The translations under genes and the position numbers were made by a program. Below are positions 1-64,000 of a DNA stretch of 64,000 bases, one piece after another; position 1 is the first letter of the stretch, and every line of letters begins with the position of its first letter. The stretch comes from Mesostigma viride. Lineage: Eukaryota; Streptophyta; Mesostigmatophyceae; Mesostigmatales; Mesostigmataceae. The DNA lies in assembly GCA_009746045.1 (NCBI GenBank), contig RPFO01000648.1, positions 1,038,021 to 1,102,020 of the forward strand, read 5' to 3'. The notes under the pieces were generated by a model. That model saw only the letters and a list, made by a program, of their open reading frames with translations, was not told where the DNA came from and ran no database searches.

Positions 1-139
1 CCTGTGAGAGATTTTAGCATATATAATACATGGATGTGCGTCATCATCCATGCTAGCATATCGAGCCCGTGGACACCGGGTACTAACCATCTTCGACATG
101 TACCTTTCGTACACCTGGATGCGTGGTTGTGCCTTGCAG

Positions 140-475
140 AAGCCCCTGCTGGGCAACGTGGCTAGTACAAGGCTATCCTCCGGGCTGACCGTGGCGCGCA
201 AGAAGACGCGTGTGCTGGTACTCGTCCCAGGCATCGCCGCCATCGAAGTGGAGACCGTGCGCGCCGCGTTTTGGGAGGCTGGCACCGGCCCTGGCCGCAA
301 CTTCCTCAACCTGCAAGTGAAGGAGCTCAACAGCACGAGCGCTGCGCATGGCATCCTGGGCCGCGCGTTTGGTCGGGCAGCGGTTGCCCAGATCGAGGGC
401 AATGCGGACAAGTACGCAACTTCTGGCATTTACGCCACGGACTGCGTTTATGATCAGTTTGGCAGGACTGGCTAG
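140..475 (+). CDS. Root-cap/LEA-like protein, C-terminal exon (partial gene)
   Basis: This is the terminal exon of a gene that begins left of the window. A pyrimidine-rich acceptor ends in AG at 138-139, and the frame is open from 140 to the TAG at 473-475 (111 codons). The C-terminal third reads GILGRAFGR, then ADKYATSGIYATDC and VYDQFG. This pattern of 'GxLGxxF/Y ... Y-x-T-S-x-x-x-T-D-C-x-x-x-x-F' is what I know from the root-cap/late-embryogenesis-related domain of plants and algae, where it closes the domain. Extracellular or cell-wall roles are reported for the family; the role here is unknown. The open frame continues upstream to 50, but the sequence before 140 looks intronic. The family call rests on motif memory only. 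Confidence 0.5.
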   Translation, partial: KPLLGNVASTRLSSGLTVARKKTRVLVLVPGIAAIEVETVRAAFWEAGTGPGRNFLNLQVKELNSTSAAHGILGRAFGRAAVAQIEGNADKYATSGIYATDCVYDQFGRTG

Positions 476-576
476 GTTTATGTTCATGGTTGGAAGGTAT
501 TTTCCAGCACTTGGGTTGGGTGTTTGTTTGCATGCTATGTTGTCGTGAGTAGATTTGTGACTGGTCAGTAGCTTGT

Positions 577-607
577 GTTACGGCCCAGACCTTTGTATGG
601 GCGTAAC
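577..607 (+). other. Putative RNA hairpin before poly(A) signal, copy 1
   Basis: The arms GTTACG-G-CCCA and TGGGCGTAAC pair with one bulged G around a loop containing CCTTTG. It is followed at once by AACAATG and an AATAAATAA at 617-625. The paired copy at 1166-1197 has changes on both arms. Confidence 0.4.
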
Positions 608-1165
608 AATGCCTTCAATAAATAAGTCGAAAGTCATTTGTTATTCGTTTGGGACTTTCGATAGCTCGCTTTTATTAAGTCCGTAGGACGATAGGACTCA
701 ATTCGGGACTTATTTGGGAATTTGTCCTAAGTTGGGGACTTTGTGTGTTTATTTGGTACTTCGTATGTTTCGGACCAGTTATTTTGGGCCTAGCCAGAAG
801 TACTTGGTCAGGACTTTTGTATGGTGCGGGACAGGGCTATGGAACTATGGAACCTCGGCTGCGAGGCCATGGCCGCTGACCAGGAAGGTCGGAGGTGGCG
901 CGGCGAGGGTTGGAAGAATTCCATTGTTCGACTACGTCAAGACTTGTCCTTGTGTGGCAAGTTCCGGGGGAGTTGGTTTTACTAGTCTGATGGGTGTACA
1001 TGGGCTGGGACATAGTACCCCTATGGTCAACCTGATTTTTGCCCTGCGTGGCAAGTAGAGTAACCCTGCGTGGTTAGTAGTATGCTTGTTGTGTGTTTTC
1101 TCCCTTTTGCTGGTCCTTATCTGCATGATGGTAGGGACTACCGTTCCCCGGAGAGGGGGAGGAGT

Positions 1166-1197
1166 GTTGCGGGCCTGGCCTTTAGAGCAGGCGCAAC
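1166..1197 (+). other. Putative RNA hairpin before poly(A) signal, copy 2
   Basis: The arms GTTGCG-GG-CCTG and CAGGCGCAAC pair with two bulged Gs. Relative to copy 1 (577-607), two stem positions change on both sides (A-T to G-C, and A-T to G-C at the loop end), so pairing is kept. It is followed by AACAATGAAATAAAG. Confidence 0.4.
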
Positions 1198-2336
1198 AAT
1201 GAAATAAAGTTTGGATTTTGGCTTGTTGTCATAGTCCGTAGGACTTTGGGACTCATTTCGGGACTGAATTTGGGAATTGTCCCTTGGTCAGGACTTTTGT
1301 ATGGAATTATGACAGTTGTGTGATTCGGACTAGTTATTTTGGGCCTAGGTTGATGTATGAGATCTTCTAGGGGCCGGTGCAGCCGCGCCGCGCTGCGTAC
1401 TTTACAGCTGGTTGAGATCTTGTACTCATGCGTGGATTATCTAGGCGAGGGTCGATGTCGACCCGAGGATCTTGTGTGGACTGCATGCTTCGGAATTCTC
1501 TGGAAGGTCGGCGCCACTTGCCAGCTTGGTGGCAGACCTAGGTGAAATTGGTCCGAGGACGAGAGTCTTGTCCTCTTGGTTCGGAATAAAGTGTGTGTAT
1601 TGTCACCTGTCCGAGCCCGGGGCATTATTCCAACTGCATTTGGTAGCTCCATCCTAAATGTAGGTTGTGTAGATTAATGCACACAGTGAGCCGTAGCAGT
1701 GCAAATGCCACAGCTGCTCCGTTAATCCCACTCCGGAGAGTGGTGAGCGGTTAACCCAGATTTCCGTCATAACTTACCCTAACATAGGATCTTTTGCACG
1801 TACGTCCCAGACGGGTTCGTTACAGTAGCGCAGCTAGGTGAAATTGGTCTGAGGACGATGGACTCGCCCTCTTTGGTTTGATGATTAATGAAATGAGTGA
1901 TGACGACTCTCTCAGACCAAGGGGCACTAATCCGGATGTCATTTGCCTCATGGCATGCCATGTTATATGGCTAGATTAAATAATCATGCTATAAGGCCTA
2001 GCTGAGGATTAACCGCGGCTCAGTTAGTCAATTTACTGCGATAGTTTGCTTGCTATCGCGGTACGCGGATACGCGGCTATGCTGTCTTGTTAAAGTGCAC
2101 CTTATACTAGATTAGATCTTTCGCACTGTCCGGCTCGGGATGTAACACTTGCTAAAACCAAGTAGAACATTTGTTGAGCTATGATCATGGTAGTCTACGC
2201 TGCCTAATAGTATCAGACACACGGGGCACTCGGCTCGTCATACAACACCGCCAAGTGGTGGTGTTCGCCGTACTTCACCCCCAAGATATACTTAAGCATC
2301 CTAGTAAAGTTGTTCCATTCAATCAAAGGAGGTGTG

Positions 2337-2469
2337 TGAATGAATGAATGAATGAATGAATGAATGAATGAATGAATGAATGAATGAATGAATGAATGAA
2401 TGAATGAATGAATGAATGAATGAATGAATGAATGAATGAATGAATGAATGAATGAATGAATGAATGAAT
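2337..2469. repeat. (TGAA)n tetranucleotide array
   Basis: About 33 near-perfect copies. On the minus strand it reads Ile-His-Ser-Phe repeats, an artefact of the 4-bp period. Confidence 0.95.
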
Positions 2470-2872
2470 TAAACTCGTGCTCCCGTTGGGGAGTCACGGA
2501 GCACCGAAGTGCTTTTAATCCCTGTGTGTGCACTACAGGAGAAAGGGCAGAGACCCCCAGTCTCCTTCATGCCAAAGGCATGCCACAGCTGCAATCGGGC
2601 GCGGCTAGCTAAAAGGACAGGCTAACGATCCGGCAAACTGTGGGTGCAATAAGACCCGTGTGAGCATATCATAGCAAGGAGCGTGGGCAAGTAATCTGAA
2701 CATAGCCAGGGCGTAGCATGGCTGTACTAGGACTAGGCTAAGGCTATGGCTGGTTGTGTACCGTGCGTTGGCGGCACGTGACTAGGTGTGTTGGCACAGC
2801 TAGGCAACATTCTAGGCATGGCTGCCTTAGCGGCAGTGACGCCAATGGTTACAAGCTAGGGCTATTGCTATT
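2470..2872. other. No gene recognised
   Basis: Unique-looking sequence between a tetranucleotide array and the LINE-like relic. There are short GGCTA/GCTAGG echoes (2700-2870) but no open frame or known motif that I can support. Confidence 0.4.
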
Positions 2873-3189
2873 CTAGCCCGCTGGGGGCGTCCACATCTTG
2901 TGGTTGATCATCAGGTCCCCGCCCCTCCAGTACACCTTGGGCTTCTGGGGGTCCTGCTTATATGGCGGAGGTATTCCGGCCACAGGTCGCGTCGCTGCTG
3001 TTGCTGAGCGGGGGTGAGGTCGTCATCCAGCGTCCAGGTGAGGTCGTGCAACCGCTTGCGACGAGAGAGGAACCGCTGCTTATCCTCAGGGGAGGGGAAG
3101 GTGAGTAGGACTGGTGGGGGAGCCGCCTTGTCCCGTGAGTGGGGAAGGCGGTGGCACCCACGCAGTTCTACCTCACCTACCAGGCCCAT
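2873..3189 (-). pseudogene. Retrotransposon ORF fragment (LINE ORF1-like), frameshifted
   Basis: The minus-strand frame includes LLTFPSPEDKQRFLSRRKRL and then DDDLTPAQQQQRRDLWPEYL. It shifts frame near 2962 and continues YKQDPQKPK, VYWRGGDLMINHKMW to a TAG at 2873-2875. The order 'F-x-S-x-E-x-R-x-x-x-L-x-x-R ... D-x-x-L-T-P-x-Q-x-x-x-R ... W-R-G-x-x-L' is the layout of the C-terminal half of ORF1/nucleic-acid-binding regions in plant and algal LINE-type elements. The 5' end is cut off at the (TGAA)n array that starts at 3198. No reverse transcriptase remains nearby. The family call is inference from motif layout. Confidence 0.45.
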
Positions 3190-3197
3190 GAGGGTAA

Positions 3198-3437
3198 GAA
3201 TGAATGAATGAATGAATGAATGAATGAATGAATGAATGAATGAATGAATGAATGAATGAATGAATGAATGAATGAATGAATGAATGAATGAATGAATGAA
3301 TGAATGAATGAATGAATGAATGAATGAATGAATGAATGAATGAATGAATGAATGAATGAATGAATGAATGAATGAATGAATGAATGAATGAATGAATGAA
3401 TGAATGAATGAATGAATGAATGAATGAATGAATGAAT
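3198..3437. repeat. (TGAA)n tetranucleotide array
   Basis: About 60 copies, directly abutting the 5' break of the retroelement relic. Confidence 0.95.
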
Positions 3438-4035
3438 CACATCAATCCGACGCCGCGCCGAAGTGTCCGCGGCAAATCCGGGGTGAAATTGACGAAATTC
3501 GGTGCGCGCGGGAGATGTTGAGTGCAAATTTCATTGCGAAGGCTATTAAAAAATTAAATTAAATTATAACATGCCTCCGTGGGGAGGTCATGTAGCACAT
3601 ATTTCATGATGGAGGCTATGGTGGCGTGAAAATTTACTGTGCACGGATTACGAAGCCATTTTGTACCGGATTTCGCTTGTTCGATCGGCATTGACGTAAG
3701 GAAATTTATTCTGCAAAAAAAAGGTCGGTAAACAGTTTTTTTTTGTGTGTGTGCGAGGGCAAACACGCAGCAGTGGCCAGTTTCGCGCGCCGAGCGCAGC
3801 CACCCCTGCGTGTTCAAGGTAATGGCTAGCACAGATTAGACGCTACTGGTGGGAGGGCACACTTTCGAACGATTCCTTATATCATTTCGAAGAAATCCAG
3901 CACAGCGATTCCCTTAATTTTGCGTTTCCATGTTGCACGCAATTTTCCCGTAAAAGTCAGATTTATAGGAGCGCTGACAGGGGCAAAAATGCATGTCGTG
4001 GATTTAATCGCTTTTACCCCTTTTTTTGCAGCTTT
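3438..4035. other. No gene recognised; splice acceptor-like end
   Basis: Mixed-composition sequence with A and T runs. Its last 20 bases (a T run ending in GCAG at 4028-4031) look like a 3' splice site for the small ORF that follows. Confidence 0.35.
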
Positions 4036-4158
4036 ATGACTTCCCTTGGGCAGAGCAACATCGTCAGCTGCATAACCTGCGGGCGGGGCTCGCTGCCGAC
4101 GTCGCTGGTGTGCCCGGGGTGCGGGAGAACCACCATCTACTGGTTTCTATCGTCGTAA
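4036..4158 (+). CDS. Small zinc-ribbon ORF (40 aa), possibly a terminal exon
   Basis: The ATG at 4036 opens a 40-codon frame closed by TAA at 4156-4158. It carries two knuckles, CITC (residues 12-15) and CPGC (residues 26-29), separated by ten residues including GRGS, followed by GRTTIYW. Two CxxC pairs at this spacing are the basis of a minimal zinc ribbon. A pyrimidine tract ending in CAG five bases upstream suggests that it may be the last exon of a longer gene rather than a free-standing peptide. No upstream partner exon was found before the (TGAA)n array. The function is unknown. Confidence 0.35.
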   Translation: MTSLGQSNIVSCITCGRGSLPTSLVCPGCGRTTIYWFLSS

Positions 4159-4512
4159 CCCGCTTTCTTGTCGTAATTAACCGGCGTAGTCTAGTGGTTT
4201 AAGCGTCCGGCGACGGGCGAAACGAACTCTTACCCTGACGCCATGGCCTGAGAAGGCACTCCGAGAAGGACTGGGGCGGGCGGGCTAAATAAAACGCGAC
4301 AGTGCCCGCACCCCGCCGGCTCACCCCGGCGAACAAGACGAAGCGCACTGTTCCCCCCCTGGGCCCATCGCTGCCGTCGCCGGGCGGCACGTTGGGGAGG
4401 CGGCTCCTTCTCCCTTTTTTGGTGCCTGTTGCATCATTTTGAACCCCTGGCCAACGGAGGCATGTTCATGAATGAGTGGATGCATGCATGAATGAATGGA
4501 TGCATGATTGAT
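4159..4512. other. Spacer with a tRNA-like A-box segment
   Basis: TAGTCTAGTGG at 4188-4198 fits the pol III A-box (TRGYNNARNGG), and GGCGT (4183) can pair with ACGCC (4238-4242). I could not find a B-box or a cloverleaf, so it is at most a tRNA-derived fragment. The rest is GC-rich with no gene seen. Confidence 0.25.
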
Positions 4513-5254
4513 GGGGGAGGGAGGGAGGGAGGCGGGAGGGAGGGGGAGGGAGGGAGGGAGGGAGGGGGGAGGGAGGGAGGGAGGGAGGAGGGAGGGAGGG
4601 AGGGAGGGAGGGAGGGAGGGAGGGAGGGAGGGAGGGAGGGAGGAGGGAGGGAGGGAGGGAGGGAGGGAGGGAGGGAGGGAGGGAGGGAGGGAGGGAGGGA
4701 GGGAGGGAGGGAGGGAGGGAGGGAGGGAGGGAGGGAGGGAGGAGGGAGGGAGGGAGGAGGGAGGGAGGGAGGGAGGGAGGGAGGGAGGGAGGGAGGGAGG
4801 GAGGGAGGGAGGGAGGGAGGGAGGGAGGGAGGGAGGGAGGGAGGGAGGGAGGGAGGGAGGGAGGGAGGGAGGGAGGGAGGGAGGGAGGGAGGGAGGGAGG
4901 GAGGGAGGGAGGGAGGAGGGAGGGAGGGAGGGAGGGAGGGAGGGAGAGGGAGGGAGGGAGGGAGGGAGGGAGGGAGGGAGGGAGGGAGGGAGGGAGGGAG
5001 GGAGGGAGGGAGAGGAGGGAGGGAGGGAGGAGGGAGGGAGGGAGGGAGGGAGGGAGGGAGGGAGGGAGGGAGGGAGGGAGGGAGGGAGGGAGGGAGGGAG
5101 GGAGGGAGGGAGGGAGGGAGGGAGGGAGGGAGGGAGGGAGGGAGGGAGGGAGGGAGGGAGGGAGGGAGGGAGGGAGGGAGGGAGGGAGGGAGGGAGGGAG
5201 GGAGGGAGGGAGGGAGGGAGGGAGGGAGAGGGAGGGAGGGAGGGAGGGAGGGAA
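4513..5254. repeat. (GGGA)n array, about 740 bp, G-rich plus strand
   Basis: About 185 units with a few GGA, GGGGGA and GAGGA slips. The plus strand is pure purine, so the tract can form G-quadruplexes and mirror-repeat triplexes. Confidence 0.97.
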
Positions 5255-5271
5255 GGCATGACTGTGTGTGT

Positions 5272-5382
<111 letters not shown>

Positions 5383-5387
5383 GTTAT

Positions 5388-5798
5388 GGGTGGGTGGGTG
5401 GGTGGGTGGGTGGTGGGTGGGTGGGTGGGTGGGTGGGTGGGTGGGTGGGTGGGTGGGTGGGTGGGTGGGTGGGTGGGTGGGTGGGTGGGTGGGTGGGTGG
5501 GTGGGTGGGTGGGTGGGTGGGTGGGTGGGTGGGTGGGTGGGTGGGTGGGTGGGTGGGTGGGTGGGTGGGTGGGTGGGTGGGTGGGTGGGTGGGTGGGTGG
5601 GTGGGTGGGTGGGTGGGTGGGTGGGTGGGTGGGTGGGTGGGTGGGTGGGTGGGTGGGTGGGGTGGGTGGGTGGGTGGGTGGGTGGGTGGGTGGGTGGGTG
5701 GGTGGGTGGGTGGGTGGTGGGTGGGTGGGTGGGTGGGTGGGTGGGTGGGTGGGTGGGTGGGTGGGTGGGTGGGTGGGTGGGTGGGTGGGTGGGTGGGG
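5388..5798. repeat. (GGGT)n array, about 410 bp
   Basis: About 100 units with rare slips (near 5413, 5660 and 5717). GGGT runs are among the strongest G-quadruplex formers known. It has the same G-strand as the (GGGA)n array upstream. Confidence 0.97.
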
Positions 5799-5959
5799 AA
5801 GGTGTGCTTTTTATTATGATGATTAGCTAAGTTACGTGTGTGTTGTTGATGTACATGTTGACGTTGTATCATGGGCGTGTGCCCCTAAGTCTGCCTTCCT
5901 GCAATATCACATAATATATCATCAAGATGTGTTGTTGGGAACCTGACTATATATCCCAA

Positions 5960-6850
5960 ACTGGAATGGTTGACTTGCAACTATGGGATGAAACCCTTGA
6001 AAAACAATTACTAGGAACTGCATTTTTTGTGCAATGTTGCTAGCATCTGTCACCTATTGGTCATGCAAACAGTCTGAATTTCTTGTGGGCAGTTAAAATA
6101 GATGTTTTTATGAGCTGTGCAAAGTTCTAGGCTGTTCAGAGTTCATTGATATAGGCACCCATGTGTTGGAACCCTTGGAAAACCATGATTAACTGCTTTT
6201 TGGGGTATTTATGCTAGCATTTGTCACCAATTTGTCGTCCAACCAGCCTGAAACTTTGTGGGCATGCTGCATGGGATGTGTTTAGAACATGTGCAAAGTT
6301 CCAGCTCCAACTGAGCTCATTTGGTGTCATTATGTATGCATATGTGTGATAAAACCCTTGGAAAACCATGAAAAACTGCTTTTTTTGGGTATTTATGCTA
6401 GCATTTGTCACCAATTTGTCATCCAACCAGCCTGAAACTTTGTGGGCATGCTGCATGGGATGTGTTTAGAACATGTGCAAAGTTCCAGCTCCAACTGAGT
6501 TCATTTGGTGTCATTATGTATGCATATGTGTGATAAAACCCTTAAAAAACCATGAAAAACTGCATTTTTTGGGTATTTATGCTAGCATTTGTCACCAATG
6601 TGTCATCCAACCAGCCTGAAACTTTGTGGGCATGCTGCATGGGATGTGTTTAGAACATGTGCAAAGTTCCAGGCCCAACTGAGTTCATTTGATGTCATTA
6701 TATATGCATACATGCCAGAAAGTGCTGAAAATACGGTATTTTTTGCTAGCAAATGTCACCATGTTACCACGCTGCTAACTCCCAAAAATTTTTTTGACCA
6801 CATGACATCATAAGATATCTGATAAGGAACCTTGGTGCCAAATTTGAGGT
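5960..6850. repeat. Tandem satellite, period about 181-184 bp, about 5 copies
   Basis: The phrase AACCCTTGGAAAAC and its variants recurs at 5987, 6168, 6348, 6532 and (degenerate) 6715, giving periods of 181, 180, 184 and 183 bp. Copies share GGGCATGCTGCATGGGATG and GTGCAAAGTTCCAG. Middle copies are most alike and edge copies are most diverged. Confidence 0.85.
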
Positions 6851-6917
6851 CAAACTGACCATTATTCCATCTCCAAATATTTTCCAGGGGAAGAAAATGG
6901 GTTTTCGGATTGATGTG

Positions 6918-7110
6918 ATGAATGAATGAATGGATGAATGAATGAATGAATGAATGAATGGATGAATGAATGAATGAATGAATGAATGAATGAATGAATG
7001 AATGAATGAATGAATGAATGAATGAATGAATGAATGAATGAATGAATGAATGAATGAATGAATGAATGAATGAATGAATGAATGAATGAATGAATGAATT
7101 AATGAATGAA
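6918..7110. repeat. (TGAA)n array
   Basis: About 48 units with two GATG variants. It ends at the left edge of the foldback-associated repeat. Confidence 0.95.
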
Positions 7111-7121
7111 GATATGTCATG

Positions 7122-7205
7122 AACATTCCATCCCATGTTCCCCTCCCACTGAGGACTTATGCTCACGTGACGCAGTCACGTGTCTATTAATTAATTAATT
7201 AATGT
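7122..7205 (+). repeat. Foldback-associated repeat X, first copy
   Basis: This contains CCATCCCATGTTCC, CCCACTGAGGACTT, the palindrome CACGTGACGCAGTCACGTG (7164-7182) and TTAATTAA repeats. Further copies lie at 7572-7637 (same strand) and 7738-7822 (inverted). Confidence 0.75.
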
Positions 7206-7460
7206 CATGAACGGGGTGTTTTGTCCTCACCTAGCGTGCCCCAGGCTACGCGCGGCCGGGCCGCCGACGTCCATGGACAAGTTCTGTGATAGGCTAGGCA
7301 TGGGCATGTGCTACCCTAGACGGGACGGGCTCACACTCGGGCAGCCTCCTGGTTGGTCTGTAGTGCGGAGGCAGATGGTTCGCAAGGATAGATGGCATGC
7401 AGTGCTGATCGAAGGAGACCACCCCCACGTCAGTGGGGGCTTCGCGTTTGACCCAGTTTG

Positions 7461-7889
7461 GCATTCATAGCGATTCAGGCGCCGTGGTGCCCACAACCCT
7501 GTAACTAGGAACTAGATTAATTAATTAATTAATTAATTAATTAATAGACACGTGAGGAACTAGATAGCTAGCATCATCCATTCCATCCCATGTTCCACTC
7601 CCACTGAGGACTTTTGCTCACGTGACGCAGTCACGTGCATTCTGATCAGGTGCATGTACATCAATTAATGTCATGAATGGGGGCGTAGGATGAACTGGCC
7701 CCTATACATGTCTGGCCCATGCATGCATGCATGTCGCATTAATTAATTAATTAATAGACACGTGACTGCGTCACGTGAGCATAAGTCCTCAGTGGGAGGG
7801 GAACATGGGATGGAATGGATGGTATATGCTATCATCTAGGTCCTAGTTACAGGGGTGTGGGCACCGCGGCCCGAATCGCTATGAATGCA
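7461..7889. mobile_element. Foldback/MITE-like element with about 50-bp inverted termini
   Basis: The left end (7461-7510) starts GCATTCATAGCGATTC. The right end (7842-7889) carries the reverse complement with a few mismatches, through GGTGCCCACA and CCTGTAACTAG. Between them lie inverted copies of repeat X (7572-7637 plus, 7738-7822 minus) and TTAATTAA runs. No coding capacity is visible. The size (about 430 bp) and terminal inverted repeats fit a non-autonomous DNA element. No clear target duplication was identified. Confidence 0.5.
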
Positions 7890-9674
7890 TGTCGCATGTC
7901 CTGCCTTTTCCAAGCCCGGCATTACGACTTATTAATGTAGAAGACGCCGTGCTCGCAAAATTGATATCGATGTCCACCCTCTAATTGCTTCTGTTTTCCC
8001 GGAGAAACAGTATGCCCTTCATGATCTGATAATCCAATCACGCTGCGCATCGCTTTACTTTGAGCTCTCATGTGCACAATGGTGGCTAATTGGTGGATTT
8101 AAGATTTTATAAACAAAGCCCGTAATTAGGGGTGCAACTGCTGCAGTGCAAGCCGTAGTATAATTGCCAGAGTGCCCTACTCCAGCATGATGAACATCAG
8201 ACACACACCACCATTCCGTTAACATCCACAGGTCAGCCCTGCAGTAGGAACGGAAGCCTTCCAATCTGCTACAACAGATCCGTGGCGGGCGGTTTGCATA
8301 GTCAACAACGTGGCCACCAACCCACGAACCCTCCCAGGCCATGCCAAGGGGCACACACCTGCCCATGGATGCACACAAGAAGTTTTAAGAAACAACAAGG
8401 GCTGCATCCTGGTCTACATCATCTTCTCAAGCAACACCGCGACAGATGGTGGTGGTGATAACAGCCGCCGTCGATGGCGGATCGCAATGCCAGAGACCAC
8501 AAGGGGGAGTGCTCCCGCCAGGGATGGGGACTCCATGCATGGCAAGACAGCAATGCCTTCAGGCTGCCCGTTACCCTCCACGTCTCCGCTCTTCAGTGGA
8601 GTGTACATGTCCGACCAAAAACACGGACATGCACAAACTGCTAACATGGCATGGCGTACAGCGGCAATCCCCAGTACAAATTGCGCAAATCCCATGCCCC
8701 CTTGGCCTCTAGTACCGCTGCTCCCAAGCAGCGCAGTGGTGGCCGAGTCCACCCGATGTCGTCTCCTTGGTCAGCATGCCATGTCGATGCGTCGCTGTCG
8801 AGCCACCTGTCCTGGGGACCATCTGGGTGCCTCTCCCAGGGGGGACCGCATGGTCTGATCATAGTCAGAGCTGCCGGCATTATTTCAGGGACGGCTCAAC
8901 GCCCGTCTTGCTACGCGATCGTTATCCTGGTGCAACTAAACCGACCGGGTAATTGATGCACCGGTCAGACTAAGATGCTCCAAGTGCCCCAGTAGGTTGT
9001 TGGAACCTGATTCGGCACACCAAAAAGGTCCCCCCTCAAGATCAAAGCTATTCCAGGGGTGTATTTGTGGCCCACATATGTGTGGCAACAAACAACCCGT
9101 GTAGGTGTGGCTCAAATAGGTGTGGCAACGAGCAGGGCCAATGGGACAAAACCGCCCAAAATGACATGGCATGCCGTGATCCACCATCTTCCACGCTCGC
9201 CCATGCTTGTCCCTACCCACCCTTGCCCGCCACTGTAGGGCCAAATCCGTTCTTCGTCATGTGGCTCGCTCATCCCCTTGTTGTCCGCTCACCTAAACGG
9301 CCTGACTTCTCGGCCATTTTGTTGCATGATCGTTTCTGGCCCAACCGGCCTTACATCTCCTCGCAAACCTGGTTCGCATCCATCGCTTGTTTCACCTCTC
9401 CATTTCACCACTCCGCGCCTTCCTTGCCCTCCTTTATCACCGCTATCCCTCCACCCCTTCTTGCCCTTCTCATTCCTGTTTGCAGGCTATCAGCCCTTCA
9501 CCCCTTCCTGCGCATCCTATAGGCAGTCCTCCCCTATCCCTCCACCACTCCTTGCCTGTCGATACAAAGGGAGGCACCCATGTTGTCCATGTTGCCCCTT
9601 CATCGCCTCCTTTCCCAACTACAGTTGCTTAGGGTCTACAGTTGCTAATCCTCTCGGTCATCCCCGCTTTCCCT
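7890..9674. other. No gene recognised; pyrimidine-rich stretch downstream of the transporter gene
   Basis: Several open frames exist (for example 8310-8858 plus) but none shows a recognisable motif or splice signals. 9180-9670 is rich in C and T on the plus strand, with repeats of CCCTCCACCCCTTCTTG type. The right part should contain the 3' UTR of the minus-strand transporter gene. Confidence 0.4.
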
Positions 9675-12600
9675 TCACCCCTTCTTGTCCATCGCGATGA
9701 AGAGGGACGCGCTGGCAATGAGAAGCGCTCCCAGTGCACCCAGCAGCGACGGCACCTCGTGCAGGAAGGTGACCCCCAGCAGGTACGTGCCGAGCACCTG
9801 CCAATACAGACAACAGGCATTGGAGTTGGTAGCCATGCATACGTGCGGGTTGGTAGCCATGCAGGTGGTAGATGCGGGTTGGTGGCATGCAGGTAGCACG
9901 TGCAGGTTGGTAGGCATGCATGCAGGAAGGTGACACAAGCAGGCACGTGCCCAGGACCTGCCAATGAAGACCATCAAAATGGTTTTGGTGATGAGCCAAG
10001 CAAAGGGGTGAAGTGGGCAGGGTGGCAGGAACGCAGCCTTGATAAGCGTGGGTGGGTTTGCGTCTAGGCGTGCAGCAACAGTGTGCGGTGGCAGGCACGT
10101 GCCCAGGTACTTGCTGATGATGCAGATGGTTTTGGAGGGTGGCAGGCATGAACTGATACGGCGGGAGGGTTGGTAGGCGTGCCACGACGATGATGTGTCG
10201 GGTGGCATGCACAGGACATGTGGCAAAAACGGGATGCTCTTCACAGGCCAGATGATGGGACGTATCGGACGGGCACATTGCAAGGGCATCTAACAAAGAC
10301 GTGTCCTACAGATGTCGCGTCAACCTGTCCGTCAGGAGGTTTACTTAGGATGCCTTCTGGCTGGGAAAGGTCTGGCTGGAAAAGCTCGAGCAAAATACCT
10401 TGACGTATTGGATGGAGGTCGCGCGCCCAGCCTTCTCCAGCTGGAGGCCGCGGGTGAGGAACACCTGGCCCCAGAACAGGGGGCAGGGAATGAACATAGG
10501 GACGGAACATGGGCATATGAAGCAGGTTTGAGGCTGCGTGTGAGGAGCAGCTGCTGGATATAAGGACAGGGAGGACGAATAGGAACAAGCAATAGAGGAT
10601 GAATAGGAACATACCGAGAGAGGATGAATAGGAAGACACGATAGTGATGAACCATAATCATAGGGGCCATGGAGTAGTCCGCGCGTGAAGAGCACCTGGC
10701 GGAATAGGGGCTGCCCAGCATACCGGGGGCTATGAATAGGACCAACGCCAGGAATAAGGAGCACACATATCGGTCATGAAGAAGGATCTTGATTAGGGCT
10801 TATGAACGGGAACCAAGCATGGGTTCATGATTGCGCGCCACCGTTTGCAGCCATGGGAAGGGGCCAAGAATTAGGGCCATGTCTAGGGATAACCGATGAC
10901 CCCATGCAGTAGTCGAGAGCCAAGGGTCGCAAGAAGGTGCTTCACTGCGTCGCAGTAGCCAAGCATTGTCCACAAAACATTTCCAAGCATCGTCCACAAA
11001 ACATTTCCGAGCATTGACCACAAAACGCTTCCAAGCATCGTCTACAAAACCACTCCAAGACTTGTCCACAAAACTTCTCCAAGCCATCATGGCTGGTTGG
11101 AACAACAAGTGACATGGCAGCAGTAGACCTACTCCTATCGAGTGCGCAGAGTCTGATGTGCTACAAAAGACCTGTGGCCTGGCGGATTGCAGGAAGAGGA
11201 GAAGGATGTAGCAGGGGCTTGACAGAAAGAGATAATGATATACTACAATGCGCATGATAACATTTAAAAAACATGACAGCTGTAAGGGACGCCTTAGCCC
11301 AAGCAAACACTGGGTCGCGGGGCCGAGAATAGCAATACCCCAGCGACAACCACGGGGGCTTACCTGCGCGCAGAAGGCCGTGACGCCCACTCCAATGAGG
11401 CCCAAAATGTCCAGCGGCGTTGGCATCACGAAGTGCTGGCAACGGCCGTGTATGTGGGGGGGCAGGCAACACAGAGAACCATGGTGACCGGGCAAATACA
11501 AGAACGGAGGGCAAAGAACCAGGCTAACGACTAAGCCTGAGGTAAACAAGATACGATGCTGAAATTAGATATGATACGTTGATAAAAGTAGATATGATAC
11601 GTTGATGAGGCATTAGGTGGAAAGCAGACCTGGCCAAGTCATAGGATGCAAGCTCCCCTGTTGGCACGCCAAAGTCAGTCGCATCAACCCTATTCAACAG
11701 ACAATCCCTGGTTTACAAACGTAATGTTTGCAACGGAGTGTGGGTGTGTGGGGCACGATTAGGAGAACAGGGAACACGCGAGGTGTCCACACCCCATCGT
11801 GACCTGCGCGGGGTAGCGACATATCATGTTGCCGGAATCATGCTGGCTAAAGGTGGTGGTGGTATCCGTTGCCCGTGCCCCACACAGCTGTTACCCAAGG
11901 CTCACGCGAGGATGGTCATGGCTGCATGGTCACGGGCGGTGGCTGCATCATCATGGGGATGGCTCTTGGCTGGCTGCCGCCACGCCCCCACATTCTAGGC
12001 ACGGTGATTGACAAAACATCCGCAGCAGGCGGCACGCACGCACGCACCCATAAACCTGCCACTGTGCCATCTAATGGCAGGCACGCACAAAACAACAGCC
12101 ACAGGTATCGATGTGCAAAAGACCGGCATCCGGCATGCAGACAGGCATCCAGCACGCACAATTAGACCGGCATCCGGCACGCACCTGCAGCATGAGCATG
12201 CCCACCACTGAGCAGGGCAATGAGAGGAATGCGAACGCGAAAACGATCACCCTGCAGGGATGCGGGCGCAGGGAGGGGACGGCAGGCAGTGGGAGATCGC
12301 GGAGTTTCCACGCAAGCTACACCAGGTCACGCGAGAGGATGGGCAGAGTTACATGTTTGCCCTCGCAAAGCTGTTAAGAAGGAAGGTGATGGGCAGTGGT
12401 GGAAGGCGATGGGCAGTGGTGGAAGGCGATGGGCAGTGGTGGAAGGCGATGGTGGAAGGTGACGGGCAGTGGTGGAAGGTGACGGGCAGTGGTGGAAGGT
12501 GATGGGCAGTGGTGGAAGGTGATGGGCAGCGGTGGAAGGTGATGGGCAGCGGGAAGGCGATGGGCAGTGGTGATGCAACCAGGGTACGAAATATGGTTGG

Positions 12601-15600
12601 AGTGCCTGTGGTGCCTGAGGTATCGGAAGACAGGCGACCCTTTCGGGCAGCACATGCATCAGAAGGACACAGCCTCAAGACAAAGCACGTGCCAGGGGAG
12701 GCAGGAAGCCTTTCGGTGACATCAGCTTCGGCACGAGCAGTTTCGGTGTATTGTTACTAAAGTACTGTGCACACCGGAAGCTACTGTAGGTCTTAGATGT
12801 ACTTCCTTCAGCTAAAACATGAGGTGACGGCAAAAGCTTGGCGTCCGGCAGACGCTGGTGCCGAGCCACCGCACTGTCGAGCGTTGCTACCGCTTTCTCA
12901 GATGTTAACACTTCCACACCATTGCTGTACTGGTGCTGGCCCATCATGCTGTCCACTGTCGCCATGTCAGTTTGTCATGCTAGACACCATTGTAAAACTA
13001 TCAGTATCCACGGTCACTAGGTATTTGCATTCACGTGTAAAACTATCAGTATCCACGGTCACTAGGTATTTGCATTCACGTGTAAAACTATCAGTATCCA
13101 CGGTCACTAGGTATTTGCATTCACGTGTAAAACTATCAGTATCCACGGTCACCAGGTATTTGCATTCACGTGTAAAACTATCAGTATCCACGGTCACTAG
13201 GTATTTGCATTCACGTGTAAAACTATCAGTATCCACGGTCACTAGGTATTTGCATTCACGTGTAAAACTATCAGTATCCACGGTCACTAGGTATTTGCAT
13301 TCACGTGTAAAACTATCAGTATCCACGGTCACTAGGTATTTGCATTCACGTGTAAAACTATCAGTATCCACGGTCACTAGGTATTTGCATTCACGGTGAC
13401 TGCCACTGCTATGTACTCTAGGTTTGGTAAACAGCAGCTCATGCATCGCAACTAGTGCATGGCGGTACTCCTGTGGGCCTCCTGCCCCACCATTCATGCA
13501 TATTTCACGAATAAAAAGCTCGAGACTACGCATATTCATACAGAAGCTGTTACAACACAAAACTGTCATCCCGATGCGGTGTTGCGGTGCCAGCAAAGAG
13601 AGAACTGTCACGTCACGGTGGGTGCGAGTGCACTCCATGCATTCCACTCTGCTGGGTGCGCTTGATGGATGCCTGTATTGACACTCTGCAGGCGCCCACT
13701 GGTGAACACATTAGGCTGTGAGAAGTTTTTTTGGAACGCGGGTGACCAACATCCCATGCTTGCTCATGCAAAGGGTAGCCAATCCCGATGTCCGAGTCAA
13801 TTTGCCACAAGCTGTCGCACCATAACGCGTAGTGGTCACTATAGCAAGCATGGTGGTCACTATAGAAAGCATGGTGATCCCCACTAGCACACGGTAGCGG
13901 TCACCCTAGCGCTCACAGTAGCGGCCACTCACAGCGCGCCCTGCCATGGGCGTGCACGCGCGTCACACTACAACACACTACACGGCCACTCTAGCGGTCA
14001 CGGCAGCAGCATGCCACTCACAGCGCGCCCTGCCATGGGCGTGCACGCGCGTCACACTACAACACACTACACGGCCACTCGAGCGGTCACGGCAGCAGCA
14101 TGCCACTCACAGCGGGCCCTGCCATGGGCGTGCACGCGCGTCACACTACAACACACTACACGGCCACTCTAGCGGTCACGGCAGCAGCATGCCACTCACA
14201 GCGCGCCCTGCCATGGGCGTGCACGCGCGTCACACTACAACACACTACACGGCCACTCGAGCGGTCACGGCAGCAGCATGCCACTCACAGCGGGCCCTGC
14301 CATGGGCGTGCACGCGCGTCACACTACAACACACTACACGGCCACTCTAGCGGTCACGGCAGCAGCATGCCACTCACAGCGGGCCCTGCCATGGGCGTGC
14401 ACGCGCGTCACACTACAACACACTACACGGCCACTCGAGCGGTCACGGCAGCAGCATGCCACTCACAGCGGGCCCTGCCATGGGCGTGCACGCGCGTCAC
14501 ACTACAACACACTACACGGCCACTCGAGCGGTCACGGCAGCAGCATGCCACTCACAGCGGGCCCTGCCATGGGCGTGCACGCGCGTCACACTACAACACA
14601 CTACACGGCCACTCGAGCGGTCACGGCAGCAGCATGCCACTCACAGCGGGCCCTGCCATGGGCGTGCACGCGCGTCACACTACAACACACTACACGGCCA
14701 CTCTAGCGGTCACGGCAGCAGCATGCCACTCACAGCGGGCCCTGCCATGGGCGTGCACGCGCGTCACACTACAACACACTACACGGCCACTCGAGCGGTC
14801 ACGGCAGCAGCATGCCACTCACAGCGGGCCCTGCCATGGGCGTGCACGCGCGTCAAACTACAACACACTACACGGCCACTCGAGCGGTCACGGCAGCAGC
14901 ATGCCACTCACAGCGGGCCCTGCCATGGGCGTGCACGCGCGTCACACTACAACACACTACACGGACCACTCGAGCGGTCACGGCAGCAGCATGCCACTCA
15001 CAGCGGGCCCTGCCATGGGCGTGCACGCGCGTCACACTACAACACACTACACGGCCACTCGAGCGGTCACGGCAGCAGCATGCCACTCACAGCGGGCCCT
15101 GCCATGGGCGTGCACGCGCGTCACACTACAACACACTACACGGCCACTCGAGCGGTCACGGCAGCAGCATGCCACTCACAGCGGGTCCTCTCCATTAGTG
15201 CCCGCTTTGCGCACAATTACATAGGCCAACCCTCCCAGCAGTGCTCCCATGAGAGCCATGAAGATGGCGAACGCGTCGTACGACTCGTTGTTGGTAGATG
15301 CTGCACCCGCGCCGTCTGTGTAGGGTTAGGGAGGGGGCATGCCGCATAAGAGGTTGCTGTAATGGGTGTTTTTATAATGGGTGCAACTGGTTGGTGGTGG
15401 ACACCGCACCCGCGCCATTTGTTGAGGGGCACACACAGACAGTGGGCATGACAAGTCACTTTAATGGATGATTATTATAATGGATACGAATCGTTGTTGG
15501 TGGACCCGACTGCGCGGTGCAGAGAGGGGGGCAGAGTGGACAAAGGGTCACTATAAGGGGGCGCTATTAAAGTGCGTAAGACTTGATTGGCGGGAGCTAC

Positions 15601-18600
15601 AGGGGCACGGGCATGAGCGGGGCAGCACCCGCCAGCTGGCATGATAAGTCACTGTTATCGTCACACGGCACAACAAGTCACAGTCATAGTCCTATAGTCA
15701 CTGTTATGGTCACATGGCACAACAAGTCACAGTCATAGTCCTATAGTCAATGTTATCGTCACATGGCACAACAAGTCACAGTCATAGTCCTATAGTCACT
15801 GTTATGGTCACATGGCACAACAAGTCAAAGTCACAGTCCTAACGGCTAGAACTTCTCTGTTCTGGTTCATGGGCGGACAAATCCTTGGCCATACGCAAGC
15901 GATGGCAGATTGCGCACACTGCTACCGTAGAGGACTTGCTGCCAGCCACATCGTACAACATGGTCTGTGGCCATCCACCACACAGCGCCCTCGCAGGGCC
16001 TGCGCTTGCTGCCACCCACCACAGGTATACGCCTTCCTTTACTACACCCACACAACGTCTGCGCCCACGTACCGCTGGCGCCGGGGCCAAATATCATCGC
16101 TGGCTGCGTGACGAGAAGTACGCCCATGAAGCCGCAAAACGTGCCTGTTGGGCGCAGCGCCATGCGTGCAATACATGAACAGAATGTGTTATTATGATGA
16201 GGCACCAAGGCATGGGGCAACAAAACGTGCCTGTTGGGCGCAGCGTCATGCATGCGATGTATGCGCATGATGTGGTGGGCACAAGAGCATCTGATAGGAA
16301 CAAGAGCATGTGGGGCATCTGCAGTCCATTTCCTAAACACACGCGCAAAAACCACTCCATGTAACCACCCACCCGCCATCTCTCTCGCCCCCCACTTCTC
16401 CTTGAGGAAGACGCTTGCGAGCATTGCCGTGAATATTGGGCTCGTGAAGTTGAGCACCGTCGCGTCCCGCAGAGGCAGCGCTTGGATGCTGGCGCGATGG
16501 CATTAATGGATAAGCGCGACGATATAAGGGCGCAGATATAAGGGAGCAGATATAAGGGCATAGCGCGCAGATATAAGGGAGCAGATATAAGGACATAGCG
16601 CGCAAATATAAGGGAGCAGATATAAGGGCATAGCGCGCAGATATAAGGGAGCAGATATGGGCATATCACGCAGATATAAGGGCGCAGATATAAGGGAGCA
16701 GGTATAAGGGCATATCACGCAGATATAAGGGAGCAGGTATAAGGGCATAGCGCGCAGATGTAAGGGCGCAGATATAAGGGAGCAGATATAAGGGCATAGC
16801 ACGCAGATATAAGGGAGCAGATATAAGGGCATAGCGCGCAGATATAAGGGAGCAGATATAAGGGAGCAGGTATAAGGGCATATCACGCAGATATAAGGGA
16901 GCAGATATAAGGGCATAGCGCGCAGATATAAGGGACCAGATATAAGGGCTTAGCGCGCAGATATAAGGGACCAGATATAAGGGCATATCACGCAGATATA
17001 AGGGAGCAGATATAAGGGCATAGCGCACAGATATAAGGGAGCAGATATAAGGGCATATCACGCAGATGTAAGGGCGCAGATATAAGGGCATAGCGCGCAG
17101 ATGTAAGGGCGTAGATATAAGATAGCAGATATGAGGGACCAGATATAAGGGCATAGCGCGCAGATATAAGGGAGCAGATATAAGGGCATAGCGCGCAGAT
17201 ATAAGGGAGCAGGGAGGTGGGCAAGGGAAGACGTTCAGAGCACGTGCAGGGTTAATGCAGCATCTAGGCACATGACTTGGATGCTGGCGCACAGGACGAT
17301 CCGTTCAGGGAAGGCAACAGAAGAACTGCTGTTGAGGCCACACGCATGGTTCATCCAGCAACGTTTCGTCCGGCAGAGGCAATGCTGGGATGTTGGTGAG
17401 GAACACGTGCCACTGATCGAGAGAGGAAACAGAACAAGCCAAGAAGCACACGACAGAGACCGCTATGCGGATGCAGAGACGAAGTAGAAGCGAGATACCT
17501 GCAGGGGTTGTGCCGGTGAGCGCGGCTGGCCTGCAGGCAAGCACATCGGTTGTGACTAGAACTTTCTCTGGACAGGAAATGTGCGACAAGGTAACAGCCA
17601 GCCCGCTAAATTACCTGTAGAAGAAGCAGATGCCCAGTATTCTACCATTAACTAATTAACCCACAACCCCCTATTCTGCCATAGGCCCAATATATTTTGT
17701 TATGCTACTGGCAACGGTAACACATAGCCCGCCGCTCTCAAGCCGCCTTACTTATAGAGGAAGCAGAGGACTGCTAACTAGCAGTGAGGCAATACTATAG
17801 AAGAGCGCTATGTGTGTACCCACACCTGTAGAATGCGCGGAAGAGTGCTCGGCAGAGACCCACACCATTTCGCCTAGGAGAGTGCTATAAATGCACCCCT
17901 ATCTGTAGAAGAAGCGGGAGAGTGCGAAGAAGCCGATGGAGCTGACGGAGCGTGCCATGGCGAGGGAGCGGTTCTATACATGTACCCCTACCGGTGGACG
18001 ACGCGAGGGCGGGAGCATACCTGTAGAAGAAGCAGGAGAGTGCGAAGAAGCCGATGACGGAGCGCCACATGACAAGGGAGCGGTTCTGTGGCTGGCCCAG
18101 CAAGGGGTAACCGTCGCGCAGGAGGCTGCCGCCGGCCAGCAGGGAGATGACGGAGGAACGGATGGCGACCGTCTCAAAGGACGGGATGTCGTTCACTGTA
18201 TTGCGGCAATATAGTGGACGGACGGGGATGTGGCCACAGAAGATGCATGGGATGTGCATAGTAGTTGCACGGGTGGGCGGTGGTGTGGCAGGACGCAGGC
18301 AGGGGGGAGAGAGGGGAGAGGAGATTGTGGAGGAGCGGGTAAGAAAAGGGACGTCATTCAGTGGCGCACGCAAAACGAATGGGCAGGGGGGTGGGGTGGG
18401 CAAATGCAGGCAGAAGGGAGAGGGCTGAGCGGTGGTGGTGGAGAAGTGGGCAAAGGGGAGGGAAGGGCCTGTAAACAGGTGACGGATGAATGGACCATCG
18501 GGTCTAGTTGATATGGGTGGTTGCTTAATCGTTAATTTGATCATTTATTTATTATTGGTGGGTGAGATATTGATTTGGCAGGTTGGTTGGTTGGTTGGTT

Positions 18601-20067
18601 GGTTGGTTGGTTGGTTGGTTGGTTGGTTGGTTGGTTGGTTGGTTGGTTGGTTGGTTGGTTGGTTGGTTGGTTGGTTGGTTGGTTGGTTGGTTGGTTGGTT
18701 GGTTGGTTGGTTGGTTGGTTGGTTGGTTGGTAGGTAGGTAGGTAGGTAGGTAGGTAGGTAGGTAGGTAGGTAGGTAGGTAGGTAGGTAGGTAGGTAGGTA
18801 GGTAGGTAGGTAGGTAGGTAGGTAGGTAGGTAGGTAGGTAGGTAGGTAGGTAGGTAGGTAGGTAGGTAGGTAGGTAGGTAGGTAGGTAGGTAGGTAGGTA
18901 GGTAGGTAGGTAGGTAGGTAGGTAGGTAGGTAGGTTGGTTGGTTGGTTAGTTGGGTGCGTGGGTGGTTGGGTGGTTAGGTGGGTAGATGCGTGTCTCCAT
19001 TGTTCAGTCTATGATGCCACACGCACATGAGATAAGCAGGACCTACCTGGTGGCCAGACCGACTACAAGAGACGACAGCAGAAAAAAGACATGCTATTGG
19101 CAAGTCTACTTTGCAAATGGGTGCGCCAGCACTAAGGCAACAGAGAAAGCCCCGCTCATAATGTTGAGCAATAGACCGGTTGTACTGATTTAATGGGCAT
19201 GTTTAATGAAGGCGGAAGGAAATAATTTGTGACCTTGGCTGCAATAAAAATAATTATGTGAGGTATGATGACTGCATAGCACTCCCAAACATGAGATCAG
19301 AGCAAGACAACCCCACAGCAGGGAAGCTCAATTAGCAGAGAGATCATCTAGACAGGCATAAGCAAAAATCGACCTGCACGGCTAGCGCAGAGATCTGCCA
19401 GTACGAACCACGTGATCAACCCCTTCGGGCGGTGTCCTCAAATGGCAGGTTGTTGCAGACAATCTAAATCGTGCTGGCACAATGCAGACACATAAATTCA
19501 AATAGAATCTCGGTAAAGGCATGCTGCATGCGGGTACGCCCCTGCCAGGTTTACGGCAAAGCTGTGAGCGCCAGTAGCGCACCGCCTGGAGGACGAGCAC
19601 TAGCGGCTGCAGGCATCCTTGTGGATCGAAGCCACACGCGTTGGGCTATCAAAGGGCAATCGACATGATGCCTGTGTATGCATGGAGATGGAATAAAAAG
19701 ATGCACTAGCCTCCATCGCCGAGGTGAGAGGGGTCGGCGATAAGACATAATGCCGACCGCACTTCAATCAGGAAGGCATTCCGAAACGACCTCACATTGG
19801 AGTCTCACCTGCAAGGATTTTCACGAATAGCCCCATGAAGCTGTATGACAGGGAGGACAACGCCATCAACGTCACGCCAGCATATGGCGAGGCTCCAGTC
19901 CAGTAGCTTCCTAGCACCCTGGCCCCAAATCCGTGTGTCTCCCTCTCCTTTGCTTGCTTTGCCAATCGAGCGCTTTCCCTGCCATGATGGTCGTCACGGC
20001 CAAGCAATGGCTTCGACTCTTTAGGAGAGACGCTTGCGCCCTCCTCTAACTTGTCAGCATCTGCCAT
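9675..20067 (-). CDS. EamA/DMT-superfamily transporter (SLC35G-like), nine exons
   Basis: Exons in transcript order: 20067-19809, 18195-18021, 16488-16373, 16144-16073, 15315-15180, 12251-12185, 11435-11364, 10464-10399, 9797-9675. All introns are GT-AG and all phases agree, giving 361 residues. The frame before the ATG at 20067 is open to 20139 without an ATG. About 60 hydrophilic N-terminal residues precede ten hydrophobic helices arranged as two EamA halves. Family hallmarks are [11 protein letters not shown] after helix 1, [18 protein letters not shown] around helix 4, [10 protein letters not shown] (helix 5), [19 protein letters not shown] (helices 8-9) and [16 protein letters not shown] (helix 10). 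SLC35G-like and plant/algal DMT carriers move small organic solutes across membranes; the substrate is unknown. Weakest point: the exon 4 acceptor, where I chose CAG at 16147-16145. The introns are full of copies of the gene's own exon ends. Confidence 0.85.
9800..10360 (-). repeat. Copies of transporter exon 9 acceptor end in intron 8
   Basis: The exon 9 start (9797 downward, GTGCTCGGCACGTACCTGCT) recurs as diverged copies with the CAG before it, at about 9960-9907 (GTCCTGGGCACGTGCCTGCT) and 10105-10084. Between them are GGTTGGTAGCCATGCA-type short repeats. Confidence 0.7.
10530..10720 (-). repeat. Copies of transporter exon 8 acceptor end in intron 7
   Basis: Exon 8 begins after CCAG with GTGTTCCTCACCCGCGGCCT. 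Similar segments lie at about 10712-10680 (CCAG then GTGCTCTTCACGCGCGGACT, still reading VLFTRGL) and about 10557-10527 (CTGCTCCTCACACGCAGCCT, reading LLLTRSL). Confidence 0.75.
10960..11090. repeat. Short tandem repeat in transporter intron 7
   Basis: Five diverged copies of a unit of about 28 bp containing CCACAAAACATTTCCAAGCA. Confidence 0.8.
12100..12184 (-). repeat. Copies of transporter exon 6 donor in intron 6
   Basis: The intron starts GTGCGTGCCGGATGCCGGTC at 12184. Related copies follow further into the intron at about 12158 (GTGCGTGCTGGATGCCTGTC) and 12138 (GCATGCCGGATGCCGGTC). Confidence 0.6.
12385..12570. repeat. Minisatellite of 18-21 bp in transporter intron 5
   Basis: About nine copies of GGTGGAAGGTGATGGGCAGT with small variations. 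Confidence 0.85.
12992..13396. repeat. 45-bp minisatellite x9 in transporter intron 5
   Basis: The unit contains GTAAAACTATCAGTATCCAC and GGTCACTAGGTATTTGCATT. Nine nearly identical copies, with one CACCAGG variant near 13152. The period is a multiple of three, so it leaves long artefactual frames open. Confidence 0.95.
13922..15185 (-). repeat. 89-bp minisatellite x14 carrying the exon 5 splice donor
   Basis: The unit repeats every 89 bp up to the 3' edge of transporter exon 5. On the gene's strand the exon ends GACCCGCT followed by GTGAGTGGCATGC, and the copies read GGCCCGCT followed by GTGAGTGGCATGC. Each unit therefore holds a few exon bases and a consensus-quality donor. Copies differ at CTCGAG/CTCTAG and GCGGGC/GCGCGC; one unit (around 14964) has an extra base. 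Confidence 0.93.
15640..15840. repeat. About 51-bp tandem repeat in transporter intron 4
   Basis: Four copies containing CACAACAAGTCACAGTCATA at about 15668, 15718, 15768 and 15819. Confidence 0.85.
16128..16240 (-). repeat. Duplicate of exon 4 acceptor in transporter intron 3
   Basis: CCCAACAGGCACGTTTTG, which spans the chosen exon 4 acceptor (16150-16133), is repeated at 16237-16219 without the downstream exon body. Confidence 0.7.
16505..17215. repeat. AGATATAAGGG minisatellite in transporter intron 2
   Basis: About 40 copies of AGATATAAGGG, alternating with GAGC, CGC and CATAGCGCGC linkers in a 14/21-bp mixture. It begins next to the exon 3 acceptor. Confidence 0.93.
17275..17400 (-). 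repeat. Decayed copies of exon 3 acceptor end in transporter intron 2
   Basis: GCGCCAGCATCCAAG, identical to the exon 3 acceptor junction (16495-16481), recurs at 17289-17275. A longer diverged copy (CAGCATTGCCTCTGCCGGAC) lies at about 17384-17365. Confidence 0.65.
17615..18000 (-). repeat. Tandem decayed copies of exon 2 donor end in transporter intron 2
   Basis: The exon 2 end reads TTCGCACTCTCC then TGCTTCTTCTACAG and GT. Copies lie at about 17985-17903 (reads NRSLAMARS ... [11 protein letters not shown]), about 17840 and about 17624 (CATCTGCTTCTTCTACAG then GTAA). Confidence 0.75.
18581..18730. repeat. (GGTT)n array in transporter intron 1
   Basis: About 37 units, running directly into (GGTA)n. 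Confidence 0.96.
18731..18934. repeat. (GGTA)n array in transporter intron 1
   Basis: About 51 perfect units, then a return to GGTT (18935-18950). Confidence 0.96.
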
Positions 20068-20939
20068 GACTTGTACACTAACTTGCGGGGACGGGGCCTT
20101 TCGGCAGAAAAGTCTTCGAAAAGAAGTCGTTTTGCTCAATATTAAAGGCTCCCTTGGGAACGGACAAAGATTCTGGCTTTAACAGCTAAAATGGTAGGAC
20201 GTAACATTATTTTTCACCTGCATTTCTGGCTATACTGCACAACCGACATCGCAACTTTCCAGCAATGATTATTCCACCACCGTTCCATGACGTTGCTTAA
20301 TTTTCACTCGAGCTTCGCGCGGGAAGCACGACCTGCCCCTCCCTAGGTGCAAGAGGACGGTGGGTTAGCACACATCCACTGGCAAAGTGCCAAGTGCAAG
20401 CGCACCGTACCCGAGAACATGTGATTCTACATCTCGGACGTCAGGAACAACGGCTACAATGTATGATCCTTAGTGAAAGTTTTCAGATAGCTTCGTACTT
20501 GCCTACTTACCTACTAGAGACTTGAACCTGGGCAGACCTGGGCTCAGCAACGTGGGAGATTTGAACCACGAGGCAAGACTGGTTGCAGTTGTTGCAACTA
20601 CCTAAAAACGATCATGTGGAATTGCGTTCGCTGGCCTACTAGCCATGGTGTGGAGCCTAGCGCAACATTGGCGGTATCAATGGCTGCAAACCAAGGCAGG
20701 TCTTGGAAAAAAATCTCTTTAATCTAACCGAGAAACTCAGGAACTATGGATTAAGAGAAATATCAAGGAGGTTCAGCAGCTTTAGGACGAATGGCCACTT
20801 GAAGTTCGATTCATCCATGCACTGCATCCTAAGTTGAGATTTATGAACTGCAATTCATTTTCAGTTAGGGAGCAGTGATGAAGCTGTTATCTAGATAGCA
20901 GGAATTGAATTTGCCTGCATAACTCCGGTCCGCTGGACG
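20068..20939. promoter_or_regulatory. Divergent intergenic region between the two large genes
   Basis: This holds the 5' UTR/promoter of the minus-strand transporter (ATG at 20067) and, if exon 1 of the plus-strand gene is right (ATG at 20940), its promoter too. Sequence is of lower GC than the exons. I see no clear TATA box or other named element. Confidence 0.35.
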
Positions 20940-23900
20940 ATGAAGCGTAGCAGCTCAGCGCCGAAACGTCCTGCATCTGCCAGATTGGCCCACCGTGACA
21001 AAGTAAGTCATCATATTGGTAGGTCACTATCCGTTGTAAAAGGTATGCCCCTGGTTCCTACTGCTCCTCAGCATGATTATAACGGTTATGTTCAGTGCTT
21101 CAGGGCTAACTGAAGAGGGTCCTGCAATTACCTCAGTTCAAGCTAGCTAGCTCAGTGGGCATTATTGGTCTTGGGATCCTCGAAGTTCGAGGTTTCTTAC
21201 ATTTTCTGGATTTTCCACTGCTTCCCGTGACAACCGCAATCTATACTTCACTCCTTGCTAGCCTCACGGTCCTCTTGGGGGCAAAAATTAGGAGTCAGGG
21301 TGGTATGTGACTGGAGTTCTTTGACTTTTAATGTTTTAGACCCTGCCAACGGGGTACTCGTCCAGTTTAATTTTCGGTCTAGTCCCAGGCGCTAACGCAT
21401 GTAACAAATCCATCCCAAAAAATTCTGCGTGGGTCATGAACGTTCTCACGGGTTGCTCTGCGGCTTCCGGTCTTGTACTTCGCCCGGCAAGCCGCCTGTA
21501 GGTTGGCACATCAACAATAATTCTGGCAACCCGGCCATTGGCTGCGCTATTTGGTCGTGTTATTCCGCCACAGTAATTACCTTGGATCCGCTGTGGTAGT
21601 TAAGGTATACATCGTACTTTGTATTTGACAAGCATGCCCTGAGTATGCCCAGAGTATATTCCTGTCGTCTTGCTGCTGGCGAAGGCGTTAATAGTTCGGA
21701 CATCACTCCGAGTATGGTGCCTGCCGTAGGTAGGAATGCGTCCACTGGCCGTAAGGAACCTTCCTGCTCCGTATGCGAGTAGCAATGCGGCACACCCTAT
21801 GTGGCGGTAGTACACAAGCCGTGTAGCGTGTGCCAGCCACAAGCCGTGTAGCGTGTGCCAGCCACAAGCAGTGTAGCGTGTGCCAGCCAAAGGGCGGCGC
21901 ACGGTGTATGTCGCTGGTGCCCATGCATGTGACGGGGGACGTGGGACTCGCAGTGAGTGTGGGACAGTATTGTGAAGGGGTGCAGTATTGTGATGGGCTG
22001 GGACAGACATGGGTGTGACGTCGGACAGCATACGGCGGGATGGGCAGCCACTCATGGTTTCTTCGGCTTGTGCTTGTGCTTCTCTTCTTCTGCTTCAGCA
22101 GTATAGTCTCTCCTTCACCCCTGTGAGGCCCCCGGGTCTCGGCTTCGTACGGTCTGCCTAATCATTTTTCTACCATCATAGCTTACCGTTGGGCTCGTTG
22201 ATATGCCTTTTTAGCGATCTACTCGTTTGTTTTCCTATGGAATATCCTATCCTATGTCCCTGTCTACTCGTCTACCTGTCTAGCGACCCGCCTGTCTGCC
22301 TATCTACTTACTTTTCTTCGCTACATAAGCGCTCTGCGTATTGCTCCAGGCAGTTTCCTCATCTATCTCACTCCGCGCCGATGTTCCAGGCAGTTTCCTC
22401 ATCTATCTCACTCCGCGCCGATGTTCCAGCCAGTTTCCTCATCTATCTCACTCCGCGCCGATGTTCCAGCCAGTTTCCTCATCTATCTCACTCCGCGCCG
22501 ATGTTCCAGCCAGTTTCCTCATCTATCTCACTCCGCGCCGATGTTCCAGCCAGTTTCCTCATCTATCTCACTCCGCGCCGATGTTCCAGCCAGTTTCCTC
22601 ATCTATCTCACTCCGCGCTGATGTTCCCAATCGTATCCACCCCCCTGCAGGAGTCGCTGGCGGAAGATGTCACCAGCCTCAAGCGAGATCTGCGGGTGAG
22701 GCCTGCGATGTGCCATGAAACACATACTAAACAGAGACCCGCTTTTGTGCTTTGTCACTCTTGCTGAGCGCCCAGGCACCGCGCGCACCCCGCGCTAGCG
22801 CCCAGGCGTCATACTCACCATCGAGGCGCGCATGTGTTCATCGTAGCTATAATGCTAGAACGACTGTCTTTGGAAAGCACAACAAGGTTCGTTGGAGAAG
22901 TAGACATGGAAATTGCTAATAATAGGGTGGCAGGAAACAGCGTCCCTTACCCATCCACGCACAGCAATTTTACCCATCTTTCACTAGTTGAGATGGAATA
23001 GCATGAAAGGTGCTTGTCTTACCCATGCCCATTTCCCTGGTGGTGCAGCCCTTAACATCACTTGTTTGGCCCTTAGCATCAGCCCTTAACATCAAGTGTT
23101 GGTTGCACACCGTGGCTGTCATTCCTGAGCGAGAGCTCCTGCCCATTATAGCGCCACCGGGCAGGCGAAGGAGTGCCCACGTGATGCAGCCCAGCGAGTG
23201 AAGCTGTGCCAGCTGGGGCCACCAGGTTCCCTTGGACCTGGTCTCTGGCTTCCCAGAGGTCCTATTGGCTTTCTGTGGTCCATTTGGGAAGTGGTCAACG
23301 GTTCCTATCTTCAGCCGGTAGTCAATAATGGAACTAGCCGCACTCGAATAGATGGCAGGAGTCAATCAAACATCTCGTGCTCTGATAGATGGCAGGATTT
23401 GTTTGTATTCCCTCCACGCTAGTCATGCTAGTTCCTTTACATCTAGTTCTAGACCTATGAACTTGCACGAGTGAGTAAGTATATTATGGTAGATGATAGA
23501 CAAATACTTCTATCATGATACTACTAGATAAAGGTATGATGGATGATAGATGAACCTTATGATTGTGATGGATGAGCGGATCCACCGGCATCCAGTCCAT
23601 GCTGGCTCCATTACAGGAGGGCGGCGTAGGCCAACGCGGTCTGACCCTTGTAAGATTTAGGAATACTGACAGTGTCAGACTACTTGTACAGACTCCTTGA
23701 TTACTACTGACAGTATCAGACTACCGGTGTCGTCCTCTTGTATCCTCGACCCTCCCCCCAACCTCTTCAGGAGGCGGCGGAGGCCAACGCGGTACTCCAG
23801 GTGCGCAACCGGCAGCAGGAGGAGATGTGGCAGCGCCAGCAGCGGACGATGCGCAAGTCGGGGCGATGGGTCGGGCAAGGGGGCGACGAGGGGGACGGCG

Positions 23901-26900
23901 AGGGGGACGCGCCACAAGGTAGGGGAGATGGGGATGCGCGGCAAGGTAGGCACGAGGGTGGTGCTCCTAGATCCATACTTGCATATATTTTAAGTCGCTG
24001 CGCTAGGTAGGGCGAGGGATCGGGCAAGTGTGTAAGACCCCTTGCATCGCTTTGCCCGTTATCGAGCTCATGAACATGCATGTATGCCATTAGGGTGGCG
24101 TTGTAGATGGTGAGGCGGAAAGGGCGCTGCGACGCGTGGCCACTTCCCGGTGTTACCTCGTGGGGCCCTGTGATAGGGGCTGTAATCTGTGGTATGATAG
24201 GGCCTGTTATCTGTGGTATGGTAGGGCCTGTTATGTGTGGGTCATGCCACCATATAGCAACCATCGCGCTACTGATCGGCCATCGTTTGCTATTGGTCCT
24301 GGTGGGTAGGTCTGGTGGACAGGCATGGTGGACAGGTCCTGGTGAGCAGGTCTGGTACGAGTTAGGCCCTGTCGGGCAACAGGGGGTGCAACAAGGGCGT
24401 GGGTGTTCTGTATATTCCCTTTTAATATCAGCTATGCCCCCTTTTGACAACATTTATCTAATCCAACCCCCTTCCAGGGTCCCAGAAGCATCTGATATGG
24501 TCCCAGAATAATATTTGTCAATACCTGGGCAGCCTTTCTCACCACCTGAGGGAGACCCGGCCAGAAACCCGGCTCAGGCCCAGAGAAACACCCTCCACCC
24601 TGGTTATTTCCAGGGGGTGGGGATATTTAAATAAACTGAACAAAGTTAAGTAAATTAATTCCCCCCCTGCCCCTCCCTGTATGGCCGGCAGAGTGCCACG
24701 TGTCCCCCCCCCTGATTGGCTGGTTTATAGGCCCAATATAACCAGGGTAGAAATAGGCTCCGCCCTGGTAATTCTAACGTAAAAAAGCCCCCATCACCTT
24801 GTTGGTGGCAGGGGCTGTTAGGGTTTGACACCCGGCTGTTAAATGCCTTCAAACTTTGACAGGGTATTTTTCCATTGAAAAAAAAAAAAAGCTACTATTA
24901 AGTATCTTTAGAATATCCAGGATTCTCCCAGTACCACCAGGGGTAGAATAATATCCCCCTAGTCTAAAGCCCGCTGGGTCCCTCCCAAAGATGGCCGTCG
25001 CGTGGGCCCGCGCCGTGGGGAAGCTAATGCGATACTAGTTGACCTCTGGCCATCTGCGCACAAACAATAAAGAGGGCGATGCGGGCAGAGCTCTCAGTTT
25101 CCCACACAATCGGATGCGGCAGTAGCTACTGTGAGATGGCATCCGTGGCTTGGTCACCTTACAACTGATAGAAATGCTTCCTGTAGGTGGCTGTTGATGT
25201 AATATGGCCGGCTGCATAAACTGGCCGTCTACCCTTGCTGAATGGACTCTGCAATCGCTTTTCCTTGCTGCAACAGCGCTGGATGAAGATGTGGCGGAGA
25301 TGCGCCGGCGGCTGCACGCCCACAGGGACGCCAGTGGCAATGATGACGGGGACCCCGGTGTCATGCCACTGCTAGACGAGGAGGAGAAGGGGGAGCTGAA
25401 CGCGTATGTGGCCGAGATGATGCGCCTCAAGGTGAGGGAGGGGAAGGGAGGGGGGGGAGCGGAGCGTGTATGTGGCCGAAATGATGCGCCTCGCGATGAG
25501 GAGGCTAGTAATGTCATTTCTAGGAGGCAGCCGCGCCAATGTCAGGGGAAGGAGGAAGTGAAGGGCGAGGGGAAGAGGAGGAGGAGGAGGAGGAGGAGGA
25601 GGAGGAGGAGGAGGAGGAGGAGGAGGAGGAGGAGGAGGAGGAGGAGGAGGAGGAGGAGGAGGAGGAGGAGGAGGAGGAGGAGGAGGAGGAGGAGGAGGAG
25701 GAGGAGGAGGAGGAGGAGGAGGAGGAGGAGGAGGAGGAGGAGGAGGAGGAGGAGGAAAAATTAATAGGAAACAATGCACTGACTAGATATCTGAAGCATA
25801 CAAGCTTAATTGTGCACTAGGACTAGTAAACTTGTTTGATTGTGTGCTGTCACCCCGGCAGGCGCTCACATCTGGTACTGACTATGTTTGAATCCAAACA
25901 TGTTTCAATGTATGCTCCATGGGATGCAAACTGTTACCCCGGCAGGCGCTCATCGCCCGCATGCGCGACCAGATGGTGGAAGAAGCGGCGGCACAGAAGC
26001 GTCGCCAGGAGAAGCTGGCGCAGAGGGAGCTGCGGCTGAAGCAGGAGGGGGAGGCGCTGCGGCATCACGTGCGTGTCTCGTGGCTCGGCTTATAATACTC
26101 GTTGTCACAATGTTCATACGCGTTGTCACAATGATAATTCTTTTTGTCACAATGATAATACTCGTCAGAACGATAGAACTAGTTGTCAAATTGCCTGCCG
26201 TGCCCCCTCGTCGCACTATTCATGGCCTTGTGGGTGCCCGCGTCGCAGACTGCCCATGAGTTCGCTATCATCCTTGTCCTCTTATTGCTGGCCGTGGACG
26301 TGCGCGCTCACATGCCCACTCCCTCTCTTTGTCATTCCAATCGCTAAACTAACCCCATCTCCCACCGTGCGTACCTGCGTACAGACCGCCTGTCGCAAGT
26401 GCCTGTGCATCTATCTAATATGCGGCCCCCTTTGCTTGGTGTTTGCCCGCATCGCACATCGCGGGCGTGCATGCATGCATCCCAGCCCTTTCCCTTTGTT
26501 GTCTCCCCATCGCAATATCTGAGGCTTTTTGTACGCCCTCATCACTCATCCGTGCCTGCATCGCTCCTTGGCGGTCCCCCGCCGCAGAGCGCGGACGTGC
26601 ACGCGGCCAACGCGCGGCTGTGGCAGTGGAATCGGTGCGCTGACATCATCGCTCTATTTGTTCCCCATGGCCCGTGTCTTGCTACACTTTTATTTATTTA
26701 TCATCGCAGACTGCGGACGTGCGCGCGGCCAACGCACGGCTGCAGCAGTGGAACGAGGCGCTGACAGCATCACTCAACGAGATGACCGAGCAGGCGGCGC
26801 AGCTCAGGGGGGAGGCGCACAGGGGGCAGCAGCGCGCGGCAGAGGCGGAGGTGTTGCGGTCGGAGCTGGTGACGGCGACTGGTAGGCAGCGCATGGTGGG

Positions 26901-29900
26901 GTGAAAATGCTTGGCTCACGCCACCCCAACCTTCATCACCACCTGTTATGGCATGCTTGGCTCTCCCTGCGGCCCTCTGCCTGAGCTCTGCCCTACAAAT
27001 CTCTGGCCGGAATCCTTTTGCCGCTCGGCTCGAAGGTGCTGGACCAAGAGTCATATAGTTCTGCTATATCCTTACACCTATTTAAATCAAGCTCCGTGAC
27101 CGTTGGTTGCAAAATTCATGATACAAAATTCCACGATTGGGGGATACTACCGCATGAAGCGCCAAGCGCGCAGGCAGGTGCGCGGCCGCTTCAGCGGCCT
27201 CCTCTCCGGAGCACAGCGAAGGAGCACGGTACTTCGAAGAAAGGATGGAAGGAGTTTTAGCGGCGACGGGCGATGGGCGACGGGCGACAAGCAACTACCA
27301 CGGGCCAATAGTCAGGGGCCGCTAGCCACGGGCAACCAGCCACGCGCAACTAGCCAGTGACGGGCAATGTCAGCAACAGACGGAGGGAATGACGGGCGAT
27401 GGGCGACGGGCGACCGGCCACGGCTCTATCCACGGGCAACTAGCCATGGGCCACGGCCAACTAGCCACGGAGGGATGGAAGGAATTTTAACAGCCCACTA
27501 GCCACGGGCACCGGGCCACGGGCACAGCCACGGGAATTCAGATAGCAGCTGGACTTGAATAGGAGTCTCCAATAGTAGAGTCTGAAATAATAGGGGGCTT
27601 GGCCCCCACGGGGCCTACTTGTGTAGTATCACTCGCCCTTGACTCTCTGGCCCACCTACCATCTGCCGAGGCCTTGGCTTACGTCCACGTGGCAGGCTGG
27701 TTGCACCACCACGTGGCAGGCTGGTTGCACCAGCTGGGCCACCGCATTTTGTCCATCATGCTTCAACCCATCCTGTTTTTAGCGGCCGTGGCCTAGCTCA
27801 CGCTGGTGACTCTCTACCCCACCCACCAACTCTTCGGCCTACATACCAACCCTAGGCCTTACCCACCACCCCGCAGAGGCCATTGGCTCACCCATCAACC
27901 CTTGCTTGGCCTTACCCACCACCCCGCAGAGGCCATCGGCTCACCCACCCCTCCTGGGCCTTTCCCACCACCCCGCAGTGGCGGTGGCACTGTGATGGCC
28001 CCTAGCACATTTACCCCACCCATTCTCGGCCTGAACCTGCCACCCACAGAGGCCATGTGCTTGGCCATGGTGACTTGGAGGTCACGGAGTGACTTTCTGG
28101 TCCAGTCCATTCGCGTCGTGGCCCATGACGCACGATAGCCCACGCTGTGTTCGGCTCACCCACCCACTCTCTGGCCCTCAACGGTACCCTTCCCCTGCAG
28201 AGGCCATGGCGCTGGAGCGAGCGAAGCGGGATGCGGTGGAGGAACACCTGGCGGCCGCGGCGGCAGGGGTGGAGGAGCGTGATCACCGGCTGCGGGAGGT
28301 GATGGGCCTGGTGGGTGTTACAATAAGAGAGGACAGGGAGGTTGCAGGGGTTGGGGAGCTTGCAGGAGAACGGTTGCAGAAGTTGGGGATGGTGAATAGC
28401 AGGGGATGCCTTTTCGACCACGCTGCCATACCGTGCCAAGTGGTCGCATGACCTGCAACGTGGTACCAATGCCTCATATCACGCCATTGATGCCCTTACC
28501 GTTGCTACTGTGACATCCATGCTAGCGCACGCCACATGAAGCATTCATGACGTCCACAAGGTGCATTGGGAGGAACGTCACCTCTTCAGCTGCATGCACG
28601 ACACTCCATGTGTTATATATGCCACCATTTGCTACATTTTGTCATACCCCAAACTATGAATACTAGATGGAGCATTCGGAGGACCAGTGGCGCTCCAACT
28701 CCACTCGCTACCCCACTCTAATGGGCACTACATGCTAACACCTGCCACTTGCAACGTCGATCATGATCGTCAGATGGAGCACCTGGAGGAGTACCGGCGC
28801 TCGAACTCGGACGGCGACGCGTCGCTGCGCAAGATGGTCGCCGCCGAGAGGGAGCGCGCGCAGGTGGCGGAGGAGAAGGTGAGGAGGACGTTTATATAGA
28901 CTAGCAGGATACTAGTTGGGTGGCCGGTTTTTTGTACAGGGCAGGGGGGTGGGAGTGCGCGCAGGTGGCGGGGGAGAAGGTGAGGAGGACGTTTGTATAG
29001 ACTAGTACGATACTAGTTGGGTGGCCGGTTTTTGGTACAGGGCAGGGGGGGGAAGTGCGCGCAGGTGGCCGAGGAGAAGGTGAGGAGGTTGTGTCTTTAC
29101 TAATCGGGTACACAGTGGCAGCGTAAGAAGTAGTTGGGTACGGGCCTCTGTCCATGTGGCCTGAATATGCACCTGGCGCTGCTGGACCTGGCGTCGACTC
29201 CCTCATGCGTGAGCATGTCTGCACTGATGTTGTTTGTCAGCGGTATCAGAGTACCGGCCCTCTTGTATCACATTTCGACATGCTTTACAACTTTTCTGGT
29301 TGACTGCCCAGCCGTTGGTAGCTAAGGAATTGATGAAATACTCGTGGCAATTAGGCTGGGCAATTCGGTACTTTTCATGTGGCAATCTGTTTAAAATAGG
29401 CCACGTGGCAGAATCTTTGTCGGTACGTTTCCGTATGTGTTATTTGTCCTTGGCCGATGACTCTACAGATACTGTATAAGTCGGCCTAGTGGTTTCTCAC
29501 TGTGATTTTTAGTGAGTAATTGTCCGTACGGTACTTTTGGACAATTTGCAGTGGATCGGCGCTCACTGAGTAGTCTAGAAATCTTGTCCTCGTTGGCCAA
29601 GTGTGTTTGCCTCGTTGGCAAGCATTAGCGAATTCATCTAGGCCTCGTTGGCCACATGCTCAGTGGGTTAAAGTTGTCAATCAATTTATTTTTAATACAA
29701 GCTTCGTCTTTTGGCTGTCATTGACAATTGGGTAAAAGGGTGAGGATCTTCGCTCCTCCCCCCGTTTTTAAACATTGTTCATAGCAGCAACGCTCCGGCT
29801 CAGACAGCCCTCTGGATGCGCCCATCTACCGTCTCAACATGAAGGTCGAACGTCTCATGATACCCAAGGGGGGCACGCACGTTAGCACTACCAAATAATG

Positions 29901-32900
29901 AAGTAGCGATCAATCAAGGAACTAGTGATCAATTATTGTACTATTGATACTACTCTCAATTAATCAGCTCGTCAACTGCTGACTGGATAATTTATCAACC
30001 GATTACTCAACCGTGCCCCAGGTGCCCACCTGGCGCCGCTGGACCTTATTTATTAATTTTTATTTGCTCCTGCCATTCCTGGGCTTCACATCAGCATGGA
30101 TGCTTCCCTCCCCCACCCCCCACCCCCACCCATCCGTGTGCCCCCATGTGCCCAGCTGGCGCGGCTAGAGGAGGACCAACGCGTCGGCATGGAGTCGTTC
30201 CTGGAGCAGCACCGGGCGCTGGAGAAGGCCCACACCGAGCTGGCGCAGAAGTGTTTCGAGCTAGAGAAGCACTACCAGGGGGGAGGGGGCGCGTTCGCCG
30301 GGACCGCCGCGGTGGATGAGTTGAGCGACGAGGTGCCACCCAAGCCGCTGAGGTGCGGGGCCTTTATTGTATGTAGGTCTTTTAGGCGTCTTCTACGTGA
30401 GGTGGCGGATAGTCCCACCTCATGGTTGTGTTTTCTATGTGAGGTGGCGGCTAGGCCCACCTCTATGGTCGTGTTTTCTACGTGAGGTGGGCACGCGTAT
30501 TATTATTATTGTTGTTATCATTATCATTATTATTATTATTGTTATTATTATTGTTGTTATTATTGTTATTATCGCGTACTACGTCGTAACCCCGCCACTT
30601 TCTCGCCACTTGCCACATCTTCCACATAGGGATTCCTGAGTACCCATGGCTTACACCATTTGCTGCACATACACATATCGCTTCAACATGGCCTGGCACA
30701 CCAATCGCTGAAACATACTTCACACGCACCCTGCAGGCAGCGCACGGCCAATGACCCGGCCGCCGTGTCAGTCGGCTTTGCCTGCGGGGACATCGTGGCT
30801 GCCCTAAATTTGGCGCGCGACACCACGGTCCCCGTGGTCCTGCGCGCTCTGGCGGACGGCACGGTGGATGACGCCGAGATGGCGCAGGTGAAGGAGGCGC
30901 TGGCGTCCGCCACCGACCGTGTGATTGCCGCCATGGACACCGCGCAGGGGGCTTGCCTCGAGATCATCACGGAGGCGCGGTCGGACGGGAAGGTGAGTGT
31001 GTGTGGGGGGTTCGGTATGGATCTCATGGTGTCTGTGTGTGTGGGGGGGATGGCGGGGTCCGGCGTGAAGGTAAGATTGGCGAGGTCCACTAGGAAGTAA
31101 GGGTAAAGGGGGGGGCGATCGGCGGGGCGGTAGCGGTGCAGGGGGGGAAGAAGGTCGGACAGGAAGCTGAGTGTGTTGGGCATGATCATGCGGTACGGTG
31201 GGTATATGTTTGGCGCGCTTGTGGAAAAAGGTTGGGTTAAGTGCACGGGGGAAATTTGGGTTGATGGCATGGTCTGTGCGTGTTTGCGCGCATGTGTTTG
31301 TGTGTGTGTGGGGGGGGGTGCGCGCGTCTGTCTGTGTCTGTGTGTGATGGTGGGGTCGGGTGGGAGGTGGGGCGATCCGATGGAAAGGGAATTCCCCTCT
31401 CTTCTCGCTAACTAGCTGAGCTGTTTCCTGCTAACGGCCACTCTGCTTGCCAGGTGTCGGCGGCAGAGCGGCGCTACGTGGAGGCGCAGCTACGCGCGAT
31501 CCGCGACACGCTCGAGTGCGCCTCGGAAGGGTTCAAGGAGGCAGTCGACGAGGCCATGGACAGCGCGATGGGGCGCGACGAGGACGACGAGCAGGAGGGT
31601 GTGCCGGACGCCAGCGAGGACAAGGGCTGGCTGCAGAAGAGAAGGGAGAGCAAGGCGGCCGACGCGATCCTGGACCTGGTGGGGGAGGCACGGGAGAAGG
31701 CGATGAAGAAGATGGGGCAGGTGGGTGGATGTGTGGTGATGAGGATGGGTCAAGTGAGAACAGTGTCTGCAGCGTGGTTGCTGATGAAGAAGATGGGGCA
31801 GGTGGGTGGATGTGTGGTGATGAGGATGGGTCAAGTGAGAGCAGTGTCTGCATCGTGGTCACTGATGAAGAAGATGGGGCAGGTGGGTGGATGTGTGGTG
31901 ATGAGGATGGGTCAAGTGAGAGCAGTGTCTGCAGCGTGGTTGCTGATGAAGAAGATGGGGCAGGTGGGTGGATGTGTGGTGATGAGGATGGGTCAAGTGA
32001 GAGCAGTGTCTGCAGCGTGGTTGCTGATGAAGAAGATGGGGCAGGTGGGTGGATGTGTGGTGATGAGGATGGGTCAAGTGAGAGCAGTGTCTGCAGCGTG
32101 GTTGCTGATGAAGAAGATGGGGCAGGTGGGTGGATGTGTGGTGATGAGGATGGGTCAAGTGAGAGCAGTGTCTGCAGCGTGGTTGCTGATGAAGAAGATG
32201 GGGCAGGTGGGTGGATGTGTGGTGATGAGGATGGGTCAAGTGAGAGCAGTGTCTGCAGCGTGGTTGCTGATGAAGAAGATGGGGCAGGTGGGTGGATGTG
32301 CGGTGATGAGGATGGGTCAAGTGAGAACAGTGTCTGCAGCGTGGTTACTGATGAAGAAGATGGGGCAGGTGGGTGGATGTGTGGTGATGAGGATGGGTCA
32401 AGTGAGAGCAGTGTCTGCAGCGTGGTTACTGATGAAGAAGATGGGGCAGGTGGGTGGATGTGTGGTGATGAGGATGGGTCAAGTGAGAGCAGTGTCTGCA
32501 GCGTGGTTGCTGATGAAGAAGATGGGGCAGGTGGGTGGATGTGTGGTGATGAGGATGGGTCAAGTGAGAGCAGTGTCTGCAGCGTGGTTGCTGATGAAGA
32601 AGATGGGGCAGGTGGGTGGATGTGTGGTGATGAGGATGGGTCAAGTGAGAACAGTGTCTGCAGCGTGGTTACTGGCACCCGTTGGCTGCACGGTGCATGT
32701 GGGGGAGGCCAGGGAGAAGGCGATGAAGAAGATGGGGCAGGTGGGGTGGGGGTGGTGGCGTGCGCAAGAAGATGAGGCACATGAGGGCAGTGTGTGGCAC
32801 GAGGTGTGTTGATGTGCGTGATGGGGCGGGTGTTGCAGTGCGAACGTGCCGATGGTTGGGTGGGTATGCGGTGTTGTGGCCGCAGCAGATGTGGAAGAAG

Positions 32901-33238
32901 ATGACTCAGCTGGGGTTCTGGTTGCTTCCTGTGGCAACCACGATGGCTCAGGGGGGTTGGGTTGTGACACACACAGGTGGACGTGACGGTCAACCTGGAG
33001 CTGCAGAGCCACGCGCAATGCCCCACTCTTTGATGTGATCTGCACTCACATGATCACGCCTTTTCCTTCTATTACTAACCTGCATGCACCCAGGTGGACG
33101 CGGCAGTCAAGCTGGAGCTGCAGAACCACGCGGCGGACCTGCACGGCGTCTTCCGCGTGTTGCTGCGCACGGTCAGCGATATACTCAAGGAGGCGACGGG
33201 CGTGCTGGCTTCCGCAATCACCGCCGCCAAGGAAGACG

Positions 33239-33270
<32 letters not shown>

Positions 33271-36200
33271 GTGTTTGCGTGTGCGTGTGTGTGTGCGTTG
33301 CGTTGTGTGTGTGTGTGGTGTGTGGTGGGGTGGGGGGTGGGGGCTGGGGGGTGGGGGGTGGGGGGTGGGGGGGGGGTGTGGGGTGGGGGTGTGGGGGTGG
33401 GGTGGGGTAGGGGGTGGGGGTAGGGTGGGGTAGGGGGGTGGGGGCGTAGCGGGGGGCAGGGTGGTGGGGGTGTGTCATGAGTGTGAGTGTCTGTGTTTAA
33501 GTTTGATAGGAATGGGTTGGATGGGGAGGGATGAGAAGATGGGGTGTTAGAGGCGAATTGTGGTAGGCATGGCGTCCACGATTGCTGCCGCCAAGGAGGA
33601 CAATTGTGGTAGGCATGGCGTCCACGATTGCTGCCGCCAAGGAGGACAATTGTGGTAGGCATGGCGTCCACGATTGCTGCCGCCAAGGAGGACAATTGTG
33701 GTAGGCATGGCGTCCACGATTGCTGCCGCCAAGGAGGACAATTGTGGTAGGCATGGCATCCACGATTGCTGCCGCCAAGGAGGACATGGGGGGATGGGTG
33801 GTGGATTGAGAGATGGGAATCGGGTGGCGGGTGAGAGGCAGTCCCGCGGTCTCCGTGTGTTGAGATGGTGGTGGCATCGCATGGACTGGTAGTAGGATGG
33901 CGGCGCATGGACCAAGACGTGACATGCCACCACGGCAGGATGGTCGTAGGATGACGGCGTATCATAGGCGCAGTCATGTATCAACGATGTGCCTATGGCA
34001 GTCCCTGTGCTTGTGACGGTCACAAGAATGAGGCAAGGCTGCTAGGGGTGGCATGACAGGCAGTTAGAATATTGCGGCGTCAATATTCCGATCGCTCTTG
34101 CAGGAATAGTGCCGGGTGCCGGAGCCTAGAGTGCGCAGGGCTAATTGCGCGGCCCAGGGGCCGGAGGCGTAATTAGGCTTAATTACGGAGGCCAGGGGGC
34201 CGGCGTAATTAGTCTGCGGAGGCTGGGAATTCGTGAGTGCGCGGGCTGGCAGTGGGCTAAGCGGCGAGCGATCGATCCTCTTCCCGCATGTCAAATTTAT
34301 GTTAAGCAATTAGCCGGGCTATTTGCTTAACACAGGCGGTTCCACTCAACCACTCAGTGTCCACTCAACCACTACGGCTTGGCAAGGCTCCCCCCTATAT
34401 TGAAGGCTCTCTTTTTTGCTGCTGCGGTTATCGGTTACCCTGCCACGCATGAAATGCTGCCATGCGTTGACACCTTGCCTGGGCGCCACACCCCAGAAAA
34501 TGAGCATCCATTTCTGGCCTTGCCTTGCTTTGCATGCATCTGTATGCTAGGGTGAGCACACTATGTGAATGTGCAGGGCCAGCCCACAGCAGCTGTGCCC
34601 CTGCTCTACCCCTTTTGCCAGGGTGGGTGGGTGGGAGGCAAAAGAAACAACCTGCTTCCCTGGAATGGAAGCCCACCTTAAATAGCAACCACCTCTCCAG
34701 CCAACCCCTACCTGGGTGGCTGGGGTACGGGTGCCAGCACAAAAAATATTTTTTCTAAAATTATTTTTTCTTTTGGTGCTATACGGCGTTGCATTCTCCG
34801 CTCAGCAGGTTAGTCATAGATAAAATGAGCATAGCTCACCAAATCCATTTCTGGCCTTGCCTTGCTTTGCATGCATCACCACAAAACATCAAATTTATTA
34901 CAATATGTGTGCTAGCTCTATACGGTGGAATAACACAGACATGTCTACCAGATGGCAACACGGCCATCTGTATGCTAGGGTGAGCACACTATGTGAATGT
35001 GCAGGGCCAGCCCACAGCAGCTGTGCCCCTGCTCTACCCACATCTCCTTACATGGCTAACAGCCGAAAATACGTAGGACATGCAAAAAAGAAAACTTAAA
35101 CTACCTAGCTATGGGGGTACTTTGTCCCAACCCAGGTTCACCCTCGGGTTAGTTAAACCATTTCCCCCCTGACCTCCCACACAAGGGTGAGGTCAGTTGA
35201 TAGCTAAAAGACGAGAGATAAAAACAGGAGGACGTCAAAACTCGACGCCACCGAAGTGGCGCCGGAAAGCCGCTGGGTCAAAACCCAGGGCCTGAGCCCA
35301 GAGGGCGGGTGGGATGTCGCGCCCCAGGAGGCTGCGGTGGAGGCCAATGTAGCGCGTGACCGAGAGGGCCGAAGCCCACCGGCCGCGCAGCTGGATGGCC
35401 TCCGGCGACTCGCCAGCGATGGCGTCGTGCGTCGCCCCCCCATGCCGGAGGCTGTGAAAAGAAAACATCCCTGGGATGCCCATGCGGGCCTGCACAGCCT
35501 CCCACTGCTGCCTAGCCTGGCTGTACGTTAAGCCCGAAAGAGGAGTGCATCCGGGGGCTGGCCAGCCGTCAGACGTCGCAGGAGCCACAAAGAAAGTGGA
35601 TCCCGGACGAGGACGTGCTGGGCCGCCCCCTGCGCAGTTTTGGGGTTGCGCAGCACAAGGGCACCGACCATGGGCCCTGGCTCGAGAAGGGGGTGGCCGG
35701 GATGAGCCACATCCCGAACCCGCAGCCCTAGCGCCTCGCTAATGCGTAAATACTGCTGGAAAGCAATAATAATCAACGCACTCAAATGCACCTGTCGACG
35801 TGAAACTAGCAACAGGGCAGTGAAATAGCAAAGGCGCCAGGGCATAGGCGGAGGGCTGACAGCCGGAACAAGCCGCTGCCAACCTGCTAGCAGGCGGTCC
35901 GCCAGTACCCAATTCCGAACAATGTCGGGGTAGTACAGGTGCAGACAGGCCTTGGCATGCTGGCATAAGGTACGCCCCCGCCCGCCTCTGGCATGGTAGA
36001 CAGCAGAAATCCACTCACAGAAAATGGCTTCCGCGTCAGCTGGGTCGACAGGGCCAGGTGGCGCCCACGCCACGTAGACAGCCGCCGCACGCCGGTACGC
36101 TGGCAAGGTAGACACAGGGTTGACTGTGCCCTCCAAAAGTGCCAAGTCCCGAGGGCGTCGCGCCCCCTCAGGCCCAGGGTTGGGATGCACGTCACCACAC

Positions 36201-39200
36201 CGGGTCAAGTCAGGAATCCAAGCGCCACGCCGACTGGCCTTGTCAGCTGGGTTGTGGTCGGTAGCCACCCAGACCCAGTGGCTCTGCATGTCGCCAGCCA
36301 GTGACAGAGCGCAGTAGCGCCGAACCAGCTGGTTGAGGCGGTAGGAAGACGACCGCCCTCTGACAAACGCCCCCACCACAGCACTGGAGTCTACGAGCCG
36401 GACGACTCGCTTACCTCGACACGCCTTGGTCCGGCACGACCACTCGACCCCCTGTGTCGCAGCAATCGCCTCCTTGACGTTGATGTGGTTAGGCTGCCCC
36501 CGCCACCGGTAGGACAGTGCCGTACGCCAGTGGCCACTATCCAGCAGGCTGTAGTCCCCCTCCTCCATGCGCTCCAGGTCCCAGTCCTCCCCAGACGTTA
36601 AAGCTGTCGTCCGCCACCCCCGCGCTTCGCGCCGGGTCGCCAGCCGGGCACAATCGGCCCCAGGCAGGTCCCTGTAGACCACCCCACCGCCGGAGCCGCT
36701 CGCATCACTTGCGACGACCCGGTCAGAAAGGGGCCGGGCCCTGGCCGCCCTCAAAAAGGGGGCCAGGTCGATCGCCGCCTGAAGCTCCTGGCGGGCCCCC
36801 GCAGGGAGGCGCCAGCGGCGCCCAGGCAGGGAGGCATTCATGGCTGCTAGCAGCCGGTACGTCTCAGACCACACCGAAAGCATGGGGCGGCACAGCAGAT
36901 GCATCCACACCCACTTCCCAAGCACAGAACTAAGTTCGCGGTAGTATGTAAACCCGCGATCTAAGATTCTATGAGTAGCAGCGATAACTGCCACCACACG
37001 CTCAGGAACAGGCACCACGTCACCATCTCTTTGGTGAATGACCCCACCGCCTGCACACCAGTCTGCTCTGCTGTCGCCCGTACCACCTTGTCAGACTTCT
37101 GCACCAGCCCAACAGCGGCGTAGGCAGCCTGAACACGATCTAGCTGCTGATTCACCCCATCCACCGACGCACAGTGGGTGAAATGGAGGTCATCGATCGT
37201 CACAGCATGCATACCTTCCAGATCCTGCCGAGATTCGAAGCACGGCGAGGGCGCCAAGGGCGCAGCAGGGTCCTCCTCCAGCCTCAGCCGGACGGTCTCC
37301 CCCGCCTCGTTGGCCTCCGCCACCAGGATCAGCGCGGACATGTTGATGCTCAGCCCACGACTAGCCTCCAACGGCGGCTTGGGGCCACAGCGGTACAACA
37401 CAGACTGATGCACACACTGGGCCACGGCGACGGCCAGCTTGTTGCCCATTGGCCAGCACAACATCCACGGCCACACCTTCCGACGAGCCCCACTCAGGCC
37501 CACCAGATCCGACCACACCGGCATCCACGCACAGTACCGCCGCATCCAAACTGGCAGGCGGAGTCTGTTGTAGTACGAATCCAAATCTGATACGCCCCCA
37601 AAAACATCCTCCCCAGCGCGCGTGGGCAAATCGCAAATCACGCCAAGGTGTGGTAAAAAAGCGGGCATAGGATCTGGTAGTGGCATGTTGCCACGCCGGT
37701 TGTCCACAATCAGCCGTATACGGCCGTCGGGCTTTCCGACCCCAAAAGTACCGTTCACCATAGGCGGCTCCTCCTCAAAAAATCCACCCAAAATCCCCCT
37801 CTCCACACACACCGTGCAAACCCGCGCGAACTCCTCCATGCTACACCCCCGCGAGATCCGCATCGACTTCTGCAAGATCCGCTCTGCTGGGCTCAGCGTC
37901 CGTACCATCCTACTCTCATCATTCAAAATTGCTCCCCAAGAGGGGGGTAGTAAGTTCAGCACATCCACTTGGCCACCTTCCCCCGGACCAGGCAAGGCCA
38001 AGCGTGCGGCCACTAACGGTTCGTAAGGGGCTCCTTCAGCATATTCACCCCCATCCACTACAGATCCTGCCATTGCCGCTACGGAACCACCGTTCCGGCG
38101 GACAAAGGACCTGCAAGCATCATCGATCCCATCTAGGGCCGCCTGCTGCAGAGGCCCGGGCACACGGGCTGAATCTACAGCAGGCGGGTCTCGCCCCCCC
38201 CCCCCATCCAGTTTAACGCCCTAACCGTCTGACAGGCTAGTGTGCGAGCATTAAAAGCCCGACTCATCCTATCGCGCCTACGGCCTGAGCGTACCTGCTG
38301 CCACCAGTCACGAGGTGGCAGGGGTGCTGGAAGAGGTAGTGGAAGAAGGCACCGCTCCCTCACTTGTTGTTGTTGGACGGGCCGCCCTGCCCCTTCTTGC
38401 CGGGACCCTGCTCCAGCTTGTGCTGCAGCTTCCCCATGCTCATCGCCGCCCGCACCGCCGGAGACGCCAGCATTGCTCCACCCTCCTGGAATGGCAGCAT
38501 TGCCGACGGAGTCCCCTTCCAACCCGTCGACCCCACATCCACCAGCTGGCATGCCGTGATCAGCTTTGCCAGGTACTCGGCTGCTGCCAGCTCCAGAATT
38601 ACTTCGGAGCGTGGCGTGGCCCAGTAGCCAAATTCTGTCACCATCGTGTCCAGAATTCCTGCCATCTGCAGGAGCAGCATCCTCCTCTCCCCGCTGGCTG
38701 AGCTGCCGTGCATCGTCAGCATTAACGATGCACGGATTGACTTCCCCCCCACGCTCTCTGCGTAGTCCAGCATCCCGGCAGCACCGCCTCCAGCATGTTG
38801 CTCACCAGGACCGGCACTGCATGCCCGCTCAGCGCCACCCCCTTCGTGCGCGCCAGCCTGCCAGCAGTCGCCGCTGCGGCTGGGCTTGCAGTTGCTGGAG
38901 TCTTTGCCTGGTCCAGCAGCTTCGACATGGCCGATATCAGGTCGCCAATATCTCCGCCAGTGCGGGCGTTGCCCGGCGGGATGGAAGCCCTCCGCTGGCG
39001 TTGCATAGCCCGTCTCGGTCCCCAGCAGCCGACCTATGTTCGGTCTAGGTCCGCCACATCCTGGTCGATCGCCCCAGGGCGCCATCCTCCTCGCCAGCGC
39101 CCGGTCCACCATGCCCCGCCCCTCCGCTTCCACCTGCCGAAGGGGGAACACCCCCAGCTCCCACCCACCTGCTGACACTGGTGGATCCGGCTCTGCAATA

Positions 39201-42176
39201 GCCTCCCCCAGTTGCGCTGCTAGCACATCGGCCAGGGCCTCCTCCCCATCCCAGTCGCTGACAAACCCCCTTTTCTCCAACACGTCCATGACGTTCTTGG
39301 CACGCCCCGGATTGAGCTTCTGGATCCGCTCTAGCCAATGCCCCTCCCCTAGGATCTTCTGGACCGCAGTTGCGGCCTCCTTTGGGGTGCATCCTTCCCT
39401 GGCTTCTTGCTTGAGCTTTGCTATGAAATTTCGCTCTGGGGCTGTCACTGAGGTCATGGTGGGTTATAATGCTTGATGTGTTATATTGCGTTTTGTTTTT
39501 TGTGATGTGGTCACTTGAGGTTCTCAGGCAAAAGAAACAACCTGCTTCCCTAGAATGGAAGCCCACCTTTATAGCAACCACCTCTCCAGCCAACCCCTAC
39601 CTGGGTGGCTGGGGTACGGGTGCCAGCACAAAAAATATTTTTTCTAAAATTATTTTTTCTTTTGGTGCTATACGGCGTTGCATTCTCCGCTCAGCAGGTT
39701 AGTCATAGATAAAATGAGCATAGCTCACCAATTCCTACCTCGCAAAACAAAACAACTTTGCCATCCCTGAGCTGTGCCCCCAGCCCCCAGGCACATCCCC
39801 CAGGCCCACACCTCACCACTTCCCCTTGCTGCCACTCGAACCCAATGCCTGCTCCCTTGCGCTGCTGCCATGCCACCCCCCCACGCAGCCTCCCCACACA
39901 ACCTTGTCACGCTCACTGAGCCATCGCCACCTGTCCATCCTGTATGCGCTTGGTAACAGGACGTACCATAAATCATTTACTGTACCCAAATAATGATGTC
40001 CTGTGCTTGGTAACCAACATACCCAAGTAACACTCCCAAACTACATACCTAAACAACAGTCCAAGTACTATATACCCAAACAACAGTCCAAGTACTACAT
40101 ACCCAAACAACACATCCAAGTACTATATACCCCCCAGGCGTGTTGCGCACGGCCGAGGGGTACTCACGGGCATGACGCATGAGGCTCGAACATGATGGAG
40201 ACACACATACAATGTCGCCCTAACATGATGGATGCGCACACACCATGATTCCTCCGACCTCCAGGCGTGGTCAGCACCGCCGAGGGGTCAGCCCTTGCAG
40301 GCCGCATGTGGCTTTATCGCAACGCGGTCGGCCACCGGCTGGTGCGCGCGAGAAACGCGACGCTGCGCGTGCTGGCGCGATGCGGGCGTGTGGGCGGCGC
40401 CGATGGTGGGTGTAGGAGGGCAGGTTGCCAGAACTTTGTTTGTTCGTTCGTTGGCCTTTTGGAGGTGACAATGGTGGTGGCGGCCGGGGGCTGTCGTGGG
40501 CGGCACAGACACCGGGGCTGGAGATGTTTGCGTGGCGCCGGTGGTCTCCTCTGTGTTCCTGACGACATGCCAAACTGAAGTCACACAAAGCTCTTATGAT
40601 GCCGTGTCTTGCATATTCTTCGTTGGGTGTCGCAAAGGGCAGGGGGGGGGAGGGGGAATTGAGCTGACAGCATGCATCAACCACAAACAGAGCAAAGACA
40701 TTATGGACATTGTGGAGGAGACGTGGAATGGTGCTGATAGATGGTGCGGAATTGGAGAGGTTGATATGTTCGCGTGCATAAAGAGCAGGTCTGTTGACGT
40801 CCTAGTAACGTTCGATTGATGCATGGGACTACTCACTCACACTTAGTGACTAGCGCACGACTCTACTCACACGCATGTCCACTAGCAAACATGTCCACTA
40901 GCGCACATCTCTGCCACCGCATACTGACGCCGGGCTGCTACCCCAATCGAACAATCCGCTGGGCCCGCGTGCAGACGAAGGCGGCAAGCCGCCCACGTCC
41001 CCCGAGCAGCTACGTCGGCTTGTCGCAGAGATGGACAAGGCGCGCTCGTTGCTGCTCAAGCGCATGGTGGCGGCGGCGGAAGCCATCAAGAAGGCGCTCG
41101 ACCCGATGGTGCCCTGCACCTCCAACAACCTGCTGCCGGTGGTGCGCCAGCTGGCAGGTGGGCGAGGGTGGCGTGAGCTTGGTGTGCGTGGGGGGGGGGG
41201 GGCGGCTGCAAGCATAGAGCTTCTACGGGTCAAACCCTAACGCCAAGGAATGGAAGTTAGAGGCTAGGGTGCCAGGTAGTTACAGCTTCAACATGCGACC
41301 ACCCCTTGCCAGTGGTGAGTGGCGCGATCCCCATCTTCGAACCCCAAGTGACCTGGTGGGCAAGTGTATAGCGCATAGATCTTTATAGTAGAAACACAGT
41401 TAGTTAGAAATTGGGCGAGAGAGGCACGCCCCTAGTCACTATAACATCGTATGTTGGGAGATGCCTGGCTCCACGTGCTCGTGCGCGGGTGTATCTGTGT
41501 GCAAGGCCAGGTGTGATGCCGCACGGGGCCCAATCCACACTGATGTTGCTCTATTGCGGTTGCCTGGATGGTCTCTCTGCTCGATGGTGTTCGCCCCCGG
41601 GGTACCTGCTGACTGACAAGTGATGGCAACAAAGCTCGTAACCGAGCTAATGACTGCCTGTTGCCCATGTTACCCCCATTGCGGCATCCCTCGCCACACC
41701 TCCCAGGCGTGTTCGACAACTGGCACGAGAGCATGGCGGGCATCCAGGTGTCGGTCGCCGATTGGGCAGCCGGACCTGCTGCGCGCCTGCTCACGTCGAT
41801 CCGTACACGCGAGGGCGCGCTGATGGGGACCATCGTCGCCGCGCGAGTGGACGCCGAGGCCCTGCTCCAAGGACTGGCGTCCGGCACCGTCCCTACCGCC
41901 TCAGCTGGCTCGGAACTCGAGTCCCTGGTCCCTGTCATCCGCCACGTGGCCACGGTGACAGCTGGGGGACTGGCGTTCATCCAGGACGCAGTGGGCGACG
42001 TTGTACGGCAGCAGCAGAAGCACCCGAACGACGCGCGGCGCCAGCTGTCGCTGGATGAGTGGCGCGCGGTGCGGGATGGGCTGCGTGTGGCGGGCGAGCA
42101 GCTGTGGACGGCGCTGGAGCAGCTGGGGGGCGGTGTGGGGGCGGCGCTGGAGCGGTGGGTGGAGGTAGCGGAGTAA
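20940..42176 (+). CDS. Coiled-coil/helical repeat protein, 15 exons, unknown function
   Basis: Exons: 20940-21002 (tentative start), 22651-22695, 23771-23918, 25277-25431, 25946-26068, 26710-26881, 28201-28310, 28774-28878, 30156-30352, 30737-30992, 31454-31720, 33094-33238, 40265-40405, 40975-41157, 41707-42176 (TAA). All junctions are GT-AG and all phases match, giving about 859 residues. Residues 22 to about 370 are rich in Glu, Arg, Gln and Ala with heptad-like spacing (ESLAEDVTSLKRDL, EEAAAQKRRQEKLAQREL, MEHLEEYRRSNSDGD, EKAHTELAQKCFELEKHY), so coiled coil is likely. The middle has three helical units headed by D-G-x-V-x-x-A-E (ADGTVDDAEM, SDGKVSAAER, EDGVVSTAEG), two starting exactly at exon boundaries. 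The last exon is helical. I do not recognise a family. A PAT-like element lies inside the 33239-40264 intron. The gene may continue into the PLAT exons downstream. Confidence 0.65.
21137..21501 (+). CDS. Possible alternative small spliced ORF with membrane segments
   Basis: If exon 20940-21002 instead splices to an acceptor at 21135-21136, an open frame runs to a donor at 21299 or 21302, then joins 21389-21501 in phase and ends TAG. The middle exon reads hydrophobic (SVGIIGLGILEVRGF, LPVTTAIYTSLLASLTVLLG). This would make a protein of about 110 residues with two or three membrane segments. No family is recognised. It competes with the first exon of the coiled-coil gene and may be chance. Confidence 0.2.
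21502..22650. other. Intron 1 or intergenic DNA with two short repeats
   Basis: 21815-21890 has three copies of a 25-bp unit with TAGCGTGTGCCAGCCACAAG. 22343-22627 has seven copies of a 40-bp unit with CAGTTTCCTCATCTATCTCA that ends at the acceptor of the 22651 exon. No other exon is convincing. Confidence 0.5.
22343..22627. repeat. 40-bp minisatellite x7
   Basis: Nearly identical units with ATGTTCCAGCCAGTTTCCTC. The last unit runs into the polypyrimidine tract of the 22651 exon. Confidence 0.95.
23608..23645 (+). repeat. Decayed copy of the 23771 exon acceptor
   Basis: TTACAG then GAGGGCGGCGTAGGCCAACG copies CTTCAG then GAGGCGGCGGAGGCCAACG of the true exon, 150 bp upstream of it. Confidence 0.8.
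24440..24900. other. Possible short retroelement insertion with A tract
   Basis: Within an intron, a block of different composition ends in a run of 13 A (24879-24891). It carries CAGGGT/ACCCTGG inverted phrases around 24475-24610 and 24740-24770. No coding region or pol III boxes seen. A SINE- or LINE-tail origin is only a guess. Confidence 0.25.
25455..25500 (+). repeat. Copy of the 25277-25431 exon donor end
   Basis: GTGTATGTGGCCGAAATGAT, GCGCCTCGCGATGAGG copies the exon end GCGTATGTGGCCGAGATGAT, GCGCCTCAAG plus GTGAGG, but its donor is lost. Confidence 0.85.
25571..25756. repeat. (GGA)n trinucleotide array
   Basis: About 62 units in the intron after the 25277-25431 exon. Reads as poly-Glu, poly-Arg or poly-Pro in different frames, all artefactual. 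Confidence 0.96.
25848..25880 (+). repeat. Copy of the 25946 exon acceptor
   Basis: GTCACCCCGGCAG then GCGCTCA duplicates GTTACCCCGGCAG then GCGCTCA of the true junction, 96 bp upstream. Confidence 0.85.
26576..26640 (+). repeat. Copy of the 26710 exon acceptor end
   Basis: CCGCCGCAG then AGCGCGGACGTGCACGCGGC copies CATCGCAG then ACTGCGGACGTGCGCGCGGC. About 45 exon bases are duplicated (SADVHAANARLWQW against TADVRAANARLQQW). Confidence 0.9.
27250..27540. repeat. Low-complexity GGGC-rich repeats
   Basis: Irregular repeats of CACGGGCAACTAGCCACGG and GACGGGCGATGGGCGACGGG. No gene. Confidence 0.6.
27655..28062 (+). repeat. Four to five copies of the 28201 exon acceptor
   Basis: CCACCCCGCAGAGGCCAT-type segments at about 27861-27880, 27918-27937, 27968-27985 (GTGGCGG variant) and 28037-28057 (CCACAGAGGCCAT) echo the true junction CCCCTGCAG then AGGCCATGGC. 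They are followed each time by TTGGCTCACCCA-like sequence. Confidence 0.8.
28664..28705 (+). repeat. Copy of the 28774 exon acceptor end
   Basis: ACTAG then ATGGAGCATTCGGAGGACCA, GTGGCGCTCCAACTC copies CGTCAG then ATGGAGCACCTGGAGGAGTA, CCGGCGCTCGAACTC. Confidence 0.85.
28853..29090 (+). repeat. Three copies (about 101-bp period) of the 28774-28878 exon donor
   Basis: The exon end GCGCGCAGGTGGCGGAGGAG, AAG plus GTGAGGAGGACG is repeated at about 28954 and 29053 with its intron start. The intron part also shares GACTAGTACGATACTAGTTG-like sequence. Confidence 0.92.
29091..30155. other. Intron sequence, no exon recognised
   Basis: Contains decayed copies of the 30156 exon start (about 29170-29190, CACCTGGCGCTGCTGGACCT; about 30026-30046, CACCTGGCGCCGCTGGACC) and three CCTCGTTGGCCA phrases (29590-29660). 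The rest is AT-richer with nothing supported. Confidence 0.5.
30367..30490. repeat. About 55-bp repeat x2-3 after the 30156-30352 exon
   Basis: TTTTCTACGTGAGGTGGCGG and its variants, with CCCACCTC, recur at about 30380, 30435 and 30475. Followed by an ATT/GTT microsatellite (30495-30570). Confidence 0.7.
31700..32745 (+). repeat. 81-bp minisatellite x12 carrying the 31454-31720 exon donor
   Basis: The exon ends GATGAAGAAGATGGGGCAG, then GTGGGTGG. The same segment, with its donor, recurs every 81 bp to about 32650. A longer last copy (32698-32740) includes GAGGC and GGGAGAAGGCG of the exon further upstream. Units vary at GAGAGC/GAGAAC and GTTGCT/GTTACT. Because 81 is a multiple of three and unit frames lack stops, an expressed repeat (about 27 residues per unit) cannot be excluded from sequence alone. 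Confidence 0.93.
32975..33030 (+). repeat. Copy of the 33094 exon acceptor end
   Basis: CACACAG then GTGGACGTGACGGTCAACCT, GGAGCTGCAGAGCCACGCG copies GCACCCAG then GTGGACGCGGCAGTCAAGCT, GGAGCTGCAGAACCACGCG. Confidence 0.9.
33239..33470 (+). repeat. (GT)n grading into GGGGTG low-complexity at a splice donor
   Basis: The donor GT of the 33094-33238 exon is itself the first unit of a GT run, followed by GTGGGGTGGGGG repeats. Confidence 0.9.
33560..33790 (+). repeat. 46-bp repeat x5 copied from the 33094-33238 exon end
   Basis: GCGTCCACGATTGCTGCCGC, CAAGGAGGACA recurs at a 46-bp period and matches the exon end GCTTCCGCAATCACCGCCGC, CAAGGAAGACG. Confidence 0.88.
33800..34505. other. Intron left of the PAT-like element, no exon seen
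   Basis: Unremarkable sequence with GGAGGC and AATTA phrases (34140-34220). Nothing supported. Confidence 0.4.
34537..34611 (-). repeat. Split direct repeat B2
   Basis: 75 bp identical in layout to B1 (34965-35039). Contains TGTATGCTAGGGTGAGCACA on the plus strand. Confidence 0.9.
34636..34842 (-). repeat. Split direct repeat A2
   Basis: About 206 bp shared with A1 (39526-39731). The differences seen are CTGGAA/CTAGAA and TTAAATAG/TTTATAG. Contains AAAATATTTTTTCTAAAATT. Confidence 0.9.
34965..35039 (-). repeat. Split direct repeat B1
   Basis: Partner of B2, separated from A2 by 87 unique bases and a 35-bp segment shared with the B2 side. Confidence 0.9.
35235..37018 (-). pseudogene. RNase H and tyrosine recombinase of the PAT-like element, one frameshift
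   Basis: Two frames, 37018-35528 and 35588-35235, join at a short G run near 35530. RNase H residues seen: Asp in VVASDASG, Glu in HINVKEAIAA, Asp in RLVDSSAV, Asp in ATDHNPAD. A 2A-like GDVHPNPGP follows (36196-36170). The recombinase part shows Arg in YLRISEALGL, His and Arg in HSLRHGG, GRW, and the nucleophile Tyr in TRYIGLHRS, so the catalytic set is complete. The N-terminal part of the first frame, GFTYYRELSSVLGKWVWMH, is the RT connection region. One base missing in the G run is enough to explain the break. A single polyprotein with RT is likely in an intact copy. Confidence 0.85.
36170..36196 (-). other. 2A-like NPGP motif between RNase H and recombinase
   Basis: Reads GDVHPNPGP. The 2A ribosome-skipping consensus is D-V/I-E-x-N-P-G-P, so D, V and NPGP are kept and Glu is His. 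It sits between the last RNase H residue and the recombinase domain. Confidence 0.6.
36961..38163 (-). pseudogene. Reverse transcriptase of the PAT-like element
   Basis: Open for 400 codons. Motifs in order: GKPDGRIRLIVDNRRGN (palm start), SDLDSYYNRLRLP (motif A, Asp), CWPMGNKLAVAVAQ (motif B region), HAVTIDDLHF (motif C, T-I-D-D instead of the usual Y-x-D-D). The frame leaves the domain after QAVGSF: one missing G in a G run near 37048 would restore VGVIHQRDGD and join it to the RNase H frame that starts at 37018. No upstream protease or methyltransferase is visible. The RT call is secure from motif order; the enzyme acts with RNase H to copy the element's RNA. Confidence 0.85.
38360..39457 (-). 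pseudogene. Gag-like protein of the PAT-like element
   Basis: The ATG at 39457 opens a 365-codon frame just inside repeat A1. The N-terminal part (about 100 residues, with KILGEGHWLERIQKLNPGRA) and the C-terminal part (LELAAAEYLAKLITACQLVD, then ASPAVRAAMSMGKLQHKLEQ) match the corresponding regions of the second element's Gag. The middle (about 39010-38740) is better read in another frame (GDIGDLISAMSKLLDQAKT), so two compensating frameshifts are present. No zinc knuckle is seen. The role (RNA packaging) is inferred from position. Confidence 0.65.
39526..39731 (-). repeat. Split direct repeat A1 (left end of PAT-like element)
   Basis: Partner of A2. Lies 69 bp upstream of the Gag ATG and marks the 5' end of the element. 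Confidence 0.9.
39732..40264. other. Intron right of the PAT-like element
   Basis: Four ACTACATACCCAAACAACAG-like repeats (about 40030-40130). A decayed copy of the next exon's acceptor is at 40132-40180 (CCCCCCAG, then GCGTGTTGCGCACGGCCGAG, GGG) against the true CCTCCAG, GCGTGGTCAGCACCGCCGAG at 40265. No exon of its own. Confidence 0.55.
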
Positions 42177-42610
42177 GGTGTTGCAGACGCGGGGTATGAA
42201 CGAGGGGAGAGGAGCGGTGGCTGGAGGGAGCAGTGAACAACCCGCGTCTGTAGCACCCCTCTCCCCGCTCCCCGCTCCTCTCCCTTCTCCCTTCATGAAC
42301 AACCCACGTCTGTAGCACCCCTCTCCCCGCTCCCCGCTCCTCCCCCTTCATGAACAACCCACGTCTGTAGCACCCCTCTCCCCGCTCCCCGCTCCTCTCC
42401 CTTCATGAACAACCCACGTCTGTAGCACCCCTCTCCCCGCTCCCCGCTCCTCTCCCTTGATCAACAACCCACGTCTGTAGCACCCCTCTCCCCGCTCCCC
42501 GCTCCTCCCCCTTCATGAACAACCCACGTCTGGAGCACCGCTCCCCGAGAGGGGAGCGGGGAGAGGGGTGTTACAGACGTGGGTTGTTCATGAAGGGAGA
42601 GGAGAGGTGA
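42177..42610. repeat. Foldback array of the 41707-42176 exon end, about 56-bp units, mostly inverted
   Basis: GGTGTTGCAGACGCGGG (42177-42193), directly at the exon end, is inverted at 42241-42257 (CCCGCGTCTGTAGCACC). It then recurs five times more in inverted orientation with CCCCTCTCCCCGCTCCCCGC. One copy (about 42541-42600) is back in direct orientation, making a hairpin with its neighbour. Confidence 0.85.
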
Positions 42611-43080
42611 GGTGAGAGAGGGTTCGGGGAGGGTGGGTGTACGGCTTGAGAGGGGGGGAGCTGTTCTTGTCTTAGGGGAGTGGAGCAAGGAAGAGAAAGG
42701 GGGGCGGAGCGTAACAACGCTCATGTGATACACCAGCAAAAGGAGAGCAGGGGGGGGGGGGCTGGGGAGAGGGGGGGGAAAGACAGAACATATTTGTGTG
42801 TGGTGGCCCGTGGCCATGTTCCTTGTGGCCTGGATGCCATTCATATGATGATGCCGCCAGCAGTGGTTCCTGCAGTGCAGCACACGGTGCAGCATCATGT
42901 AGCGGACATCTGCTAGAGATATCTCGTAAACCGATATCCCTGCCGTAAGTATGTCCCTTAACATTCCTATGCCACCTGGCATTCCATGGAGAGTGATATC
43001 CAGCTCGCACGATTTCTGCACCCCATGTTGGGGCCTTACCTGCCCCCCCGCCTCCCCACCCCACCCCTGGTGCCCCACAG

Positions 43081-46000
43081 AGTGCCCAGGGACACCCTGG
43101 CGGGCGCGCGCGGCGCCGATGGCAGCCTCGCCGAGGCCCTGAAGATGGCGGCCAGGGAGCTGCGTGCGATCCTGAACACCGTCACGTCCAACGTGGAGGT
43201 GCTCATCAAGCAGGCCGCCGAGATCAGCGGCGCTGGCATCCTACGAAAGGGGTTTGGCAGCCTGTTGGGCAGCGCCCCCAAGCTGGCCCCGCTCACGCTG
43301 TTTGGCGCCGATGTGGTCGCCCCGCCGCCCCCCGTGTACCCGCTCACGGCGCGCTGGACGGGCACAGAGGTGGTGACGGCCGACGGCAGCGTGCTGGATG
43401 CCAGCAAGGCGACCGCGACGTCCAAGCTGGGCGGTGACGGGTCCGGTGGGTTCAGACTTTACAGCGGTGCAAGTCGGCCACTTTAAGAGCGTCTGCGTTC
43501 CAGTTCGATCAGTTAAGGGGGGTCAAGAGGCAGATGGACCACTCCGGGTCTCCAGTCGATGTCTGCATACTACTGTCCTGTAATGAGCGAGAATTATATA
43601 CAGTAGTCCTATGTTATTGGGCCAGCACTACACTTTTGTAGTAGTACACGCTGAGCGGCAGCAGGCTTGGAGTGGAAATGGACTCTGATTCTCATGGCTC
43701 AGCTTTTCCTAGCAGCCTTCTTTTTAGTCGGAAGCCTGCAGGCGGTGCATGTAGCATATCTGTGCATGTCGCGTATCGGCCATCGCAGCCCTTCTGGCCC
43801 TGCCCCTTGCCCGGCAGGGATCTCTAGTATACCTTACCTGGTGTGATGAAAGGGATGGGGCGATGCACTTTCTTCTCAGTCGCTGTGGTTTGGACGTCGC
43901 AAACGCATGCCCTTTATATTGCCTCTTCGCATGGATGATGTGTATAGTAGCCTAGCTACGGACCCCTTGTTCACGCTAAGATGCGTGCCCAGTCCCTTAC
44001 CCTAAGATGCGTGCCCAGTCCCTTACCCTAAGATACGTGCCCAGTCCCTTACCCTACGATACGTGCCCAGTCCCTTTCCATGGATCGCACCACATGCCTG
44101 TTCTCAGAATATTTGCTGGCGTACACTTTGCTACATATTGGCCCCTTGCTCACGCTTTTGGTCCTGTGAAATATGCTGCTGTACCCTGTCCTTAGCGGTC
44201 CCGAACACCTCGACATGCACATTCCCTCATGCCTGGTCATGTGTTTTTCATCAGTGTCGTGCCGCTCATGCCTGGTCATGTGTTTTTCATCAGTGTCGTG
44301 CCGCTCATGCCTGGTCATGTGTTTTTCATCAGTGTCGTGCCGCTCATGCCTGGTCATGTGTTTTTCATCAGTGTCGTGCCGCTCATGCCTGGTCATGTGT
44401 TTTTCATCAGTGTCGTGCCGCTCATGCCTGGTCATGTGTTTTTCATCAGTGTCGTGCCGCTCATGCCTGGTCATGTGTTTTTCATCATTGTCGTGCCGCT
44501 CATGCCTGGTCATGTGTTTTTCATCAGTGTCGTGCCGCTCATGCCTGGTCATGTGTTTTTCATCAGTGTCGTGCCGCTCATGCCTGGTCATGTGTTTTTC
44601 ATCAGTGTCGTGCCCCTCATGCCTGGTCATGTGTTTTTCATCAGTGTCGTGTCCCTCATGCCTGGTCATGTGTTTTTCATCAGTGTCGTGCCCCTCATGC
44701 CTGGTCATGTGTTTTTCATCAGTGTCGTGTCCCTCATGCCTGGTCATGTGTTTTTCATCAGTGTCGTGCCCCTCATGCCTGGTCATGTGTTTTTCATCAG
44801 TGTCGTGTCCCTCATGCCTGGTCATGTGTTTTTCATCAGTGTCGTGCCGCTCATGCCTGGTCATGTGTTTTTCATCAGTGTCGTGCCGCTCATGCCTGGT
44901 CATGTGTTTTTCATCAGTGTCGTGCCCTCATGCCTGGTCATGTGTTTTTCATCAGTGTCGTGTCCCTCATGCCTGGTCATGTGTTTTTCATCAGTGTCGT
45001 GTCCCTCATGCCTGGTCATGTGTTTTTCATCAGTGTCGTGTCCCTCATGCCTGGTCATGTGTTTTTCATCAGTGTCGTGTCCCTCATGCCTGGTCAAGTG
45101 TTTTTCATTATTATCTGATCCCTCATGCCTGGTCATGTGTTTTTTATTATTATCTGATCCCTCATGCCTGGTCATGTGTTTTTTATTATTATCTGATCCC
45201 TCATGCCTGGTCATGTGTTTTTTATTATTATCTGATCCCTCATGCCTGGTCAAGTGTTTTTTATTATTATCTGATCCCTCATGTCTGGTCATGTGTTTTT
45301 TATTATTATCTGATCCCTCATGCCTGGTCATGTGTTTTTATTATTATCTGATCCCTCATGCCTGGTCATGTGTTTTTTATTATTATCTGATCCCTCATGC
45401 CTGGTCAAGTGTTTTTTATTATTATCTGATCCCTCATGCCTGGTCAAGTGTTTTTTATTATTATCTGATCCCTCATGCCTGGTCATGTGTTTTTTATTAT
45501 TATCTGATCCCTCATGCCTGGTCATGTGTTTTTTATTATTATCTGATCCCTCATGCCTGGTCAAGTGTTTTTTATTATTATCTGATCCCTCATGCCTGGT
45601 CAAGTGTTTTTTATTATTATCTGATCCCTCATGCCTGGTCATGTGTTTTTATTATTATCTGATCCCTCATGCCTGGTCAAGTGTTTTTTATTATTATCTG
45701 ATCCCTCATGCCTGGTCATGTGTTTTTTATTATTATCTGATCCCTCATGCCTGGTCAAGTGTTTTTTATTATTATCTGATCCCTCATGCCTGGTCAAGTG
45801 TTTTTTATTATTATCTGATCCCTCATGCCTGGTCAAGTGTTTTTTATTATTATCTGATCCCTCATGCCTGGTCATGTGTTTTTTATTATTATCTGATCCC
45901 TCATGCCTGGTCATGTGTTTTTTATTATTATCTGATCCCTCATGCCTGGTCAAGTGTTTTTTATTATTATCTGATCCCTCATGCCTGGTCATGTGTTTTT

Positions 46001-49000
46001 TATTATTATCTGATCCCTCATGCCTGGTCAAGTGTTTTTTATTATTATCTGATCCCTCATGCCTGGTCAAGTGTTTTTTATTATTATCTGATCCCTCATG
46101 CCTGGTCATGTGTTTTTTATTATTATCTGATCCCTCATGCCTGGTCAAGTGTTTTTTATTATTATCTGATCCCTCATGCCTGGTCATGTGTTTTTTATTA
46201 TTATCTGATCCCTCATGCCTGGTCAAGTGTTTTTTATTATTATCTGATCCCTCATGCCTGGTCAAGTGTTTTTTATTATTATCTGATCCCTCATGCCTGG
46301 TCAAGTGTTTTTTATTATTATCTGATCCCTCATGCCTGGTCATGTGTTTTTTATTATTATCTGATCCCTCATGCCTGGTCATGTGTTTTTTATTATTATC
46401 TGATCCCTCATGCCTGGTCAAGTGTTTTTTATTATTATCTGATCCCTCATGCCTGGTCAAGTGTTTTTTATTATTATCTGATCCCTCATGCCTGGTCAAG
46501 TGTTTTTTATTATTATCTGATCCCTCATGCCTGGTCAAGTGTTTTTTATTATTATCTGATCCCTCATGCCTGGTCATGTGTTTTTTATTATTATCTGATC
46601 CCTCATGCCTGGTCATGTGTTTTTTATTATTATCTGATCCCTCATGCCTGGTCATGTGTTTTTATTATTATCTGATCCCTCATGCCTGGTCAAGTGTTTT
46701 TTATTATTATCTGATCCCTCATGCCTGGTCATGTGTTTTTTATTATTATCTGATCCCTCATGCCTGGTCAAGTGTTTTTTATTATTATCTGATCCCTCAT
46801 GCCTGGTCATGTGTTTTTTATTATTATCTGATCCCTCATGCCTGGTCATGTGTTTTTATTATTATCTGATCCCTCATGCCTGGTCAAGTGTTTTTTATTA
46901 TTATCTGATCCCTCATGCCTGGTCATGTGTTTTTTATTATTATCTGATCCCTCATGCCTGGTCAAGTGTTTTTTATTATTATCTGATCCCTCATGCCTGG
47001 TCAAGTGTTTTTTATTATTATCTGATCCCTCATGCCTGGTCATGTGTTTTTTATTATTATCTGATCCCTCATGCCTGGTCAAGTGTTTTTTATTATTATC
47101 TGATCCCTCATGCCTGGTCATGTGTTTTTTATTATTATCTGATCCCTCATGCCTGGTCAAGTGTTTTTTATTATTATCTGATCCCTCATGCCTGGTCAAG
47201 TGTTTTTTATTATTATCTGATCCCTCATGCCTGGTCATGTGTTTTTTATTATTATCTGATCCCTCATGCCTGGTCAAGTGTTTTTATTATTATCTGATCC
47301 CTCATGCCTGGTCAAGTGTTTTTTATTATTATCTGATCCCTCATGCCTGGTCAAGTGTTTTTTATTATTATCTGATCCCTCATGCCTGGTCAAGTGTTTT
47401 TTATTATTATCTGATCCCTCATGCCTGGTCATGTGTTTTTTATTATTATCTGATCCCTCATGCCTGGTCAAGTGTTTTTTATTATTATCTGATCCCTCAT
47501 GCCTGGTCAAGTGTTTTTTATTATTATCTGATCCCTCATGCCTGGTCAAGTGTTTTTTATTATTATCTGATCCCTCATGCCTGGTCAAGTGTTTTTTATT
47601 ATTATCTGATCCCTCATGCCTGGTCAAGTGTTTTTTATTATTATCTGATCCCTCATGCCTGGTCAAGTGTTTTTTATTATTATCTGATCCCTCATGCCTG
47701 GTCATGTGTTTTTTATTATTATCTGATCCCTCATGCCTGGTCATGTGTTTTTTATTATTATCTGATCCCTCATGCCTGGTCAAGTGTTTTTTATTATTAT
47801 CTGATCCCTCATGCCTGGTCAAGTGTTTTTTATTATTATCTGATCCCTCATGCCTGGTCAAGTGTTTTTTATTATTATCTGATCCCTCATGCCTGGTCAT
47901 GTGTTTTTTATTATTATCTGATCCCTCATGCCTGGTCAAGTGTTTTTTATTATTATCTGATCCCTCATGCCTGGTCAAGTGTTTTTTATTATTATCTGAT
48001 CCCTCATGCCTGGTCATGTGTTTTTTATTATTATCTGATCCCTCATGCCTGGTCATGTGTTTTTTATTATTATCTGATCCCTCATGCCTGGTCAAGTGTT
48101 TTTTATTATTATCTGATCCCTCATGCCTGGTCATGTGTTTTTTATTATTATCTGATCCCTCATGCCTGGTCAAGTGTTTTTTATTATTATCTGATCCCTC
48201 ATGCCTGGTCATGTGTTTTTTATTATTATCTGATCCCTCATGCCTGGTCAAGTGTTTTTTATTATTATCTGATCCCTCATGCCTGGTCAAGTGTTTTTTA
48301 TTATTATCTGATCCCTCATGCCTGGTCATGTGTTTTTTATTATTATCTGATCCCTCATGCCTGGTCAAGTGTTTTTTATTATTATCTGATCCCTCATGCC
48401 TGGTCAAGTGTTTTTTATTATTATCTGATCCCTCATGCCTGGTCAAGTGTTTTTTATTATTATCTGATCCCTCATGCCTGGTCAAGTGTTTTTTATTATT
48501 ATCTGATCCCTCATGCCTGGTCAAGTGTTTTTTATTATTATCTGATCCCTCATGCCTGGTCAAGTGTTTTTTATTATTATCTGATCCCTCATGCCTGGTC
48601 AAGTGTTTTTTATTATTATCTGATCCCTCATGCCTGGTCATGTGTTTTTTATTATTATCTGATCCCTCATGCCTGGTCAAGTGTTTTTTATTATTATCTG
48701 ATCCCTCATGCCTGGTCAAGTGTTTTTTATTATTATCTGATCCCTCATGCCTGGTCAAGTGTTTTTTATTATTATCTGATCCCTCATGCCTGGTCAAGTG
48801 TTTTTTATTATTATCTGATCCCTCATGCCTGGTCAAGTGTTTTTTATTATTATCTGATCCCTCATGCCTGGTCAAGTGTTTTTTATTATTATCTGATCCC
48901 TCATGCCTGGTCATGTGTTTTTTATTATTATCTGATCCCTCATGCCTGGTCAAGTGTTTTTTATTATTATCTGATCCCTCATGCCTGGTCAAGTGTTTTT

Positions 49001-52000
49001 TATTATTATCTGATCCCTCATGCCTGGTCAAGTGTTTTTTATTATTATCTGATCCCTCATGCCTGGTCAAGTGTTTTTTATTATTATCTGATCCCTCATG
49101 CCTGGTCATGTGTTTTTTATTATTATCTGATCCCTCATGCCTGGTCAAGTGTTTTTTATTATTATCTGATCCCTCATGCCTGGTCAAGTGTTTTTTATTA
49201 TTATCTGATCCCTCATGCCTGGTCAAGTGTTTTTTATTATTATCTGATCCCTCATGCCTGGTCAAGTGTTTTTTATTATTATCTGATCCCTCATGCCTGG
49301 TCAAGTGTTTTTTATTATTATCTGATCCCTCATGCCTGGTCAAGTGTTTTTTATTATTATCTGATCCCTCATGCCTGGTCAAGTGTTTTTTATTATTATC
49401 TGATCCCTCATGCCTGGTCAAGTGTTTTTTATTATTATCTGATCCCTCATGCCTGGTCAAGTGTTTTTTATTATTATCTGATCCCTCATGCCTGGTCAAG
49501 TGTTTTTTATTATTATCTGATCCCTCATGCCTGGTCAAGTGTTTTTTATTATTATCTGATCCCTCATGCCTGGTCAAGTGTTTTTTATTATTATCTGATC
49601 CCTCATGCCTGGTCAAGTGTTTTTTATTATTATCTGATCCCTCATGCCTGGTCAAGTGTTTTTTATTATTATCTGATCCCTCATGCCTGGTCAAGTGTTT
49701 TTTATTATTATCTGATCCCTCATGCCTGGTCAAGTGTTTTTTATTATTATCTGATCCCTCATGCCTGGTCAAGTGTTTTTTATTATTATCTGATCCCTCA
49801 TGCCTGGTCAAGTGTTTTTTATTATTATCTGATCCCTCATGCCTGGTCAAGTGTTTTTTATTATTATCTGATCCCTCATGCCTGGTCAAGTGTTTTTTAT
49901 TATTATCTGATCCCTCATGCCTGGTCAAGTGTTTTTTATTATTATCTGATCCCTCATGCCTGGTCAAGTGTTTTTTATTATTATCTGATCCCTCATGCCT
50001 GGTCAAGTGTTTTTTATTATTATCTGATCCCTCATGCCTGGTCAAGTGTTTTTTATTATTATCTGATCCCTCATGCCTGGTCAAGTGTTTTTTATTATTA
50101 TCTGATCCCTCATGCCTGGTCAAGTGTTTTTTATTATTATCTGATCCCTCATGCCTGGTCAAGTGTTTTTTATTATTATCTGATCCCTCATGCCTGGTCA
50201 AGTGTTTTTTATTATTATCTGATCCCTCATGCCTGGTCATGTGTTTTTTATTATTATCTGATCCCTCATGCCTGGTCAAGTGTTTTTTATTATTATCTGA
50301 TCCCTCATGCCTGGTCAAGTGTTTTTTATTATTATCTGATCCCTCATGCCTGGTCAAGTGTTTTTTATTATTATCTGATCCCTCATGCCTGGTCAAGTGT
50401 TTTTTATTATTATCTGATCCCTCATGCCTGGTCATGTGTTTTTTATTATTATCTGATCCCTCATGCCTGGTCAAGTGTTTTTTATTATTATCTGATCCCT
50501 CATGCCTGGTCAAGTGTTTTTTATTATTATCTGATCCCTCATGCCTGGTCAAGTGTTTTTTATTATTATCTGATCCCTCATGCCTGGTCAAGTGTTTTTT
50601 ATTATTATCTGATCCCTCATGCCTGGTCAAGTGTTTTTTATTATTATCTGATCCCTCATGCCTGGTCAAGTGTTTTTTATTATTATCTGATCCCTCATGC
50701 CTGGTCAAGTGTTTTTTATTATTATCTGATCCCTCATGCCTGGTCAAGTGTTTTTTATTATTATCTGATCCCTCATGCCTGGTCAAGTGTTTTTTATTAT
50801 TATCTGATCCCTCATGCCTGGTCAAGTGTTTTTTATTATTATCTGATCCCTCATGCCTGGTCAAGTGTTTTTTATTATTATCTGATCCCTCATGCCTGGT
50901 CAAGTGTTTTTTATTATTATCTGATCCCTCATGCCTGGTCAAGTGTTTTTTATTATTATCTGATCCCTCATGCCTGGTCAAGTGTTTTTTATTATTATCT
51001 GATCCCTCATGCCTGGTCATGTGTTTTTTATTATTATCTGATCCCTCATGCCTGGTCAAGTGTTTTTTATTATTATCTGATCCCTCATGCCTGGTCAAGT
51101 GTTTTTTATTATTATCTGATCCCTCATGCCTGGTCAAGTGTTTTTTATTATTATCTGATCCCTCATGCCTGGTCAAGTGTTTTTTATTATTATCTGATCC
51201 CTCATGCCTGGTCAAGTGTTTTTTATTATTATCTGATCCCTCATGCCTGGTCAAGTGTTTTTTATTATTATCTGATCCCTCATGCCTGGTCAAGTGTTTT
51301 TTATTATTATCTGATCCCTCATGCCTGGTCAAGTGTTTTTTATTATTATCTGATCCCTCATGCCTGGTCAAGTGTTTTTTATTATTATCTGATCCCTCAT
51401 GCCTGGTCAAGTGTTTTTTATTATTATCTGATCCCTCATGCCTGGTCAAGTGTTTTTTATTATTATCTGATCCCTCATGCCTGGTCAAGTGTTTTTTATT
51501 ATTATCTGATCCCTCATGCCTGGTCAAGTGTTTTTTATTATTATCTGATCCCTCATGCCTGGTCAAGTGTTTTTTATTATTATCTGATCCCTCATGCCTG
51601 GTCAAGTGTTTTTTATTATTATCTGATCCCTCATGCCTGGTCAAGTGTTTTTTATTATTATCTGATCCCTCATGCCTGGTCAAGTGTTTTTTATTATTAT
51701 CTGATCCCTCATGCCTGGTCAAGTGTTTTTTATTATTATCTGATCCCTCATGCCTGGTCAAGTGTTTTTTATTATTATCTGATCCCTCATGCCTGGTCAA
51801 GTGTTTTTTATTATTATCTGATCCCTCATGCCTGGTCAAGTGTTTTTTATTATTATCTGATCCCTCATGCCTGGTCAAGTGTTTTTTATTATTATCTGAT
51901 CCCTCATGCCTGGTCAAGTGTTTTTTATTATTATCTGATCCCTCATGCCTGGTCAAGTGTTTTTTATTATTATCTGATCCCTCATGCCTGGTCAAGTGTT

Positions 52001-55000
52001 TTTTATTATTATCTGATCCCTCATGCCTGGTCAAGTGTTTTTTATTATTATCTGATCCCTCATGCCTGGTCAAGTGTTTTTTATTATTATCTGATCCCTC
52101 ATGCCTGGTCAAGTGTTTTTTATTATTATCTGATCCCTCATGCCTGGTCAAGTGTTTTTTATTATTATCTGATCCCTCATGCCTGGTCAAGTGTTTTTTA
52201 TTATTATCTGATCCCTCATGCCTGGTCAAGTGTTTTTTATTATTATCTGATCCCTCATGCCTGGTCAAGTGTTTTTTATTATTATCTGATCCCTCATGCC
52301 TGGTCAAGTGTTTTTTATTATTATCTGATCCCTCATGCCTGGTCAAGTGTTTTTTATTATTATCTGATCCCTCATGCCTGGTCAAGTGTTTTTTATTATT
52401 ATCTGATCCCTCATGCCTGGTCAAGTGTTTTTTATTATTATCTGATCCCTCATGCCTGGTCAAGTGTTTTTTATTATTATCTGATCCCTCATGCCTGGTC
52501 AAGTGTTTTTTATTATTATCTGATCCCTCATGCCTGGTCAAGTGTTTTTTATTATTATCTGATCCCTCATGCCTGGTCAAGTGTTTTTTATTATTATCTG
52601 ATCCCTCATGCCTGGTCAAGTGTTTTTTATTATTATCTGATCCCTCATGCCTGGTCAAGTGTTTTTTATTATTATCTGATCCCTCATGCCTGGTCAAGTG
52701 TTTTTTATTATTATCTGATCCCTCATGCCTGGTCAAGTGTTTTTTATTATTATCTGATCCCTCATGCCTGGTCAAGTGTTTTTTATTATTATCTGATCCC
52801 TCATGCCTGGTCAAGTGTTTTTTATTATTATCTGATCCCTCATGCCTGGTCAAGTGTTTTTTATTATTATCTGATCCCTCATGCCTGGTCAAGTGTTTTT
52901 TATTATTATCTGATCCCTCATGCCTGGTCAAGTGTTTTTTATTATTATCTGATCCCTCATGCCTGGTCAAGTGTTTTTTATTATTATCTGATCCCTCATG
53001 CCTGGTCAAGTGTTTTTTATTATTATCTGATCCCTCATGCCTGGTCAAGTGTTTTTTATTATTATCTGATCCCTCATGCCTGGTCAAGTGTTTTTTATTA
53101 TTATCTGATCCCTCATGCCTGGTCAAGTGTTTTTTATTATTATCTGATCCCTCATGCCTGGTCAAGTGTTTTTTATTATTATCTGATCCCTCATGCCTGG
53201 TCAAGTGTTTTTTATTATTATCTGATCCCTCATGCCTGGTCAAGTGTTTTTTATTATTATCTGATCCCTCATGCCTGGTCAAGTGTTTTTTATTATTATC
53301 TGATCCCTCATGCCTGGTCAAGTGTTTTTTATTATTATCTGATCCCTCATGCCTGGTCAAGTGTTTTTTATTATTATCTGATCCCTCATGCCTGGTCATG
53401 TGTTTTTTATTATTATCTGATCCCTCATGCCTGGTCAAGTGTTTTTTATTATTATCTGATCCCTCATGCCTGGTCAAGTGTTTTTTATTATTATCTGATC
53501 CCTCATGCCTGGTCAAGTGTTTTTTATTATTATCTGATCCCTCATGCCTGGTCAAGTGTTTTTTATTATTATCTGATCCCTCATGCCTGGTCAAGTGTTT
53601 TTTATTATTATCTGATCCCTCATGCCTGGTCAAGTGTTTTTTATTATTATCTGATCCCTCATGCCTGGTCAAGTGTTTTTTATTATTATCTGATCCCTCA
53701 TGCCTGGTCAAGTGTTTTTTATTATTATCTGATCCCTCATGCCTGGTCAAGTGTTTTTTATTATTATCTGATCCCTCATGCCTGGTCAAGTGTTTTTTAT
53801 TATTATCTGATCCCTCATGCCTGGTCATGTGTTTTTTATTATTATCTGATCCCTCATGCCTGGTCAAGTGTTTTTTATTATTATCTGATCCCTCATGCCT
53901 GGTCAAGTGTTTTTTATTATTATCTGATCCCTCATGCCTGGTCAAGTGTTTTTTATTATTATCTGATCCCTCATGCCTGGTCAAGTGTTTTTTATTATTA
54001 TCTGATCCCTCATGCCTGGTCAAGTGTTTTTTATTATTATCTGATCCCTCATGCCTGGTCAAGTGTTTTTTATTATTATCTGATCCCTCATGCCTGGTCA
54101 AGTGTTTTTTATTATTATCTGATCCCTCATGCCTGGTCAAGTGTTTTTTATTATTATCTGATCCCTCATGCCTGGTCAAGTGTTTTTTATTATTATCTGA
54201 TCCCTCATGCCTGGTCATGTGTTTTTTATTATTATCTGATCCCTCATGCCTGGTCAAGTGTTTTTTATTATTATCTGATCCCTCATGCCTGGTCATGTGT
54301 TTTTTATTATTATCTGATCCCTCATGCCTGGTCAAGTGTTTTTTATTATTATCTGATCCCTCATGCCTGGTCAAGTGTTTTTTATTATTATCTGATCCCT
54401 CATGCCTGGTCAAGTGTTTTTTATTATTATCTGATCCCTCATGCCTGGTCATGTGTTTTTTATTATTATCTGATCCCTCATGCCTGGTCATGTGTTTTTA
54501 TTATTATCTGATCCCTCATGCCTGGTCATGTGTTTTTTATTATTATCTGATCCCTCATGCCTGGTCAAGTGTTTTTTATTATTATCTGATCCCTCATGCC
54601 TGGTCAAGTGTTTTTTATTATTATCTGATCCCTCATGCCTGGTCATGTGTTTTTTATTATTATCTGATCCCTCATGCCTGGTCAAGTGTTTTTTATTATT
54701 ATCTGATCCCTCATGCCTGGTCATGTGTTTTTATTATTATCTGATCCCTCATGCCTGGTCAAGTGTTTTTTATTATTATCTGATCCCTCATGCCTGGTCA
54801 TGTGTTTTTTATTATTATCTGATCCCTCATGCCTGGTCATGTGTTTTTTATTATTATCTGATCCCTCATGCCTGGTCATGTGTTTTTTATTATTATCTGA
54901 TCCCTCATGCCTGGTCAAGTGTTTTTTATTATTATCTGATCCCTCATGCCTGGTCAAGTGTTTTTTATTATTATCTGATCCCTCATGCCTGGTCAAGTGT

Positions 55001-57525
55001 TTTTTATTATTATCTGATCCCTCATGCCTGGTCAAGTGTTTTTTATTATTATCTGATCCCTCATGCCTGGTCATGTGTTTTTTATTATTATCTGATCCCT
55101 CATGCCTGGTCATGTGTTTTTTATTATTATCTGATCCCTCATGCCTGGTCAAGTGTTTTTTATTATTATCTGATCCCTCATGCCTGGTCAAGTGTTTTTT
55201 ATTATTATCTGATCCCTCATGCCTGGTCAAGTGTTTTTTATTATTATCTGATCCCTCATGCCTGGTCAAGTGTTTTTTATTATTATCTGATCCCTCATGC
55301 CTGGTCAAGTGTTTTTTATTATTATCTGATCCCTCATGCCTGGTCAAGTGTTTTTTATTATTATCTGATCCCTCATGCCTGGTCAAGTGTTTTTTATTAT
55401 TATCTGATCCCTCATGCCTGGTCAAGTGTTTTTTATTATTATCTGATCCCTCATGCCTGGTCAAGTGTTTTTTATTATTATCTGATCCCTCATGCCTGGT
55501 CATGTGTTTTTTATTATTATCTGATCCCTCATGCCTGGTCAAGTGTTTTTTATTATTATCTGATCCCTCATGCCTGGTCATGTGTTTTTTATTATTATCT
55601 GATCCCTCATGCCTGGTCATGTGTTTTTTATTATTATCTGATCCCTCATGCCTGGTCATGTGTTTTTTATTATTATCTGATCCCTCATGCCTGGTCATGT
55701 GTTTTTTATTATTATCTGATCCCTCATGCCTGGTCAAGTGTTTTTTATTATTATCTGATCCCTCATGCCTGGTCATGTGTTTTTTATTATTATCTGATCC
55801 CTCATGCCTGGTCAAGTGTTTTTTATTATTATCTGATCCCTCATGCCTGGTCAAGTGTTTTTTATTATTATCTGATCCCTCATGCCTGGTCAAGTGTTTT
55901 TTATTATTATCTGATCCCTCATGCCTGGTCAAGTGTTTTTTATTATTATCTGATCCCTCATGCCTGGTCAAGTGTTTTTTATTATTATCTGATCCCTCAT
56001 GCCTGGTCAAGTGTTTTTTATTATTATCTGATCCCTCATGCCTGGTCATGTGTTTTTTATTATTATCTGATCCCTCATGCCTGGTCAAGTGTTTTTTATT
56101 ATTATCTGATCCCTCATGCCTGGTCAAGTGTTTTTTATTATTATCTGATCCCTCATGCCTGGTCAAGTGTTTTTTATTATTATCTGATCCCTCATGCCTG
56201 GTCATGTGTTTTTTATTATTATCTGATCCCTCATGCCTGGTCAAGTGTTTTTTATTATTATCTGATCCCTCATGCCTGGTCAAGTGTTTTTCATTATTAT
56301 CTGATCCCTCATGCCTGGTCAAGTGTTTTTCATTATTATCTGATCCCTCATGCCTGGTCAAGTGTTTTTTATTATTATCTGATCCCTCATGCCTGGTCAA
56401 GTGTTTTTTATTATTATCTGATCCCTCATGCCTGGTCATGTGTTTTTTATTATTATCTGATCCCTCATGCCTGGTCAAGTGTTTTTTATTATTATCTGAT
56501 CCCTCATGCCTGGTCAAGTGTTTTTTATTATTATCTGATCCCTCATGCCTGGTCATGTGTTTTTTATTATTATCTGATCCCTCATGCCTGGTCAAGTGTT
56601 TTTTATTATTATCTGATCCCTCATGCCTGGTCAAGTGTTTTTTATTATTATCTGATCCCTCATGTCTGGTCAAGTGTTTTTTATTATTATCTGATCCCTC
56701 ATGCCTGGTCAAGTGTTTTTTATTATTATCTGATCCCTCATGCCTGGTCATGTGTTTTTTATTATTATCTGATCCCTCATGCCTGGTCAAGTGTTTTTCA
56801 TTATTATCTGATCCCTCATGCCTGGTCAAGTGTTTTTTATTATTATCTGATCCCTCATGCCTGGTCAAGTGTTTTTCATTATTATCTGATCCCTCATGTC
56901 TGGTCCCTCATGCCTGGTCGCTCATGTCTGTTCGGACGTGTCTGTTCGGTCATGTCTGGTGAAACATGCCTGGTGGGACATGCCATGGGCCCCTCCCCCC
57001 CCACCACACAGCCCAAGTTGAGTACGTCATCTCTGTCAAGACTGGCAGCAAGCGGGGCGCCGGCACCAACGCGCGGGTAAGCATGCGCCCCTTGTGTGGC
57101 AAGTCTTAGTATATAGCTGTGCCAGTGCCAACGGGAGGGTAAGGCCCAGTGTCAGTGTTATCATTCATGATCGCCAGGGTATGGCCTGCCCCCTTGGCGA
57201 AGGTGTTTGGCTGACGTATAGATGCCTTGGTAAGGATGTTTGGCTACAGATCTTCATGGCCACACTGACAGCATTCCCTTGATGATGTGGTGGTTGCTTT
57301 GTTGTGGCGCCACCAGGGCCTACGTGGAGCTGTCGGGCTATAATGAACCTGTGCAGCATCCCTTTGTTGTGGTTGTTGTTGCCAGGCCTACGTGGAGCTA
57401 TTCGGCTACAACAACACGAGCACCGGGCGGCTGTGGGTGGTGTCGGCGCGGGGCCAGTTTGAGCGCAACGACTTGGACGAGTTCTCGATGACCGCGACGA
57501 ATGTGGGCGCGATCAAGGTGCTGAG
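43081..57525 (+). CDS. PLAT-domain gene, three exons visible, continues beyond
   Basis: Exons 43081-43445, 57012-57076 and 57386-57525 join in phase (1, then 0) with GT-AG borders. The first exon reads helical (GSLAEALKMAARELRAILNT, EVLIKQAAEISGAG), then Pro- and Thr-rich. The next two give the N-terminal half of a PLAT/LH2 beta-sandwich: VEYVISVKTGSKRGAGTNAR, then AYVELFGYNN, TSTGRLWV, FERNDLDEFSM, VGAIKVLR. The G-A-G-T-N/D-A and F-x-R-x-x-x-D-x-F positions are family hallmarks. PLAT domains bind membranes or proteins. The rest of the domain must lie after 57525 (phase 2) and was not found before the second retroelement. The 43081 exon needs a phase-2 donor, which the upstream gene does not offer without a frameshift, so whether it is the same gene as 20940-42176 is open. 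The 13.6-kb intron is mostly satellite. Confidence 0.6.
43446..44227. other. Start of the giant intron, no exon seen
   Basis: Contains four 25-bp repeats of TAAGATGCGTGCCCAGTCCC type (43978-44075). The open frame of the 43081 exon runs on to a TAA at 43486 if not spliced. Confidence 0.45.
44228..56905. repeat. 39-bp satellite, about 325 tandem copies (12.7 kb)
   Basis: Two subfamilies. The left edge (44228 to about 45105, about 22 copies) has units with CTCATGCCTGGTCATGTGTT, TTTCATCAGTGTCGTGCCG. The rest has CTCATGCCTGGTCAAGTGTT, TTTTATTATTATCTGATCC. A CATGTG/CAAGTG change alternates near both edges but is almost fixed to CAAGTG in the middle. Seven units lack one T (near 45337, 45650, 46663, 46857, 47285, 54498, 54732), and a few near the right end carry TTTTTCATT. 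Since 39 is a multiple of three, frames of up to 2,557 codons stay open; these are not genes. Confidence 0.97.
56889..56990. repeat. 14-bp degenerate repeats at the satellite's right edge
   Basis: Seven units such as CCCTCATGTCTGGT, CCCTCATGCCTGGT, CGCTCATGTCTGTT, CGGTCATGTCTGGT follow the last 39-bp unit. They look like the first third of the satellite unit. Confidence 0.75.
57305..57350 (+). repeat. Copy of the 57386 PLAT exon acceptor end
   Basis: CCACCAG then GGCCTACGTGGAGCTGTCGG, GCTATAATGAA copies GTTGCCAG then GCCTACGTGGAGCTATTCGG, CTACAACAA of the true exon. Confidence 0.9.
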
Positions 57526-57579
57526 GTGAGCAGGGGAAAATTGGATGGGAATTTTTAGTTACTAGGGTGGGGGAAGATA

Positions 57580-57720
57580 TGCCAATGTGGGGGCGATCAA
57601 GGTGCACAGGTCAGCGGGGGAAGTGTGTATGGATATGTGGATTTGGGGGTTGATTATAGGGTCAAAGGGTGGGGGGAGATATGCCAGTGTAGGGGCGATC
57701 AAAAAGCAGGTCTGGTGCGT
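57580..57720 (+). repeat. Two copies of the 57386-57525 PLAT exon donor end
   Basis: The exon end AATGTGGGCGCGATCAAGGT, GCTGAG plus GTGAGCAGGGG is repeated at 57584-57620 (AATGTGGGGGCGATCAAGGT, GCACAG plus GTCAGCGGGGG) and 57683-57715 (AGTGTAGGGGCGATCAAAAA, GCAG plus GTCTGG). Confidence 0.9.
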
Positions 57721-58992
57721 TAAAGAATGTGGAATGGATTTGTATATGCGTGGCATTGAAGTACAGGCTGGTTAGGCTATAGTGACCCCTGCAGTGTCAG
57801 CATAACTTTCTCACGAGATTTGACCGAATCTCGAGATTCTGAAAGCACATTTGCCTTGCAGTTTTTCGTGAGGAAACTTACTGCGAAAAGACCGGTCGAA
57901 AACGGTTACGTTTACTAGGTTTGGCAGCAGTTTTATGAGAACAATCGGTTTTCTCTGAATATAGTTTAATTAACGCATGCGGGAAAGATAGGGCCGCTAT
58001 GCCTTGGCCTGCATGTGGAAGGGTGTCTGCGACATGGGCTGACTACTTCGATCTGTACAAAGGGTTTCATGTTCGCCTGAATTTTCCTTGGATGACCCGG
58101 TTGTTTATAAGGGTCAGTGGCTATTAATTAGTGGTCCGAGAAAATTAATTGTAGGTTTTATACGACTTGCTTGCAAAGATTCATGTTTGGTTGCACCAGC
58201 TGAGGTTAGGTGGGGACCTGTAGGGTCGGCTGGTTGCTTAACGAATCTTTGGCTGATGTGGGTTCTTTAGTGAGTCGTGATTAATTATTGTATAGTGGAT
58301 TCGGACCGGCCCAAGGGGTCGATGGGCGAGTTTTATGTTTGTCAGTCTTGGGAACCTTGTACAACTACCTGTACGGTTAACGCACTAGCCTGGGGGTGCG
58401 TGGCCACGTTGTTTGTAGTGGCGTTTTCAGCACTGTTCAGGCCGGTGTGTGACGCATGCCGGTGTTACTTAATTTAGGATGATGTCAGCATGTGTGTCGG
58501 CGGACCATGCCTTAAGCAAGCTAGGCAGGCAGTGATCCGCAATTGTTTCTTTCACAATGGCGGCAATGGCTGCCTGTGCAAAATTGCACATTCTAGCGCG
58601 GGTTGCATCTGTCTTGTAGCCGAGGCAGATGGTGGCACAACCGCTAAGTTGTTCGACCAAGCATAGTAGAGTTGGTCGTGCAACGGAAAGAAAATTTAAA
58701 TTTACCCCCATGTCGTTTTCCCCGGCTGTGGGTCTTTTTGACATGGGCGAAGGATGGGGCGCTACTTCGGCGGTTTGACCAGCTTCGACGGAGCTGTTCA
58801 TAAGTTTCTAAAACAGCTCTAGTGTCACATCGCAGGCTTGCCACCTTGCGATGGTGCGTGGGACGTGACCTGTACTCCAAAGGTCCTGAACCAGGTTCCT
58901 GTCAGCGACGGCCTGTTTTTTTCATATATATTTTTTTTGTGGCGGCAGGTCCGTTGTCCAGCTGCTCCTGCCGAGGAGGGGTAGTTGGGGAC
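57721..58992. other. No exon recognised; left flank of the second retroelement
   Basis: The stretch 57943-57972 (AATCGGTTTTCTCTGAATAT) weakly resembles 63336-63360, just after repeat B1 of the element, so the element may extend further left than 58993. No coding signal. Confidence 0.35.
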
Positions 58993-59111
58993 AATAGGAG
59001 CCGTGCGAGGGTTGCACTCCGAATCTAGAAATTATTCCCTATTGCGAGACTCGAGTTGGGGAGGGCGTCTTAGGGAGGCGAGGCTGCGCCAGACCTTTGT
59101 CGTTCCTTTTC
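58993..59111 (+). repeat. Element repeat A, first copy
   Basis: 119 bp shared with 63882-64000; the true length may be greater since the window ends. Ends in a pyrimidine-rich TTCCTTTTCGTCTCAG (to 59117) that could act as a splice acceptor before the Gag frame. Confidence 0.85.
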
Positions 59112-60011
59112 GTCTCAGCACCTGCTGCGCGGCTCAGTCTGAGGCGGTCCTCGGGACCGACTGGGTAACTACTGTCAGCCGGTGGTCTGCGGCCCAGCTG
59201 GAGTCCGTTGTTGGACTGCTGGTCGACCACGTGGACGGGCCTGAAATTCTGGCAGCAGCGGACCCAAACGAAGCGCTGTTGGCAGCCCTCCAAAGCGCCC
59301 GGGACTTGGCGGACTCGGACGAAGAGGAGATGCAGCCACCACGCCGGCCCACGAAAGGGGCGAAAAAGGGGACGAAAAAAGTCGGAAGCCCAGCCCCGAG
59401 CAAGGGAAAGGCCGCGGGGGATGTGAGGGAGCAGCTCTTGGAGCTGGCGGCCATTGTTGGCAAGCAGGGGCAGGCGGGCAAAGTAGAGGAGGAGGAGGAG
59501 GAGTCCGAGGAAGAGGATTTCCTGACGAAATTGAAGGATGCGCTGGCCGGGGCAGATGGGGCTTCCAGGAAGCCGAAAAAACCAAAGGGGTGACGCTGCC
59601 CACTCGAGCACAAGTGGTGAATTGGAGGGTGCAAGAGAGAGTGCTCCCCGAGGTGCTCGAGGATGCCAACGACAATGGAGGGGGGATAAAGAGTTGGATC
59701 ATGGCTACTCGCCAAGGGGGTGGAGGAACCAGGAAAGCAGGAAGGTGGTCATGAACATCGCCCTGGCCATGGACACACTCTTCAAGGAGTTGGGGCCGGC
59801 AGCCGGGGAGTTGGCTGGGGTAGAGTATCTCATGAGGGTGGTGGCAGCAATGCTCCTAGTGGAGAGCCAGGGGTCAGGAGGGTGGAAGGTGGCTGGCCAC
59901 CTCCTTGCTCTCAAGGAAGATGCCTCCTTGGTGAGCAACCCGGCCATGAAGATGGCCCTGCAAAGCGCCACGATGATGGAGAAGCTGGGCAAGGCCCAGC
60001 AAACCAAGTAA
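59112..60011 (+). pseudogene. Gag-like region of the second element, frameshifted
   Basis: The frame to 59593 has AVLGTDWVTTVSRWSAAQLE and an acidic/Lys-rich tail. A shift at the GGGG near 59587-59590 continues as VTLPTRAQVVNWRVQERVL. A further shift near 59745 continues as MNIALAMDTLFKELGPAAGE, VEYLMRVVAAMLLVESQGSG to a TAA at 60009-60011. The first and last parts align with the Gag of the 34506-39731 element. No ATG is obvious at the start; a spliced leader exon or a start inside repeat A is possible. Confidence 0.6.
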
Positions 60012-60353
60012 ACACCGAAAGGGTAAACCGCTCCCCCTTCCCACTGCCTCTTCCTACAATGCCTCTAAGCACTACGTGGGGGAGAGTGAGGTCAGCACGC
60101 AGACGCCAGCGTGCAACTCGCCGCCGCCGGACCTTCACTCTACAACACAAGGTGATTACGTGGTTGAATTGGCTATGGCACGGGGGGGCAGACCCTCCGC
60201 CTAAATCTGGAGGCGCGTGCTCCAGAGGAACGGCGGAGGCCCTGAAAAGGGTCAAGAAGCACTGCGAGTGGTACAGTCGCCGCGTAGGCGTTGCGACAGG
60301 CCCCGCAAAGGAAGTGATCTAATCTATGGGAAAAAAATAAGTATGAACAACTT

Positions 60354-61154
60354 GTGGCGGAGCGGGTGAGTCTGCCGAAGCGCGAGGTGGCAGGAAAGGC
60401 GAAGCTGCTGGATTTGCTGGCGCTACGACCTAGTTGGCGAGAGGTGTACGCCAGCGAGGCCAACTGCATCAAGCCGGAGGTGGCTGCCAGTGCGAGGTAT
60501 TGGAATGTACCTGCCCCCAGCCGAGGGTGCACCATGGCGGAGTGGGGCAAGTTGATGGGGAGGGCAGCGGACGTGGGGATGGTGGAGTTCCGAGAGACGC
60601 GGCCAAAGTGGGTAGACGGATGTTTTGGGGTGGCCAAAGGAGTGGGGGAGTTAAGGCTCATTGTGAATAAGAAGTTGGGGAACGCACTGTGGGTGGACCC
60701 CCCTAAGACGGTGTTACCCCACCTGGGCATATACTCGGAGGTCTATATCAAGGGTCGGTGCTACACGGCCAAGAGCGATCTGGTCTCGTATTACTATACC
60801 ATCCAAGTGCCGGAGTGGTGGTGGGATTATCAAGGGCTACCTGATGTGTGGTCCACCGATGTCGGGCTGCCGGGGCGGCGGAGGAGGGTGTGGCCAGTGC
60901 TGAAAGTGCTGGCCATGGGGCACTCCCACGCTGTAGCGCTAGGGGAAGCCATCCATGAGATGGTCCTCTATGCCACGGGCGCTTTGGATCCTAGACGGCA
61001 GGTGAACCGCCTCACAAGTGTAGGGGAGCTGACCGTGCTTCGGAATGCATGGGGTAACCCAACCGCCCTAGCCATCGAGTACAAGGAGGAGAGCACGAGG
61101 GAGATGCAAATCGACCTTGAGGACCCCCCCCCCTATGGTATCCATCACTATTGA
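60354..61154 (+). pseudogene. Reverse transcriptase of the second element (N-terminal frame)
   Basis: Motifs: GCFGVAKGVGELRLIVNKK, AKSDLVSYYYTIQVP (motif A Asp), VLAMGHSHAVALGEAIHEMV (motif B region). The frame then breaks in a C run (61123-61133) just before motif C, which continues in the next frame as VSITIDDLVV. YEQLVAERVSLP just upstream of 60354 parallels YEPLVAARLALP of the other element. Confidence 0.82.
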
Positions 61155-63126
61155 TGACCTGGTGGTCAGCAATGGGCGCACGTGCGAGGCGGTGAATCGC
61201 TTAATCGCGAGTGCTATTGAAGACGGGTACGCGCCTAACAACCTTGTGCCCTCCAAGGACAAGACGATCATGGCTAGCCCGGAGGGGGAGGACGAGCTAG
61301 AAGCTCTGGGTGTTGTTCACCGGCGGGATGGGGTGTTGGAGCCGACAGCTAAGCAGCTCACCCTTGTGGTTGCGCACACTCGTGTACTCCTCGAGAGGGG
61401 ACGCGCTACCGCTGAGGCGCTGGCGGCCGTCGTGGGCCGGTGGGTGTGGCTGCAGATGCTCAGCCGCACTTGCTTGTCCATATGGCAGCAGAGTTTTAAG
61501 TTCATCAACCTCAAGGGGTGGGGCCAGCGAACGCGACCTTTGTGGCAAGGTGTGCGCGATGAGCTCGAGTGTGCCATGGCGTTGGCCCCCATGCTCCGTG
61601 TGGACCGGGGGGCTGCCCTGGCTCCGGTGGTGGTGGCCTCGGATGCGTCTAGTTTTGGGCAGGGGGTTGTCTACGCTGAGATGGCCCCAGCTGAGGTGAC
61701 GGAATTAGCTCGGGCCCGGGAGGTGCGGGGTTACCCAACCCTCCTCACCCCAGGTGAGGCCATGTATGCCGGGCCTAGACCCTTGACCAAGGCCGCGGAA
61801 AAAGCCATCATCCACGGGCGATGGCGCGTCGGGATCAAGAGTCGCTGGCGCGATTCGACCATGCACATCAACGAGAAGGAAGTGCGGGCCGCTGTGAAGG
61901 GGGTGGAGCGCTCGGCCCGGAACCTCGGAACATGGGGTAAGCGGGTGGTGAGGTTAGTGGACTCCACTGCCGCTTTGGGCTGCTTGGCTAAAGGGCGTTC
62001 CTCTTCTTACCGGTTAAACAAGCAATGCCGCCGGTTGTGCGCTCTTACGTTGGTCACCGGCAGCCGCTCACAATGGGTCTGGACGCCAAGTGAGCTTCAG
62101 CCTGCGGATGGGCCTTCGCGGGGGCTTTCCATGGCTGCCTCGGTGGCCGGGTGGGTCCGCGATTTGACTCGCGAGGGTGTTCATCCCAATCCCGGGCCTC
62201 GGCTTGGCGCTAGCTACTTGACCCTTCTTGAGGGCAAGGTGAAGCCGGCTACTTTGATGGTTTACCATCGGGGTCTTAGGTCCTTTTTCGCATGGTGGGC
62301 GAGCCGGCGGGGTCGGGTTGGCAGCTTGTTGCGCGGCTTGACGATAGAGGAATACTATTGCGAGTATGTCGCTTGGGCGCACTCACGGTGTTACAGCCGC
62401 CAGTTGTGTGTCAATGCGCTTATGGGCCTGAATTTGTACTTCCCCGGGAGGTGCGGGATTGGGCCTTGGCACGAAGTGTTTTGGCTGGCTGGCGCACGTT
62501 GGCACCCCCTCGTGCCCCCCCCCCATTCCATGGGAGGCTGCGTTTGCGCTTGCTTGTACTATGGTGCTCCAGCGGCAGCCTCGTGCGGCTATGATGGTCA
62601 TCGTTATTTTCCAACAATACCTGCGGGTATCGGAGGCGCTCAACCTGTTGGTCGGCCATGTGCGCTTGCAGCCTGATGTTCGGTTGCGGGGTTCGCAGCG
62701 GGGCGCCTTGTTGTTGATGTCAGCTAAGACGGCTAAGGGGGAGGTGCAGTCTGTGGTGATCGAGGATGTCATGACTGAGACCCTCTTGCGGGCTTGTATG
62801 CGTGGCAAGGCGGCCTGGGAGCGGGTGTTCCCTTACGATTATGCCCAGTTCAGCCGGGTTTGGCATCAGGCCACGCAAGCTTTGGGGGTCGACACGGTGT
62901 TTACCATTCACGGGCTGCGGCATGGGGGGCTACCTATGATTTTTTGCGGCAGCGCAGCATGGCTGATATTCAGCATCGGGGTCGCTGGCGCAGCAGCAAA
63001 ACTGTCGCCCACTATGTGGGATTGCACCGGAGCTTGGCCCTCACCCTTCCTGACGCCCTGGTTCGGGCTATCGCCGCCTGCCCCCCGCGCATTTGGCGGA
63101 GCGTCTTTTCTCTGCCTTCCTCTTAA
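61117..63126 (+). pseudogene. RT end, RNase H and tyrosine recombinase of the second element, three frameshifts
   Basis: The frame 61117-62450 carries SITIDDLVV (RT motif C), RNase H VVASDASS, HINEKEVRAA, RLVDSTAA and QPAD, then EGVHPNPGP (62173-62199). Frames then change near 62443 (CCCCGGGAGG), in the C run at 62513-62523 and at the G run 62925-62930. The recombinase reads YLRVSEALNL (Arg), HGLRHGG (His, Arg), RGRW and AHYVGLHRS (Tyr), so all catalytic residues survive although split. Ends near the TAA at 63124-63126. Confidence 0.82.
62173..62199 (+). other. 2A-like NPGP motif between RNase H and recombinase, second element
   Basis: Reads EGVHPNPGP, with the 2A Asp replaced by Gly. Same position as GDVHPNPGP in the other element, preceded in both by RDLTR or PDLTR. 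Confidence 0.5.
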
Positions 63127-63202
63127 GTTCCCTTCATTCTTGTCTTATGCGTCCACCGGTTTTTGTTTTGCCCCTGGCTTGGGTCGCCAGGGAGGGATGT
63201 AA

Positions 63203-63337
63203 GGGTAAGGCTAGCCTTTTTGGACATAAAGTGTTCCCATGGGTAAGGATGGCCAGTTGAGGGCCACTTCCCGATGTGCTCTACTTATTGTTTTAATAAA
63301 GAGTCTGGTTACCCTGGAGTTCCACGGTTAATAGAAT
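63203..63337 (+). repeat. Element repeat B, first copy
   Basis: 135 bp with one change from 63750-63884. Contains GGACATAAAGTGTTCCCATG and TTTTAATAAAGAG. Confidence 0.92.
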
Positions 63338-63749
63338 CGGGGTTCTCTGAACATAGTTTCTTTATAGTGATACGGAAGGGGAGCCGCTGATGCTAGGTGA
63401 AATAGAGCTGGGTGATGTGATCGTAATAAGGTTGATTAGGCTTCTAGTGTACCAGTATTACGGATGATATGGCCTAATTGTTGCGGCCCATACCTTGACG
63501 GTGTGCTGAGTACCTTGACGACGGATTTTTGCGACTAGGTTCTCCTAACAGATCTGTGATTGCGGACGGGTTTGCAACAAGCAATATCTGAAGTAAAATT
63601 TGACGGCTAAAATTGTTTAGAGGCCGTTGCCAGAATCTGGCCGTTGATAGAGAGCCGTTGGCCTTGAAACACGATAAAAGCTTGCTCACCTAGCTCATGG
63701 CGGTCTCTTTTGTTTTCCCACCCGCCCTCCCTGTGTGTTGCCTGTTTGG
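63338..63749. other. 412-bp spacer between the two B repeats
   Basis: Non-coding. Contains three GCCGTTG phrases (63620-63665). Its start weakly resembles 57943-57972. Confidence 0.5.
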
Positions 63750-64000
63750 GGGTAAGGCTAGCCTTTTTGGACATAAAGTGTTCCCATGGGTAAGGATGGC
63801 CAGTTGAGGGCCACTTCCCGATGTGCTCTACTTATTGTTTTAATAAAGAGTCTGGTTACCTTGGAGTTCCACGGTTAATAGAATAGGAGCCGTGCGAGGG
63901 TTGCACTCCGAATCTAGAAATTATTCCCTATTGCGAGACTCGAGTTGGGGAGGGCGTCTTAGGGAGGCGAGGCTACGCCAGACCTTTGTCGTTCCTTTTC
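63750..64000 (+). repeat. Element repeats B (second copy) and A (second copy, truncated by window)
   Basis: B occupies 63750-63884 and A starts at 63882, with a three-base overlap (AAT). The direct B-A junction looks like the head-to-tail joint expected from a circular intermediate or tandem copies. Confidence 0.85.

Follow-up and report, generated by a model that had tools for sequence, protein, structure and literature searches.

Minisatellite-like tandem duplications across exon-intron boundaries, both 5' and 3', have been described in amphioxus as “mirages” (PMC3087553, PMC3902484). In the accessible parts of these reports, the units measure 10-72 bp in Adh3 and 150-160 bp in globins, splice signals are present in many, though not in all, of the copies, and RT-PCR indicates that regular splicing is undisturbed; mirages are known gene by gene in lancelets, i.e. 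in Adh, globins, troponin C, and PGBD5. They are the closest precedent for the introns of Mesostigma viride analysed here, where the units likewise span the exon-intron boundary, donors and acceptors are both affected, unit sizes are similar, and regular splicing is presumed. However, the Mesostigma case comes from a streptophyte alga, concerns 24/70 donors and 11/71 acceptors in chaperonin and kinesin genes picked without regard to the finding (hereafter unbiased genes), and includes measurements of a donor excess, of the purging of exons, and of neutral decay. About a third of the Mesostigma introns sampled carry tandem copies around their own donor site, a wider form of a phenomenon described from a few lancelet genes.

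According to the accessible text on the potato RdRp gene (PMC4974935), a tandem duplication crossing an intron-exon boundary carried splice sites along as in Mesostigma, where, on the other hand, the copies are polarized as expected if introns already present had grown. A rapid rise in intron content is shared with introner elements, which are inserted as copies in many genes (PMC9860276; the accessible text of that paper makes no mention of Mesostigma, streptophytes or tandem duplication). In contrast, none of the 70 unbiased introns shared sequence with an intron of another gene among these 70 (E 1e-5; giant array, retroelements, and microsatellites masked), and unbiased junctions matched other introns in 40/3864 comparisons (17/1560 + 23/2304). 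Direct repeats at intron borders have also been reported near splice sites (PMC11782384), in a work whose accessible part compares the 5' with the 3' border of the same intron, whereas in Mesostigma each border is repeated inside the intron on its own side.

The window, i.e. the whole stretch of 64,000 nucleotides that was analysed, holds two genes on opposite strands (Table 1). The hand-spliced transporter gene has GT-AG borders at 8/8 introns and encodes 361 aa, including an EamA domain, identical over 100% to eukprot jgi/Mesvir1/23732, which places the window in Mesostigma viride. The 16 exons (A-P) of the second gene agree in phase and give 1019 aa without a stop, with a PLAT domain in exons O-P; database searches returned no relative of this gene, and its exons are therefore defined only by reading frame and splice sites. 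For exon M, the end was set at 42172 instead of 42176 as in the preliminary description. Some second-gene exons, transporter exon 1 by itself, and retroelement frames were scanned against Pfam, with no match at 0.001. A later domain scan of five retroelement frames gave a single weak Phage_integrase match, and one frame compared with plasmids had no match. The genome yielded neither another copy nor a second haplotype of the window, exon 1 and exon I each matching the window locus only.

Table 1. Genes, exons, and junction copies by position in the window (read: coordinates read from the sequence)
Feature	Position	Strand	Remarks
EamA transporter gene, 9 exons	9675..20067	-	splice sites, domain, Mesvir1 identity
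Transporter exons 1-5	20067-19809, 18195-18021, 16488-16373, 16144-16073, 15315-15180	-	
Transporter exons 6-9	12251-12185, 11435-11364, 10464-10399, 9797-9675	-	
Second gene, coiled-coil-like (by eye) and PLAT	23771..57525	+	both ends incomplete as modelled
Second gene exons A-E	23771-23918, 25277-25431, 25946-26068, 26710-26881, 28201-28310	+	
Second gene exons F-J	28774-28878, 30156-30352, 30737-30992, 31454-31720, 33094-33238	+	
Second gene exons K-P	40265-40405, 40975-41157, 41707-42172, 43081-43466, 57012-57076, 57386-57525	+	
Array 89 bp x 14.2	13924..15189	-	starts with final 10 bases and donor site of transporter exon 5
Array 81 bp x 12.0	31702..32674	+	starts with final 19 bases and donor site of exon I
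Array 101 bp x 2.4	28850..29088	+	exon F donor junction
Exon B donor junction copy	25455..25502	+	decayed, GT lost; read
Transporter exon 2 donor junction copy	17900..17974	-	2 lower-scoring copies further inward; read
Exon P donor junction copy	57580..57620	+	read
Exon H donor junction copy	31150..31179	+	absent from the preliminary list; read
Exon A acceptor junction copy	23612..23643	+	read
Exon C acceptor junction copy	25847..25869	+	read
Exon D acceptor junction copy	26584..26648	+	56/66 identical; read
Exon F acceptor-side copy	28665..28705	+	read
Exon G acceptor junction copy	30018..30045	+	read
Exon J acceptor junction copy	32970..33015	+	40/46 identical; read
Exon K acceptor junction copy	40130..40175	+	read
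Exon P acceptor junction copy	57313..57345	+	read
Transporter exon 4 acceptor junction copy	16221..16245	-	25/25 identical; read
Transporter exon 9 acceptor junction copy	9912..9973	-	44/52 identical; read

With microsatellites, the giant array, and retroelements masked, 22/46 window junctions had a match in their own intron that outscored each of 100 shuffles, and 18 of these 22 matches cross the splice site. At a score of at least 26 within 1 kb, copies occurred at 23/47 junctions and were far rarer in exon interiors (2/55); tiles of intron interiors were repeated in 213/507 cases and intergenic tiles in 70/459. Window junctions matched other introns in 12/1780 comparisons at a score of at least 26, and among the reverse complements of the 46 junctions two reached 26 and none scored higher. 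All 13 acceptor copies listed in the preliminary description are present (upstream of 23771, 25946, 26710, 28201, 28774, 30156, 33094, 40265, 57386, and transporter exons 3, 4, 8, and 9), the weakest being 28201 with a score of 26. Six of its nine donor copies cross the splice site (25431, 28878, 31720, 57525, and transporter exons 2 and 5); those at 33238 and 42176 comprise the exon part only, and that of transporter exon 6 is marginal, consisting of intron bases with a score reached by 2/100 shuffles. Further copies, at the acceptor of transporter exon 5 and the donor at 30992, had not been listed.

Unrelated genes outside the window show the same pattern, and their copies are again local and in direct orientation. 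In the unbiased genes, two gene families and hence a small sample, 35/141 junctions have a copy in their own intron (9/44, 15/50, and 11/47, the last set relying on a splice-site matrix without a second anchor and without its own control). Copies crossing the splice site at a score of at least 26 numbered 8/44, 9/47, and 13/50. None of 166 exon interiors had a copy, nor did any reverse complement at this threshold (0/44, 0/50), while intron-interior tiles were repeated in 54/369 and 94/415 cases. The negative results for reverse complements and other introns led us to reject base composition as the cause of the copies. The sample omits the chaperonin haplotype copy C1641, 1/24 contiguous chaperonin and 4/29 kinesin pairs (all without a good intron), pairs in 7 chosen kinesin regions, and a further pair whose intron measures nearly 8 kb; 122/252 kinesin candidates were scored, and PDB alignments were of no help in completing the chaperonin gene models.

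Whether junctions exceed random intron positions, as the preliminary description implied, depends on the side. Tile counts are dominated by arrays, and by tiles junctions are not above interiors; in per-intron counts donors exceed interiors and acceptors still do not. A BLAST self-comparison was replaced since it reported no periods under 56 bp and its family counts therefore miss short ones. Among 47 unbiased introns, donors were covered in 15/47 and acceptors in 3/47 (Fisher P 0.003). Donor coverage was 0.322 compared to 0.069 for interiors per intron (sign-flip P 0.0001), a 4.7-fold excess that becomes 2.8-fold with length-weighted interior coverage (0.113). The window shows the reverse: its donors (0.29) are not clearly above interiors (0.15-0.28), and its acceptors (0.46 vs 0.10-0.33) are in an excess found among our samples in the window only. 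Interior duplications are also plentiful, with 31 interior families in 35.4 kb compared to 14 donor and 3 acceptor hits, and the statement that introns are built from their own junctions was therefore too strong.

Splice dinucleotides in the copies decay as neutral sequence. GT was kept in 62/73 donor copies with 61.7 expected from identity, and AG in 20/24 acceptor copies with 17.4 expected; per junction, retention was 0.80 vs 0.80 for donors (19 junctions) and 0.83 vs 0.74 for acceptors (16). Selection against decoys was rejected, given that the dinucleotides are kept as expected. The nearest copy was the best in 19/28 junctions with multiple copies, compared to 10.3 by chance (ties assigned to the nearest). 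Junctions of unstable length between haplotypes are a further mark of mirages. In Mesostigma, tandem duplications distinguish two haplotypes, with lengths of 43 and 18 bp (both identified by reading) and of 16, 7, and 7 bp, at positions that were not assigned to junctions. In ~9.5 kb of aligned sequence, 4 of 19 non-microsatellite indels of at least 6 bp were classed as tandem by an automatic criterion and 15 were not; the 18-bp duplication escaped this criterion.

We favour, with a probability of roughly 0.7, a reading in which tandem duplication is continuing, exons are purged of it, donors are affected in excess, and introns lengthen both at their edges and inside. Short segments of non-coding DNA in Mesostigma would often be tandemly duplicated, probably through a step of breakage and repair. 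A duplication wholly within a coding exon would alter the protein and be removed by selection; one spanning a junction would survive because the protein is left intact when the outermost site (5'-most donor, 3'-most acceptor) is still used, which is presumably the choice of the spliceosome in most genes. The extra copy would then become intron and decay neutrally, sometimes after expansion into an array. Duplication of the donor junction at several times the neutral uniform expectation might perhaps mean that the G-rich intron start is a mutational hot spot.

An ordinary background, in which minisatellites and short tandem duplications are numerous and evenly spread through non-coding DNA, might produce junction copies merely as its visible edge, at places where one copy stays recognizable under exon constraint. 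Interior tiles are indeed repeated as often as junction tiles, and acceptors in unbiased genes lie at background level (0.07 vs 0.11). We modelled this situation by a neutral simulation with exon purge, one-sided decay, and the same detector, which gave junction/interior coverage ratios of 0.6-1.4 and R_a of 0.05-0.06, close to the observed 0.07. The donors, however, deviate strongly, with an observed R_d of 0.34 compared to 0.03-0.05 in the simulation, and their coverage excess is maintained at thresholds from 26 to 44 (donors 0.36 to 0.18, length-weighted interiors 0.13 to 0.10). The donor junction is thus a duplication hot spot in unbiased genes, an excess that the neutral simulation lacks, and a uniform background is an unlikely explanation. 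Still less probable is that some copies serve as alternative donors or acceptors and the arrays represent coding variation instead of intron. As the preliminary description proposed, the duplicates do supply decoy splice sites, the best copy at least equalling the true site in strength at 16/22 donors and 10/13 acceptors, and the 81-bp array that follows exon I keeps an open frame through all 12 units (ORF 31412-32812). On the other hand, use of the 89-bp array would cause a frameshift, and the Mesvir1 transporter model, which may itself be a prediction, uses the outermost sites. Donor duplication periods range from 38 to 205 bp, and periods divisible by three (6/21 donors, 5/12 acceptors) show no bias, so frame selection on periods was rejected.

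The copies might also be relics of intron birth. In the model of Rogers (1989), tandem duplication of an exonic AGGT segment reportedly creates an intron that begins with a duplicate of the downstream exon and ends with one of the upstream exon. At a score of at least 26, this polarity was found at 1/70 intron starts and 2/70 ends (3/140), whereas growth polarity was found at 20/70 starts and 10/70 ends (30/140), and the copies contain intron sequence. A boundary-crossing tandem duplication did create an intron in potato, according to the accessible text (PMC4974935), but for Mesostigma the route of intron gain raised in the preliminary description is very improbable and the data point to growth. 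An assembly artefact is hardly credible: arrays of near-identical units are difficult to assemble and their copy numbers may be wrong, but many copies have diverged, unrelated genes on many contigs behave alike, and the assembly examined (439.9 Mb) is close in size to the 441.8 Mb given in the accessible text for a PacBio, Illumina, and optical-map assembly (PMC6947507).

The junction copies suggest that Mesostigma introns lengthen at their edges while retaining spare splice sites, which are frequently no weaker than the real ones. To our knowledge, intron growth other than by transposon insertion has been little measured, and a sizeable share of introns with legible copies of their own donor offers a record of it. 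These introns are also natural tests of splice-site choice, as strong copies are present and yet the outermost sites are used in the transporter, the sole independently modelled gene. Since junction duplication was a first step to a new intron in potato, as far as the accessible account goes (PMC4974935), Mesostigma is a place to seek that step in progress.

If confirmed genome-wide, the donor excess would suggest that DNA is broken by some process associated with the 5' splice site. As a tentative and rather doubtful extension, the 5' splice site itself might be the mutational hot spot, where breaks tied to transcription or splicing at intron starts would be repaired by writing tandem donor copies. 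Introns would then grow as a conveyor from the donor end, with the newest copy beside the exon and older, decayed ones further inward, and intron length would depend in part on splicing, transposons not being the sole factor. The GT motif was rejected as the cause of the donor excess, because strong motifs on the same strand inside introns were covered in 2/34 cases and are not hot. Two observations count against the favoured reading: donors with and without copies were not clearly separated by GC skew (P 0.17) or G fraction (P 0.06), and donor-like motifs on the opposite strand were covered in 11/38 cases, and in 4/20 introns.

Intronic copies of exon edges together with the adjoining splice site occur in both genes of the window. 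The window occupies C1879:1038021-1102020 of a 439.9-Mb assembly and comes from the streptophyte alga Mesostigma viride, whose published genome (441.8 Mb, assembled with PacBio and Illumina sequencing plus optical mapping) has a mean intron length of 1142 bp; the main text of that paper lacks the word stem "splic", and its accessible part makes no mention of junction copies (PMC6947507). The transporter, spliced by hand, has nine exons with GT-AG introns and encodes a 361-aa EamA protein identical to jgi/Mesvir1/23732 over its whole length, which assigns the window to Mesostigma viride. The second gene has 16 exons in phase across 1019 codons, the last two encoding a PLAT domain; no relative was found in the protein collection, so the exon model relies on reading frame and splice signals.

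Features of the window (positions in nucleotides of the window)
Feature	Position	Strand	Description
Transporter (EamA)	9675-20067	minus	nine exons
Second gene	23771-57525	plus	16 exons, A-P
Open stretch with donor array	31412-32812		open frame running through the 81-bp-unit array after exon I (array itself 31702-32674)
Tetranucleotide arrays	2337-7110 and 18580-18947		long, e.g. GGGA x 188, GTGG x 133, AGGT x 92
26-bp array	43976-44076		3.9 copies, just ahead of the giant array
Giant array	44223-56905		12.7 kb, 39-bp unit, ~325 copies; most of the exon N-O intron, second gene
Retroelement-like stretch	34400-39750		long open frames, J-K intron
Retroelement-like stretch	58800-64000		long open frames, beyond exon P

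Each junction (up to 60 exon bases plus 15 intron bases) was compared by alignment with as much as 3 kb of the intron it borders and, as the null, with 100 dinucleotide shuffles of that intron sequence. Matches were better than every shuffle at 22 of 46 window junctions, 18 of them crossing the splice site, while reverse complements attained a score of 26 in 2/46 and never exceeded it. All 13 acceptor copies named in the preliminary description were recovered, 12 in this way and that of exon 23771 in a separate comparison. Its nine donor copies held in part: six have site-crossing matches (five in this test, and 57525 in other comparisons), those at 33238 and 42176 match in their exon part without crossing the splice site, and that of transporter exon 6 is marginal only. 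Tandem arrays do lie at donors (89 bp x 14.2 and 81 bp x 12.0), and since the 81-bp array is open in two frames across all 12 units, splicing from one of the inner donors would lengthen the protein by 27-residue repeats.

At a score of at least 26 within 1 kb, own-intron copies were found at 23/47 window junctions vs 12/1780 comparisons with other introns. Window exons are nearly free of local duplications (2/55 interior tiles) and introns are full of them (213/507 interior tiles; intergenic tiles 70/459). Given 213/507 intron-interior tiles against 23/47 junctions, junctions are not special by this measure, which is heavily weighted by arrays in the window.

Junction copying extends beyond the window to unrelated genes. 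Two families picked independently of the finding were sampled, i.e. chaperonins (PF00118; 22 introns between contiguous profile matches, plus 47 junctions placed by splice-site matrix) and kinesin motors (PF00225; 25 introns located). Copies were present at 9/44 and 11/47 (matrix-placed) chaperonin and 15/50 kinesin junctions, in total 35/141, with 24/70 at donors and 11/71 at acceptors. Comparisons with other introns gave 17/1560 (chaperonin) and 23/2304 (kinesin), reverse-complement junctions 0/44 and 0/50, and kinesin exon interiors 0/166 local copies; intron-interior tiles had copies in 54/369 and 94/415, respectively.

A detector of ungapped direct repeats at distances of 8 to 1000 bp was applied to all introns. 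In the 47 introns of the unbiased families, spanning families occurred at 14 donors and 3 acceptors, and interior families numbered 31 over 35.4 kb. The donor site had a copy further into the intron with probability 0.32 (bootstrap 0.19-0.47), compared with 0.07 for the acceptor and 0.02-0.10 for positions 150-600 bp inside. Per-intron coverage was 0.322 at donors vs 0.069 in the interior (sign-flip P 0.0001; length-weighted interior coverage 0.113), and 15/47 donors vs 3/47 acceptors were covered (Fisher P 0.003), whereas acceptor coverage per intron did not differ from the interior (0.072 vs 0.107). The donor excess was stable across score thresholds from 26 to 44. The window reverses this pattern (acceptors 11/23, donors 6/23 covered), and is given less weight because it was chosen for the copies seen there.

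Selection accounts for the clean exons and for the survival of junction-spanning copies. Tandem duplication was simulated forward at a uniform rate with exon-interior purge, survival across junctions and slower exon decay. The junction:interior ratios obtained were 0.6-1.4, and R for donors, the hit rate divided by the number of interior families per kb, came to 0.03-0.05 vs 0.34 observed; selection does not explain the donor excess above the neutral interior. Strong same-strand GT motifs within introns were not hot (2/34 covered), and opposite-strand donor-like motifs were covered in 11/38, in 4/20 introns. Plants produce small tandem duplications from adjacent nicks. GC skew is +0.28 at +6 to +50 of the intron and -0.36 at 20-60 before the acceptor, and a G-rich intron start could promote breaks; skew showed no clear difference between donors with and without copies (P 0.17). 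In mammalian cells, end joining of breaks with overhangs yields small tandem duplications (PMC8355091). Acceptors may lack an excess owing to the harm that another AG close to the branch point would do.

Across the window and both families, donor periods range from 38 to 205 bp without bias to multiples of three (6/21), and acceptor periods from 84 to 231 bp, plus one of 795 bp. Donor matches comprise a median of 21 exon and 10 intron bases; conservation on the exon side of the original, with drift in the intron parts, would give this pattern. The nearest copy was the best in 19 of 28 junctions with at least two copies (10.3 expected; ties count for the nearest), consistent with introns growing at the junction. 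GT is kept in 62/73 donor copies (61.7 predicted by identity) and AG in 20/24 acceptor copies (17.4 predicted), and the best copy equals or exceeds the real site in matrix score at 16/22 donors and 10/13 acceptors; retention as predicted and matching strength indicate that decoys are not being removed. Choice of the outermost site must therefore depend on something beyond site strength in this matrix.

Two haplotypes of one chaperonin region, L032 (C1641) and L033 (C887), are 1.9% divergent across 9.55 kb. Tandem duplications of 43, 18, 16, 7 and 7 bp distinguish them (the 43 and 18 bp ones read by inspection), so duplication is recent. Among their 19 non-microsatellite indels of at least 6 bp, 4 passed the automatic tandem criterion and 15 failed, the latter including the 18-bp duplication and four insertions of 1.4 to 3.1 kb.

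In amphioxus, intron-exon boundaries duplicated in tandem are known as "mirages", described in Adh, globins, troponin C and PGBD5 (PMC3087553, PMC3902484), and the Mesostigma copies share its defining anatomy as given in the accessible parts of those reports. What is new are the lineage, the rate in unbiased genes, the donor excess and the neutral decoy behaviour; among the matches listed in our literature search, which covered few subscription journals, there was no report of such copies for Mesostigma or among papers on splice-site duplication. In 70 introns (window and both families), upstream exon-end copies lay within the first 300 bp in 20/70 and downstream exon-start copies within the last 300 bp in 10/70. 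Intron gain by AGGT duplication is unlikely, the crosswise arrangement expected from it being found in 1/70 and 2/70. At E 1e-5, none of these 70 introns matched any from a different gene.

Judging by eye, both retroelement-like stretches resemble DIRS-type elements with a tyrosine recombinase, and the one beyond exon P has a weak Phage_integrase match (E 0.0023). Another locus of the assembly, L002, carries a 554-aa Cpn60-like frame that lacks introns, perhaps organelle or bacterial sequence.
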